Below, one piece after another: positions 1-64,000 of a stretch of 64,000 nucleotides of DNA. Made by a program: the position numbers and the translations under genes. The notes below the pieces were generated by a model. It was not told where the DNA came from and did not search any database. It was given only the letters and a program-made list of their open reading frames with translations. The stretch comes from Conus ventricosus (Eukaryota; Mollusca; Gastropoda; Neogastropoda; Conidae): NCBI GenBank assembly GCA_018398815.1, contig JAFLJL010014772.1, forward strand, positions 23,465-87,464, read 5' to 3'. The first letter of the stretch is position 1. The number at the start of each line of letters is the position of its first letter.

Positions 1-98
1 TGTTTGGTTTTATGACTCCCCCGCCCTTTGGGTTAGCTTTTTTATTGCTGTTGGGGTTCCCTTTCCCAAAATCCTTTTTGGGGAATAAAAAATTTGGG
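1..98 (-). pseudogene. Polinton A integrase, N-terminal end (partial)
   Basis: The reverse strand corresponds to the first 30 or so codons of the integrase at 17505-17596 of Polinton B. The match is seen by aligning runs such as TATTCAGCCAATATT and the AGCTTTTTTATTGCTG region. The rest of the gene is off the window. No intact frame can be read at this base quality. Confidence 0.5.
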
Positions 99-107
99 GT
101 TTATTTT

Positions 108-537
108 TATTCAGCCAATATTTTGTCAACAAAATACCGACGGTCATGCCAAAGACTAAAATAAACCCATTCTTGCATCCTTTTTTTTTTTGATGGTTTA
201 AAAAAAGTCGCTGGAATTTTTGGGGGGGGGCAAAGTTTCAATTGGTTTTTCCTTTTTACAAAAAAATTTTCTTGTATTGCCTGATCCCAAGTCTTTTTAA
301 AAATTTTTTAAACGCATTTTCCCTGTTTTTTTAGTTTGTTATTTTTTAAAAAAACTTAAATGCTCAATTTTCCCGCTTTTCATAGGGGATATTGTGCAGC
401 TGCTAGTTGCTCCATACTTTTTTTATGTCTTTTTTTCTCGCCGTCCCTCCCGCAGTTTACTAAACGTAATTACTTTCCCCTAAAAAACAAGCGCATTCAC
501 TACTGCGGGCCCCCTAACTTTATTAGAATGAAGCCAA
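108..537 (-). pseudogene. Polinton A small membrane/virion protein (noisy copy)
   Basis: Counterpart of the 17604-18007 gene of Polinton B. The start region (around 520-537) and the end next to the integrase start are both recognisable, and the divergence is dominated by homopolymer overcalls. The function is unassigned; see the better copy for the hydrophobic N-terminus. Confidence 0.5.
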
Positions 538-559
538 TTTTTTTAAAAGTATTTTTTTA

Positions 560-800
560 ATTTTTCATATGATACTGTAAGGGAATTTTTCCTTCTTTAA
601 ATAGAAAAACTTTTTCAGCAAATGAAAAGGTATAACAGCAATCAGCTTTGCAAATCCTCAAAGCCTAGCTTGCCAAAATCGGCTGGGTTTTAATTTTTTT
701 AAAAAGCTTTTACCAACATTTGTGTATCCTACACTAAGGCCTCCAATAACAGCTGAAAGGTTTAAAAAAGGTTTGGGAACAGTTTTTTTTTTGGGGCTAA
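560..800 (-). pseudogene. Polinton A small conserved protein (noisy copy)
   Basis: Counterpart of the 18031-18260 frame in Polinton B. Shared blocks include GCAAATGAAAAGG-type and CTCCAATAACAGCTGAA stretches at 620-760. No intact frame. Confidence 0.45.
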
Positions 801-837
801 ATTTTTAAAAAATAAAAAAAATTTAATTAATAAAAAC

Positions 838-1350
838 ATGAACTGATGTTTTACTACAAGGCGCCAAAACCCTTTCCCCCCCTTTTATTCAAATGACACA
901 TTTTAGACCAACTATTATGCCCCAAAAAAGGGAAAAACTGGGATTCTTTGGGGAGCATGTTTTTAAAAAAAAACAGTTCCTCCGGGAAAGAAATTTTGCA
1001 TAGAACAAATTCAAAAAGATGTCGCCACAAACATGGGGAAAATATCAAAAACCGGTATGAAGCGAAAAAGGGGGTCAAGAATGGGAAAAAGCGTCGGGCA
1101 AAAGGCTCTTAAATTTGTACAATAAAAAAAGTTAAATAGATTTGGGTCCTATTGTTTGAACAAGGCTTTATGTAAAATTTTTTAAAGCAGGATCCGTTTT
1201 AAAAAAAAAGTCATTAGAGTCTCTAGGAAAGGATTTGTATTTAAAAATTTGGAACCTTATTGTCGCCCCAAAACATGGGGTTAAAATTTCTTTTAATCAT
1301 ATAGATTTTTTTTCTCTTAAACTGACCCCCAAACCAGAAAATCACAGGGA
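838..1350 (+). pseudogene. Polinton A plus-strand conserved frame (noisy copy)
   Basis: Counterpart of 18297-18805 in Polinton B, with a shared ATGAAC start region and shared blocks through AAGTCATTAGAGTCTCTAGGA. It runs divergently from the minus-strand genes on its left, as in B. The frame is broken many times by noise. Confidence 0.45.
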
Positions 1351-1680
1351 AACAGGGAAAAAAATTTTAAAAGGTGGGGGAAAATGACCCGTAAAAACCG
1401 GGGGGCGTTAGCAGGAAACAAAATTTTTCAGAGTGGAACAAAAAAAAAATTAAAATTTCAGTTTCAAAACACAAATTACGCCCCCTAATCATGGGATTAA
1501 TTTCTTTTTTAAACCCTATAGATTTTTTTTTCCCTTTTAAAAAAAGACGAGCCAGAAAATCAGCAAAAATCAGAAAACATTGACCCAAGTGGAGAAAGTG
1601 GGCAGTAAAAAGCCTGGGGGCGTTGCACAGGAAAAAAATTTGAGAGTGGAACAAAGAAAAAAATTACAGTTTCAATCAAA
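1275..1680 (+). repeat. Direct duplication of about 210 bp in Polinton A
   Basis: The block beginning CATGGGGTTAAAATTTC near 1275 recurs from CATGGGATTAATTTC near 1492. Both copies run through a T-rich tract, an AGAAAATCA block, and GGAACAAA near 1435 and 1650. Polinton B has a single version at 18718-18935. The unit covers the end of one plus-strand frame and the acidic frame that follows. Confidence 0.55.
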
Positions 1681-2109
1681 AAATTTTGGTTTTTATAAAG
1701 AAAAAATGCTAGAGCCGCAGCCATTGTTTCAATGCCGGCTATAAAAAACGACAAAACAAGTTTATTTTAAGGCCTACAACCCAAATGGGGTTTCCTACAC
1801 CCCAAAAATTTCATATTTTTTTAAAGCAATTGTCATTTTTGGCGGCATTGCTTAAACTTAAATGTTGGGGGCGGGTTTTTACGGTTTAAAATAATAAAAA
1901 CAAAGAAACAAAAACCAAAACTTCCAAAAAAAACTCAAACCCCTAAATTTCAGAAGGGCGAAAAACAAAAGATGCAACCCCAAACCCAAAAAAAAGTTCT
2001 TTTTACCATTTCGATGCAATAACACTTTAAAAACTTTTAAAAAATAATTATAAGTTTTCCCTTTAAAAAGAAAATTTGGTTTTACTTAGGGGGTAACTTT
2101 GTTATGAAC

Positions 2110-2280
2110 CCTTTAGGTGACTTTTAAAACGGGGGGGGGGGGCCTTTTTTTGGGTCAAGAACTTATTAAGAAATTGAGGTACCCTTTATTAAGAAATTAA
2201 ATTAAAAAACTTGGTAAAAATTAAAAACTTAACTAAGAACTTAGGGGGGACTTTTTAAGGCGACTTGATCAAGAAAATTA
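2110..2280 (+). repeat. Polinton subterminal array, left piece
   Basis: Degenerate copies of the ACTTGAGGTGACTTGATTAA-type unit, read here as TTAGGTGACTT, AACTTAACTAAGAACTT and GGCGACTTGATCAAGAA. The same array occurs at 19500-19690 in Polinton B and resumes at 24058-24235. It is rich in TTAA, the piggyBac target, and the piggyBac insertion splits it. Confidence 0.65.
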
Positions 2281-2329
2281 TTAACCCCTTCCCTCCACCG
2301 TTTAAGTGGCCTTTTTTTTGTTTTTGCTG

Positions 2330-3285
2330 TGTGCCGGGGCCCCAAATTTTTCTTTTTGCAGTAGGGTTTACTTCTGTTCCACTACTCATTCATTTATTGA
2401 ATTTCTCTTAATTTTTTGAAGTTTTTTTCTTTTCACCCTGTGCTATGAAGTGGCGTCCCTAAAAATTTGATTTGGTGGTCATAAGTTGATAAAAATCAAT
2501 ATAATCAAACCCTTTTTTAAAAAATTTAACACTTTTCTGCATAGCACACATTTTGCAGCACCCTCAAACCAAAGAGAAAAATGAAAAAAATGGGGATTTT
2601 TTTGGGCGGGAAAATTTTCCAAAAATCCCGGTATTCATTTACTGCCAGCAAATGTTTTTTTGTGTGGTAAAAACAAAGCATAATTAGGGGTTTCCCCAAT
2701 TCCCGGGGAAAGGGACAGAATTTTGTTTAGTGGTTTGGGTTTACTAATCTGTTCAAAAACTCATTATTTTTGGGGATTTTTCTTAGATTTTATGCATGAT
2801 TCTTTTTAGTGCCTGGTTATAAAGAGAAAATTTTAAATATTTTTTATTCTGTTTCCAAATTTTTGGGAAAAAGTATTATGATAAACCCTTTTTTAATAAA
2901 AATTTTTGGGTTTTTAACATAAAAAACACACATTGAAAACCATTTAAAACCCCACAAAAAAATGAAAAAAAAATGGGTGTTTGTATTGGGGTGAGCAAAC
3001 ATTTCCAAAAAAATCGGGATTGAACAATTTCCCAAACAAAAGTTCTTTTTTTCCATACATGCATCACTGGGGGTTTTCCCCCCCCAAATTTTGGAGTAAA
3101 GGGAAGGACGCCCCAGTAGGCCGATCTTCCATTGAAAACCCATCAAACCCAACAAAACAAGGAAAAAAAAGGGTGTTTGTATTGGCTGAGCATCATACAA
3201 ACATCTGGTATTGATATCATTCCAATCAAATGTTCTTTATGTGCTAATACATGCATCACTGGGGTTACCCCAATTCAGGAGTAAA
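2330..3285 (+). repeat. PB1 370 bp tandem repeat, noisy portion
   Basis: About two and a half units of the repeat seen cleanly at 4849-6186. Landmarks are GCAGTAGGGTTTACTT, CTACTCATTCATTTATTGA, the TGCCAGCAAATG block and CCCCAATTC. The last 199 bp (2931-3129) are repeated as clean sequence at 3130-3316, which looks like an unmerged assembly overlap. Confidence 0.7.
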
Positions 3286-4650
3286 GGGAAGGACGCCCTA
3301 GTAGTGCCGATCTTCAAAAAGGGAGATCGCCACCAGCCAGCAAACTACAGGCCTGTGTCCCTCACGTCGATAATGTGCAAGCTCCTCGAGCACATCATAC
3401 ATAGCAGCGTCATGCAACACCTTGACAGCTTCAACATCCTCACAGACGTACAGCATGGATTCAGGAAATACAGTCATGCGAAACCCAACTTATAGAGACC
3501 GTCCACGACATCGAAAAAAAACCTTGCTGCTAAAGGCCAAACAGACGCAATCTTGTTGGACTTCAGCAAGGCCTTCGACAAGGTGCCACATCAGCGACTC
3601 ATGCACAAACTTGAGGCCTACGGAGTCAGAGGAAACACACATAATGGATCAAATCGTTTTTGACAGGGAGAACACAAAAAGTAGCACTTGAGGGTGTATA
3701 TTCAGCTACCACCCCAGTAACATCAGGAGTACCCCAAGCACTGTTCTTGGACCGCTACTTTTCCTATTGTACATCAACGACCTTCCTGATGTCGTGAAAC
3801 ACGCAAAAGTAAAACTTTTCGCAGACGACAGCCTTCTTTACAAGCAAATTAAAGGAATCCAAAGACCAGAGACTACTCCAAAAAGACCTGGACGCACTTG
3901 AAGGCTGGGAAGAAATGTGGCAAATGAACTTTAACCCCAGTAAATGCAACATCATCCGCATCCTAGCAGACAAGAATAAACCACCGCTAGTGTCCGACTA
4001 CCACCTCCATGGACAGGCTCTAGAGATGACCAAAGAAAGCAAATACCTGGGAGTTACCATATCAGATGACCTAACATGGACCAGCCACATCAAAAACATC
4101 ACCGCAAAAGGAAACAAAACAGTGGCTTCTTGAGGCGCAACTTTAAAGAATGTACAACAAAAGTTAAAGCAGCAACCTATACCACCATGGTGCGCCCCAC
4201 ATTAGAATACGCGTCAACGGTGTGGGACCCACACGAAGAGAAGGACAAGAAATCACTCGAAGCTGTCCAAAGAAGAGCAGCCAGATACACCCACAACAAC
4301 TACTTTGAAAGAACACCCGGCATTATCACCAATATACTCAACACCTTAGGATGGGAGTCATTGGAAGAAAGAAGAACAAAGAATAGACTAATGATGCTGT
4401 ACAAGGTCAAGCACAATCTTGTTGGAATCTCACCTGCAAACTACATCAGGGACTCTGACCCAAGAACAAGAGGAGCAAGGCTATACCAACAACAGGATTT
4501 CCACAAGGCAATAAACAACACCTTCTTCCCGAGGACAACCTCAGACTGGAACAGCCTCCCCACCTCTACGACATCAGCAACGTCACTGGGGATGTTCCGC
4601 TCACGACTCGGTGGCAGCAGGGCTCTGCAGCCACTTGTGAGCACCCCATG
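3286..4650 (+). pseudogene. LINE 1 reverse transcriptase (truncated, frameshifted)
   Basis: The translated plus strand shows reverse transcriptase landmarks in order: VPIFKKGDRHQPANYRPVSL at 3303-3362, a QHGFRK stretch near 3450, the catalytic FADDSLLY around 3819-3842, NPSKCN near 3933, YLGVTISDDL near 4045, and the C-terminal VRPTLEYASTVWDPH at about 4189-4233 with VQRRAARY. At least three frame changes separate these blocks (near 3490, 3850 and 4130), so no functional product is expected. The last 190 codons are open. The endonuclease and the N-terminal part are missing because of 5' truncation, which is normal for LINE insertions. Confidence 0.8.
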
Positions 4651-4654
4651 ACCC

Positions 4655-4753
4655 TCCCTACTGCCCTGTACATAGTTTTAATTCCCCCCCCCCCCCCCCC
4701 CCACCAACCTACTGCCCTGTACATAGTTTTAATTCCCCCCCCCCCCCCCCCCA
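4655..4753 (+). repeat. Doubled LINE 1 3' segment with poly-C tracts
   Basis: The 22-base run CCTACTGCCCTGTACATAGTTT plus TAATT, followed by a tract of 15-19 C, occurs twice in tandem, after 4657 and after 4708. Both lie in the 3' UTR just past the ORF2 stop. Confidence 0.8.
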
Positions 4754-4848
4754 AACCTAGCTCCCGCGGCCGGAATCAACGATACGTCACCGCAGGCCAC
4801 TTACGTTCAGAAATGAACCCGCCCCTTTCAGAGAGAAAAGAAAAGAAG

Positions 4849-6186
4849 GGACAGAATTTTGATTTTGTGGTAGGTTCACGTATCTGTTCACTACTCATTC
4901 ATTTATTGAGATATCTGTTAGATAGTTTGCAGTTGTCCTCCTAATAGCATGAGGTATTATTGGTATCATAATATTTTGATTTGGTGGCACTAGTATAGTA
5001 AAAAGTAACACAATCAACATGTTTTTGTTATAAAATGACAGTGTTCGAGCACACACTACACACTGCAACACATCAAACCACACAACACATACAAAAAATT
5101 GTTTCAGTATTGCCTGAACATCATACAAACATCTGGTAATGATATCATTGCCAGCAAATCATCTTCTGTGTGGTAATACATACATCTTTGGGGGTACCCC
5201 AATCCCAGGGTAAAGGGACAGAATTCTGCTTTTGACAGTAGGTTCACTCATCTGTTCACTACTCATTCATTTATTGAGATATCTCTTAGATTGTTTGCAT
5301 GTTTTTCCCTTATACCTTGTGGCATGATGTTGATGTCATTACATTTTGATTTTGTTGATAAGTAATATGGCAAAAAGTAACATAACCAACTTTTTTAGTA
5401 ATGAAATGACTGTTTTTGGGCACACACACATACATTGCAGCTCATCAAACCATACAAAACATGGAAAAAAAATTTGGTGTTAGTATTGATTGGACATCAT
5501 ACAAACATCTGGTATTGGTATCATTGCCAGCAAATCATCTTCTGTGTGGTAATACATACATCTTTGGGGTACCCCAATCCAGGGTAAAGGGACGAGAATT
5601 CTGCTTTGACAGTAGGTTCACTCATCTGTTCACTACTCATTCATTTATTGAGATATCTCTTAGATTGTTTGCATGTTTTTCCCCTTATGCCTTGTGGCAT
5701 GATGTGATGTCATTACATTTTGATTTGTTGATAAGTAATATGGCAAAAAGCAACATAACCAACTTTTTTAGTAATGAAATGACTGTTTTGGGGCACACAC
5801 ACATACATTGCAGCTCATCAAACCATACAAAACTTGAAAAAAATGATGTTAGAATTGACTGAACATAATATAAACATCTGGCATTGATATGAATGCCAGC
5901 AAAGTCTGTTCTGTGTGATAATACATACATATATCATTGTAGGTACCATAATCACGACATAAAGGACCAAATTTTGCCTTTTGCAGTAGGTTTACTAATG
6001 TGATCACTACTGACTCATTTACTCAGACAAGTCTTACATCTTTTGCATGTTTTTTTCTTGCATCTTGGCTATAACCTGATGTACTAATAATCAGATTTTG
6101 TTAGTAAACAGTAAAATTTGATGAAATCAAATCTCATGACAGTTTCAAAAGAAAAACAGTCATATTGCTGTATATAAAACCACACA
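4849..6186 (+). repeat. PB1 tandem repeat, about 370 bp units, clean portion
   Basis: Unit starts, marked by the GGGACAGAATT / GGACCAAATTTTGCC block, fall near 4851, 5218, 5590 and 5963, giving a period of about 367-373 bp. Each unit contains CTGTTCACTACTCATTCATT, GATATCTCTTAGATTGTTTGC, AAACATCTGGTA and TTTGGGGTACCCCAATC. Polinton B cuts the fourth unit at 6186, and the unit resumes at 21843. Open frames across this array are by-products of the repeat and not genes. The same repeat family sits at the 3' end of a second piggyBac copy (32480-33009), so it belongs to the transposon. Confidence 0.85.
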
Positions 6187-6322
6187 AGAGAACAGTATTT
6201 TACCAATCCTGGCTCACTTTCGCGATCAACCAGTTTTCGGGCGAAAGTGGCCTAAAAGCCGCCTTTTTCTGTTCTCTGACAAGTAACCAAAAAATAACGA
6301 TTTTCTACAAACAAACATACTG
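6187..6322 (+). repeat. Polinton B left terminal inverted repeat
   Basis: Matches the reverse complement of 21708-21842 with only about four single-base length differences. Its outer 91 bases (6187-6277) form a terminal palindrome: AGAGAACAG pairs with CTGTTCTCT, and CACTTTCGC pairs with GCGAAAGTG further in. The inner 18 bases contain the last five codons and the stop of the packaging ATPase. Confidence 0.9.
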
Positions 6323-6916
6323 TGTAGGGTTATCCGTTTTTAATACTAATTTACAAAACTTTTCAGATTTTAGTTTTTGTTTAATCCTATGTTTTTCTTG
6401 ATCGTTTTCAATAACATCATTTTCGCGCAAACATTCTTCAAATGAGTCTCTGTCTTTCATGTGAAATAACACTACAGTCTTTAACTGTTCTCTAAAGTCT
6501 TTTAAAACTGAGTTATATTTTTGACATAAAATCCACACACTTATCCCAGCATGTCTTCCACTGAAAGCCAGTTTTGACAAAGTGTTTCTCTTTTTAACTA
6601 TGTCTTTTTCTGCTGAACAGTCATCTATAATAAATAGCGTTTGCGTTCCCTCAAACAATATAAAAAAGCGTTCTAGACATTCACTCAGTTTATTGCTGGG
6701 GTCAACTAAAAAAATGTTATCATCTGCCCATATAAACCTTCTATCATGATATGCTTTGTTCCATTTAAGTGTTGGACAGAAAACCGCAATATGATCAAAA
6801 TTATAACGATAAACTGTTTGTAACAGGTCGAGGATAAATATTGTTTTTCCACAACCAGTCTGCCCACAAATCAATGAGCAATGAGGAGTTTTTGTCATAA
6901 AGTTTAACTGCTCCAT
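6305..6916 (-). CDS. Polinton packaging ATPase (A32/FtsK-HerA type)
   Basis: The product is expected to drive genome packaging into the virion, as in the A32-like ATPases of Polintons, virophages and large DNA viruses. The 203-residue frame is intact. It has a P-loop GQTGCGKT at about residues 18-25 and a hydrophobic strand ending in acidic residues, LFIIDD, near 93-98 (Walker B). A QKYNSVLKDFREQ segment follows in the sensor region. The start used here is the first Met of a clean frame just before the P-loop, and the length fits a minimal ATPase of this group. It lies 16 bp downstream of the capsid-region gene on the same strand, so the two are probably co-transcribed. The stop codon lies inside the terminal inverted repeat. 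A 31-codon relic of the homologous gene of Polinton A is at 25221-25316. Confidence 0.9.
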   Translation of the reverse strand: MEQLNFMTKTPHCSLICGQTGCGKTIFILDLLQTVYRYNFDHIAVFCPTLKWNKAYHDRRFIWADDNIFLVDPSNKLSECLERFFILFEGTQTLFIIDDCSAEKDIVKKRNTLSKLAFSGRHAGISVWILCQKYNSVLKDFREQLKTVVLFHMKDRDSFEECLRENDVIENDQEKHRIKQKLKSEKFCKLVLKTDNPTQYVCL

Positions 6917-6932
6917 AGTTTTATAACAGAGT

Positions 6933-7790
6933 TTAATCTAATCCAGTTATTATTTTTATCATACTCTCCGTCAAAACTTGTTCAGTATAATAAAACCCTA
7001 TGAGGCCTAAATGTGTAAGATTAATCCAATTTAGTTCTGTAAGATTGTTTCTATTTAAGTCAACATTGATTTTGTTGCTTGTTGTTATGATCTTAATATC
7101 CTCGCCATTGTGAAGAACGACGACAACAACGTTAAGACGTTTAACGTCTAAGTTTTGCCAGCTAATATTAATTCCTTTTATAAGGTCATCACTAACGCCC
7201 ACAACCCCATCCCTCTCCACATCTTTAAAGACAGAAATTTCAAATATCATTGTGAACGTGTCTCCTAATTTTCTGCTTGGAAAGAACTGTAATTTTGTAG
7301 AAGCTTTTTTTACAACTGTTTCTTTTCTGTGGAGGATGTACTGTTTTTTCCCATATGGCGTTATTTCAATTTCTTTCCGACTATTGTCGTCCGGCATAAG
7401 ACTTACATGTAAAGGGCCAGAGTTGAATGCTTTTCTGAAACTTTTTTGGCGGCTAAAATATGTAAATGGGCTTATGAATTCAAATTTTATGTCCCATTCT
7501 AAATATGGTTCTAAGTGCCATTTGAGGTCAGGTTTTCGAACTATTTTATATTCATACTGGCCAACATTATTTGCCTCTAGATTGCGCAGTTGTTCTAGTT
7601 TAGGAAACTTTTTGTTGTCGCCAACCTCTTTGCGTTTATAATCACCATCTTTAGTGTACTCAAAACCATACAAAGCGCCTATTTCACCGTTCTGTTCAAA
7701 GTCCGCAACATCTGCAAGGTCTTTTAAAAATTCAAAAGGTTAAAAATTTAAAGGGGCGTAATGAACCCCTGTTTCTTCTGGCCCACGCGC
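6933..7790 (-). CDS. Polinton capsid-region protein (penton/minor capsid candidate), partial
   Basis: The frame is clean from 7673 down to the stop at 6933 (246 codons), but the Met at 7673 is probably internal, because matching coding sequence continues upstream past 7730 into noisy sequence. The protein is rich in beta-prone segments (for example FEFISPFTYFSR and TFTMIFEISVF) with no transmembrane segment or signal peptide. It lies immediately upstream of the packaging ATPase, where Polintons and virophage-like elements keep capsid genes. I recognise no catalytic motif. Assignment to the minor capsid protein (penton) is by position and general character only; the C-terminal part of a major capsid protein is the alternative. 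A structural prediction showing a jelly-roll would settle it. Confidence 0.5.
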
Positions 7791-10700
7791 ATTTTTTTTA
7801 GAAACTATTTTTTTTATTTCCAAAAAAATTTTTTCGGGTTATCACATTTCAAAATTTTTCCCCCTTTTTGGGTTTTTGATTTTTTTTTAAAATTTGACCC
7901 CACCCCCACAAACAAATTTTTTAAACTGTAAATTAGGGAAATTGTATAATTTCAAAATTTCGCAAAAACAGCTTTCCCTGACGGAAACTTTTAAAAACAT
8001 TTGAGGGTCCATCATATAAGTTTCATAAAGGCTTAGCCACCAAATGAATATAGAGTAATAATTTGCAAAACGAGGGGATTTTTCCCCTCATAAGTATTTG
8101 TTTGCTGCAACTCAAAAACTAGAACGGCAGTTTGGGTATTTTTTTTTTTTTTTTTAAAAAGAAAAAATTTTTAGCTACCTTTATAAAAAAGGGTTAACCT
8201 ACTTCTTCTTCTTAAAGGTTTAAAGGGCCCAACATTTTTTTTTAAGTTTTGCTTTTTTAATTTTTGAGACAAGGGTTGTTTTTTACTCAATCTTCTTTTA
8301 ACGAGAAAAAAACCCGTAATAACCATCAGGTAGGGTTAACTGCTAACAAATTTAGGCCTCTTTTATTAACTTTTCAATTTTAAATTATTCTCCTTGGCTT
8401 TGTTTTAATATTAAACCAACGACTTTGTAAAATATTTAAGAGCGAAACCTTTTTTGGGCCCCGCAATTGTTATCAAAACATTTCTAAAAACGAAGGACTG
8501 CGGGGGGGGGGTTTTTGTTACAAAATTTTTAAAAAAAAATTAAAAATGGGCATTCAAATATACTGGCGCAAAAATTTTCTTTTGGGGCCGCACTAAAAAT
8601 TTTAAAAAATATAGAAAACTGAACTCAAACTTTCCCCTGTGCCCAGACTGCCTCTTTTCAAAAAAAGGTGAGTACCCCCCAATGAAGAGCTATTTTAAAA
8701 CCCCCCTATTAAAAACGACCACATCAAGAAACGTGGTTTAGCCCATCCGATGCTTTTTAAAATAAAACCCAAATTTAAAATTTTTTGCTGTGTTTTGCGC
8801 TCAACTTTTTTGTGGGGGGGAATGCTGATCTTTTAAACACCAACCCTTTTTTAGGTCATGTACAGATTTCATTTTTTTTAAACACCTTAAACGTATTTTG
8901 CTGAATTGAAGCCCCAAATAAAAAATGACAAACCTTTTTAAATCCACCCCCAGCAACAAAATAACATAAGGGGTTTTTTTGAAAGGATCTGTAACAAATT
9001 AAATTATTAACATCAACAGATTTTAGACAAAAGGGGAAATCATAATCAGGGCCGGGCCGACCTTTTTTTTTTCCGGGAAAGGGCACAAAAAGTAAACTAT
9101 CGCATCCCCCTTTCCCAAAACTTTTTTTTCGGGCCCAACCCTTTTAAAAGGCCCGGGTCCCAACAGAAAGAGAATAAAACAGCAGGGACAACATTTACTT
9201 AGCACTTCAAAGGGGCCAACAAGAGCGGAATAGAACGAAAAACACTCTTTTTCTACAAAACGTTTGGGGGGTTTGCTGGGTTCGAAACACGGCGAGATGA
9301 CATAACTGATCTTTCTACGCTTTGACGCACAAAAAAAATTTAATTAGAAATTTTAAGGGGACGCCTTTAAATTTCTACATTGATTTACCTTCCCAATTTT
9401 TAAAAGGAAAACCAACAGGGTTTTACAATACCCAAGATGAAAGTAACTTTGCGTTGGAACGGGTTTTAAATACACCCGCCTTTTTAACCTCAACTCCAGA
9501 TAGGTACAAAAATTAAACAATAATAAAAAAAATTTCTTAAAGCAGCAATAAACAAAAGGGTTGGGGAAAAACGACAAAAATTTCCCGGGCCAGTAATATT
9601 AAAAACAAAAAAAAGAACGCCCAAGATTAAGTCACCCCAAATTCCCCCAAGTCCAAACCCCCAAATCATTGAAAGACTAAACAAAGCTCGCGGACTCTGT
9701 TCGCGAAGTAAAAAATAATGCCCAAAGAATATGAAAAACAGGCTTTTTCTGGTTTAAACTGGCCTGGGTTTATTTGGGGTTTTTAAATCTTACAAAAATT
9801 TAACCCAACTATTAAAAAAACAAATTCCCAAAGTCCCGGGCCAAAACCAACTATTTTTTCTTCAGAAACAAAACCCAAACCCTGACAATACTCCCCTAAC
9901 CCCAAAAAAAGCGCCCAAACCTTTTCCCCGCAAATTTTTTTTTTAAAAAACCCCAAATATCAACGGGTTTTTTTACCATTTTTTATCGGGCGGAGGCTAT
10001 GGCGGCGGGGTAATAATTTTGGCCCCGCCGCCTGTAATACCCAAACACCAATGTATTTAATTGAAAACCCCAAAGGCATTTTATAACGCTTCAAATGTAC
10101 CCTTCTCCTAAACAGTGTTCGTATTTTTTTCGGGGCCTAGTGTCGGGGCTTCAAATAAAATTTTTTCGATATTTCTCTTTTTCTTTTTCCTTGATTTTTG
10201 GGAAGGGGTCTCGTTAGTAGTCAGACCGTTCTAGCCCTTTCCCGTTTCTTTCTTTTTCCCAAGTTTTTTTAGTCTTTGTCTTTTTCTTTCTTTAAATCAC
10301 CCCAAACTTTGATCGCCCAGCCTCAACGTTTTTTTTCTTTTTTTTCTTTTTAATGCCCCCATATTTTAAACCTATTTTGTAAATTTTTTGTTAATTCCCC
10401 CTTTAAAGTTCCCAAAAAGCATAAAATAAAGGGGCCCTTTTCCGCAGGGGCCAGGGGGGGAGTCGTGTATAGTCTTTAATGCTTTTTTCCCTTCTAAAAA
10501 CTTTTTTCTGTTTTCCCAATTTGCTTTTATTTTTTCCATCTCCAAATGTTTTAAAATTTCCTTAAATTCCATTTTTTGTTTTTGGGTTTTAGCTTTTGGG
10601 GAGTTTCTGCGGGTGGGGTTTTGAATTTAGCAACCACCCTTATCAAATTTTTTTGGTTTTAAAATGAAAAAGGGGGCGTTTTTTAAAATCTTTCACACTG

Positions 10701-13700
10701 ATTTTTTTGTATAATTGTACCCCTTGGCTAAAAATTTGAGGGGTCGGGTTTTTATTTTGTAACCCCGAACAAGTTGCCCTTTGGGTCTTTTTTACAGAAA
10801 AAATGACCTTTTCAAAATTAAAAATCTTTTTGGGGCCCCTAAAATTGGGGGGTTCTGGCCAAAACTTTTGTAAAATGCTCCGACCGTTTTTTCTTTTTAA
10901 TTCCCGCCCCCTTTGGGGAGAGCATTGATGATCCGTGTCAAAGGATCATTTCACTCTATCGTCCCACGATCAAAAAACAAAATCTTCTTAAATTTTAAAT
11001 TCCTCCCATGTTTTAAAAAAATTAACTTTTTATTTTGCTTCATAAAAAAATGTCACAAGAATATGGCCCTCGTTCTTGCCCCCGATAAAACCTAAAAAGC
11101 CCTTGGGGCGTAAAGGGGAAATAAGCGGCCCTTTTAAACTGTTCCAAAAAATTTCCATTTTCTATTGATGGGGATCAAATTTTTACTTTTAAAATTTCCG
11201 GACCTAGAGCGGATAAAAGTGTTTGTCCCAAGGCTCAAACCGTCTTCTTTCAAAAAAAACCGCTTAAACCCAACAGACCCAAACAGGACATTTTGTCCAA
11301 ATCGGGGCCCGGGAAAACCCGGTTAAAAAAATTTTCAAAAAAAATTGAGGGCAAAAAAATATTTTTTTTTACACAATCCGAAAAATTTTTTTAAAACCTT
11401 TTTCTGATCTATGGCAACCGCAAATGAAAGGGCTGATCTTGGGGTTTCAAGGAATCAAAAATGAAGAAGCAAAAAAACAAAAGAATGGGGCCCTGAAAAA
11501 CAAAAGACGGAAAAAGGGTTTGTAGCCTAAGTTATGCGAAAGGAAACTTTTTTTCATCCCCCAAGTTTTTGAGTTTTTAAAAGCGCATCCCCATACTTCA
11601 AGGAGCTTTAAAAAAACAGATTTTTCATATAAACTAACTTTTAATACCAAAAATATGTTATTATATCTAAAAAGACCCGGAGAAAAGTACAGCTTTTCTG
11701 ACACTCGTTAGATTTTTGAACGTTTTTAAACAACCCCTTATTTTAGAAAGGGCCGTTTGACCCAACAATATCAGTCACAATTACAATATTTTTTTTTTCC
11801 GGAAAAGGTTAAACTTTCAAAAATATCCTAAAAGAAAGGGAAGACAAAAAAGGAATTTTTTTTAGTCCCAACCCCCCCAAAAAAGATCGTTTAAAAGGTA
11901 TTTTTTTGCTGGGCAAGATGAAAACCTTTCCAAAAGACAAACTGAAAATTTTTTAATCCAAAAATAACGAAAGGCAATGTAAAATTTGGGAGGCAGTCCA
12001 AACCCAAAAAATCACCTAGCGGTTTAAACCCTTTAATAAAGCTTTTTGGAGAAAAAAAAAACTGTTTGGGAGGGGGAGGTTAAAAACCCAACATTTAAAC
12101 CTTGTGTCAAAGATTTGCATCTTCACAGCGTTAGATTTGGGATATTATTTAAAAACGAAAACTTTGGGGATTGACCAAAGGGTCCACAGAGGATAATAAG
12201 TTACTTGAAACGGGAAAAGGGGAGAGACAAATAAACATTCAAATTGAAAAAGAAAAAAAGGGGAAAAGGGCCCAAAAACCCCTTATTGTATTTGTTTTTA
12301 ATATATATGCGCAGCGTTTATTAAAATAACAGATTTTGAAAATATACAATTAAAAAAATTTTTCATTTTTAAAAAGCATTCTGGGCCCGGGTTTTTTCCA
12401 AATGTGCCTAACCCCGCGCCGCCCCCCCCAAAAGAAAAGAAGTAAAAACCCAGATAAAAACCTTCAAATCCCAATATTTCGCAAAAGCAGCAAATAACTA
12501 GGCAAGACCTTTTTTAAAATACAAGGGAAAACCAAAAAAGGTATTCGCTGCCTTTAATTTCTGTTTTCATATGTTAATACTGGGGCATCGCCCATAATTT
12601 TTTTTACAGCAGGGAAAGAGGTTGGTCTCTTAGCAAAAGGGCATTTGGCGCCCCCCGCAGCTTTTCCTCTAGAGGGTTTTTTCTTTAGCCTCGGCTTGTT
12701 TCATTTTGCGGGAAGTGGCTGGGAAAAAATTAAAAAAATAAACTCCAAAAGCACACAGCTATTTCAAATAATTTAAAGGCAAACTTAGTTTCGTTTTTAA
12801 AATGACAATAAAAAAAAGCCCTACTGACCCCAAACATCCCCGGGTGAAAATTTTTCTTTTTTAAAAAAGGCCCCCCCAAATTTTTTTTTATGACTTTCAA
12901 AAGACAAAAAATTTGATCTTCCCAAAAAAACGAGGACAACTTTTTCTCCCCAAAACCCCCCGCCGAGCAAATAAAAAAGGAATGCTTAAAAAAATAAACC
13001 AGACATTAAACTCTGTTCTAAACAGCTCACCGTAACAACAAAAAGGGGGTTTATACTTTTTGTTTAATTTTCCAAGCACAAAAAGACCGTTGAAATTGAT
13101 TCCCGATTAAGTTTTTTTTTTTTAATTTTTAAAAAAAAATTTTTATTAGAAAAGAAACTCAACATGGGTAAAATATAAAAAGGAACCCCAACCCAATTGT
13201 TTTTAAAGGGAAAGCTTGAGAGAGAGCGTTTTTTCAAGAGCACTGAATGGGGAAAAAGATTTAAATCATTGATCCAACAAACTAAAAAGGCAAGCTTTTT
13301 TTCAGGCAATTTCTCAAGTTTCCCGGGAAAAAATAACAATAGACCCCCCCCATTAAAGTAATGTTACTGTTTTTTAAACGACAAAGAAAAAATAAATGAA
13401 GAAAAAAACTAGAAGTCTGGGGCCAAATAAACAACAGAACCCATTCTTTCTCATAAAGACAAAACACCCGGGTTTGGGGAGACGAACTGCCCTTTCACCA
13501 AATTTTGGGGCGCTGCCGCTAAAGAAGCCAAAAAAGAGGGCTCTGGTTTGGGCAAGGGGGAAGTTTTTTGAAATCCGATAAAACAGCAAAATATGCACCG
13601 ATTGGGTTTGGGAAGTCTTACATTCCACGCCTCGAGAGTTGGAAACGAAAAGAGCATTCTAAACATAAAGAAACCAGACAACAAATGTTTTATTGGGTGT

Positions 13701-14299
13701 TTTCCGCAAGGCCGCATATAAACCCCAAAAAAAAGCAGAGAGAGTGGCTAACTACCCTTAAAAATCAAAGATCTTAACCCTTTTGGGGGTTCCTTTTCCC
13801 GTGATTAGACCAAATTTATTTATTTTAAAACAAAACAAACCAAAAACCGTCAATATTTTAAAAATGGGATGAGGAAAAAAAAAATCACGCCCCATTTAAA
13901 AATGTCTAAAAACAGCCCAACAAATTTCGAACCAGACAAAAATCATGTTTACTTAAATACTGATGTTTTCACCTGCAGGGCTACCGCATTACACATTGAT
14001 TCGAAAAAATGAAATTTAAAAAAATTTAGCATGCTTTAAAGAATGGCATTTAAAAAAGAATTCTGCAAAAATTTTTAAAAAGAATGCCATCTGTTTTTAA
14101 ACCGCAAGCCCAACCTAAAAACATTGTATCGCCCGTTGACTGTAAAACAGAACAATTACCCCCCCCCTGATCTAAAGTTTTGTTTTAAGAAAATGGAAAA
14201 AACTGCCCAAAATTCTCCATACTAATTTTCCCCAACTTCGATCGCTTATTTTCCTTATGAAGGCCCGCCACAAAAAAATTTTGAAAAAAAAGTCCCTTT
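7791..14299. other. Noisy interior of Polinton B, no gene resolved
   Basis: Homopolymer-inflated sequence with stops in all frames. By position this should hold the rest of the capsid genes, the maturation protease and the N-terminal half of the polymerase, but I could not confirm any motif for these. Short frames at 8856-9205 (minus), 9322-9516 (plus) and 10372-10572 (minus) look more protein-like than their surroundings, but I cannot assign them. Confidence 0.5.
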
Positions 14300-16600
14300 A
14301 AAAGTAAACATCCCAAAATTTTTCAAATTTTCTTTCACATTTCAGGGCGGATTGGGGCCCTTCAAACCAGAAATTGGGATTGAGGGCCCCGAAGCGGGAA
14401 AAAACTTCTTAGAACGCAATTTAGAAATGGGTTTAAAGACTGTTCTAATAATCTTAAAAATTAAACTGAATCAAAAGACGCCTGAAGACCAACAACAGTA
14501 TGACTCAGCCACACATTTTGGGTTTTTTAGGGGGGGGGTTTTGAACTCAGGGAAGAAGCAACAAATCCAAAAGTTAAAAGACCAGACACATTTGCGAAAG
14601 TTTTAGAGGAGCAGCGCACAGTAAATGCAAAACTTTAACAAAAATTAACCTAAGACTGGGGCTGCCCATCTTTTCATAAATTTCAGGGGACGACCCTCAT
14701 CTATTAAAAAAACAGTGGGCATGCCTTCAGGGTTTTCAAACATTCACAGTCATCAGAAAAGTACATTTCTTTAAAACTAAATAAATGTCTTTTTAGGGCT
14801 CTAAAGCAAAACAAGATGGGGTTTTTTTAAGGCCCCTGGCTATGTTTCCCTTAAAATCCTTTCCCAAAAAACGGAAGAATATTTTACCCAACTCTCGTTT
14901 AAAAAACGTTTAAAAATTTTAGTAAAATGAACAGTTGGGGAAAGGTTTTTTTTAAGAACACTTTCCCCCAAAGGGGGGCCCTTTTTTTCCCAGTCTTTGA
15001 AAAGGACTTTATGATTCTGATTACCCGCATGGGGCAAGATGCGTGGGGATAATTTTAAATGAAAAAAGATGGAGAACATAACTCCCCACTTGATGGGGTG
15101 ATACATTTTTTGATGGCGGAACCTCTTTGAAAATTATAAAAAAACCCCATTAAAAATTATAGCTTGGGTCCCCGCATTACCTTTCTGGCGCCCGGGGTAG
15201 CTTTGGGTCTTTCTTAAAGTTTTCTGGAGTACAAATTTTAAAATTGTTTAATTTAAACCCAAAGGGTTCAGAGATTGAAAAAAAGGATTGCGGGAGGGAA
15301 ATTTGTAAAGGCGTTGCATCATTTTCTGTAAAACAAACAACAAATTTCTTGGACACTATTATCCCCAATTTAAAAAATCTAAAATTTCTCAGGAATTTTA
15401 AAGCAAAAAATCTGAAAAAGGGGAATTGGGGCAAACACTTCCCCTTACGCAACTTAAAAAAATTTCACAGGGGGTAATCCCAAAAAAAAATTTAAAAAGC
15501 AAATTTAAAGGGGTTTTTCAGTTTGTCGCCGGTTTAAACCCGCCGGGGGTTTTATTTTAAAGTTTACTTTGAATAAACCTCATGAACTCCCCTACCCACA
15601 TAATTTACTACCCATTAGCAGCAGAAAAATCAAAAACGAATCCAAGAGAGCCGCCTAAACTTGTGCCTAACTTCGAGGCCAAAAAAAAATTTTGTCTGCC
15701 CAAACAGACTTTTTACCAAAATTTTTTAAAAGGGAAAGTTTAAGTTGACAGCAGTTCATCGCATAAATTTCTTTTTTATCAAGAACATTTATGAAAACCC
15801 TACATTAAAAAGAACACTGAACTCAGAAAAAATTCCCCCAGAGCTTTAAAAAAGACTTTTTTTAATTGAAAGAACAAAAAAAGCTGTTTCGGAAAACTAT
15901 GGAGAAAAACCCCCCAAACTAAAATGTCAATTAGCACCAAAGAGAACAAGCATTTAAACTGACTTTAAAAACCCAATTATCGGGCTTCAAAATTTCATGA
16001 TCAGCTTTTTTTAAATATGAAAAAAAAGAAAGTCAAAAAAAAAAAAAAACCTGTATTTATTTTTGGGGTTTTCGTTTTAGGGAAATTTTCAAAGCTTTTG
16101 ATGTTAGAGTTTTTTTTAAAGACTACTTTAAAGGGGGGCCCACCAGTCCGAGGGACTTACACAGATACAGATAGTTTTGTTATAATATTCCTACTGAAGA
16201 CATCTAAAGAAAAAGGAAACCGAAATGGGTTTAAAGGGGGAAGCAGGGTGGATGACACGTCCGATTATCCAAAAGGGCTCGCCTTTAAAAATTCAATTAC
16301 TAACAAGAAGGGTTTTTGGAAAGGAAAAATAATTATCTGGAAAGGTAATCAAGGATAAATGGGGTTAAGGGCCCAAAAAAGTTTATATTTCGACCAAGGG
16401 GAAAAACATTTGGGAAAAACAAAAAGGGAAAATTTTCGCACGTTTGCAATTTAAACATATCACTTCCCCCTAAAAAAGAAACACGGGTTTTGGGAATAAG
16501 ACCTTTTCCCTTCCAAAAGACAAAGGAAAAAATGCATCTAAACTACATGAAACAACACAACAATTTTAACAAAGAAGGCATTAGATAAACAAACACAAAA
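14300..16600 (+). CDS. Polinton DNA polymerase B (protein-primed type), C-terminal half, frame-broken
   Basis: Family B polymerases of Polintons replicate the element. Three landmarks are seen on the plus strand, in expected order. NKPHELPYPHN is at 15572-15604, resembling the start of the palm region of these enzymes. The polymerase C motif YTDTDSF is at 16158-16178, with both catalytic Asp. DTSDYPK is at 16251-16271, typical of the segment after motif C. Between them are many frame changes that match the noisy base quality, so intactness cannot be judged. The gene runs toward the integrase and ends convergently near 16600. The 5' boundary is a guess, since a full gene would start further left. 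Confidence 0.7.
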
Positions 16601-16691
16601 CGGTTTTTTTGTTTTAAACCAGAATTTTCAATGCATTTGTCATTATAGAACCTAAATTAAAATTTAAAACGGAAATGTGTCTTTGGGGGGA

Positions 16692-17596
16692 TTAACTGCA
16701 GTTCTCCTTTACAAAAATCTTTGGGCCCGGTTTTTTGTTGTTCATTTTTTCGGGAAATAATACACGGGGGATTCATTTTACAATTCTTTTTATTTCATAA
16801 GTCAACACTCCAAAAATGGATCTGTTGCCCTGATGCGAGTGTCCCCTTCTGCTTCCCCCGGTAAATAAAGGTACCTTACTTTCAAACCAAATGGTAATAG
16901 TTTGCCGGATGAAGTCTCTCCTTCAACAACATTTATTGTTTTTCTTTTGATTGCTTGTACTGCTTTAGCCCTTTAAATTCTTCATTATTCATTGCGCGCA
17001 AAACTGAGGCAGTCTTCTAACCCATTCTGTGTTGCGAGAGTTTCAATAAGCTCTCTGTGATACTGGTAGGAGAAAAGTCTTTCAGCTAACTGTTTGTTAA
17101 AGTTTTCAACTAAAGCCTGTGATCTGTGAACTCCCGAATGCCTCTTCTAATAGTAACTCTGTGTTTTAACAATAATTGATTCACTTGGCCTTTAAATTCT
17201 TTTCCATCGTCGACTTGAATCATGCGGGATAAGTTAGCGGGCCTCGTGGTATATCAGTTGTATGGCAACAGCAACAGCAAAGCACTCTTTTGTGTTAATG
17301 TTCCGCATCTTTGTATCTTGAAGCTATGTCAATGACTGTGAGTGCGTACTTAAATCTTTTTCGTCTAATCCTATCAGAGGGTAAATATAGAAGATCCATT
17401 TGATGAGTGTCGTCGTATTGTATTCACAAAGTGTGTCTCTGTATTCGTTTGGGCGCAGGTAAATAAATTTGCCAAATCGCTTGTTTAGATAACCATTCTT
17501 TTGCTGTTTGTTCACTGACTCCAGCTGCTTGGCTTAGCTTTTTAATGCTGCGATTCCCTTCCAATATCCTTTGGGCGAATAATAGATTTTGTTCAT
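16692..17596 (-). CDS. Polinton integrase (retroviral rve type), frame-broken
   Basis: The enzyme inserts the element into host DNA. It starts MNKIYYSPKGYWKG at 17596, the usual opening of this family, followed by a helix-turn-helix-like segment (KKLSQAAGVSEQTAKEWL) near 17545-17490. Catalytic residues can be located: Asp in TVIDIASR (codon at 17328-17330), Asp in VDDGKEF (about 17205-17213) and Glu in LVENF (17105-17107). The C-terminal motif VRYLYLPGEAEG near 16880-16845 is also typical. The frame changes several times (for example around 17450, 17270, 17140 and 16970). In otherwise clean sequence these could be residual base errors or real decay. It is convergent with the polymerase and 7 bp downstream of the small membrane protein gene. 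Confidence 0.8.
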
Positions 17597-17603
17597 TTTT
17601 TAT

Positions 17604-18007
17604 TCAGCCAATATTATGCGCAACAAAATACACAACGGCCATACCAACGACAATAAACCCGATTTCTTGCATCTTTTGTTTTTCTGATGGTGAAGAAGTC
17701 ACTGAATTTTGGTGGGGCAATGTCTCGATTGGTTTTGCCTGTTACAAGATAATATTGTTTTTATTGCTTGATCAACATTTTAAAAATGTGTAAGCTGCAT
17801 GCCCCTGTTTTTTCAGTGTGTCATTAATAAAATCTAACTGCTCAAGTCTCTGCTTTTCAAGGCGTCTTGTCAGCTGCTAGTTCTCCATAGCTTTTGTATG
17901 TCTTTTCTCGTCGCCGTCATCCCGCAGTTTACTAAATGCGAAATTACTTCCGCTAAAAGCAAGCGCATCACCACAGCGCCGCCTATCATTATTGCGAGTG
18001 AAGCCAT
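17604..18007 (-). CDS. Conserved small Polinton membrane/virion protein, frame-broken
   Basis: It starts MASLAIMIGGAVV at 18007, a short hydrophobic N-terminus, and continues through a charged coiled-coil-like middle (LTRRLEKQRLEQLDFIND) to a C-terminal hydrophobic segment (IGFIVVGMAVVYFVAHNI). The stop is at 17604-17606. This layout (N-terminal hydrophobic segment, basic helix, C-terminal membrane anchor) recurs in small proteins next to the integrase in many Polintons. A virion or membrane role is likely, but the biochemical function is unknown. At least two frame changes occur (near 17950-17880 and 17770). It is in the same orientation as the integrase, with a short gap. Confidence 0.6.
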
Positions 18008-18030
18008 TTTTTATAAATGTATTTTTTTTC

Positions 18031-18260
18031 TTACATATTTATATTGTCTGGAATTATTCCTTGCTTAACTAGAAAATCTTTCGTAGCAAACGAAGCTGCA
18101 ACAATAGCAATCAGCTTTGCTGAATCCTCAAGGTCTAGTTTGCCAAGATCTGCTGGTTTAATTCTTAACAGGCTTTTACCAAGCATTGAGTATCCTACAC
18201 TTAGTCCTCCAATAACAGCAGAATGGTATACAAGGTTGGTAACAGTTTTTCAGTGCTCAT
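18031..18260 (-). CDS. Small conserved Polinton protein with C-terminal helix, frame-broken
   Basis: It begins with ATG at 18258-18260 and ends at TAA 18031-18033, about 75 codons. The frame slips once, near 18215. The second part reads LLRIKPADLGKLDLEDSAKL then IAIVAASFATKDFLVKQGII, an alpha-helical, partly hydrophobic chain. A noisy homologue is at the same place in Polinton A. I do not know its function; a minor virion component is one option given its small hydrophobic neighbours. Confidence 0.5.
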
Positions 18261-18296
18261 TTTTATAAAATAAAATAATTATAATTATTAAAAAAC

Positions 18297-18805
18297 ATGA
18301 ACAGTGATGATCTCCTACAGCACAAGGCAGCCTAAACCTTCCTGAACTTATGAATGACCAAGTTGGAAGACCAAGCTATTAGCCCAAAAAGGAGAGGCTG
18401 TATTCTTTGGCAGCATGTGGGAAAACAAAACAGTTCCTCGGAACTGAATTCAGCATAGAACAGATTCAACAGATGTCGCCGCAAGACATTTTAAAGTATC
18501 ATAACAGGTATGAAGCGCAGCTGGGGTCTAGAATGGTGAAAAGTGTGGGCAAAACGTTCTTAGTTTGTACACTAAACTAGTCAGTAGATTTTGCTCCCAT
18601 TGATTCTGAACAAGATCTTACGTATGATTTAACGCAAGATCCAGTTTTAACAAAGTCATTAGAGTCTCTAGGATGTGATCTATACTACAGATTTGGAACA
18701 TTGTTATCGCCATTAATCATGGGATTAATAACTTTTAATCATATAGATTTTGTTTCCCTTCAAAATGAGCGAGCTGGAAAAATCATCAGAACCAGAAACA
18801 TTTGA
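18297..18805 (+). CDS. Conserved plus-strand Polinton frame, unknown function, frame-broken
   Basis: Divergent from the small minus-strand genes on its left. The readable blocks are IEQIQQMSPQDILKYHNRYE near 18448-18507 and, after a frame change near 18560, a segment around 18680-18760 that includes LYYRFGTLLSPLIMGLITF, a likely hydrophobic stretch. The same frame is in Polinton A at about 838-1350, so it is a stable part of this lineage. Not recognised beyond that. The stop at 18803-18805 overlaps the start of the next frame. Confidence 0.5.
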
Positions 18806-19012
18806 ATCAGGTGGAGAAAGTAACCAAGCCGAAAATCAGCAGAAAACACTGAATCTTGGTGGAGACCAGTGAAAAGCATCCTCATCCTGGCGTGTTAAAG
18901 CAGGAAAAATATTAGCAGAGTGGAACAGACAAAAAAAATTAATGTTACAGAATATGACTCACATGAAAACATAACACCGCCAACGCCAGAACAATTATTC
19001 AATGCCCGCTAA
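18765..19012 (+). CDS. Small acidic Polinton protein, frame-broken
   Basis: ATG at 18765 overlaps the end of the previous gene in another frame. It encodes an acidic, Ser/Glu-rich start (MSELEKSSEPETFESGGESN), then after a break near 18870 a helical block with AGKILAEWNRQKK, and after another near 18935 a Pro/Thr tail ending at TAA 19012. The total is about 82 residues. The corresponding region of Polinton A is tandemly duplicated. Function unknown. Confidence 0.4.
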
Positions 19013-19246
19013 AAAAACTCCATGTGATACAAGACCTACAGCACCAAAGTCATCATGAATATTGAACTTAAACATTGCCATTTTTGCGCCATTGCTGCAG
19101 GTGGGCAGTTATTACGGTTATAAAATATATCACACAATGGCAGCAGAAACAAAAGTCAATCAAAAAAATCTGAACCACTAAATACAGAAAAGACAACTGC
19201 ACGCCAAAACCGCCAACAACAAAAGATCATTTGACCCATTCAAATG
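19002..19246 (+). CDS. Small hydrophobic plus-strand frame
   Basis: ATG at 19002 overlaps the preceding stop. After a short basic start and a frame change near 19055 it reads IFAPLLQVGSYYGYKIYH, a possible membrane segment, then a Gln/Asn/Lys-rich tail. Its position in a tight overlapping run of small frames supports coding, but the evidence is weak. Confidence 0.28.
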
Positions 19247-19293
19247 AATAATATTTTAAGAACTTAATTTTAATTTTTTTATAAAAATAGATC

Positions 19294-19496
19294 ATGGCGT
19301 ATTATAAAATGATAAAGTCAATAAATAAAGACAGGAGTCTATAAAAGACATTTCCATAAACCAGAATTGTAATCAATCTTGCTTAGGATGTAAGGCCTTC
19401 ATAAGACAAGCAGAGAACGCTGAGCAAGACATCCTCAACGATGACGCGTTTTTTGAGGCGTGTGTATACTATATAGACATCTGCTATTTAAGATAA
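19294..19496 (+). CDS. Small Cys-rich frame unique to Polinton B
   Basis: ATG at 19294 opens MAYYKMIKSINKD. After one frame change near 19340 the chain continues with NQNCNQSCLGCKAFIRQ (a C-x3-C-x2-C cluster) and an acidic helix to TAA at 19494-19496, about 67 residues. The cluster could bind a metal. The matching place in Polinton A (about 2030-2110) lacks this block entirely. Unknown function. Confidence 0.35.
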
Positions 19497-19499
19497 AAA

Positions 19500-19690
19500 C
19501 ATAGATTGTATTTTTTTGATAATTAAAGATAACTTGAATACTTAAAGGATGACTTAGTTATGATCTGAGGTGACTTAATCAAGAACTTAGAAGTTACTTG
19601 ATCAAGAACATATTAGGAACTTGAAGTAACTTAATTAAAAACTTAATTAAGAACTTGGGTGACTTAATTAAAAACTTAATTAAGACTTGG
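19500..19690 (+). repeat. Polinton B subterminal TTAA-rich array
   Basis: Degenerate tandem units built from ACTTGAGGTGACTTGATTAA and AACTTAATTAAGA, shared with Polinton A at 2110-2280 and 24058-24235. No coding capacity. Confidence 0.75.
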
Positions 19691-19734
19691 GCGACTTGGG
19701 GTAGGAGTGTGTGTGGTGTACACAGGGGTGGGGT

Positions 19735-19895
19735 GGAGGACGTGCGTGCGTGGGGTGGGGGTGGGGGACGTGCGTGCGGGGTGGGGGACGTGCGTGCGTG
19801 GTGGGGGGGGGGACGTGCGTGCGTGGGGTGGGGGTGGGGGGACGTGCGTGCGTGGGTGGGGGTGGGGGACGTGCGTGCGTGTGTGTGCGCGCACC
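19735..19895 (+). repeat. GT/GC-rich minisatellite
   Basis: Six or so copies of a 20-27 bp unit with core GGGGGACGTGCGTGCGTG. All six frames stay open through it, which explains the long overlapping open frames here. It is G-rich on the plus strand, with runs of four or more G that could form quadruplexes. Confidence 0.85.
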
Positions 19896-20283
19896 TTGAT
19901 TATTTATAAGAACGAATGTTCAGAATATAATATAGTTATTATCAAAAAACAACAAAACAACAACAATAACAGCACACACGCACAAACATTTAAAAAATAA
20001 GGAAGTGCTTGCATAGGGAAATGGAAAGGGTTTATGGTTGGCGCTTAAGTGCCGTAAATTCAAGACGGCTGCCGGTCTCTCTGTCAACTGAAGATTATTC
20101 AAAGCAGCCACCAAGTGCATTTATCAAAAGCTTGATTTAATAAACAAGACAGTTGAATAAAGTACATTCTGTGGCCGCCCAAAGGCAGCCAAAAAAGTTG
20201 AAGCAGGACGTTGAAGCGAAGCAGTGAAGCCAGTAATCACAGCAATATATACAAAGTCATGAAGTGCTTGGTGGAAATTCAAG

Positions 20284-20505
20284 GCAGTCAACTCTAAACA
20301 AACCCGACCGCGTCCTGCATGAGCGTATCTAAAAATAGATCTTACGTCAGGGTAGGCCTGCAGTGGTCTTACAGTCGCGCGCACTGTTGCTAAAGCAGCC
20401 AACTCTAAACAACCCCGACCGCTCCTGCATGAGCGGTATCTAAAAATAGATCTTACGTCAGTGGTAGGACTGCAGTGGTCTTCAGTCGCGCGCACTGTTG
20501 CTAAA
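20284..20505 (+). repeat. Two tandem 111 bp units with promoter-like motifs
   Basis: Unit 1 is 20284-20394 and unit 2 is 20395-20505, nearly identical. Each holds CTAAAAATAG (a perfect MEF2-type A/T core), TTACGTCA (a CRE/ATF-like octamer) and GTCGCGCGCACTG. The motif names are by consensus match only; no function is shown. Confidence 0.8.
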
Positions 20506-20938
20506 ACGCCACACAAACAAACATGTATGACTAGGCTGTGACAGTTGAGGTTCAGCCTGGGAGGGAGGAGGGAGGGTGGGGAGAGCGCACGGGGAGAGGG
20601 GGAGGTGTTAAGGTCAACGGACAGAATAAGTGACACCAACCAGCCTTGCGTCGGCGGTGGTTATAGGATACCAAAGAATCGCAAATTATTGCGCCTTGAA
20701 AACCCCTCTAATCTGTCTATTCTTCTGACATCATCGTAACTTGTTGGTGCAGCAAAAGAAATGTTCTGAAATGAAAGGATGAATTTTGTACTTGTTCCAG
20801 CAAGAATATGCCTCTAGATGTCCCACTGTTCCTTCAAATGGCAGGCTGGGTATGAAATGGGTTTGTCTGGCATGCCACACTAAATATGTGCACCATGTCC
20901 TTGTTTTATGCCGGTCATGGTCCCTTTCAACTGAACAA

Positions 20939-21060
20939 GCACTGCAAAATAAACTGTAGGCTATATTGTACCAGGAAGTTTTGAACTATTTCTATGAAAA
21001 ACTGAAAGAGCACTGAAAGATAAACTGTATATTATACCAGGAAGTTCTGAACTGTTTCTA
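20939..21060 (+). repeat. Two tandem copies of a 60-70 bp unit
   Basis: GCACTG-AAAATAAACTGTA ... ACCAGGAAGTT-TGAACT is repeated from about 20939 and again from about 21010, with about 80 percent identity by eye. Confidence 0.65.
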
Positions 21061-21280
21061 AAAAATATCGAACAGATGTTGAACGTGAAGTCAAGCGGTT
21101 TGACAGTTCTTAGTTCTTGGAGCTCTTAACTGAGCTAATAACAATCCGACAAGAGAACAAGGCTCGCCACTCAATTTTCTTTGTCAAAAACTTTGCCATG
21201 GCCTCATGATAAACAATGTATTTTTCACAAGATCGGTCTGTTGATCGGAAAGTTTTCCTTGCGAAGATAACAACACTCAC

Positions 21281-21356
21281 CATTTCTTTGAGTAATATTA
21301 GTGCCACTTCCAGCACTGACAGAAGGCATTGAAACATCACTTCCCTGACTCGCCAT
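21281..21356 (-). CDS. Candidate host-type first exon inside Polinton B right arm
   Basis: On the minus strand an ATG at 21354-21356 in good context (AACATGGCG) opens MASQGSDVSMPSVSAGSGTN, a Ser/Gly-rich start. The frame reaches G|GTGAGTG at 21281/21280, a strong 5' splice donor. Upstream is CpG-containing, promoter-like sequence. I do not recognise the protein and see no second exon. It lies between the Polinton array and the right terminal repeat, so it could be captured cellular DNA. A chance donor is possible. Confidence 0.3.
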
Positions 21357-21480
21357 GTTTTTAACACACACAAGTTCTCTCTGAAACGTCTTTACAGCCC
21401 ACCGGTCGAATGTAAAATGGCGGCGGCTGTGTATGGTGGGCACAACACAAAGTGTCACGTGATTTAAAGCTCGGCACTTG
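21357..21480 (-). promoter_or_regulatory. Promoter-like segment upstream of candidate exon
   Basis: On the minus strand this contains TCACGTGA (an E-box palindrome) near 21456 and AAAATGGCGGC near 21419, the core favoured by YY1 close to animal transcription starts. No TATA box. Inferred from motifs only. Confidence 0.25.
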
Positions 21481-21707
21481 ATTTGATAAGAGGCTTATGC
21501 GCAGTAAACATGACTAGAACTGGCAAGCCGTCTCGTCATCGGGTGTGCGACCCGCGTGGTCTCGCAGCAGTTCCCTGCCGCACGAACCACTGTAACCTGA
21601 TACGCCCTGCCGCAACCACGAACCCTGAAATTAGGCCTGTGTGCACAGGTCTCGTCAAGCCATACATAATTCTAGATTTAAGCAGGATTTTTTACTTTAT
21701 GTTTGTT

Positions 21708-21842
21708 CAGTATGTTTGTTTGTAGAAAATCGTTATTTTTTGGTTACTTGTCAGAGAACAGAAAAAGGCGGCTTTTAGCCACTTTCGCCCGAAAACTGTT
21801 GATCGCGAAAGTGAGCCAGGAGTTGGTAAAATACTGTTCTCT
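21708..21842 (-). repeat. Polinton B right terminal inverted repeat
   Basis: Reverse complement of 6187-6322. It begins with the last five ATPase codons and the TAG (21723-21725), then runs through the terminal palindrome (21753-21842) to the CTGTTCTCT end. The PB1 repeat resumes at 21843 after ACACA. Confidence 0.9.
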
Positions 21843-21925
21843 ACACAAAACACAAGAAAAACTGATGTTAGTGTTCACTGGATGCGAGGAGAAACATCTG
21901 GTACTCACATCAGTACATGTCTGTA
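21843..21925 (+). repeat. Resumed PB1 repeat unit after Polinton B
   Basis: Blocks ACACAAAACACAAGAAAAACTG, ATGTTAGTGTTCACTGGA and AAACATCTGGTACT align with the part of the 370 bp unit that is missing at 6186. Similarity fades toward 21925. Confidence 0.75.
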
Positions 21926-22189
21926 AACTAATCCAACTTCTTTCTGTACATCTCGCAGGTTTCTGGGGTTGTTCTTGGGTTGAGCAGCCTCACTAATATA
22001 ACCCAGTCTGATTATTTCCACCAGTTGAACATTTTCAGAAGAAACACCACCATGAAGATGAAAAAAAGAAAAACACACAGGCACTCAAGAATATAAAAAC
22101 ACAGAGATAAAAGCACGCACTGGCTAACTGAAGAAGATCTATGAAAAAAAAAATGCACTGCAAAACTAAGCTGTGCTACAGGATCCACA

Positions 22190-22955
22190 CTACTCCCAGT
22201 GGTTGAACTTAGTGTGATAATCCATGTAGCACTGTGGATAGCACAGTGCAGGCTTGGAGGGACAGGAGGGGCAGTGGGACCGCACATCACGCCTGATCTT
22301 CAGCTTCTTGGTGCAGACCCTGCAGGCCCTCTGTGGTGCTGCCTTGTTGGGTGTTGGTGGGATGGGGAACATGAAATGCCTCTCCATCAGCCTCACTTCA
22401 TCGTTTGACCGGTAGCAGAGGTATAACTTGATCACGAACCTGACACGCTTGAGGGGGATGTATTGGCGAAATATAAGCCTACCCTTCCAAAGGAGTAGGC
22501 TTTCATCCACACACACCACTCACCGTGGCTCATACACCTCCTGAAATCTTTCATGGAGGTGGTCCAGTACTGGGCGGATCTTGTACAGCCGGTCATACTG
22601 GGGATGGTCTGGTGGTGGCATCGCAGAGTTGTGAAAGTGGATAAATTGTAGGATGATCTGAAATAGGATTGAAAACATTTGATCAGTGTGTGTAAACAAG
22701 CAAACACACACACACACACACACACCAGAAACAATCAAGTACACATACAAACATTTGTACACACACACACACACACACACACTCACACACACACACACAC
22801 ACACACATCATAAACAATGACACACAAATACACCACATAGAAGTATACACACATACACACCACATAGAAGCACACACATACACACACACACACACCATAA
22901 ACAATGACACATGAATACACCACATAGAAGCATACACACATACACACCACATAGA

Positions 22956-23007
<52 letters not shown>

Positions 23008-23065
23008 ACAGAAGCACACACACACATACACACAAAACAGAAGTGCACACACACACATTACAGAG

Positions 23066-23125
<60 letters not shown>

Positions 23126-23803
23126 CATCCTCATCTATTGTAATGCTAAAAAGAAAGACTTCACATAGAAAGGAGTTGGAGAGGGAGGGTGGAAGGAAAT
23201 TTATGAGAACAAGTAAACAGAGAGAGAGACTCAGAGAGAGTAAAGAAACTTACTTGAAATCTGTTTCTTGTCATTACTGAGCTGAAGACTGGAATGCGGT
23301 ACAGCACCTTCTTCGACCAGTACAGCTCAATTGCAGGCAGTCGCACGATTCCCATCAGTTCCCACTGATTTGCATTGGAATACTGGAGCAAGATTGTCGA
23401 GCTCCACGCCCTCTGCCACGCCCCCTTATTTGATGCTGTCCAGTGCCTCTAGGTCTTCCCCTGCCCCTACCACGACCTCTCATGACAGTAGAGGGTGCTG
23501 TGCTGGTGCTGGGAATCGGCTCTGGTTCTGATTCTTGGTCGGAATCATGGCCGGTATCGCTCTTGACCAAACATCACGTGGGTCGAAGTCCGGGCCTTCT
23601 TCTTCGTGACCACCACGAGTTCCGACAAAAGTGGATGGTGCTGGTTACCGTCCGTCTCTCCCTCATCACTATCACTGTCACCTGATGCTTGGAAGTCTTC
23701 GTCACCACCATCAATATCATTCAACACTTCATCTAAAACTTCCAGTGCGCTATAACGCTTCAAAAACAGGTCGCTGTGTCGAGCTTCGTCTCTGATCCGC
23801 CAT
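22190..23803 (-). pseudogene. piggyBac transposase of PB1, spliced, internally deleted
   Basis: ATG at 23801-23803 (AAGATGGCGGATCAG). The N-terminus is acidic (SALEVLDEVLNDIDGGDEDF) and followed by an Arg-Gly tract. A catalytic-domain fragment with ELYWSKKVLYRIPVFSS then runs to a donor at 23254/23253 (AA|GTAAGT). A 596 bp intron carries a long CA tract, and the acceptor is at 22658/22657 (TTTCAG|AT). The second exon has YDRLYKIRPVLDHL and the first catalytic Asp in CVDESLLLWKGR, preceded by an in-frame TGA. It then jumps from VRFVIKLY almost directly to the C-terminal Cys-rich domain (CRVCTKKLKIRR ... CPSCPSKPALC). The second and third catalytic Asp regions are gone, as is about 100 residues before the first catalytic block. 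It is a dead, non-autonomous copy related to PGBD-type transposases. Confidence 0.85.
22700..23125 (+). repeat. Long (CA)n microsatellite in the PB1 transposase intron
   Basis: CA runs broken by repeated CATAGAAGCACACA and CATAAACAATGACACA blocks. All overlapping open frames here are low-complexity artefacts. Confidence 0.9.
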
Positions 23804-23969
23804 CTTGATTATGATAATCAGCTCGACCCCACTTGGATACTAAACCGACAATTTACGAACACTTCAGTACACCGATAAAGGGATAGAACTCTTATTTAAA
23901 CACCCCAGTAGAGTCAGGGACAATTTCTAGGGTTATTTCCCGTACCGATTTTCGAAATTTCGATGACGA

Positions 23970-24057
23970 AGATACCCCGTAATAGACACGGTTACGGGCG
24001 TACAGGATCGCGGAAACGACCCCGTAATAGACACGGGGCAAGCAGGGAAGAGGTTAA
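23970..24057 (-). repeat. PB1 5' end with internal direct repeats
   Basis: On the minus strand the end reads TTAACCTCTTCCCTGC, followed by two copies of CCGTGTCTATTACGGGG (24036-24020 and 23991-23975). Paired subterminal motifs like this are common binding sites for transposases. Confidence 0.65.
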
Positions 24058-24235
24058 AAACTTGAGGTGACTTGATTAAGAACTTAATTAAAGAACTTGA
24101 GGTGACTTGATTAAAAACTTAACTAAGAACTTGAGGTGACTTAATTAAGAACTTAGAGGTTACTTGATTAAGAACTTAGAACGATTTGATAGCGACTTGA
24201 ATAAGAACCTATGGTGACTTGATAAAACTTAAAAT
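24058..24235 (+). repeat. Polinton A subterminal array, right piece
   Basis: Five or so degenerate units of AACTTGAGGTGACTTGATTA with AAGAACTTAATTAAAG spacers, directly abutting the PB1 end at 24057. Confidence 0.8.
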
Positions 24236-24880
24236 AAAAACACAATCCATTGTTACATTCTTTTTCCTTGGGGAGACAACTCCTCTTCTCTTATTCTAAA
24301 GGGTTGCTTTCCTTTGTGCGAACCCTTCAATTATTGGCTTACAAAATTGCAGAGCTGGGGGCGACGCATTTGTCACTTTACTAGTAGGCGACCAGCCAAC
24401 ACAAATCAGCCTGTGTCAAATTACACAAAATTACATAGCCAGGGCGGCGACGCGTGCCAGTAATCCAAAAATCTAAGTTTAGCCCCCTAATAATATGCCT
24501 GCGGAGTTTCCCCAATTAAATTTAGCCCTCCCCGCCCTCAAGTAATATTTTCACATTTTATGTATTAAAAGAAGCATTTTTATATTCAATCTAATAAAGT
24601 ATTTTAAATAAATTTTATTAAAAAGTAGTGACTAAAAAGTAAGGTAAGATGCACTTTGTTAACTAGCTTTTAATTTTGTTTTACAAAAATAAAAAACAAC
24701 TTTACACTAGGCAACTAGACACCATAGAATTGTAACGCTTTCTGTGTGCCGAGTATATATATAAATCTTAAATAAATAACATTGAGAATATGCCTGCGGT
24801 AGTTTTATATTCTTGTTTGTCATGGTATTGCAAAAGTCTAAGTTTGGCCCTTTTCCCTGCTCTTAAGTGATCTCTTCCCA

Positions 24881-24990
24881 TTTCGCGTTTGTATGTCTTT
24901 GGGTCACTGGCGTGGCCATGAACGCCCGTAAACCAATTTCGCGTTTGTATGTCTTGGGTCACTGGCGTGCCTATAAACGCCCGTCAACCC
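24881..24990 (+). repeat. Two tandem 56 bp units
   Basis: TTTCGCGTTTGTATGTCTT and GGGTCACTGGCGTG ... AACGCCCGT recur at a spacing of 56 bp. Confidence 0.8.
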
Positions 24991-25220
24991 AAATCTGGAA
25001 GAGTCACTAAAAAAGGGGTGAGGGGAATGCCCCAAATTAGAAAAATAGCGAGCAGGCAACCAAGTATGAAAGTATACTACTGTTGGAGGCATATTCTCAA
25101 AACCCTTCACATCTGGCTGTGTTATATGTGACCCTCTGGGTCTGGCTTGGCGCCATAGGGTCTCAAGTGAGATCCAGAGGTGATCAATAATGCGGCCAGA
25201 TGCAAAGAGTTTTGCATTAT

Positions 25221-25316
25221 CAGGAAAAACAAAGGATTAAAGAAAAACTACAATCTGAAAAGTTTAGTAAATTAGTATTGAAAACGGATAATCCTACACA
25301 GTATGTATGTTTGTAG
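25221..25316 (+). pseudogene. Packaging ATPase C-terminal relic in Polinton A right end
   Basis: 31 codons plus TAG, ending SKLVLKTDNPTQYVCL, close to the C-terminus of the 6305-6916 gene of B. It lies in the right-end inverted repeat position, so the terminal repeat of A reaches further into the ATPase gene than that of B. It cannot encode an ATPase. Confidence 0.85.
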
Positions 25317-25327
25317 GTTTACTTGTC

Positions 25328-25410
25328 AGAGAACAGTAAAATACCAATCCTAACTCACCCGGAGCGGGGTGAGGGCGGGGTGAGTTAGGATTGGTATTTT
25401 ACTGTTCTCT
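25328..25410 (+). repeat. Polinton A right terminal palindrome, perfect 33 bp arms
   Basis: 25328-25360 and 25378-25410 are exact reverse complements with a 17 base G-rich loop. The arm begins AGAGAACAGTAAAATACC, and the outer nine bases are the same as in Polinton B. It is taken as the element terminus by comparison with B. Confidence 0.9.
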
Positions 25411-25452
25411 AGCCTGCACTTGTTTTCCCCCACTACTTAATTGTTCAGCATC

Positions 25453-25848
25453 ATATATATATAACAAACTAATAAATTCCAAATATATACATATATATAT
25501 ATATATATATTGAATTATAAACAAAGCTTGCTCTTATGTCTTAGATTGAAGAAATAGGGGGAGATAAGCATTCATATCTGCAGTGGTAGATGATTCTGCC
25601 TAACTAACAGTATGTGCTTTTTTTTTTTTTTCACCCACTCAAGCACATACTGTTAGTTAGGCAGAATCATCTACCACTGCAGATATGAATGCTTATCTCC
25701 CCCTATTTCTTCAATCTAAGACATAAGAGCAAGCTTTGTTTATAATTCAATATTTCTTGCAGTCATTGCAACACCAAGCTGCTCTGTAAGTTGCTGGAAC
25801 GGTGCTCGGTACTTATCCTTGGAATTTATTAGTTTGTTGTATATATAT
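25453..25848 (+). repeat. Nested foldback with perfect 113 bp inner arms
   Basis: The inner arms 25507-25619 and 25641-25753 are exact reverse complements around a 21 base T-rich loop. The outer arms 25453-25482 and 25819-25848 (AACAAACTAATAAATTCCAA core) pair with one mismatch. The right side has 41 extra bases between inner and outer arms. No coding. It could be a foldback element, a palindromic rearrangement, or a read-through artefact. Confidence 0.9.
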
Positions 25849-26029
25849 ATATATATAAAAATTTTCCCCTCATACACACCCTCAAGTGCCCCCTTTCAGA
25901 AATAAGACTCCTCTACCACTCTCTCTTTTTCTCCATCTCTGGTTCTGTTTCTCTTTTCCCTCTATCTGTCTCTCTTTTTCCTCAAGGTGAAATGGGATTG
26001 GACACTGAATTTTCCTTTCTCCCATTACA

Positions 26030-26215
26030 CACCACACACACACACACACACACGTGTGTGCGCATGCACACTTACGTACACACACACACACATACATGTA
26101 CACACACACACGTGTGTGCGCACGCACACAACACATACACACACACGTGTGCGCGAGCGCGTATGCAGGCACGCACACAATCACGCAGGCACGTGCGCGT
26201 GCACACACACACAGG
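26030..26215 (+). repeat. CA/CG-rich microsatellite
   Basis: Alternating CACACA and CGTGTGCGCA runs. Several long overlapping open frames on both strands here are low-complexity artefacts. Confidence 0.9.
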
Positions 26216-26216
26216 C

Positions 26217-26268
26217 CTAATATCACTTATGGTGTAAAGACGTAAAAACAAAGAACGAACGAACGAAC
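26217..26268 (+). mobile_element. 3' tail relic of a LINE 2 relative
   Basis: TAATATCACTTATGGTGTAA then AGACGTAAAAACAAAG, ending in (GAAC)4, resembles the 3' end of LINE 2 at 28557-28597 (TAATGTCACTTGAGGGTGAA then GAGACGTTAAATTAAAG). It sits just upstream of LINE 2 in the same orientation. Confidence 0.6.
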
Positions 26269-26274
26269 ACACAC

Positions 26275-28413
26275 AGGCTTTCGGAAAGGACGATCAACTA
26301 CAGAACATCTAGTGAAATTAACAACACAAATCAAACAGCAGTTCGCGAGGCGGAAGAATATCCTTGCAACTTTTTTTGACGTTAAGAAAGCTTATGATCA
26401 AGTATGGCACTACAAATTATTGCAAAAGCTTAAGGAAAACAATATTAATGGTAACATGTATAACTACATTAAAAATTTCCTTTCACATCGTTCCATACAA
26501 GTAAGAGTAGGAAACACGTACTCGAATTCCAGAGAACTTCAGATGGGATTACCTCAAGGTTCAGTTATTTCTCCTGTTTTATTTAATATACTCATCGCCG
26601 ATCTCCCAAAGAGATTGTCAAACGATTCAGTTTTAGTCCAGTATGCTGACGATATATGCATGTGGATGAAGGTAACAATGAAACGAAATACACCCACTAG
26701 AGCATTAAACTATCCAAAAAAGTTTACCAAAAGGAATTAGATAAAATCACTAATTTTATGAAAGAAAATGGTTTATCACTATCTTTAGAAAAAACAAACA
26801 TGGTCCTTTTTAACTCGGGTTATAACCCAGAAAAAATGCCTATATTCAGCATTAATGGAATTGCCCTTAAGTTTGTGCAAAGTGTTAGGTTTCTAGGTGT
26901 TTATCTGTCATCAAAACTTACCTGGAACCAACATATAAATCATATACTTGATAAAGCACGAAAAGCATTAAATTTTCTCAAAATTATTAGTAAGCAACGT
27001 TGGGGTCAGGATACTAAAGCACTTTTATGTCTTGCAAACTCACTTCTTCGATCTCGTTTAATATATGCCCAAGAAGTTTTCTTTAATGCCCCCAAGCACC
27101 TATTATCCAAACTTCAAAGCATAGACTGCAAAGCTGTTAAACTGGCACTTGGGGTACCAATACATACTTCCAATCTAGGATCCTATAAAGAAGCGGGTGT
27201 TCTTCCTCTAGATGACAATAGGAAAAATTCTTGTGCTAAATTTATAGTAAAGTCTTTAGCTTTTGATACATTTTGTAAAGAAGAAATTAGATTAGACTCC
27301 GGAAAAGATTTTGCTAAAAGAGCTAAAACAATACACTCTTTACAATCAATCAATTCTTATGCCACCGATATAATCAATTCTAAAGAATTAAAACACAAAC
27401 AAATAGCCACTAAGCCAACTGTTTCACCAGTAGCACCCTGGGAGCATATTAAACCTGCTTTTGATATTGATGATACAAATTTAAACAAAAATCAATCTCC
27501 AAATATCTTGAAAAATTTAGTAAACATAAGCATTGAAAACAAGTATACTGACTATATCAAGATTTACACAGACGGGTCTGTAATAGAAAATGGCAGTGCA
27601 GGATCAGCATTTTTTATTCCTTCCTTGAAAACATTAAAACGTTATAATATTGGTAGGCATTATTCCATTTTCACTGCTGAATTAACAGCCATTTTAATGG
27701 CGTTACATCACATTAAAGAGTTACCTTTAAATGCATGCAAGATATTATTTTGTGTGGATTCAAAATCAGTATTATACGCTATCAAAGGTCAAAATACCAA
27801 GACACGGGTTGAGATGACTCACGAAGTCAAGCACTTAATACATCAATTAGCAAGCAAAGATATCAGTGTTACTTTTTATTGGATTCCATCTCACTGTGGA
27901 ATTCTCTCTAATGAACAGGTAGATCATGCAGCCAAGAGTGCAGCACGCAATGCTACAGGGACAATTAAACTTAATGTTAAGCTAGATCTACATGAATATT
28001 GTAAATACTTTGACAAGTTAGCAAAGGATAATTTTGTTGACAAGTTGAAGACCTCAGATATACAATATTCACATAATTGTGTAAAAACTTGTGATACACT
28101 GCATTCGGATATGATAATTGAGAGTTTAAGTCAAATCAAAGCCAGATCAATCACGTCTTTGATGTTTAAGATTCGTCTAAACGCTCTCAAAACAAAATTT
28201 TGTAAAGATATTATTTGTGTTTGTGGGAGTCAAATTTCTACGAATCATCTGCTTCTGCACTGTCCTGTCATCAAAGCTCAAATGCTCAAAAAGGGAGGCA
28301 CTGCGCTCAACCGTCGAAATCAGATAACATTACAGAAAATAGTTAATGACCTTGATCTTCTTAAGTTGTTTTCAGAAACTTTGCATTCTAGTTCTGTTGG
28401 TATTTTTCTTTGA
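26275..28413 (+). pseudogene. LINE 2 ORF2: reverse transcriptase, RNase H, CCHC
   Basis: The first frame carries reverse transcriptase motifs FFDVKKAYDQVWH, MGLPQGSVISPVLFNIL and the catalytic YADDICMW near 26640. A frame change near 26700 leads into a 551-codon frame from 26758. That frame holds the thumb region, with FLGVYLSSKLTWNQH, then an RNase H domain at about residues 267-395. All four RNase H signatures are visible: IYTDGSV (Asp), FTAELTAI (Glu), CVDSKSVL (Asp) and WIPSHCG with NEQVDHAAK (His, Asp). A Cys/His cluster CVCGSQISTNHLLLHC follows near the C-terminus. Apart from the one frame break and the 5' truncation the copy is well preserved, so the insertion is young. Confidence 0.9.
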
Positions 28414-28597
28414 TAGTTGTTGGTAATGTTGAGATCATTTGTGTTTGTAGAATCCAATACTTAAGTGTGGCATTGATGTTGCATTTACTCAAAAACACTC
28501 AACACTTTAAAGAATCTCTCACATGCTTTTTTTTTTTTTTTTTTTTTTTTTTTGTCTAATGTCACTTGAGGGTGAAGAGACGTTAAATTAAAGTACC
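26275..28597 (+). mobile_element. LINE 2, 5'-truncated, I-group with RNase H
   Basis: It begins inside the reverse transcriptase (GFRKGRSTTEH) directly against a CACACA run and ends with a 3' UTR containing a T-tract of about 30 bases (28528-28552 region) and the GACGTTAAATTAAAG tail. Carrying RNase H after the reverse transcriptase places it in the I/Jockey group of LINEs. The flanks are CA repeats, so no target duplication can be recognised. Confidence 0.85.
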
Positions 28598-28859
28598 ACA
28601 CACACAAACACACCTTTAAGCAATTATTATCCGTTTACATATATGTTTTCATATGTCATTTCCTATACGTATTTGTTTGTTTTTCTTTTTATGTCACAAC
28701 TCCTGAAGACGGTCTATGACCGAAATGTTGTCAATATTTGTTCTGTTTTCCGTTTTAAAAAAAAAATCTTCTTCTCAAAGTCCTCAAAGACATTTATTAT
28801 TCATTTTTACTTGAAGATCTGTGGTCAAAAATCTTTTTTATTATTCTCCCCTCTTCCCA

Positions 28860-29040
28860 TCATGTCACAATCTTACACACACACATACGCACACACACAC
28901 ATACATATGTACATAAAGATTGATTGATAGATAGATGAGTAAGAGTATAATTATGTTTGTTGTTGTGTTTGGTGTCGTGTGGTATGGGATGGTGTGGTGT
29001 GGTGTGATATTGTGTGGTGTGTATGTGTATGCATGCATAC
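28860..29040 (+). repeat. Simple repeats in the TMEM260-like intron
   Basis: CACACATACG, TAGATAGATGA and GTGTGGTGTG tracts. Overlapping open frames in this stretch are not genes, except that one covers the exon at 29085-29197. Confidence 0.75.
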
Positions 29041-29084
29041 ATATGCAAAGATTTTTGTTTTTGCACAAAAAGCCCACCAGTTAC

Positions 29085-29197
29085 CTTCTTCAAATGCAAG
29101 ACATATAAAACCCAAGGCGTAATGACAGCAATGTAGAGAACTGTGGTGTGCTGATTGGACAGGCATAGACTGCACACACAGGCTCCATCTTGCACAC
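29085..29197 (-). CDS. TMEM260: TMEM260-like exon (third visible)
   Basis: A CTCTGCAG acceptor precedes 29197 and an AAG|GTAACT donor follows 29085. The frame reads CSLCLSNQHTTVLYIAVITP then WVLYVLHLKK, closely resembling the membrane segment of animal TMEM260, an O-mannosyltransferase-type multi-pass protein of the secretory pathway. The exon is 113 nt. The upstream exon ends on a complete codon, so 114 nt would be expected. One base appears to be missing near the 5' end of the exon (in AAGATGGAGCC), either a base-call error or a true frameshift. Exons further 3' are not in the window and would lie left of the mobile-element block. Confidence 0.75.
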
Positions 29198-29639
29198 CTG
29201 CAGAGGGTCAAAGAGCAATGTATGGCAGAATATCCTTGAACAGTATCTTCAGTACAATACAGGCAATAAACCTTTTCACATTTAGTCATCTAAACAAGTA
29301 CCTTAACCCTTTCGCATCCTGGGAATTAAGCTTAAAGTTAAATTCTATTTGACAGGTTAAAAAAAAAAAAAAAAAAAAGGGTGTATATTTGAAAAAAATT
29401 CTACTGACTTTCTCACTAGCTTGAGACCCCTAAAAGTATATACTTTCTGAAAGGTGAATAAAATGGAAAAATGCAAAACAGGTGATGAATTCACTCTTTC
29501 TCTTTTTCCAAAACCACACAATTTCTTTAAAAAACAAGTTTTATTTACTTCAAAAATTTTTATGTTGCTACATTGATCATACGATTGAATTCTGTGCTCA
29601 AGACATTTGTTTTCTCCTGTAAAAAAGTGAAGAAATCCA

Positions 29640-30030
29640 TCAAAAACAATGTCTAAGAAGTACTGAAACAAAGGGAAAAAACACCTCATTCTGACTGTTT
29701 ATATTGTTGGTTATAAACAAACCTTTGTGATGACTGTCCAGAAATTTTCAACAAAAGTCAAATCAACCTGGGCCTATGATTATAAGGCACACAAAGTTTT
29801 TGAATTTGTCAAACACTAAACTAAAACAAAGAAATGTCTAAGAACTACTGGAATAAAGGGAAAAAACAGTATTTCATTATGACTCTTCAGACTGTTAAAC
29901 AAAAACCACTGTCTGGAATTTTCTTCAGAAGTCAAATCACTCTGAGTTTCATTTGAATATACATATGATTATAATGCACAAAGTTTCACACAAAGTTTTG
30001 AAATTTGTCAAACACAAAACTACAGAGTTC
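29640..30030 (+). repeat. Two subterminal direct repeats of about 190 bp in PB2a
   Basis: AATGTCTAAGAAGTACTG ... GTCAAATCAACCTG ... TTTGTCAAACAC from about 29648 is repeated from about 29835 with about 80 percent identity. Confidence 0.65.
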
Positions 30031-30079
30031 ACACCCACAACACACACAGAAACTGTTTTTCTCAGTATGATGCATGAGA

Positions 30080-31565
30080 TCAAAAGTTGCGCCTCGTGTG
30101 CCAGATCTCAAAACTGGGGACAACACAAAGGGCAGGCTGACTGGGGCAGTTCTCACACATAAATGCGCTTTCACTCGTCTTTCCTTGCTTGGAGCACACT
30201 CTGCATCTTCTGGTGCGGTGCTGCTTCTTTTCAATATGAGGCATCCGAGCAGGAAAGCGTCTCTCGAAAAGTCTCACAGAGTCGTCTGTTCGGAGTCGGT
30301 CTGGTGGAGGAGGCAGGCACTGATTTTCATATAGCAGACTCTTGATCACCTCAAGCTGGAAACTGAGGAAATTCATCTTTTTCCTGTTGGGCCGTTTCTG
30401 ATGGACCAGAAAAGCGTTCAGCAAACTCAGCTGCAGTCTTTCTGGTGGCACTGTAAGGCTGAAGCATCTGGTCTCCTTTGTCTACAGCTCCCATGTAGGA
30501 ATTGTTGTCCACCACACATTTCGGCTTCTCAACCTCCCTTCTTCTCCTGCGGATCCATGTAGTGCTTTCATCATGCATAGTGGACATCATGCAGACAACT
30601 TTACTTGACATCCTCCACTTTATGAAGAGGAGCTGTCCATCCCTCCATCCCTGCATGCCTGCAGATCACTCTTGGCCCGAACCTCCAGTTCCCGCACAGC
30701 TGGAGGCATTCAGTTCTCCCGCACAGTCCCACAGCAGGCAGTCTGGTGGTTGTACAGATACCTGAAAAGCACAAGATCAATGTAGATCCAATAAATATAT
30801 TTGCATATTTTGTTTGTACCTGTCTTAACTGTTTGTCTTACACACACAAAGTCACACTCAAACACACATATGGGGCAGGCATGTTTGCCCCCCACACACA
30901 CACACACTGAGAAGTGATTTAGAAGAGAGAGAGAGAGAAGGGGGGGGGGGGGGAGGGAGGGAGAGAGATTTTACTCACTTGTACAACTGGATGCCTGAGT
31001 ACCTTGATGCAGAAGATCTCCAAGCATGAACACCACTATCTTCGCTGTTGATTCAAATGCTGCGCATCAGGGGAAGGTGGTGCTCAATGGTGAAGGCAGG
31101 ATCTTGCTTGCCAGTGTACACATGGAATCGGTATGTGTATCCAGAGTTTTCACACAAATGAAACAGTTTGATTCCAAAATGGGCTTTCTTGAGGGGGATG
31201 TACTGTTTGAAGATGAGGTTACCTTAGCACAGCAGCAGTGACTCATCTACAGCTATCAGTTTGACAGGTTTGTAGACAGTTTGAAATGTCTCTTGTAAGC
31301 ACTTAACTACAGGTCTGATTTTGTAAAGTCTGTCACATTGTGGGTCACTGTGGTCTGGTTCATTTGCATTGTCATTACAGTGCCAAAATCTAAGCAGAAG
31401 TTGATATCTGTTTCTCTTCATAACAAGAGAGAAAATGGGGGCTGACAACAGAGGATGGGTTGACCAATATGATGCTATGCTTGGTTTCTTTGCAATGCCC
31501 ATCAAGAAAGTCAGTCCTAAAAACTGCTCTATTTCATACACATTTGTTTCTGTCCATGCTGCTAG
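30080..31565 (-). pseudogene. piggyBac transposase of PB2a (no N-terminus, broken)
   Basis: Reading the minus strand: EIEQFLGLTFLMGIAKKPSI, YWSTHPLLSAPIFSLVMKRN, DRLYKIRPVVKCL and the first catalytic Asp in AVDESLLLC (frame broken there). These are followed by KQYIPLKKAHFGIKLF-type sequence and a donor at 30979/30978 (CAA|GTGAGT). An intron with CA and GA tracts has its acceptor near 30762. After it come CCGTVREN, the third acidic region in VVDNNSYMGAVDKGDQML, and the C-terminal Cys-rich zinc domain (CRVCSKQGK, CENCPSQPALC). There are several frame breaks. It keeps more of the catalytic core than PB1 but has lost the N-terminal acidic domain. Confidence 0.8.
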
Positions 31566-31832
31566 CCTAGACCCGTTGGCTGCCCTTGCATGAACGGCAT
31601 TCGAGGCGGTTTCTGGAAGGCTGTGTGCTGCATATCAAACGCCGTTCGAGGTTATTTCATCATCAAAATTCAGCGATTTAAACAAGGGAGGCAAGGAGAA
31701 AAAATGGTTTAAACGGTTGTATGGACCCTAAAGGACGGTTTCTTCCCTTTCACGGGTCGCTGACTGACCGGCTCGCGTCCGTTCGGACGATAATACTTCG
31801 GCAAGGTTCAGCCGAGTCATTTTCGGTTCAAG

Positions 31833-32230
31833 ATGGCGAGTCTAGCAGACAGTTCGATCAGGCACATGCCGTTTTCAAACGATCTAATGCTCTTGAAGTG
31901 CTTCAAGAAGTTATCCGAGATCGTGAAAGCGATGACGAAGACTTCAGAGAAGTGGAACGAAGCGATTCGGAGGAGGAAGAAAGCGATCACAATCAACACC
32001 ACCCTTTGCTATCGGAGATTGGTGTTGATGACGAAGCTGATCCCCGACTTCGAACCGAGCAATACCGGCACAAGTGGGGCCGAATCGGAGAGTGACGAGC
32101 CGATTCCGTCTATGTCGACTGCCCCCTCCCTCCTTTTGTGAGAGGTCGGGAGGGGAGTCGAGGAAGGGGAGGGGGTTCAGGACAACAGCGAGGGTCCAGT
32201 GTGAGGGGGCGTGGCAGAGGAAGAGGGTGA
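31833..32230 (+). pseudogene. piggyBac N-terminal domain fragment in PB2b
   Basis: AAGATGGCGAG opens at 31833. After an early frame change it reads NALEVLQEVIRDRESDDEDF and NQHHPLLSEI, matching the acidic N-terminus of PB1. An Arg-Gly tract follows near 32140-32230, then non-transposase sequence. It shows the domain boundary at which the deletion occurred. Confidence 0.7.
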
Positions 32231-32479
32231 GCTTTACCAGGACTGGAGTGTCCCCTATGATATGGGTTGCTAAACATTTTATGCATTGTCAGATGTTTGT
32301 CCTGAAGTTCAAAGGATACTAACACCAGTTTTTGTGGTATTTCATTGTGATTTTAGTGCTATAGTTTTGTTTATGTTTAGAAAGTGTCTGTTTTTCAAAC
32401 AAAACATTCATCATTATATATATTTTTGGTCTACTCATTACAAACAAAATCAAACTATTGTGATATCTGGCTGTAGCCA

Positions 32480-33009
32480 AGGATAAAACCAGAAAATTTA
32501 CCAAGTATCTAAGATATATGTCAAGAATTGAAAGAGCAGTGGGCATATTAGTGAACCTACCTAAGAAAACAAAATTGTGTCCCTTGACACCTGGATTGTA
32601 CTGTTCCCCAGAAATACATAGATTTATCATGTAAAACAACAATTGTGGGTTGTAATTTCACTACCAAATATTTACACAGGTGTTCAGTAAACACTAAAAC
32701 CACTTTTTGCTGGGTTTGTATGTTCTTTGTTTTGCTGCTGTGGGGTTTTGTATGCTTGCAAGGTTGTTGTTTTTTTCAAAAGTTGAATTTTAAGATTATT
32801 TATTATACTCAGAATGAACAAAATCAAATTTTATTTGCAGATACATGTATTATAGCCCTGCATAAAAGAAGAAAACATGCCCAAAATCTAAGAGGTATCT
32901 CCACAAATAAATGAGCACTGATCAAATTAGTGAACCTACCGCAAAAAGTCAAATTTTGCTCCGGCACACAGAAGTACAAAACTGGTACAAAATAACGGCA
33001 GCTAAGGGG
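32480..33009 (-). repeat. 370 bp-family repeat at the PB2b 3' end
   Basis: TAGTGAACCTACC at about 32551 and 32930 marks units 378 bp apart. On the minus strand GTGTGCCGGAGCAAAATTTG, GGTAGGTTCACTAATTTGAT and ATACCTCTTAGATTTTGGGC align with the PB1 repeat. Confidence 0.75.
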
Positions 33010-33692
33010 TTAAAACCCAATTAATCAAGATTACTACACTCTCAAAATAGCCTGGTCACATGTTGAGGATGAGATACTGACTTTAAGTCATGACAAATGT
33101 GAATGTTATTTAGATGCTAAATGTTAGAGCTATAGAATTTTATCATAAATTTAAACTTTACAGTATTCTGGCTGCTATTAACTGATATGCCACACAATTC
33201 ATTGGGTTATACTTGTTATTAATAGGTAAGCACAACATGGTGGCTCTCTAAATCAACAGTTTACACATGCATGAATAAAGCAGGATCTGGAACAATAACA
33301 AACATATGACAAGAATAATGACATCAGTGCCAAAACAGCAATAACAACACTGACAGCCAGACAATGACAACTGTTACTTTGACAAGTGCTATCATCAGTT
33401 AATCTTACAGAAGCAGAATATCAATCTCCTTTCCACACTGTGGGAAATAAAAGGCACCAGACAATGAAAACAAAAGAACTGACAAAACCACTTGCCTTTC
33501 CACTGTTTTTCGGTACTATCAAGGGAAACAGCTTGCAGTACATGATAAAGAACTCAATACAACAACCAAAGAAGATGGACAGTGACATTCATTCAATCTG
33601 ATCCATGTGAAACAAATCAAGAGAAAATAAAATAAATTACAGTCATAATCAGGACTTGAATGTTGGAATTAAAAATGATGTGCAGATGATAC

Positions 33693-33867
33693 CTTTGTAA
33701 TATTCTGCGATTCTGACTGGCTGAAGCGAATGGTGGTCACCAGCAACTGAGCAGTCAACAAATTATTGAGAGCAAACACTTCTGCTGTCACTGACCAAAT
33801 CCATGTCAAGCGACTGAAGCTGAACAGCCCTGCTGCAAGCCAGCCCGCTGCCACACTGTTGGATAAT
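33693..33867 (-). CDS. TMEM260: TMEM260-like exon (second visible)
   Basis: A TTGATTGACAG acceptor precedes 33867 and an AAG|GTATCA donor follows 33693. The exon is 175 nt, open throughout, ends on a whole codon, and encodes LFSFSRLTWIWSVTAEVFAL then NNLLTAQLLVTTIRF, a strongly conserved membrane-associated block of TMEM260 (DUF2723 family). The conserved W and E residues are kept. The next exon is 4.5 kb to the left because PB2a and PB2b fill the intron. Confidence 0.85.
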
Positions 33868-34471
33868 CTGTCAATCAAATACCACCCATAAACCTTTCAC
33901 ATTTATTCCTGACAAACAGCCCATAAGATGAATAAGGTGTATTTGCACCCAGCCATCACCAATTCAGTCACTAAAGTACTGTGAGTGAACTTAACAAAGA
34001 GGCAGAGGGCAAGAAGGATGGAGAAAGGTGGGAGGCCAGGGATAGGTGGGAGAATATATAAACAGGTAGAAAAAGAGACAGAGACAAGAGGTAATGAAGT
34101 ATGGGGCTGGGGTAAAAAGAAAGTACTGATATCCACTTGAAATAAAAACATTAGCCTTGGAGTCTTTGGACGCTATAGTTGTCTGGTCTTTTACGAAGCT
34201 AATTTCTTTCAAAGAAATGCATACAAGCAAAATCAATACTGACAAAAGTTAACTGCTGACTTTCTGAAATACTGGATAAATAACATAAACAATATGCTCA
34301 TAGAAAAAAAATGGGGGAAAAAGCCATTGTAAAAATTCTAAGAAACCTGCAGAATAATTACAACATTATTTCATACAACAGCAAATAGTGTTTCATCTGG
34401 CATCATTGACTTAGTTCTATCAACGCCACTCTAAAATCAGATGTAACACAGCACAGCCACCCACTACTCAC

Positions 34472-34546
34472 AGAAACACAGCTGATAGAGGACACTTCCA
34501 GCAACAGCAGCCATAATGGCAGTCAGCAGATTAGCTCTCCACCCAT
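34472..34546 (-). CDS. TMEM260: TMEM260-like exon (first visible)
   Basis: A CCATGGCAG acceptor precedes 34546 and a TTCT|GTGAGTAG donor follows 34472. The 75 nt exon encodes RANLLTAIMAAVAGSVLYQL, fitting the TMEM260 segment before the second exon in sequence and order. The phase to the next exon is off by one with this donor, which suggests one missing base at the boundary. Upstream exons should lie right of 34600, where base quality collapses. Confidence 0.65.
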
Positions 34547-34649
34547 CTGCCATGGGCACAACAAAAAGAAGGCTTTCATCGCAGGGGACAGGGGTCCTGG
34601 GGGGTGACAACCTGACCCACATTGTAACATTTTTCATTCACCCCCCATA

Positions 34650-37600
34650 GCATTTTTTTCATTTTTATAACACTTTATGTCCAACAACTCGGTAAAATAT
34701 AAGTTTTGCAAAAATACATAAAAGAAAAAACCAACCCTGAGCACGCTAAAAATATCCAAAAAAAAATTTTTCAAAGACAGGGGAGCAGCTCAATCAACTG
34801 TTTTGGGGTGGGGAGGGGTTGAGAGAGCAGAAAAGACAGGCGATGACAGAAGGTTCCAGTGCCAAGGAAAAACCCCAGCAGCCAAAGAAAACGCAGAGAA
34901 AATAAGTAGTTTTCCCCTTTTATTTTGTTCCCAAGCTCCTAACACACTCAGGCTAAAAAGCACCCAAACATAGCAAAAACCAGCCCCAAAAGCCCAACAG
35001 TGCCGCAGGAAAAAAAACGAGCCCCTCCGGGCGGGAACTCCCAGAAATTTGCTTTCGTCGCCCTTCGTTTTGCGGGCTCAGGTCGTTCAAAGATTCAAAC
35101 AATCATTTTGATGAAAACTGCAAAAACCAAAGGGAAGGAAAAAAAGGGGGCATTTTTGAAATTTTGTTCAGTATAAATTACGGGCAATACAGTATGAAAA
35201 TGCCTTTTAAAAACATTTCTACAGTTTTTTTTCCAGATTGATAATGAAAAAAAGCATACTTTTATAATGAAAAAAGGGGAATTCTACCTTTTCACAATAA
35301 ATTTTTTTCATTATCAAAGATGCACGAAAGAACTTTGTCTTTAAAAAATTAGTACAAAACGGGGCTTTCCCTTTCCTGCCGGGGTTTTTAAAAATGAGCT
35401 TTTGATAATTTTCAACTGGAAAATATTCTAAAAAAACATTCCCGAAAAAATTTTCAAAAAATTTCAAGTTTTTATCATAAAATGAAGTCATTATATGTTT
35501 TGGGATCGGAAGTCTGAATTTTTGTAGGAGGAAAATTAGCCCAATCTCTGATAATGAAAAAGAGGGGGAAACGAAGAAGGTGAGGGCACATCGGGGCATT
35601 TCATTATTGTGAGCCTGTGGGGAAAATACCAAGGCTTTACGATATAAAAGATAAGAGCTTCAAATTTGCTTTCAACACTTTTTGATTCTGAAGTTTTTTA
35701 TAAACCCCTTTTTCCCCCCAAAATCAAGAAAATTAAAGATTTGCCCAACGGGAAAATAAAAAAAGGGCACAAAATTTAATTGGCAAATTATTTTTCTAAA
35801 AATGGACATTTCAGTCCAATACAGTTACAACAAATTAATAATTTTTTTGGATTCAAGGATTTGGGATTTGTTTTTTTAAAGATTTTTGCGTAAAATCAGA
35901 TTTATCATAAAGGGAAGGTCGGGGGCAGGTAACTCAAAGCAATCAATTCATCGCAAAAGGTTATTTAGGAGATGTAACATTGTAGCCCCCTCACTACATC
36001 CCCCCCCCCCCCCCCCCCCACCACCACCACCACACCACCACCACTCTTTTACAAAAAATTTCCCGTGAAGAAACTGACAGAGTTATTAAAGCAGAACACA
36101 AAAATTCAAAAAGGGGGAATCAGCAAACAAACAGGGTACAGATCAGTATATCCCTGCCCTAATCTTTACAGTTAGTCACCTTGACTAAAGAGATTTGTTA
36201 CGTGAAAAAAAATTCCCGTAAGTCTTCATGCATAGGTCCAGCAAAAAAAAACTCTATACGGATTTGTTATTTGAAAAAGCCCTCCGTCCAACACAAATTT
36301 ATTGATAGGCCCTATTGTCTTACATTTTAAAATCAAGCCAATTTTTTTATAAATATATCGTTCAATAAAATCAGTTAAGTCAACTGCAAAATTACAAAAA
36401 AAATTTCCAAAGAAAATTTCAAAAATCTTTTTAAAAAAAATATTTGAGTAAGTTTTACAGTCTTTTTAAAACTTTTTAAACCAAATGAAAATATCAAACC
36501 AATTTTGATGGGCCTTAGAATCTCAAGAATAGTTATACTTAAGTTTTTTTATGGTTATACATCAGAAGACATTCCCCAGGGGGGCAAAGCAGTGAACCCC
36601 GGGGAGAGGGGGTAGCTCCCCTGAGGGGCACAATAGGGAGGTCAGGCGGGGCAGCGCAGAAAACCATCAGTGGGTATGGGGGTTTCCCTGTGTTCCCGGG
36701 GGTTTCCCTTTTGGGAGATGTGGGGCAATCTGATGGCTGCTTCTGCTATGATTCTATCCTGGGCCCCATGCTTTAGGGCGGGGCGGGGGTAAACCCCTCA
36801 CAGGGTTGGACGAAAAATTGCCCTCTTGCCATTGTTAAGGGACTATAAAAGGACTTTTGAAAACCACCCAAAACTTCGCCTGCCCCCGTTTGAGACAGCC
36901 TCATGCCCCAGGACCATTGCCCCCCCGCAAAAGAAGGCCCCCGGGTGGCCCGAAACGGGCCTTTTTGTCAAAAGAATGAAGTAAACCCATGGCCACGCAG
37001 CGACCAGCACCTAAAGTAAACCTAAATCAAAAGGAACCAGAGCCAACAACAGAGGACGCCACCACACAGAACCAGACACAATTTCCAACGAAAAAAATTT
37101 CCAAAAAGTATGCGACTTTATCTAAATAATCCTTTGGGGCCCTTGGCCAATGGATTGGTCTCCCATGACCGCCGGGGGACATCTGAAGAAGTCCTGGAAT
37201 CTAAAGCACAACAAAACAGTCTCTGGAAATCAGTGGACAACATACCGGGATGTAAATAAAACTCGGAACACAGTCATGATCACAAATGCTTACACTTCTT
37301 TCAGTAAACAGGGTGGCCGGTTGGTCCATCCTGACACTGAGGGGTCACAGAAGGCACAGGCTCTGAAGTGGTGACTGCTGCGGGATGGACCGTCGGCTGG
37401 GTTGGAGGTGACAAAGTTGAAGGTAGGGCCCCTTCTGGCCCAAACGGGGGGCAAAAAAAGTGAAGCAGAGTTTGGTGTCCTGCATCATTCGATGTTTTTT
37501 TTCCCGGGTTCTTTTTGGGTCGGACAGGTGGAGCTTCCTTTTTTTACTTAGTTGCAGCATGGTCTTTTCAGTTTCCCCTATTTCTTTCTTTCTTCTATTT

Positions 37601-38570
37601 GTTTTTCCCTCATGTAGGGGTCTTTTTCCCTTGACTGGGTCTTTTTGGGGGGCGGGGTCTTCTTCCTTGGTTCATTTTTTCCTTTACCCGCTCACAGCGG
37701 CAGTTATGGGTGAAATAAAATACGAAAAACCACTCCATCCATCCCCCCTCTCATCTTCTCCCCCACATCAAAACCATAGTAGTTTACTAGCTTTATCATA
37801 AGGTTTGGGGGTTTGGTTTGTTTTGGGTTGATAGGTGGGTCTTTTTTTTTTGGGGGGGGGGGGCTAAATCACCTAAGTGGACAGGTTTTAAATTTTAAAG
37901 TGATTAACCCCTCAAACACACATACACAATCCCTCCAAAATCCCCACACACCCCACACACACACAAACACACCAAACCGCACACACACGCATATACCACA
38001 CACAAAAACACTTCCATCCCCCACGGACACACATAAAAGAAAAAAAAAGGAACACACAAAACACACACCCTTTCACTTCACTGTTGAAAGCAACAATTTT
38101 TTTGTCAAAACAAATTTGTTCCTTCCCCTGGGGTCTCTGGAACCTGGGGAGTCATTAAACTGACATAATTCCCAGTCAAAGACATCTCTGCTCTCCCTCT
38201 ACATGTGTCATCAGCCAGCCCCATCACCTAGACCCTGTTGCAAGCCAGCTGGTTTTGCAGTTCATTGTTTCTTATAGTTTTTAGCTTTTCGTGTTGGGCC
38301 CCCCCCTCCATATACTTTAATGTCCGTACTGCGGGTTGCTCTTCACCAAAACAGTCACACATGTGGCCTGAATGTCTCACGTTCCTCTCTCTCCCCTCCA
38401 TTTGCACCATCCAACACCTCCCCGGGCGGTAACCGGCAGCTTTTGCTACCCAAAATTTTTTCCTGGTCACTATTAGGTTTTTCCTCATCTAAATCAGTCA
38501 ACTGACCATCTATTCAAATTTCCATACCTAACGGGGTAAATGTAAGGCGAGGCCGGAGGAAGCGTTTGGG
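34650..38570. other. Noisy stretch, no gene recognised
   Basis: Homopolymer-inflated sequence. It contains a poly-C/(CAC)n tract at 36001-36045 and a CA tract at 37915-38080. A 74-codon plus frame at 37150-37374 and an ATGGCCACGCAGCG start near 36990 look slightly protein-like, but I cannot assign them. Upstream TMEM260 exons may be hidden here. Confidence 0.5.
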
Positions 38571-38579
38571 GTTATGACG

Positions 38580-38795
38580 TCAGGGAAATAAAAAAAATCA
38601 TATAAATCATAAAAACATTTAACCCGAGGAAAATGCGTGACAAGGTCAGGAATCCCCCAACTATGATTTTTAAGCTGGTTTTCACTCATCAACTGGAGAA
38701 GAGTATCGGGGTTAAGTCACCCTAGTTGGTCGCATTTCGGCACGTTGGGGGAGAGCCCATGGTCGCAGAAATAAATTCAGCGGCGTAAGGGTTAA
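38580..38795 (-). mobile_element. Possible piggyBac-type end
   Basis: On the minus strand from 38795 the sequence TTAACCCTTACGCCGC has the same form as the PB1 and PB2 ends. No partner end or coding part was identified. Confidence 0.2.
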
Positions 38796-38924
38796 ATAAC
38801 TTTTTGGCATTTGCTTTTGGGTTATCATTTAAAGGGTTATTATTTTCTTTAAAAAATCCAATTTCCTTGTCAATCAACTTTTTACACTTTTAAACAAATC
38901 TTATCAATATTTTTATTATTATGA

Positions 38925-39010
38925 TTTCTTATATAGCCCCCCCCGGTTAGACACAAGCCTAAGCGCTTTACAACCACATTTCATTAACACAACGGAGCCT
39001 CGGGGTAAGC
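38925..39010 (+). repeat. Short interspersed-type repeat
   Basis: TTCTTATATAGC and GACACAAGCCTAAGCGCTTT resemble a widespread invertebrate dispersed repeat with a TATAGCGC...AAGCGCTTTA layout. Identification is by memory of the motif style. Confidence 0.3.
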
Positions 39011-39239
39011 TGATGAAAGCTGCCTGCTGGCCTTCCCATCTTTCCCCCGTTTTTTCTCAATTCGTTCTTTTAATTTAAAAACTCTTTCTTTCCTTCGTTT
39101 TTACCGGGTTCAGTATGTGTAACCTTCTTCTTCTTCCTAAAATACGGGTTCACTCAAAAAGGTGGTCACCACGCGATTTTAAAAAAAGTAAAATAAAATA
39201 ACAAAATATGCGACTCAGCTTTGGCCCCTGGAGCAAATT

Positions 39240-39975
39240 TGGAAACCTCACAACCACCACCCCAAAAAACCCAAACCTCTCACACATACACCCATCAAAA
39301 AAAACCATTTTCCACACTCACCCACCAAAACCTACCCAACTCCCCCCCCCCCCCCCCTTTCTCTTCTCTCTCCATAGACACATAAAAACCCCAGCCCCTC
39401 CAAAAACATCCCCCAAAACCAACCTCCTCTCCCACTACCCCCCAAAAAACCCAACCTCTCCCCACATACACCCACAAAAACAAACCTTCACACATACACC
39501 ACCAAAAATAAACCTCTCACACTTCACCCCCCAAAAAATAACTCTCACACATACACCAACCAAAAATGTAACCTCACCTCTCACACATACACCCCCAAAA
39601 ACAACCTCTCAAAACATACACCCATCAAAAAAAAAACTCTCCCCAATACCCCCCCAAAAACTAACCTCTCAAACAACACCATCAAAAACCAATCCTCTAC
39701 TACACCCACCAAAAAGTCTTCTCTCTCTCACCATACCCCCACCAAAAAACCTCTCTCCAACATCACCCACCAAAAAAATAACCCTTTCCTCCCCTCAACA
39801 TCCCCACCCACAACCTCTCTTACACTACCCCCCCAAAAAAGTAACCTCTCTCCACACATCACCCACAAAAACCAATATTCACACTACACCCACCAAAAAC
39901 AACCTCTCACACTACCCCCTTCAAAAACCCAACCTCTCACACATCCCCCCCAAAACTAACCTCTCCCTCCCACCA
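39240..39975 (+). repeat. 32 bp CT/CA-rich minisatellite, array 1
   Basis: About 23 units with core CTCTCACACATACACCCACC and AAAAACCAA. The 256-codon open frame across it is low complexity. It abuts the 3' end of LINE copy La at 39982. Confidence 0.9.
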
Positions 39976-39981
39976 TAAAAA

Positions 39982-40810
39982 GATAAGAAAATGTTCTTAT
40001 AGCCCAGCCGCCCGCAAGGGCCACATCAGGGCTGTCCCACGTTAAAATAAACTCACCAGCATTTGGAAAAAAAAAAAAAAAAAAAACCTTTCTACATCTC
40101 AGTAAATGACAGTCAGAAACGTACCAGAAACTTCGTTAAAAATCTTTCTTCCAAAAAAATCTTAATCAGTAAAAAAATGTTATCTCTCTCAAAAAACTCA
40201 AGGACCCCACGTCTGGCGGGACTCCCTGAAGGGGGACTTCATGGACCCCGCGTAAAATGTTTGTGCTCACATCGTGCAAGCCCCAACACTCTAAAAAAAC
40301 AGTTTCATTGTGAGTGGGGCATGCCCAGGAATCCCAGGGAGCTTCTTCGCTCTTTAAAAATAAGAAGGGTAAAAACGAATGGCCGGTGTGCAGCCGGCAC
40401 AGAACCTTTTTCCCTTTAACACCACCCGACGTAGATGGGGGAAGTCCTAAATTTGGATGGATCTAAAGATTTTGTTACTCTTTTGGGGTTTTCCAATCCT
40501 CCCCCAAGGCCTCACTAATCTTTAATTTTTGGGGTTTCACACTGGCAGGGGTATAAATTTTGGACAGTTTTCCTTTTGTGGGTTTTGGGAAAAAACAAAA
40601 CCCTTTCTTTCCCCCCGATCCCAACTGACCAGGAACCCAAGAAGAGTAATTGGGAAACCCGTCCGCCTTCAATTGCAAAAAAGTTTTAAAAAAATTAAAA
40701 TTTCGGATGGAAGGGTTTGGCCAGTTTGGCCCTCCAAAGCTGACAGCGAGCCCCGCAAAAACCAAAAATCCCTTCGAAGATAGTAAAATTTTTCTAAAAC
40801 CCAATAGAAA
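39982..40810 (-). mobile_element. I/Jockey-group LINE copy La (3' fragment)
   Basis: Minus-strand 3' UTR and RNase H end only. The 3' terminus is the hairpin-forming GATAAGAAAATGTTCTTATA (39982-40001 on the plus strand), then CCACATCAGGGCTGTC and AATAAACTCACCA. The RNase H end carries a SWVPGQLG-type motif near 40610-40640. It is joined head-to-tail to copy Lb. Confidence 0.65.
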
Positions 40811-40885
40811 AGAAAAATTTTTGTTTATGCCCAGAAAACCGCAGGGGGCCACATCAGGGTGCACCACTTTAAAATAAACTCACCA

Positions 40886-40924
<39 letters not shown>

Positions 40925-43900
40925 AAAATTTTCACACATCTGAAAATGACACGTCTAAAAACGAACCAAAACTTGTTAAAAATCCTTCTTCCGTAAATCT
41001 CAATCAGATGAAAAATGTTAAAATTTCTCTAAAAAACCCCAAGGACACGCAGGCGGGACATCCGGAACAGGATCTTCGGGGCCCGCTGAAAATTTTGGTT
41101 CAATCGTGAAAGCCCAAACCTAAAAGAACTTTTTCATTGTGGGGGTGCATGACATGGAAGCACCACGAGCTTTTCCCTTTAAAAGGAAAAAGGGAAAAAT
41201 ACGATGGCCGGGGGGCAGCCGGCACAGAACCTTTTCCTCTTAGACCCACCCGCGTAGAGGGAGGAAATCTTTAGGTTTTGGAGGGACTGAAAGTTTTGTT
41301 ACGTTGTGTGTTCCAATCCTCCTGCCAAGTCCTCACAAATCTTTAAATTTTGGGTTTCACACTGGCGGGGGGAAAAATAAGGTTGGACATTTCTCTTTGG
41401 GGCTTTCTTGGGCAAACGATAAAACCATTTCTTTTCCCGCCGGTCCCCAACATGGCCGGAACCCAAGCAAGAGAAATGTTTAACCGTCCGCCTTCAATTG
41501 CTAAAAAGTTTAAAAAAAAGTAAAAGTTCTGGATGTAAAGGGTTGCGGCCAGCTATGGCCTCCAAAGCTGACAGCGATCCGACAAAAACAAAATCCCTCC
41601 CGAAGAAGGGGAGATTTTCCCAAACCGTATAGAGCACAATTCACAAAAATTAAAGAAGCATCTAAAATTTTAAAGGCCCCAAAAAATACTGAAAAGGGGG
41701 CCCCCGGGGCATAGGCTGCAAGGCCACCCCATCCCAGATTTGGAACCGTCGTGAAACTTTTGATAGGAGGGGAATTTGGGAACAGAGTGGGCTACAAAGT
41801 TGTACCCAAGAGTGGTAACTCCTTCGGAAACGCGAGATCAAAACGAATCTCTGGTTAAAAAAGGGTCCAGGGGTTGATCCGGAAACTTGGAAAAGGGAAA
41901 AAACCCCCGGGGCAACCGGGCATTCCGCATTTTGAGGCCTACGAACCCAAAACGGAAAAATACTTTTTCGGTTTGTTTCAAACTTACTTTGGAACGGAGG
42001 GTCAAAAACACAGTCATGGGCAGATTCTGGGGTTTTGAGAAACATCGGAGTAATAATTCAAAGAATTTTCAGCCTGCGGTTGGACAGTGAAGGTTCCCGC
42101 CTCTGCGTACAGGCTTACACAGGGGGGGTGGGGAACGCTCCAAGACAGAACAACCCCTTTGTGGTGGATGGGGCCCAGAGTTTGAGGTAAATACTTGCGG
42201 AGCGTACACAAAAAACCGTAGCCCATTTGGGAAAAGGGAAAAGGGGTCTGTGGGAAGTGCAACAAATTTTTCTTATCAGCCCCCCAGTCGGTGTTGCTAC
42301 GCCCCCGCAAAAATTTTCATGCCTTTTGGAAACATTTTTGGGTTTTTTAATATGGCTGAGAAGGTTAATTTTTTGGTAAAAAAGCCCCCAGAATTTTTGG
42401 GCCCTTTTTAACGCGGGAAGGGGAAATTTTCCCTATTAAAGCCCCGGTCTGGAAAAAACGAGGGAAAATTAAAGGAAGTAAATTACCGGGGTTTTTTTTT
42501 GTAGCAAAAAGGGGGAAACCGTTTTCATCCGCCCACCGATGGATTTACTACGCAAAGCGGGAGCCTGCGCTGGACACTGGGGTACGGGCTTCCTCGCGTA
42601 GACAGCGAAATCATCCACAAAAAAATGACATCAAACCTGCGAACGAAGAACAATTTGTTGTCTTAATACAAAGGGGGCGGGAGTAGTATCTCCCCTGTGA
42701 ACACCCAACTCCTGTTGTGGACATCAGAGAGAGTGGTCCCAACCCGCCCTGAAACGCTTTCTCCCAAAAAAAATTTTGAAAAAAAGCGAAGATGACCCAA
42801 AAAAACCCAGACGTGGAATCATGGTACCCCGCTTCCAGGGGGGGTTTTCGTAGGGCCCCCCAAGTCAAAGAAAATTGCCACGCAGCTTTTGTTTAAAAAA
42901 GCTTCCTAAATTTGGATCCCGACAATCAAATGGCAACTGTACTACGATGTTTGCGGAAACCAACTGTTTTTCCCAAAAAACCCTCGGTTTTGGTTTCACA
43001 TGAGCCTAGCTTGACCATTTTTTTCCATCAATTTACAGAAAGCGGCAAAGCTATGGGAGGTAGAGTGGGTTAGAAAACTTTTTCCCGGTTTGGGGATGGG
43101 AAAAAAAAGAGGGTGTCCCCAAGAGGGGGGAAAGCAACCTGTAGTCCCACTTTTTTTACCTGTAACAGGATGTTCAGACCTTCTTCGGAAATTTTTTCAA
43201 TAGTTGATAATTTGTAAACTATACCTGGAAGGAATCGCTGCAAGAGAGTAAGGCAATTTCAGCTGTTTAATGTAAAAGGAAGTTGTAGTCTTTCCCTGTT
43301 GCGATGAAAAGTTGCAGGGAGATTTTCTTTTTTGGGCTTTGTGTTTGACAAAAATGACTGATTTTTTGGGAAAGGGAATTCTTTCAATGGTTGAAGCAAG
43401 CAATTAGCAAGCTTTCTTTTTTGTTTTTTAAAAAACCCAAAACTTTGGGTGGTTCACGTGGGGCAGGGGTTTTTTTTTTTGATTTTCTTTAAGTGTTTTC
43501 CCCACTTTTTTCTTTTGAAGTTTTTGATGCGCCTGGAGCAGAAATTCTCCCGGGCCCACTTTACGATTTAAAAGTGTTTTGATTTAGCACGGGGTTCTGT
43601 GGGCCACGGGGCCCGAAGGTCTTTGGGATACCTGACGCTGAGCCCGTTTTCTAACTTTGGGGAAAATTTGTTGGGATTTGAATCGAACCGGGTGTTTTGG
43701 GCATTTGAAAATTTTTTGGGAAAACACTGGAAAACACTTTTGACATTTGATCATAGTGTTGTCAGAGTTTTGCGGGGCGGATCTGAAAAAAATCAGTGTC
43801 CCGGAATTTTTTTAAAAAGTGGGTGCAAAAGATCCCAGTTTTTTTTTTTAAAAGAATGTTTTAAGACAGAGGGGGGTTTTGTTTAAACAGGTTGTGAAGG

Positions 43901-46440
43901 ACAGGGGAAAATTACTTTTCCGCAACGTCTGGACAACCACTATAGTCCCCGACCAGCGAGGGGGCACAAAAACCCACAAATTAAACACGAAAGTGAACCG
44001 TGGAAGGGGAGGGAAGTTGCGACCGTCGTTCACACACAAATCCCAAATCTGAAAGGACATCCCAATCAAAAGACCTTGGGGGCTACCGGCACTACCCCAA
44101 AGAGGTGTGACCCCTTTTTTAAAATCACCCCAAAACAAAAAAGGGCGAGGAAATTCCCTACAGACTGACAAGGTCCTACGACAAACCGGGGCAGAAAGGT
44201 AGATAAAGAGAACAGAGGTCACATCTTGTGGGGAGTGACTCTCGCCTACAGCCTGAAGGGAGGTAAAAGAGTGACAGGGCTATACAAAAAAGTTTTGTTA
44301 GGGGAAGGGGAACACCGCCCCAAGTCCCAAAGTGGTGGTTTGCAGGTTTCGAAAAAAATATTTAAACCGAAAAATAAAGGTCTTCGGCTTTGTTTTTAGT
44401 TTCGAAGGCCACACAGAAGGTTTAGAGCGGGCCAGAGCGCAGCTCCTCGAAATTGGAATTTAGACCACGGGTATTCCAATGGGAAAATTGTATATCCTTT
44501 TTGGGAGAGGGCGAAAAGAGAAGACAGGGGACTCCTCCCAACATTGCTGCAAAGCTGTAAATTTGTTCTATTTCACTGGGGCTTTGCAACCGCTGGCAGA
44601 CTTGCCCAAAAGGGGAAGTAGGTCGGGTTTGGGGGACGGGGGAGGTTTTTTTTTCCAACTCCACCATTCCACACTAGGTTGAACTCCCTTGCCCCCGGGG
44701 ACTGGACAGAGGGGTTCGGGAGGGGTCTGGTTTTTTAATTGCCCAGCAGCGATGTTGAATGCTGGGGAGTCTGAGGGGTGGCAGATTTTTTTTCCTCCAC
44801 CAGGGGGGGGTCACTTTGGTTTGGGGGGGGTGGACCTGCTTCCCCCCAAGCTGACAGTTTTTTTTTTTCAAGTCTTTGAAACGAAATTTTTCATCTGACA
44901 CAGACTGACCGAGTTGGGAAGTTCGAACTTTCTTTCGCCGAAGCATACGAAGAAGCTGTGGACTGACTGCCAAACCTCTTGCGGGCTTTTAAAAAAAGGG
45001 GACTTCTTTTCTGCTTAACCTTTTTTATTGCAGATTTTCCCGAAACCACAGAGGACAATTCCTGAAAAGGGGGGATGGTCGCCACCCGCGTTTCACAATT
45101 CCGGGCTTTCCGGCCATCAGGGTGCCCTTTCGCAAATACCAACACCTCCGCCCAGAAAAACGGTCTTGACATGGGCCAAAATTCTGGATGGAAGCACCTC
45201 AAAAGGGGGCGGAAGCACAATGAACCCGGACAATCAGGACCACTTTGATGACGGGGCAGCACGGGTTGGGGAGAAAGTCGAAAGAGGGTGTTGGGGGCCA
45301 CCCCTTTTGCACCCTTTTTGACAGTCACCCCCGCGCACCTCCGCCAAAACCCGGGTGCCCGCCCGTTTTTATTTTGCCTCTGAGACTCCTGATAAAACCC
45401 CGGCACGTTTACCCTTTAGAGAATTTAAAGTTGTGGGGGTTCCCCGATCTCCCCTTTTCCACTAGTTAGTTTTTTCAGCAGGTTCCGATTTTTTGTGTGC
45501 TTTCATTTAAAAAGAAATGACCATTTCAACCCTTGAGGACCGGGGTCACCCGCAAAACCTTTAAACCCTTTTGGGTAGCAAAAGGGCCAAAGCTGAAAGG
45601 GGGCTTTTTTGCTCCGTTCCTTTCCTCGACCAGGAAACCCAAAACCTTCTTCGTCTACTCCCTTCCGAATCGCTGTCAGAAACGAAATCCCCAAATAGGG
45701 GATGCTGCCTTCCCTTTTTTGGGGGGGTGTGTTTTTGAAAAGCCATGTTTTTTAGTATATTTCACCCCCCTTACCCACCCCCCTTGGAGTCCAACTAAGG
45801 GCCAGGGGCCCAAGAAACCCAAATTCTTGACCCCTCCACTTTGGGAGAGAATTTGCAAGCAGAAGCAACCAAACCCCATCCCCCCCTGTCGCTCAACTCC
45901 CGGGAACAGAGGGTACACTCAGGGGGTTTACTTGGGCCCGGGGAACTGCCCGTCTTGACCCCCCCCCAAAAATGGGAGCCGATTTTACCCCGGGCCCAAA
46001 ATTCTCCCTGTCTAGGAGAGGTCCAGCCAAAAATGATGTGTTAGAGCGCTGGGCCCTCAATCACCGGGCCATTCCCCTCCGACACAGGGCGCACCGCACG
46101 GGAAACCGGCGGTCTTAAGAGACCACAGAAGAAAAGGAGGTGGAAAAAAAACTTGAAGGGGAGACGAAGAAAAAAGGGGCCAAAAAAGGGGAGGCAAAAA
46201 CAAAAAAGGAGAAAGGGGGTTCTCTTAGTCAGGATCTCCCCTTAGCCACTGACAGGGGGAACCCCCACCAGGGATCCTCTTACCAGTTTTGCTAGGCCCA
46301 AAAACAACGCACCCTCAGGCCCAGAAGCGTTGGAAAAAAACAGCCCTTCTCCAAATATTGAGCCCCCGCCCCAAAGCCTAAGGGATCACGGACCCCGCAA
46401 ACCCCCGACCCCGACAAGGTCGCAACCCCCCCGGGGGATC
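40811..46440 (-). mobile_element. I/Jockey-group LINE copy Lb (near full length, noisy)
   Basis: From 3' to 5' on the minus strand: 3' UTR with GGGGGCCACATCAGGG, RNase H region (about 41400-41600), reverse transcriptase (about 41640-43300), endonuclease (about 43850-44490) starting with FSHWNTRGLNSNFEEL, and a gag-like ORF1 (about 44700-46400). ORF1 has remnants of a zinc-knuckle series around 45100-45230. Frames are shattered, so intactness cannot be judged. Confidence 0.65.
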
Positions 46441-49400
46441 TTTAAAGCCAAAAAACATAAAATTTTGAGAATAGACAGAAGCATCTGAATTATATGTTCC
46501 AAAAATTTGAAAGACCCCCGGGGAGTAGGGGCCCCACAGGCCATCCACTTCAGACTTTGGGGAACCTCAGTGAAAAAACCTTTTGATAGGTTTGGGGTTT
46601 CGAACAGAGCTCAGATACAATTCTTTTACGCCGAGAGCTTTAAACCTTTTCAAAAGCTGCAAAATCGAAACGAATCTCTGGGTGAAAAAGGGCCACAGGT
46701 TGATCCGGGAAAAATTGAAAAATCGGCAAAAATCCTAGGGGCTAGACCGCATTTCCCCACTGAGGCCGCATACGAAGGACAAAAGGGGTACATTTCGGGT
46801 TTTTTTCAAACTATTTTAACGGGGGGTAAGACACATCATGGCAGGGTTCGCGGTTTTTTTAGAACAGCGGGTATAATAATTTTAAAGACATTTAGCCTGC
46901 GGTTGGGCATGAAAGGGTTTGCCCCCCCTTGCGTACAGCTGTACACAGGGGGGGTGCGGGAAAGCTCCAAGACAGAGACAAACCCTTTATGGTGGATAGG
47001 GGCCAAGAGTTTGAGGAAAAACAACTTGCGACCCTAACAGCAAACCGTAGTCCAGTTTGAACGGACCAAGGGGTCGGGAAGGGGCAGCAAATTTTCTTTT
47101 CCGCCCCATCGGGGTGCGCTACGACCCGCAGAATATTTAGGCTTTCGCAAGCAGTTTGAGGTTTTGTGTGGTAAAAGTTAGTTCTGTCAAAAAGACTCCC
47201 CAAAAATTTTTCCTCTTTAACGTAAAGGGGGGGTTTTCCCTACTTGAATTCAGATCTGGAAAAAAAATGACGGAAATTAGGGGGTAAAACACTGGTCTTT
47301 TTTGGGAAAAGGGAAAACCCTTTTACTGCCCACCGATGGTTTTATCTACGAAAGCGGGCCCGCCTGGGCACCGGGTACAGGCTTTCCCGTTCGTAGGCAG
47401 CAAAATCTCCACAAACAATGAGCAGTCTGAACCCTGCTGAACTGATTGAACAATGTTTTTTGATTTTAATACTAAAGAGGGGAGAGACAGTTTCCCCCGG
47501 GGGGAACACCCAACTCCCGCCCGGGGAATCAGAGGGTGGTGCCAACCCGGACCTGAAACTGTCGTTCGCCAAAAAATTTGAATGTAAGCGGAAGAGACCT
47601 CAAAACCCAGATCAGGAGATCATGAATTCCCCGACTTCCGGGGGTACGGGCCTTTTCCAAGTCAAAGAAAAAGCCCTACATCGTCGTTTAAAAAAAACGT
47701 TTCCCAAGTGTAGATTCCCCGACAACAATGGTAAAGGTAGTCCAATTTTTGCGGGAAAACCCCACTGTTCTTTTTTGCCAAAAAGGGATCGGTTTGAGTT
47801 TCCACAGACCTACATTGACCCTTTTCTCCATCAATTTGCAGACCAAACTGGTCAAAGCTATGGGACGGTGTTTTTTATGGGTTAGAAAGATCTTTTCCAG
47901 GTTTGGGAGGGAATAAAGAGGGGTTTCCGCCAAGGGGTGGGAAAGAAACCTTTGGGCCCCACAGGTTGTAACCTGTAGCAGAGTTCAGACCTTCTTTCGG
48001 AAAATGTTTTAACTTGATAAGAATTTTATCCATACCTGGAGAGGGTCGCGAAGAAAGTAAGGCGATTTCATTATTTAACGTGAAAAGAAATTGGTCTTTC
48101 CCTGTTTTTTCGGACGAAAAATTGAGGGTGATTTTTCCTTTTTTGGTTTTTTTGACAACAAAAGTGGCCCGATTTGTTAGAAAGGGGGGAATTCTTTTCA
48201 AGGTTTGAAGCAAAATTTGCAAAGCTTTTTTGTCTTTATTAAAGATCAGAAAACTGAGAGGTTCACGTGGGACAGGGGGTTCTTCCCCTTTTATTTTCTT
48301 AATGATGGGCACACTTTTTTCTTTGGGAATTTTTTATGCCCTGAGCAGAAACTTCTCGAGGGGCCCCGTTTTTGATTTAAAAATGTGTCCGTTTTTCACG
48401 GAGTTTCTGGGGCCGAGCGTTGGGAACCCAAGGTCGTGGTACACCTGACGCTGGCCCCCTTTTTTGAACTTTGGAAATTTTTTGGAGTCCGAAACACCAG
48501 GGTGTTTTTGGCTTGAATTTTTCGGGAAACACGGAATACCTTTAGCACACTTGATCACAGGTTTTCAGGATTTTCTGGGTCCGGGTCTGAAAAAATTTAT
48601 GTCCGGAATTCCCGGAAAAAAGTGGGGCAAAACCCAGTTTTCTTTCTTTTAATTTAGGGTGTTGAGAACGAACGGTTTAGTTATTTCAGGTTGTAGAAGG
48701 ACAGGGAAATGGTACTTCCGTGCAATCGTAGGACAACCACTCAATCCAGGGCCAGCGAGGGGGCACAAACCGACAAAATAAACAAAAATGAACCCTTTAA
48801 GAGGGAGGTAAATTGCAGATCCCTCGTTCAGAAACACAAAACTAAATCCCCAAAGGGCATCCTCAATTTGCAGACCTTGGTGACGACGACACACCCCAAA
48901 GAGGGTTGTGACCGTTTAAGTCACCCAAAAAACCCAAAAAAAGGGCGAGGAAGTTTCCTATCAGACTACAAGGTCCTCACAAACCGGGACAGAAGGGGGA
49001 GATAAAGGGAAAAGATTGTCACGTCTTGTGGAGACGATCGCATTACGTTGAAAGGGGGGACGAGCGACAGGACTATACAACAAAGTTTTTTGTAGGGAAA
49101 GGGCAACACCGCCCACTCCCAACGGGAAAGGGTTTGCAGGTTTGAAAGAATATTTTAAAACCAGAAAAAAGTAAAGGCTTTGGTTTGAATTTTTATTTTC
49201 CTGAAAAGCCACGACGGAAGGTTTTATAGATTTTCACAGAAGCTGCAGCCCTGAATTGGGAATTTAGTCCCGGGTGTTCCAAAGAAAATTGCATCCATGG
49301 GGGCGAGGGCAAAAAGGAAAGACAGGCATCCCTCACAAATCTGGCTAAGGGGGGAAATTTGTTGGTTTGTTTTTACTGGCGTGGTCTCAGACCTGCTGGG

Positions 49401-51258
49401 AGACTTCCAAAGGTGAAAAAGGGTCGGGTTTGGGGGACGTGGGGGTTTCTTCCTCATCTCCACCATCTCACACTGGATTGAACCCCTTCCAACGGGCACT
49501 ACAGAGGATTCGAGGTTTGGGGCTGGTTTTTTTAATCTGCCCCGCAGCAGATGTTTAATGCTGGGGCATCTGAGGGGTGGGGGATTTTTTGCCTCACCCG
49601 GGGGACACTTTGGGTTGGGGGGTGGGGGGACCCGCACCCCCAGGATTGACAATTCTACCCTTTTAATGTTTTCGAAAACATGAATTACAGCGGCGAGACT
49701 GACCGATAGGAACTGTGGGAACTTTCTTTACGGCCCAAGCATAGGGAAAAGGGGGTCGGTCTACGCCCCCAACCCGTTGCGGGCCTCAAAAAAGGAAATT
49801 TTTTTTTCAGTTTTTATTCTTTGGTTTCGGATTCTTTAATCCAAAGAGGACAGTTTTTGGAAAAGGGGATGGTCCCCCCGCAGTTTTCACAAGGCCGGAT
49901 TTGAACGGCCCATCATGGGTTTCCTCAGCAACACCGCATACCTTTTGCCCCGAACAGCCCCTGACATGGCCAAACTTTTTGGCACCGAACACCAACGGGG
50001 GCGGAACAAAACTAACCCGGACCTTCAGGTAGCCAACTTTGATGCCGGAAGGCGACAGGGGGCAAAAGTCAAAAGAGGGTTGGGGCCCCTCTTTCTGCCC
50101 CCCTTCTTTACAGTCACCCGCCACCCCGTCCCCCGGGTGCCACTCCGTTTTGATCCTGCCCCCTGAACACGAAAAATCCCGGGACGAATCACGCCCTTTG
50201 TGATTTTAAATGTTTGTGGGGGGTTCCCCGAATTCCCCATCCACATTTTGTTGCCCCCAGCTGTCAAATTGTTTTTGTGATTTACTTAATTTGAAACGAC
50301 CCTTTTTAAAACCTTTTTTGGACCCAGGGTCACCTCTAGACTTGAAAACCCTTTTGGTAGCAAAAAGGGCCAGAGCGAAAGGGGGCTTTCCTGCTCTCCC
50401 TTTTCCCTTTAGGGAAACCCAAATCCTGTCTTCTGCTACCTCATATCTGAATCACTGTCAAATTGAAATCCCCCGAAATGGGGTGCGCCTTCCTCTTCTT
50501 TTTGGGGGGAAATTTTTTTTAAAAAGCCATATTTTTTATTGTGTTTTACCCCCCCTTTCCCACCCACCTTTTTTGGGTCCAACTAAGGGGCCAGGGGAAG
50601 AAACCAAAGTCTTGACCCCTTCCCCGCTTCGGGGGAAAAATAGACAAAAAAAAAACTACCAAACCCCCATCCCCCCCGATCACTCAACTTTCCCGGGACA
50701 GAGAGGGAGCACTGGGGGTTTTTACTGGCCACAGGGAACTGCCGTCTTGACCCGCCCCAAAAAGGGGGGCCCAATTAGTACCCCGGGGCCCAAAATTTAC
50801 TCCCCGTCTAGGAGGGGCCGAGCCAAAATGATGGTTGAGAGGGTGGCCCTCTCAACACCAGGATCTCATTTCCCCTCCGACACAGGGCGCACCGCACGGG
50901 AAACCCGGGGGCTTAAGAGACCACAGAGAAAAAGGAGTGTGGGAAAAAAAGACTTAAGGGAGACGAAGATAGAAAAGGGCCCAAAAAAGAAAAGGGAAAA
51001 ACAAGAAAAAGGGGAAAGGGGGGTTTCTCTTTTCAGGGTCCTCACCCTTTGCCCATCTGACATGGGAAACCCTACCAGGGGCATCAAATCCCTTTCCCGT
51101 TACCTTAGGGCCCAAAAGATCTTGGGGTTTTCGGGCCTAGAAGCTTTTTAAAAAAAAACCCCGCCTGTCCCAATATGATCCCCCCCCCCCAAAGCCCAAG
51201 GGATCACTGGACCCCGCAAACCCTCCGACCACGAAAGGGGCGCAACCCCCGGAGGGGC
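46441..51258 (-). mobile_element. I/Jockey-group LINE copy Lc (3'-shortened, noisy)
   Basis: It starts at the point equivalent to about 41640 of Lb, so the 3' UTR and RNase H end are missing. Reverse transcriptase traces run from 46500 to 48250, including HRPIALTSLVCKLMEK near 47790-47870. The endonuclease is about 48640-49290. ORF1 (about 49660-51250) keeps RCQKFGHVRGCSG-like and ETHDG zinc-knuckle pieces near 49900-50010. Its 5' end abuts minisatellite array 2. Confidence 0.65.
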
Positions 51259-51259
51259 T

Positions 51260-51460
51260 CCACACAAACACACCAAAAATAACCTCCTCTCACACATCAC
51301 CCACCCAAAAAAAAACCTCCTCTCTCTCCACATACACCACAACCTCTCTCTCACACATACACCCCCCCAAAAAGTTTTTACCTCCCCCCCTCTCCCCCCC
51401 CCACCAAAAAAACACCCACAAAAACCAATCTCCCCCCCCCAAAAAAATTTTTCACCCCAC

Positions 51461-51491
<31 letters not shown>

Positions 51492-52555
51492 AAAAAAAAA
51501 AAAAACAAACCCTCCCCCCCCCAAACCCCCCAAAAAAACCCCCCCCCCATCCCCAAAAAAACCCAAACCTTCTCCCAAAAAAAACAAATTTTAAAAAAAC
51601 CCACCAAAAAAAAACTAAAAAAAACCCCTCTCTCAAACACACTCAAAAAACCACATCTCCCTCTCTCACACATACACCACCAAAACTAACCTCTCTCTAC
51701 TCATCTACACATACACCCCCCAAAAACCAACCTCCCCATTTACATCACTCACCAAAAACTAACCTCTCTCTCACACATACCACCAAAAACCAACTCTCTC
51801 TCACCCATACACCACCAAAACTAACCTCTCTCTCACACATACACCACCAAAAACCAACCTCTCTCTACACATACACCCACCAAAAACCAACCTCTCTTTC
51901 ACACATACACCCACCAAAACCCAACCTCTCTCTCTCATACATACACCCACCAAAAGCCAGCCTCTCTCTCACACATACACCCACCAAAAACCAACCTCTC
52001 TCTCATGCATACACCCAACAAAAATCAACCTCTCTCTCACACATACACCCACCAAAAACCAACCTCTCTTTCTCACACATACACCCAACAAAATTCAACC
52101 TCTCTCACACATACACCCACCAAAAATCAACCTCTCTCTCACACTTACATCAACCAAAAACCAACCTCTCTCTCATATTTACATCCACCAAAAACTAACC
52201 TCTCTCTCTCTCTCTCTCTCACATACACCCAACAAAAATCAATCTCCTCACACATACACCCAACAAAAATCAACCTCTCTCACACATACACCCACCAACA
52301 ATCAACCTCTCTCTCACATACACTCACCAAAAATCAACCCCTCTCTCACATACACTCACCAAAAATCAACCTTTCTCTCACACACACTCACCAAAAACTA
52401 ACCTCTCTCTCACATACACCCAACAAAAACCAACCTCTCACACAATACACTCACCAAAAACTAACGTCTCACACATACACACCACCAAAAACCAACCTCT
52501 CACACATACACCTACCAAAAACCAACCTCTCTCTCTCACACAACACCCCCAACAA
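51260..52555 (+). repeat. 32 bp CT/CA-rich minisatellite, array 2
   Basis: The same unit as at 39240-39975, about 40 copies, cleanest at 51860-52540 (for example ACACATACACCCACCAAAAA). It contains an A/C homopolymer-rich segment at 51370-51620. The 188-codon and 164-codon open frames in it are low complexity. It abuts the 3' end of copy Ld. Confidence 0.9.
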
Positions 52556-55500
52556 TAAGATAAGTAAATAATGTTGCTTTTTACCCTCCCGGGACCGCAA
52601 AGGGGCCACATCAGGGCTGTCCCCCCACGTTAAAATAAACCCTCCCCCCAGTCTTTTTAAAAAAAAAATTTAAAAAAAAAAAAACAACCAACCTTTCTTT
52701 ACTCTTTTTAAAATACAACGTCAAAGAAACGTACCAAAACCTCTTTAAAAAATTCTTTTTTCCCCGAAAAATCTTAAATCAATAAAAAAATTTTAACCCT
52801 TTTTTCAAAAACTCAATTTTTCAAGTCAGGATCTTCATGGCCCCCCGCTGAAAAAATTTTTGGTGTCTCACATCGTGCAAGTCCCAACACTCTAAAAGAA
52901 CTTTTTTTCTTGTGAGTGGCGAAAGACATAAAATGAACCCAACGGAGCTTTTTTTTCACTCTTTAAAAGGTACGAATGGAAAATACAAAAGGGCCCCGGT
53001 TGTGCAGCCCGGCACAAACCGTTTCCTTTTTTTACGCCCCCCCCAACTAAAAGGGGAGAAATTCCTTTTAAGGTTTGGAGGGAATCTGAAAGAGTTTTTT
53101 AAAACCGTCGTGTGCCCCCAAATTCCTTCCCCAAAGGGGTTCCTCACATAATCGTTAATTTTGATTTTTTTTCACATCTGGGGCAGGGATATAAATTTTG
53201 GACGTTTCTCCCCTTGTGGCTTTTTTGGCTAAACGATCAACCTTTTTTCTTTCCCCCGATCCCCCAAACATGACCGGGAACCCAAGAAAGACTAATTTTT
53301 AAAACCGTCTGTTTTCCCCAAACTTAAAAAAAAAGTTCAAAAAAAATGTAAAAGTTCTGGATCCTGGGGTTTTGGCCAGCTAGGGCCCTCCAAACTGACA
53401 GCGAACCCGGGGACAAAAACCAAAAAAAAAACCCCTCTTCGAAGATTGTGAGTTTAAATCTTCAAAGCAGAACCAAAGCATAAGTTCAGGGGAATAAAAC
53501 AAAAGCATCGAATGATGTTCCAAAGGGCCCTTAGAAGGACCCCCCGGGCAGTAGCGGCACGGGCCCACTCCACCCTTCAACTTAACCGTCAGTGAAAACT
53601 TTTTGATAGGGGGGAAATTTCAACAGGGGCTCACCCTCCCAATCCCCTTGTACCCCAGAGAGCGGGTAGCCCTTTTTGGGCGAAAAGCTCAAGAACGAAA
53701 CGAATCTCGGGTGTGAAAAAGACCCCACAGGGGTTGTTTCCCGGGAAACTTGGAAAAATCGGCCCAAAAATTCCTAGGCTAACCTGCATTCCGCACGTAA
53801 AGGCCCCGCATAAAAAAACCCCAAACGGGAAAAATTTTTGGGGGTTTGTTTTTTCAAACTTATTTTAAAGGGAAAGGTTTCAAAACACAGTAAAAAGGCG
53901 GGAAATTCTGGGGTTTCTGAGAACAGCCCGGTTTAAAAAAATTCAAAACAGTTTAAAGCCTCGGTTAAACATGAAGGTTCACCCGCCTCTGCGTACAGGC
54001 TGTACACAGGGTGGTGCGGAACGCTCCAAACAAGCCCGAAGCCCTTAAAGGGGTTTAGGGCCCAAGATTTTGGGAAGGAAAAGACGATTTTTGCAGAGCC
54101 GTACACAGCCAACTGTATCCATTTGGAAGGGACCAAGGCCGGGTAGAGGGGGCAGTAAATTTTTCCCTTGTCAGCGCCCCATAAAGTTGCGAAAAGACCC
54201 GAAAACCCTTTTTGGGGGTTTTTTAAATTTGGCTGAGAAAGTTAAGTTTCGGGTCAAAAACAACCCCTAGAAATTTGGCTTTTTTAACAGCGGGAAAATT
54301 GGGAGTTTTTCCCAACTTGAAGTTCAGGATCTGGAAAAAACTGAGGGAAAAATTAGGAAGTGAATACACGCTCTTTTTTTGGGGAAAAAATAAAAACCGT
54401 TTTTCATCCGCCCACCGATGGATTTTATCCCCGCAAAGCGGGACCGCGGCGGGACCCCTGGGGTACAGGCTTCCAGTTGCGTAAACAGCAAAACCCATCC
54501 ACAAAAAATTGACAGCCCTGCCCCTGCTAAAACTAAATTGAACAATGTTTTGTCTTGATGCTAAAGGGGGCAAAAACGGGTATGCTCCCCCTTTTGGAAA
54601 CCCCCCCAACCCCCTTTTGCTCGTGGACATCAGAAGAGGGGGCCCCAACCCGGACCTGAAACTGCCCTTTTCTCCAAAAAATTTGAATAAAAAAGGGGGA
54701 AGATGACCCAAAAAAACCCCGATCATGGGGATCATGAAGTAAACCCCCACTTTCCCGGTGGTATCGTTTGGCCCTTCCCCCAAGTCAAAGAAAAAATTTC
54801 CCCTGCATGCTTCTGTTCAAAAAGGGGGTTCCGAAGTGTAAATTCCAGACGAATCAAAAAGGTCAACTGTAGTCCCCATGTTTTTCGGGAAAACCCCACT
54901 GTTCAATTTGCCAAAAGGCCTTTTGGTTTCCAGTTTTCCCCCATGAATCTAGGGATTGATCAATTTTTTCCCCCTCAATTTTCAAAACACACTGGCAAAG
55001 CTATGGACGGTTTGTTTGATGGTTTTGAAAAATCTTTTCCAGGTTTGGGAATTTGGGAAAAATGAGGGGTTTTTTGCCAAGAAGGTGGAAAAAAAAACCC
55101 CGAAACCCCCACATGGTTTTATACCGTACAGGATTTCCCCACATGGTTGTATACCTGTAGCAGGATTTCAAAACCCCTTTTTCGGGAAAATGTTTCAACA
55201 GTTGATAATGGATTTCATTTTTATCCCCGGAGAGGAAAACGCTGCAAGAAATAAAAGGGAGAATTTCCCGTTCGTTTTAAAGTGAAAAGGGAAAATTGTA
55301 GTCTTCCATGTTTTTCACGAAAAGTTTCCCGGGTTTTTTTTTCCTTTTTAAAGGGGGTTTTTTTTTTGACAAAAAATTTGGGTGATTTGGTTTTAAAAAG
55401 AGGGAATTTTTTTCAAAGGGTTTAAGCAAGCCCGATTAGCAACCCGCTTTTTTTCCTGTTTTTAAAAAATTTGAAAACTTTAGATGGTTTTACAGTGGGA

Positions 55501-57978
55501 ACCCGGTGTTCTTCCCTTTGATTTTCAAAAGAGGGTTTCCCCACTTTTTTTTTTGGAATTTTTTGATGTCAGCCTTTGGGGGCAGAAGCTTCTCCCCGGG
55601 CTGACTTTAACCCGAATTTTTAAAAATTGGGCCGATTTTGGGACGGAGTTTCTTGGGTGGGCTCCCAGCGTTGGGAAACCCAATTTGGGTTGGGATAACC
55701 CCATGCTGAGCCCCTTTCCCCGGGAAATTTTGGGAAAAATTTTTTGGCAGTCCCGAATCGAACCAGGGTTTTTTTTTGGCATTTGGGGTTTTTTCGGGAA
55801 AACACGGGAAAACAGGCTTTTGGGACATTTGATCACAGTTTAGTCAGAGATTCTGCTGGGGGGGGACTCTTTAAAAAAATCGGGTCCTGGAATTCCCCGG
55901 GGAAATAGTGGCTGCAAAAAGATCCCCGTTTGCTTTCCCTTTTTAATTTAGATGTTTTAGAGAAGAGAAATGTTCAGTTTTAAAGGTTTTTTAAAAAGAC
56001 AGGGAAAAAGGTCACTTTTGGGGAGATCAAACTGGACAACCACCTTTTTATAGTCCAGGACCACGAGGGGCACAAAACGAAATCTAAAAAAACAAAGGGG
56101 AACCTGTTGGGAAAATGGAGGTAAGTTTCGAATCCGCCGTTTTAAAAAAACAACACAAATCCAAACCCAAAGGACATCCCCAAAAAGCAGAACCCCCTGG
56201 ATGACAAACCGGGCACTCCCCAAAGAGGATTGGTGACCCTTTAAAATCACCCAACCCGCAAAAAAGGTCGAGGGGAAATTTTCCCCACAGCCGACAAGGC
56301 CTGACGACAAACCGGGACAGAAGGGGTAGAATAAAGGGAAAAGAATTTTCACAGTCTTGTGGAGAGCCCCTCCCCCCAGCTACAGGGCCCGAAGGGGGGT
56401 AGACAAGCGACCGGCCATACAGCCGGAAATTTTGTGTATGAAAGGGGGAAAAAAACCGGGCCCCCACAGTCCCCCAAAGGGATGGTTTTGCAAGGGTTTT
56501 TAAAGAATATTAAAGCCAGAAAGATGAAGGCCCTTTTGGCTTTGAATTTGATTTCCTGAAGAGCCAAAACGGGGAAAGGTTTTATAGATTGGGGAAAAGG
56601 AAACTGAGCTTTCCCTTTAAATTTGGAAAATTTTGTCCCAAAGGATATTCCAATGGAATACGGGAATATCCAGGTGGGAGAGGACCCCAAAAGGAGAGAG
56701 ATCAGGTCATTTTCCCCCCACAACATCGCTTCCCAAAGGTGTAAAAATATTGCTTAGGTTTTTACTGGGCTGTTTGGTCTTCAGACCTGCCCGGGAGACT
56801 TGCCAAAAGGGGAAGAGGGGCTGGGGTTTGGGGGACGGTGGAGGGTTTTTTTTCCCCATTTTTCCAAACCCTCTCCACACTGGTTGAAAATCCCTTGCCC
56901 GCAAAGGGGGCCCTGGCCAAAGGGGTTCGAGGGGATTGCTTTTTTTTTTTTAAAAACCCCCAGCAAAGTTTTTAACCCGCGGGGAGTCTGAGGGGGGGCG
57001 GATTTTTTGCCCCCACCAGGGGCATTTTACTTTGGGGTTTTGGGAAGGGGGTGGACCGCTTTCCCCAAACCCGAGTTGACAATTTTTCCTTTCAAATTTT
57101 CTTTGAAAAATGAAGTCATCAAATTTTGGCAGCAGACAGACCGAGTAGGAACTGTGGGGAAATGTTTTTTAAAGGGCCCAAGCATATGAAGGCCCGTTGG
57201 CGTCTGGAAAAGCCCACAACCGCTTTCGGGCCTCAAAAAAAAGGGGAAACTTTTTTTCTGGGTTTTTACTCTTTTTAATTTTGGATTCCTGAAATTTCCC
57301 AAAAGGGGCCCCGTTTCCCTTTAAGAGGAGGGGTGGTCCCCCCACCGCAGTTTTTCACAAAGGCCCGATCTTTACACGGGCCCCTCTTTTGGGTTTCCTT
57401 GGGGAGCAAACACCGCACACCTCCTTCCCAAAAGCGGGTTTTGACAAGGGGCCCAAAACCCCGGCATCTGAAGCACCCCCAACGGGATGGAACATAACAG
57501 CTGAACCCCGGACCCTTCAGGGAACCAACTTTGATTTACCGGAAATTTGCCCAGGGGTTTCAGAATGTCAGAAAGGGGGGTGTTTGGGGGCCACCCCTCT
57601 CTGGGACCTTTTTTTAAAAACCGGGGCCCCCCGCACCCCTTTCCCTCACAACCCCCGGGACCCCATTCCCCTTTTGATCTCTCCTCCCGGACACCGGGTT
57701 TAAAACTCGGCAGCGAATCACTCCTTTCGACGAAATTTAACTGTTTTTTGGGGGGGGTCCCCCCTTATCTCCCCGTCCACGAGTTTTTTTTTGCCCTCAG
57801 CAGGGGCCCCAGAAATTTTTTTTGGATCTACATTTAATCAGAAAACGAGCCATTCCTCAAACCCTTTTGAGGACCCAGGCTCACAACCCCCGCCCAAAAC
57901 CTTAAAAAGGGCCCCTTTTGGAAAGGGAAAAGGGCCAGAGCTGAAAGGGGTCTTTCCGCTCCGTCCCTTCCATCCGAT
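52556..57978 (-). mobile_element. I/Jockey-group LINE copy Ld (5'-truncated, noisy)
   Basis: 3' UTR with GGGGCCACATCAGGGCTGTC near 52600. RNase H is about 53150-53400, and reverse transcriptase about 53520-55480, with AKFLGVVFDPKLNFLSQI near 54230-54285 and ADEKRFLFFPQKK near 54370-54410. The endonuclease is about 55940-56660, and the ORF1 part ends at 57978 in mid-gene. It is directly joined to the 3' end of Le. Confidence 0.7.
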
Positions 57979-60900
57979 AAAAAAGATAAGAAAATGTTCT
58001 TATACCCAACCGGCCCCCAGAGGGCCACATCAGGGCTGTCAAAACCCATTTTAAAAACCCAAATCACCATCATTTAAAAAAAAAAAAAAAAAAAAAACTT
58101 TTACACATCTGTTTAAAAGACCCTCGTCTACAAACGCACCAGAAACTTTGTTAAAAAAAACTTTTTTCCGAAAAAACTTTTAAAAACAGATGAAAAAAGT
58201 TAATTTTTCTCAAAAACTCAAAGGGTAAAATCAAAGGGGGGACATTCCCTGAACAGGGTCTTCAAAGGGCCTTTTCCCCTGTAAAATGTTTGTGTCTCAC
58301 ATCGTGCAAGTCCCAACACTCTAAAAAAAATTTTTCCCTTGTGAGTGGCGCATGCCCTGGAATCCCCCACGGAGCTTCTTCAAAATCCCTTTAAAAAAAT
58401 AAGAATGGGGAAAAAACGAAAACTGGGGGTGCAGCCCCGGGACAGAACCGTTTTCCCCTTTACGACCACCCGACTAGATGGGGGGGAAGTCCCTAAAAGG
58501 GTTTGGAAAGATCTGAAAGAGTTTTTATTCGTCTGGGGGTGTTCCAATCCCCTGCCCCAAGGTTTTCCCCACATAATCTTTTAATTTTTGGGGGTTTTAC
58601 ATCGGGCAGGGGGTACAAGGTTGGGCAGTTTTTCCCCTTTGTGGGTTCCCTTTGGGTAAAAAATCAACCATTTCGTTCCCCCCCGCCGTGCCAACATGAC
58701 CAGGAACCCAAGCAAGGGGTAATGTTTTTAACCCCCCGCCTTCCAAATTACTAAAAAAATTCAAAAAAAAGTAAAAGTTTTGGATGCTAAAGGGTTTCGG
58801 CCAGCTATGGCCTCCAAAGCGACAGCGAATTTCCCACAGAACCAAAAGTCCCCCTTTTAAGAAAAATGAGAAATTTTCTTCAAAAGCCCAAAAACCCGAG
58901 CAGGGAATTACAGCAGAATAAAACAGAAGCATCTGAAGAATATGTTCCAACATATCTGAAAGGGGAGCCCCAGGGGAGTAGGCTGCCAAAAGGCCACCCA
59001 TCTTCAATTTTGGGGAAACCCCAGTAAAAACTTTTTGACAGGAAAGGGAATTTCAAACGAAACTCAGCCTACAAGGGCCCTTTTAAAGCCAGAGAAACTG
59101 GACCATCTTTGGGAAAACTGCAAGAAACAAAAAAGAATCTCCCGGGGTGAAGAAAAAGGCCACGGTGGTTGATCCGGAAAATTGGAAAAAACAAATACTA
59201 CACCTAGGTCTAACCTGCATTCCGCACGTGAGGCTGCCCTACGAAGACCAAAAAAGGGGGAAAAACATTTAAAGGGGTTTTTTACAAAAATTTCTTTGGG
59301 AAAGGAGGATCAAAGGGCAAAAGTCATAGGCAGGGGGATTCCCGGTTCCGAGAACAGTCTGTGGGAAAAATTTAAAGACAGTTTTTAAACCTGCGGGTTT
59401 GGGCAGTGAAGGTTTACCCAACCCCTGCGTACCCGGGGTTTCACAGGGGGGGTGGGATCGCCCCAAGACCCGAAAACAAGCCCTTGATGGTTGGGTGGGT
59501 CCCCAAAAGTTTTTAGGGAAAACGATCTTTCGGACCCCTAACAGCCAAAAAACCGTAGTCCAATTTGGGAACGGACCAAGGGTCTGTAGAGGGGCAGCAA
59601 AATTTTTTTTATCGCGCCCCAGTCCCGGTCGCTTTCGACCCCGCAGAATATTCAGTGTTTCTAAGCAGTTTTTGGGTTTTTAAAAAATGGCCCGAAAAAA
59701 GTTAAGTTTTTTTTCAAAAATGACCCCCAAAATTTTGGCCCCTTTAACACTGGGGTGGGAGATTTTCCCCTACTTGAAAATTTTAGGATCTGGGAAAAAC
59801 CCGGGCGGAAATTAGGAAGTGGGAAAACAAATGCGTCTTTTTTTGGGGAAAAGGGGAAACCGTTTTCATTCCGCCCGCCGATGGATTTTTTTCTACCAAA
59901 GCTGGAGCCTTTCGCTGGACACTCGGGTACAGGCTTTTCCCGGTTTCGTAGAAAAGCGAAATCCCTCCACAAAAAATGAGCATTTTGAACCCCTGAACTG
60001 ATTTCCAAAAAAGTTGTTTAAACTTTAAAGGGTAAAGAGGGCGGGGACAGTATGCCCCCTGTGGAACACCCAACTCCTGCCCCGTGAAAATCAGAGAAGG
60101 GTGGGACCCGGGAAACCCGAAACTGGCGTTTTGGGCCCAAAAAAATTTTTAATTAAAAAACGGAAGATGACCTCGAAAACCCAGAACGTGGAGGGCATGA
60201 AATAACCCCCACTTTTCCCGGTAGTATCGGGAGGGCCCTTTTCCAAATCGGAAAAAAAAAAAGCCACAGCATGCTTTTGTTCAGAAAAAACCTTTCCCAA
60301 AATGTAGATTCCCCGAAGAATCAAATGGTCAAAAATTAGACCGATGGTTTTCGGAAACCACACTGTTTTTTTTTCGCCAAAAGGGGGTCGGGGTTTTGAT
60401 TTTTTCCCCATAGCCTAGCATTGACCTTTTTTTCCATCATTTTTCAGACAACCCCCTGGGCCCAAACTATGGGAAAGGGAAATTTTTAAGGGGTTTAAAA
60501 AAATTTTTTTCCCCCGGTTTTGGGGGTGGGGGTAATGAGGGCTTTCCGCCAAGAGGGGGGAAAAAAAACCCGTATCCACACATGGTTTTTTGACCTGTAA
60601 AAATTTTGTTCAGACCATCTAGCGGGAAAATTTTTTTAACCCGCTGATAATGGATTTCATCATACCTGGAGAGGAAAAACGGGTGCTAGAAAATAAGGCA
60701 GATTTCGCTCGTTAAAGGGAAAAAGGAAGATTGTAGTCTTCCATTTTATGGGAACGAAAGTTGCAGGGTGATTTTTTTTTTAGGGCTTTGTTTTTGACAA
60801 AAGTGCTATTTTTTAGAAAAAGGGGGAATTCTTTTCAATGGTTGAAGCAAGCCAATTAGCAACTGCTTTTTTTTCTCTGTTATTAAAGAATCCGAAAACT

Positions 60901-63900
60901 TGAGATGGTTCACAGGGGGACAGTGTTTTTTCCCTTGATTTTCTAATGATGTTCCACACTTTTTTCTTAGAATTTTTGATGTCCCTGGAGCAGAAGCTTC
61001 TCCAGGACCAAACGTTTACTGATTTTAAAAGTGTGTCTTGATTTAGCACGAGTTTCTGATGGGCTCGAGCGTTGGGACCCAAAGGCCCGTTGGTATACCT
61101 GACGCTGAGCCCGTTTTCTAACTTAAAATTTTTTGGGCATTCTGAATCAAAACCAGGGTTTTTTGGGCATTTGAAGTTTATGGGAAGACCTGGAATACAG
61201 GCTTTAGCACATTTGATTATAGTGTAGTCAGTGTTCTGCTGGTCCGGACTCTGAAGAAAATCATGTCCGGGAACTCCTTGGAAATAGTGGCTGAAAATAG
61301 ATCCCAGTTTGCTTTCTTATAATTGAGATGCTGAGAGACAGAGACTTCAGTTAATACAGGTGTAGAAGGCCCGGGGAAATGGTCACTTCCGTGCAGATCG
61401 TCATGGACAGACCACTCATAGCCCCGGGGACCGAGGGGTCACAAACCGACAAATCAAAACACGAAAGTGAAACCCTGTGGAAGAGTGAGGTAAGTTGCTG
61501 ATCCGTCGTTCAGAACAACACAAATCCAAGTCAAAAGGGACATCCTCAATTTACAGACCTCTGGATGACGTACCGGCACACCCCAAAGAGGATTGTGACC
61601 GTTAAAGTCACCCAACAGCAAAAAGGTCGGGGAAGTTCTCCTATCAGACTGACAAGGTCCTGACGACAAACCGGACCCGAAGGTGGGAGATAAAGGGAAC
61701 AGATTGTCACAGTCTTGTGGAGAGTGATCTCGCACTACACCTGAAGGGAGGTAGACAGAGCAACAGGGCTATACAACAAAGTTTTATGTAGGAGAAGGGC
61801 AACACCGCCCGACAGTCCCAACGTGGGTTTGTGCAGGTTTTGAAAGAATATAAAGCCAGAAAGAGTAAGGTCTTCTGGCTTTGAATTTGAGTTTCTTGAA
61901 GAGCCACGACGGAAGGTTTTTTAGATTGACACAGAACTGCAGCTCCTCGAAGTTGGAATTTAGACCACGGATATTCCAATGGAATATAGTACTATCCATG
62001 GTGCAGAGGGCGAAAAAAGGAGAGAGATCATCATCTCCTCCTCAACGCGCTTTTCCCAAAGGAGTGAATTTATTTTGTAGTTTCACTGGGCTGTGTTCTT
62101 CAAAACCTGCTGGGGACTTGCCAACAGGTGAAGAAGGTCTGGTTTGGGAGACGGGGGAGTTCTTCCTCATCTCCACCACTCCACACTGGTTGAACTCCCT
62201 TGCCCGCACGGCACTGGGCAGAGGAGTTCGAGGTAGGGGGGCTGGTTTTTAATCTGCCCAGCAGCAGATGTTTGTAGACTGCTGGGCATCTGAGGGTGGC
62301 GGATTTTTTGCCTCCACCAGGGAAATTCCCATTTTTGGTTTGGGAGGTGGGGGAAACCTGCTTCCCCCAGAGCTGACAGTTCTTCCTTGCAGGGGTCTTG
62401 GAAAAGATAAATTCATCAGTCCTGGCAGCAGACTTACCGAGTGGGGAAAATTTTTTTAAAAGGCCGAACATATTTAAGATTTCTGTGGGGGTCTACTGCC
62501 CACAACCTGTTTGCGGGCCTCAAAAAAGGAGATTTTTTCTTTTTTCAGTTTTAAAATTTGTTTTGGGTAGTGGATTCCGAATCCAAAAAAGGGCAGTTTT
62601 GGGAAAAGGGGGGAAAGGGCGCCACCCCCCAGTTTTGCACAATGTCCGGGGTCTTTCAACCGGGCCCCTTCCCTGGGTTGCCTTGCATCAAACAAAAAAG
62701 CACACCCCTGCCCAGAACACGGTTTTCTGACCCTGTCCAAACCTCGGGAAAAAGGAAACTCTCAATGGGGCGGGACATACAGCTAACACGGACCCTTTAG
62801 GTAGCCCAAATTTTTATGACCGGGGCCCCCCCCAGGGTTGCAGAAGGGCAGAAAGAGGGGTTGGTGGCCACTTTTCTCTTTCACCCTTTTTTTGATTCAA
62901 AACCCGCGCACCCCCCCGAAAACAAACCCCGGGGCGGGCCCGTTCCGTTTTTTTTTTTTCTGCCTCTAACACCCTTAGATCTTTTGCAGCCCAATCACCA
63001 AAATTTGGATGAATTTAACGTTTAAGGGGGGGGTTTACCCCCCGATCTTTCCCCATCCACTATTTTTTTTTGGGCCCCCAACGCTGTTCAAAATTGGGTT
63101 TTCCCTTTATCGACATTTTAACTAGAAAGAACCATTCCCCAAAAACCTTTTTTTGGATGAGGGGCAAACCCGCTAAGGCCTTGAAAACCCTTTTTAATAG
63201 CAAAAGGGGGTCCCGAAACTGAAAGGGGTCTTTCCCCCCGCTCCGTCCCCTTCCACCCCCGAGCCAGGGAACCCCAAAACCCGTTCCCCTGTCGACCCCG
63301 TGGGCAGAATTTGCTGTCGAAATGAAATCCCCTGAAAAAGGGGATTTCTGCCTTTTTCCTCTTCTTTTTTGGGGGGAAATTGGTTTTTTTAAAAACCATA
63401 TTTAGTGTAAATTTTGGGTTTTATCCCCCCCTTACCCCCCCACCTTTGGGGTCCAACTAAGGGGCCAGGGGCCCAAGGGAAACCCCTTTCTTGACCCCTT
63501 TCCCGGCTTCAGAGAATATACGACAAACAGAACACACCACCCCTATCCCCCCCCTTTATCATCTTTAACTCCCCGGGGAAAAAGAGGGTAGCACTGCAGG
63601 GGTTTACTTGGCCATAGGGGAACTGTCCTTTTCTTGACCCCACCCAAGAAGGGGAAGGCCCATTTGTAAAACCCCGGGGGCCAAAAGTTACTCCCTGTCC
63701 CCGGAAGGTCCCCAGGGCCCAAAATGAAAGTTTGAGGGGCGCTGGCCCTCTCAATCAAACCCGGAAACTCATTCCCCTCCGACACAAAGGTTCCCCACCG
63801 CCAACGGCCCAAAGCGGGGGATCTTAAAAGGGGGACCACAAAAGAGAAAAGGGTTTTGGAAAAAAAAAACTTAAGGGGGAAAGAAGATAGAAAAGGACCC

Positions 63901-64000
63901 AAAAAAGGAAGGCAAAAAAAAGAAAAGGAGAAAAGGGGGGTTACTCTTTTGTCAGGATCCTCACCCTTTGCCTATCTGACATGGGGGGAAAACCCAACCC
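57979..64000 (-). mobile_element. I/Jockey-group LINE copy Le (best preserved, runs off window)
   Basis: The 3' terminus GATAAGAAAATGTTCTTATA is at 57985-58004. RNase H carries LAWVPGHVGTAGG near 58690-58730. Reverse transcriptase is about 58900-60900, with MGVPQGAYCPRPLYPLKF near 60020-60073. The endonuclease is about 61330-62010, and a gag-like ORF1 extends from about 62150 to the window edge. Same gene order as Lb. Confidence 0.7.
61330..62010 (-). pseudogene. Endonuclease domain of LINE copy Le
   Basis: The apurinic-type endonuclease nicks target DNA to prime reverse transcription. On the minus strand it begins MDSTIFHWNIRGLNSNFEEL at about 61999, followed by a VVALQETQIQSQK block near 61880-61920 that contains the catalytic Glu. 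GDFNGHNPLWG is at 61581-61612, holding the Asp/Asn pair of the active site. Two or more frame changes separate the blocks. This is the clearest protein-coding region of the LINE array and the best query for assigning its clade. Confidence 0.8.

Follow-up and report, generated by a model that had tools for sequence, protein, structure and literature searches.

Models of Polinton replication and integration are for the most part extrapolated from adenoviruses and phage phi29. The animal Polinton/Maverick elements are among the closest described counterparts of the elements analyzed here, with which they share a length of ~15.7 kb, inverted repeats, a PolB piece, a Pox_A32-type ATPase, and 5–6 bp target duplications; they differ in that the elements described here have variable, self-pairing terminal hairpins and no integrase was found here in the open pieces scanned. 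Parvovirus termini are likewise self-pairing, but no flipped loops were seen in the present elements. In the excerpted parts of a study of vertebrate Mavericks, the ends carry (AGT)2 or (AG)3 motifs and the duplications are 6 bp (PMC8097293). The excerpted account of Teratorn, a piggyBac-herpesvirus fusion, places a virus-like element inside piggyBac DNA, as is found here; at this locus, however, the arrangement is a nested insertion in 1 of 40 scored copies of the piggyBac (PB1), not a co-mobile fusion (PMC10175614). Endogenous virophages and Polinton-like viruses carry nested retrotransposons, according to excerpts of two reports, and so also contain mobile elements within endogenous virus-like elements, whereas the intruder here is a piggyBac, itself entered by another Polinton (PMC12220804, PMC8547959). 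The PolB of bidnaviruses is considered to derive from a Polinton, and the repeats of these viruses are reported, in the section cited, not to form hairpins (PMC4061559). For the present locus, we consider it highly probable that successive ordinary transposition built the nest and that most of the Polinton ends examined form hairpins with covarying stems, most likely with a structural role in a single-stranded stage of replication.

The window, a 64,000-nucleotide stretch of Conus ventricosus DNA, had been assigned four nested elements in a preliminary description. That layout and its coordinates (Table 1) are borne out by uninterrupted relatives of the outer Polinton (A), copies of PB1 that lack the inner Polinton (B), and empty sites, confirming that A is split by PB1, which in turn holds a LINE and B. 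Seven related Polinton ends (L002–L008) were aligned with the window. In 6 of them both flanks of A are adjacent, without PB1, as expected if 1–2280 and 24058–25410 are the two sides of one Polinton; the seventh, L005, matches the array and the right side only. The right end of A falls at 25410, as first read, and a duplicate of the ATPase gene's 3′ end lies at ~25219–25316, inside the terminal region of the right part.

Table 1. Features of the nested elements, in coordinates of the window
Feature	Position	Strand	Basis or remark
Polinton A, left part; smeared, ends in TTAA-rich AACTTAATTAAGAACTTGAGGTG-type array	1..2280	+	Comparison with relatives
PB1, piggyBac with TTAA at both ends	2281..24057	-	Ends compared with other copies
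PB1 internal tandem units, ~374 bp each, interrupted by LINE	2345..6186	.	Sequence comparison
LINE, 5′-truncated, collinear RVT_1 pieces; edges approximate	3292..4845	+	~6-bp duplication AAGGGA
Polinton B, complete from end to end; target duplication ACACA (5 bp)	6187..21842	-	7500–17000 smeared
B left terminal hairpin, arms mismatched mid-stem	6187..6277	-	Arm comparison
B packaging ATPase, 203-aa open frame	6305..6916	-	Pox_A32, 4.4e-16
B open frame, 246 aa, without confident family	6933..7673	-	Domain search
B right terminal hairpin, mismatched like the left one	21753..21842	+	Arm comparison
PB1 transposase, C-terminal piece (DDE_Tnp_1_7, zf-Tnp_2)	22190..22519	-	Domain matches
Polinton A, right part	24058..25410	+	Comparison with relatives
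A right terminal hairpin, 83 nt	25328..25410	+	Arm pairing

PB1 was identified as a piggyBac by its TTAA target, its exact ends, and its transposase piece (DDE_Tnp_1_7 at 6.4e-6, together with zf-Tnp_2). Its own DNA amounts to ~4.6 kb, the remainder of the interval being the LINE and B, and the family is young, with the 39 other scored copies 97–99% alike. To the right, 40 places (the window and 39 others) were scored of 348 candidates, all matching from the start of the query; 39 stop at query positions 357–361 (window 24056–24060) and one at 346, giving a right end at 24057. At 11 other PB1 loci read, GAAGAGGTTAA is followed by unrelated flanks. To the left, four clean copies begin with TTAACCCCTTCCCTGCC, which falls at window 2281 in three of them and at 2280 in one; this is the least secure junction, since 1–2280 is smeared sequence. 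The bounding TTAA and the 14 of 16 matching positions in the inverted ends can be read directly in the sequence, as had been reported.

At the B insertion site, 40 PB1 copies were scored of 2780 candidates. In all 39 others PB1 continues at 21843 without B (two start 1–2 nt later), in agreement with the proposed cut at 6186 and resumption at 21843. Five empty sites read ...AACCACACAAAACACAAG and ACACA, previously noted on both sides of B, was therefore duplicated at its insertion. A virus-like element between piggyBac ends could be taken for a Teratorn-like composite in which PB1 and B move as one unit. We regard this as extremely improbable and rejected it on the scored copies, because B possesses termini and a target duplication of its own and a shared piggyBac-virus junction occurs in 0 of the 39 others, all of which lack B at its site. 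The LINE was recognized from its reverse transcriptase, 5′ truncation, and short duplication: four collinear RVT_1 pieces, each under the Pfam cut-off, lie in frames spanning 3190–4130, and AAGGGA flanks the element on both sides.

The proposed order of A, then PB1, then the LINE and B is supported by the A relatives without PB1 (6/7) and the PB1 copies without B (39/39); the place of the LINE in it is supported by two features, its position and its short duplication. On this reading of successive insertions, Polinton A was the first to integrate; a piggyBac from a family with recent activity then inserted at a TTAA within the TTAA-rich array of A, and the LINE and Polinton B, the latter ~5% diverged from A, later entered the PB1 copy. 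Such nesting is widespread in large genomes; the nest by itself is therefore of little weight and the hairpins matter more, but it yields exact empty sites.

Sequence quality bears on these comparisons. Homopolymer-smeared, apparently unpolished sequence occupies 1–3000, 7500–17000, and most of 35–64 kb of the window, and roughly half of the contig, if not more. A divergence of 25% between A and B, as it first appeared, is too large because the contig is partly unpolished; by estimate, the real value is ~5%, and the lesson is that unpolished sequence made close relatives appear 25% diverged. Could pieces have been misjoined in such a repeat-rich contig? Besides the extent of smear, 3 kb of duplicated sequence to the left of the window has the look of an artefact (a neighboring base is copied in 99% of its substitutions), and a join near a further Polinton, C, which sits within another Polinton on that same side, is suspect at contig 23024/23025. 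Misassembly nevertheless appears very unlikely to explain the nest, given that junctions 6187, 21843, and 24057, all in clean sequence, match element ends or empty sites of other copies, the left PB1 end is fixed by four copies, and the target duplications fit. Nor is 1–2280 an assembly duplicate of 17505–19690, the possibility raised earlier: 20% of its substitutions are not smear, versus 1% in the presumed artefactual duplicate. An artefactual origin of contig 21953–23025, by duplication of the sequence after it, is likewise not supported, as the two differ beyond smear, in a region where alignment noise is large.

Several features place B and its relatives among the Polintons/Mavericks. Terminal inverted repeats are present in B (135–136 nt, 97.8% identity) and C (~119 nt, 95.8%), and target duplications are 5 bp in B (ACACA) and C (TGAAT) and 6 bp in L019 (AAAGTG) and L012 (GACATA). 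A second end was sought for 6 Polinton elements and not found in 4. PolB is counted as putatively present on family matches: a piece of C matches DNA polymerase family phrog_1907 (1.1e-8), with no Pfam polymerase family and no solved-structure match, and a piece of the host Polinton of C matches DNA_pol_B_2 at 1.7e-4, under the Pfam cut-off; the B homologue of the PolB piece falls in smeared sequence. A retroviral-type integrase was not found in the open pieces scanned, large parts being smeared or broken, and the pieces tried for capsid proteins gave no Pfam or PHROGs match. The B ATPase has 830 homologues at E ≤ 0.001. Relatives in viral contigs were not found by the ATPase alone, an ATPase alignment, or the loop pattern of the terminal hairpins.

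These hairpins, 81–92 nt long (one 68 nt), terminate 31 of the 38 Polinton ends examined, A included, and consist of a near-constant AGAGAAC tip, a variable stem, and a mostly conserved loop. Seven ends have no full hairpin: the sequence runs into N in two, the outer arm is missing in two, and three end in another way. Genome-wide, the exact 18-nt loop gave 1764 matches (0 for the reversed control) and a single stem class 1177 sites (control 0). In this genome the Polintons belong to a single large family, and plain inverted repeats do not describe its ends. The arms are unmatched mid-stem at both ends of B and in L026, L033, and L038; B has mismatched hairpins, and a perfect stem is therefore not needed for integration. 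The variable, self-pairing hairpins are the new point, and no earlier description of covarying Polinton terminal hairpins was found in the open literature searched.

Stem sequences differ between copies while the arms still pair. Across 33 elements, arm identity was 0.843 within a copy versus 0.583 between copies, and the best of 10,000 permutations reached 0.667; the copies are related, so that hairpin counts are not counts of independent events. In 32 aligned ends, both sides change in 20 of 30 stem pairs, and cells with both sides changed number 148, against 48.6 ± 5.0 when shuffled and at most 46 with partners slid. Both arms have an identical 4-mer at positions 8–11 in 27 of the 33 elements, and the inner 4-mer takes 12 different forms. 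In the 12 columns free of the 1177-site pattern, identity was 0.868 versus a permuted maximum of 0.622 for 50 sites among the matches listed, and 0.841 versus 0.627 for the 34 distinct sites of those 50.

The hairpins also have a fixed loop orientation and a strand asymmetry. The loop is forward in 33 of 37 ends and reversed in none, with another loop or none in 4, and of 15 cases of neighboring loop sites separated by 14–30 kb (first 100 among the matches listed), 13 face outward. In the 29 ends without mixed arms, G-T mismatches outnumber A-C by 24 to 1 (other mismatches, 38, of which 24 are G-G; gap columns, 46), an asymmetry that is weaker on a MAFFT alignment of all 32 rows (42 versus 19). 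Folding on the inner-to-outer strand was lower in 30 of 33 and higher in 2; with the loop replaced, this difference persisted in 27 and was reversed in 5 under RNA parameters, and persisted in 23 and was reversed in 9 under DNA parameters. The absence of flipped loops and the excess of G-T over A-C suggest a role for the 3′-ended strand.

Rolling-hairpin transfer, as in parvoviruses or poxviruses, inverts the loop to give flip and flop forms. By copying one arm from the other, it would account for complementary arms without sequence conservation, but the lack of reversed loops and the outward-facing neighbors make it improbable here. Somewhat less doubtful, although still unlikely, is an action at the RNA level, such as at the ATPase transcript's 3′ end, the other end carrying its hairpin through inverted-repeat homogenization only. 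The B hairpin lies 27 nt downstream of the ATPase stop codon, and the asymmetry favors the ATPase-sense strand, more so with RNA parameters; an RNA function does not predict, however, that the hairpin stops exactly at the terminus beside the target duplication, as it does at either end of B, C, L012, and L019.

We infer instead a single-stranded stage in which the hairpin functions. The hairpin would act during protein-primed replication, as a structure rather than as a sequence, on the strand that terminates the element with its 3′ end. It may protect the element end; alternatively, a trimmed 3′ end may be re-extended from its own inner arm. A more speculative, less likely reading is a Polinton lineage in which ends are recognized by structure and each 3′-strand hairpin serves as its own template, trimmed ends being rebuilt from the inner arm. 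Such self-templating would let stems drift between elements yet stay self-paired, with one loop orientation and one strand favored. Re-templating cannot occur in every cycle, because the stems of B, L026, L033, and L038 are unmatched mid-stem. If true, self-templating hairpins would indicate that Polintons replicate or integrate through a single-stranded intermediate.

In integron attC sites, structure is conserved, sequence is variable, and one strand is favored; the likeness is an analogy only, as the enzymes differ. A covarying, strand-biased hairpin at a thousand or more sites is a natural data set that could probe a single-stranded DNA stage and integrase or polymerase recognition in Polintons. 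With regard to Polintons inserting into Polintons, 0 of 31 flanks began in Polinton sequence under one search setting, and a single case (L008) was seen only under other settings; no preference is claimed. In the flanks of L019 and L026, a Polinton piece lies ~270–350 nt away.

The preliminary description of a nest within the window, with Polinton A split by a piggyBac (PB1) that in turn hosts a LINE and Polinton B, was tested by self-comparison, by genome-wide searches with some of its pieces (3.52-Gb genome) and by reading the sequence left of the window, which occupies 23465-87464 of contig C9251 (87,464 nt). The proposed split was borne out: in six of seven Polinton relatives of A, its left flank is joined directly to its right flank, which identifies window 1-2280 and 24058-25410 as parts of the same kind of element, with PB1 lying in its TTAA-rich array. 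PB1 is a piggyBac, given the TTAA on both sides, ends agreeing at 14/16 positions and a transposase piece (DDE_Tnp_1_7, 6.4e-6, plus zf-Tnp_2). With the final 361 bases of PB1 as query, the 40 places scored (of 348 candidates) were the window itself and 39 other copies at 97-99% identity; the match stopped at most 3 nt from the end of the TTAA in 39 of the 40 and 12 nt short in one. GAAGAGGTTAA is common to the 11 other PB1 loci read, with differing flanks beyond. Four copies placed the left end at window 2280-2281. At the B junction (40 of 2780 candidates scored), the match starts at 21843, without B, in all 39 other scored copies (1-2 nt later in two), as expected from the claim that PB1 resumes there. 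Five such empty sites read AACCACACAAAACACAAG, so the ACACA previously noted on both sides of B is a duplication (or ACACAA was duplicated and one base lost). The LINE in PB1 is a 5'-truncated copy, flanked on both sides by AAGGGA and carrying four collinear reverse-transcriptase pieces, each under the Pfam cut-off.

Features of the window and of the contig to its left
Feature	Window	Contig	Remark
Polinton C, complete (L009-L011)		90-15985	inverted relative to B
3-kb stretch present twice (L010, L011)		15016-21184	apparent tandem duplication
Smeared sequence	1-3000, 7500-17000, 34800-61000, 62000-64000		probably unpolished
Polinton B	6187-21842		inside PB1
113-nt perfect inverted repeat	25507-25753		immediately right of A
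Open frame with reverse transcriptase domain	26312-26740		RVT_1 6.9e-23; likely another LINE
Incomplete PB1 tandem-repeat units, inverted	32474-32958		probably a second piggyBac remnant
Large tandem repeat	39200-64000		units about 5-6 kb, CTCTCACACATACACCC sub-arrays; reaches contig end; mostly within smeared sequence

Beyond the left edge of the window, a single Polinton comprising contig 1-89 and the sequence from 15986 rightward is interrupted by C, with TGAAT duplicated on either side; a polymerase piece of this host lies directly right of C (DNA_pol_B_2, 1.7e-4, under Pfam's cut-off). Polinton coordinates step backward at contig 23024/23025, where the overlapping copies differ by more than homopolymer smear. 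Such smear, which breaks reading frames and inflates divergence, was evident from mean homopolymer run lengths alternating blockwise between about 1.4 and 1.6-2.0; when long-run blocks were compared, most substitutions equalled a neighbouring base. Against the clean copy of the 3-kb stretch, the smeared second copy shows differences in 19% of columns, and 99% of its substitutions match a neighbour, compared with 22-50% in four clean-clean comparisons; it is therefore best read as a likely assembly artefact. A-left and B are 75.6% identical, with 80% of substitutions neighbour-equal. Removing smear gives an estimated real substitution of ~5%, in agreement with clean-stretch identities of 94.2% (B and C) and 93.1% (C and its host), making A and B separate but closely related elements. 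The single short clean A-B comparison (terminus, 139 columns) is 82% identical, with gaps in 16 columns.

A genome search with the right end of A gave 40 scored places, A included (2656 candidates), and 38 carry the ATPase-end landmark (weak in L040). A complete hairpin was found at 31 of these 38 ends; six further ends were added from elements B, C, L012 and L019. A variable stem separates a near-constant tip, AGAGAAC...GTTCTCT, from a loop that is mostly CGAAACTGGTTGAG. In an alignment of 32 ends built without structure (L007, which has no loop, excluded), 93.3% of cells pair and both-sided changes occur in 20 of 30 pairs; the covariation score was 0.435, against 0.165 ± 0.010 for shuffles and at most 0.091 for slid partners. 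Over the variable core, arm identity is 0.843 within a copy versus 0.583 between copies. Over the whole genome, the 18-nt loop is present 1764 times and a single stem class at 1177 sites, each with 0 control matches; in stem columns free of the search pattern (50 listed sites of that class), complementarity was 0.868, compared with at most 0.622 under permutation. Neighbouring loop sites at a spacing of 14-30 kb point outward in 13 of 15 cases within the first 100 sites listed; of the remaining two, one is ++ and one --. In searches of mostly non-subscription literature, covarying Polinton terminal hairpins were described in none of the titles or opening abstracts listed.

Hairpin transfer as in parvoviruses could maintain such structures and predicts flipped loops, whereas the Conus ventricosus ends gave 33 forward loops, 0 reverse and 4 with another loop or none. 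The preferred reading is a single-stranded 3'-terminal hairpin that would act in protein-primed replication. G-T pairs exceeded A-C pairs by 24 to 1 in pairwise arm alignments of 29 ends without mixed arms, and by 42 to 19 in the MAFFT alignment of all 32 rows; the inner-to-outer strand folds more strongly in 30 of 33 ends and more weakly in 2. With the loop replaced, this strand folded more strongly in 27 and more weakly in 5 as RNA, and in 23 and 9, respectively, as DNA. Together these favour action on the strand that ends 3' at the terminus. The main rival places that action in RNA, at the 3' end of the ATPase transcript. Arms of two different types in B, L026, L033 and L038 count against a strict requirement for the hairpin. 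The mismatched type is identical at both ends of B, so this state probably survived at least one integration.

At L008 (contig C7322), Polinton interior matches (65-77% identity) directly follow a Polinton end, possibly another Polinton within a Polinton. The disrupted Polinton end of L029 is, like A, followed by sequence resembling the 113-nt perfect inverted repeat of window 25507-25753.
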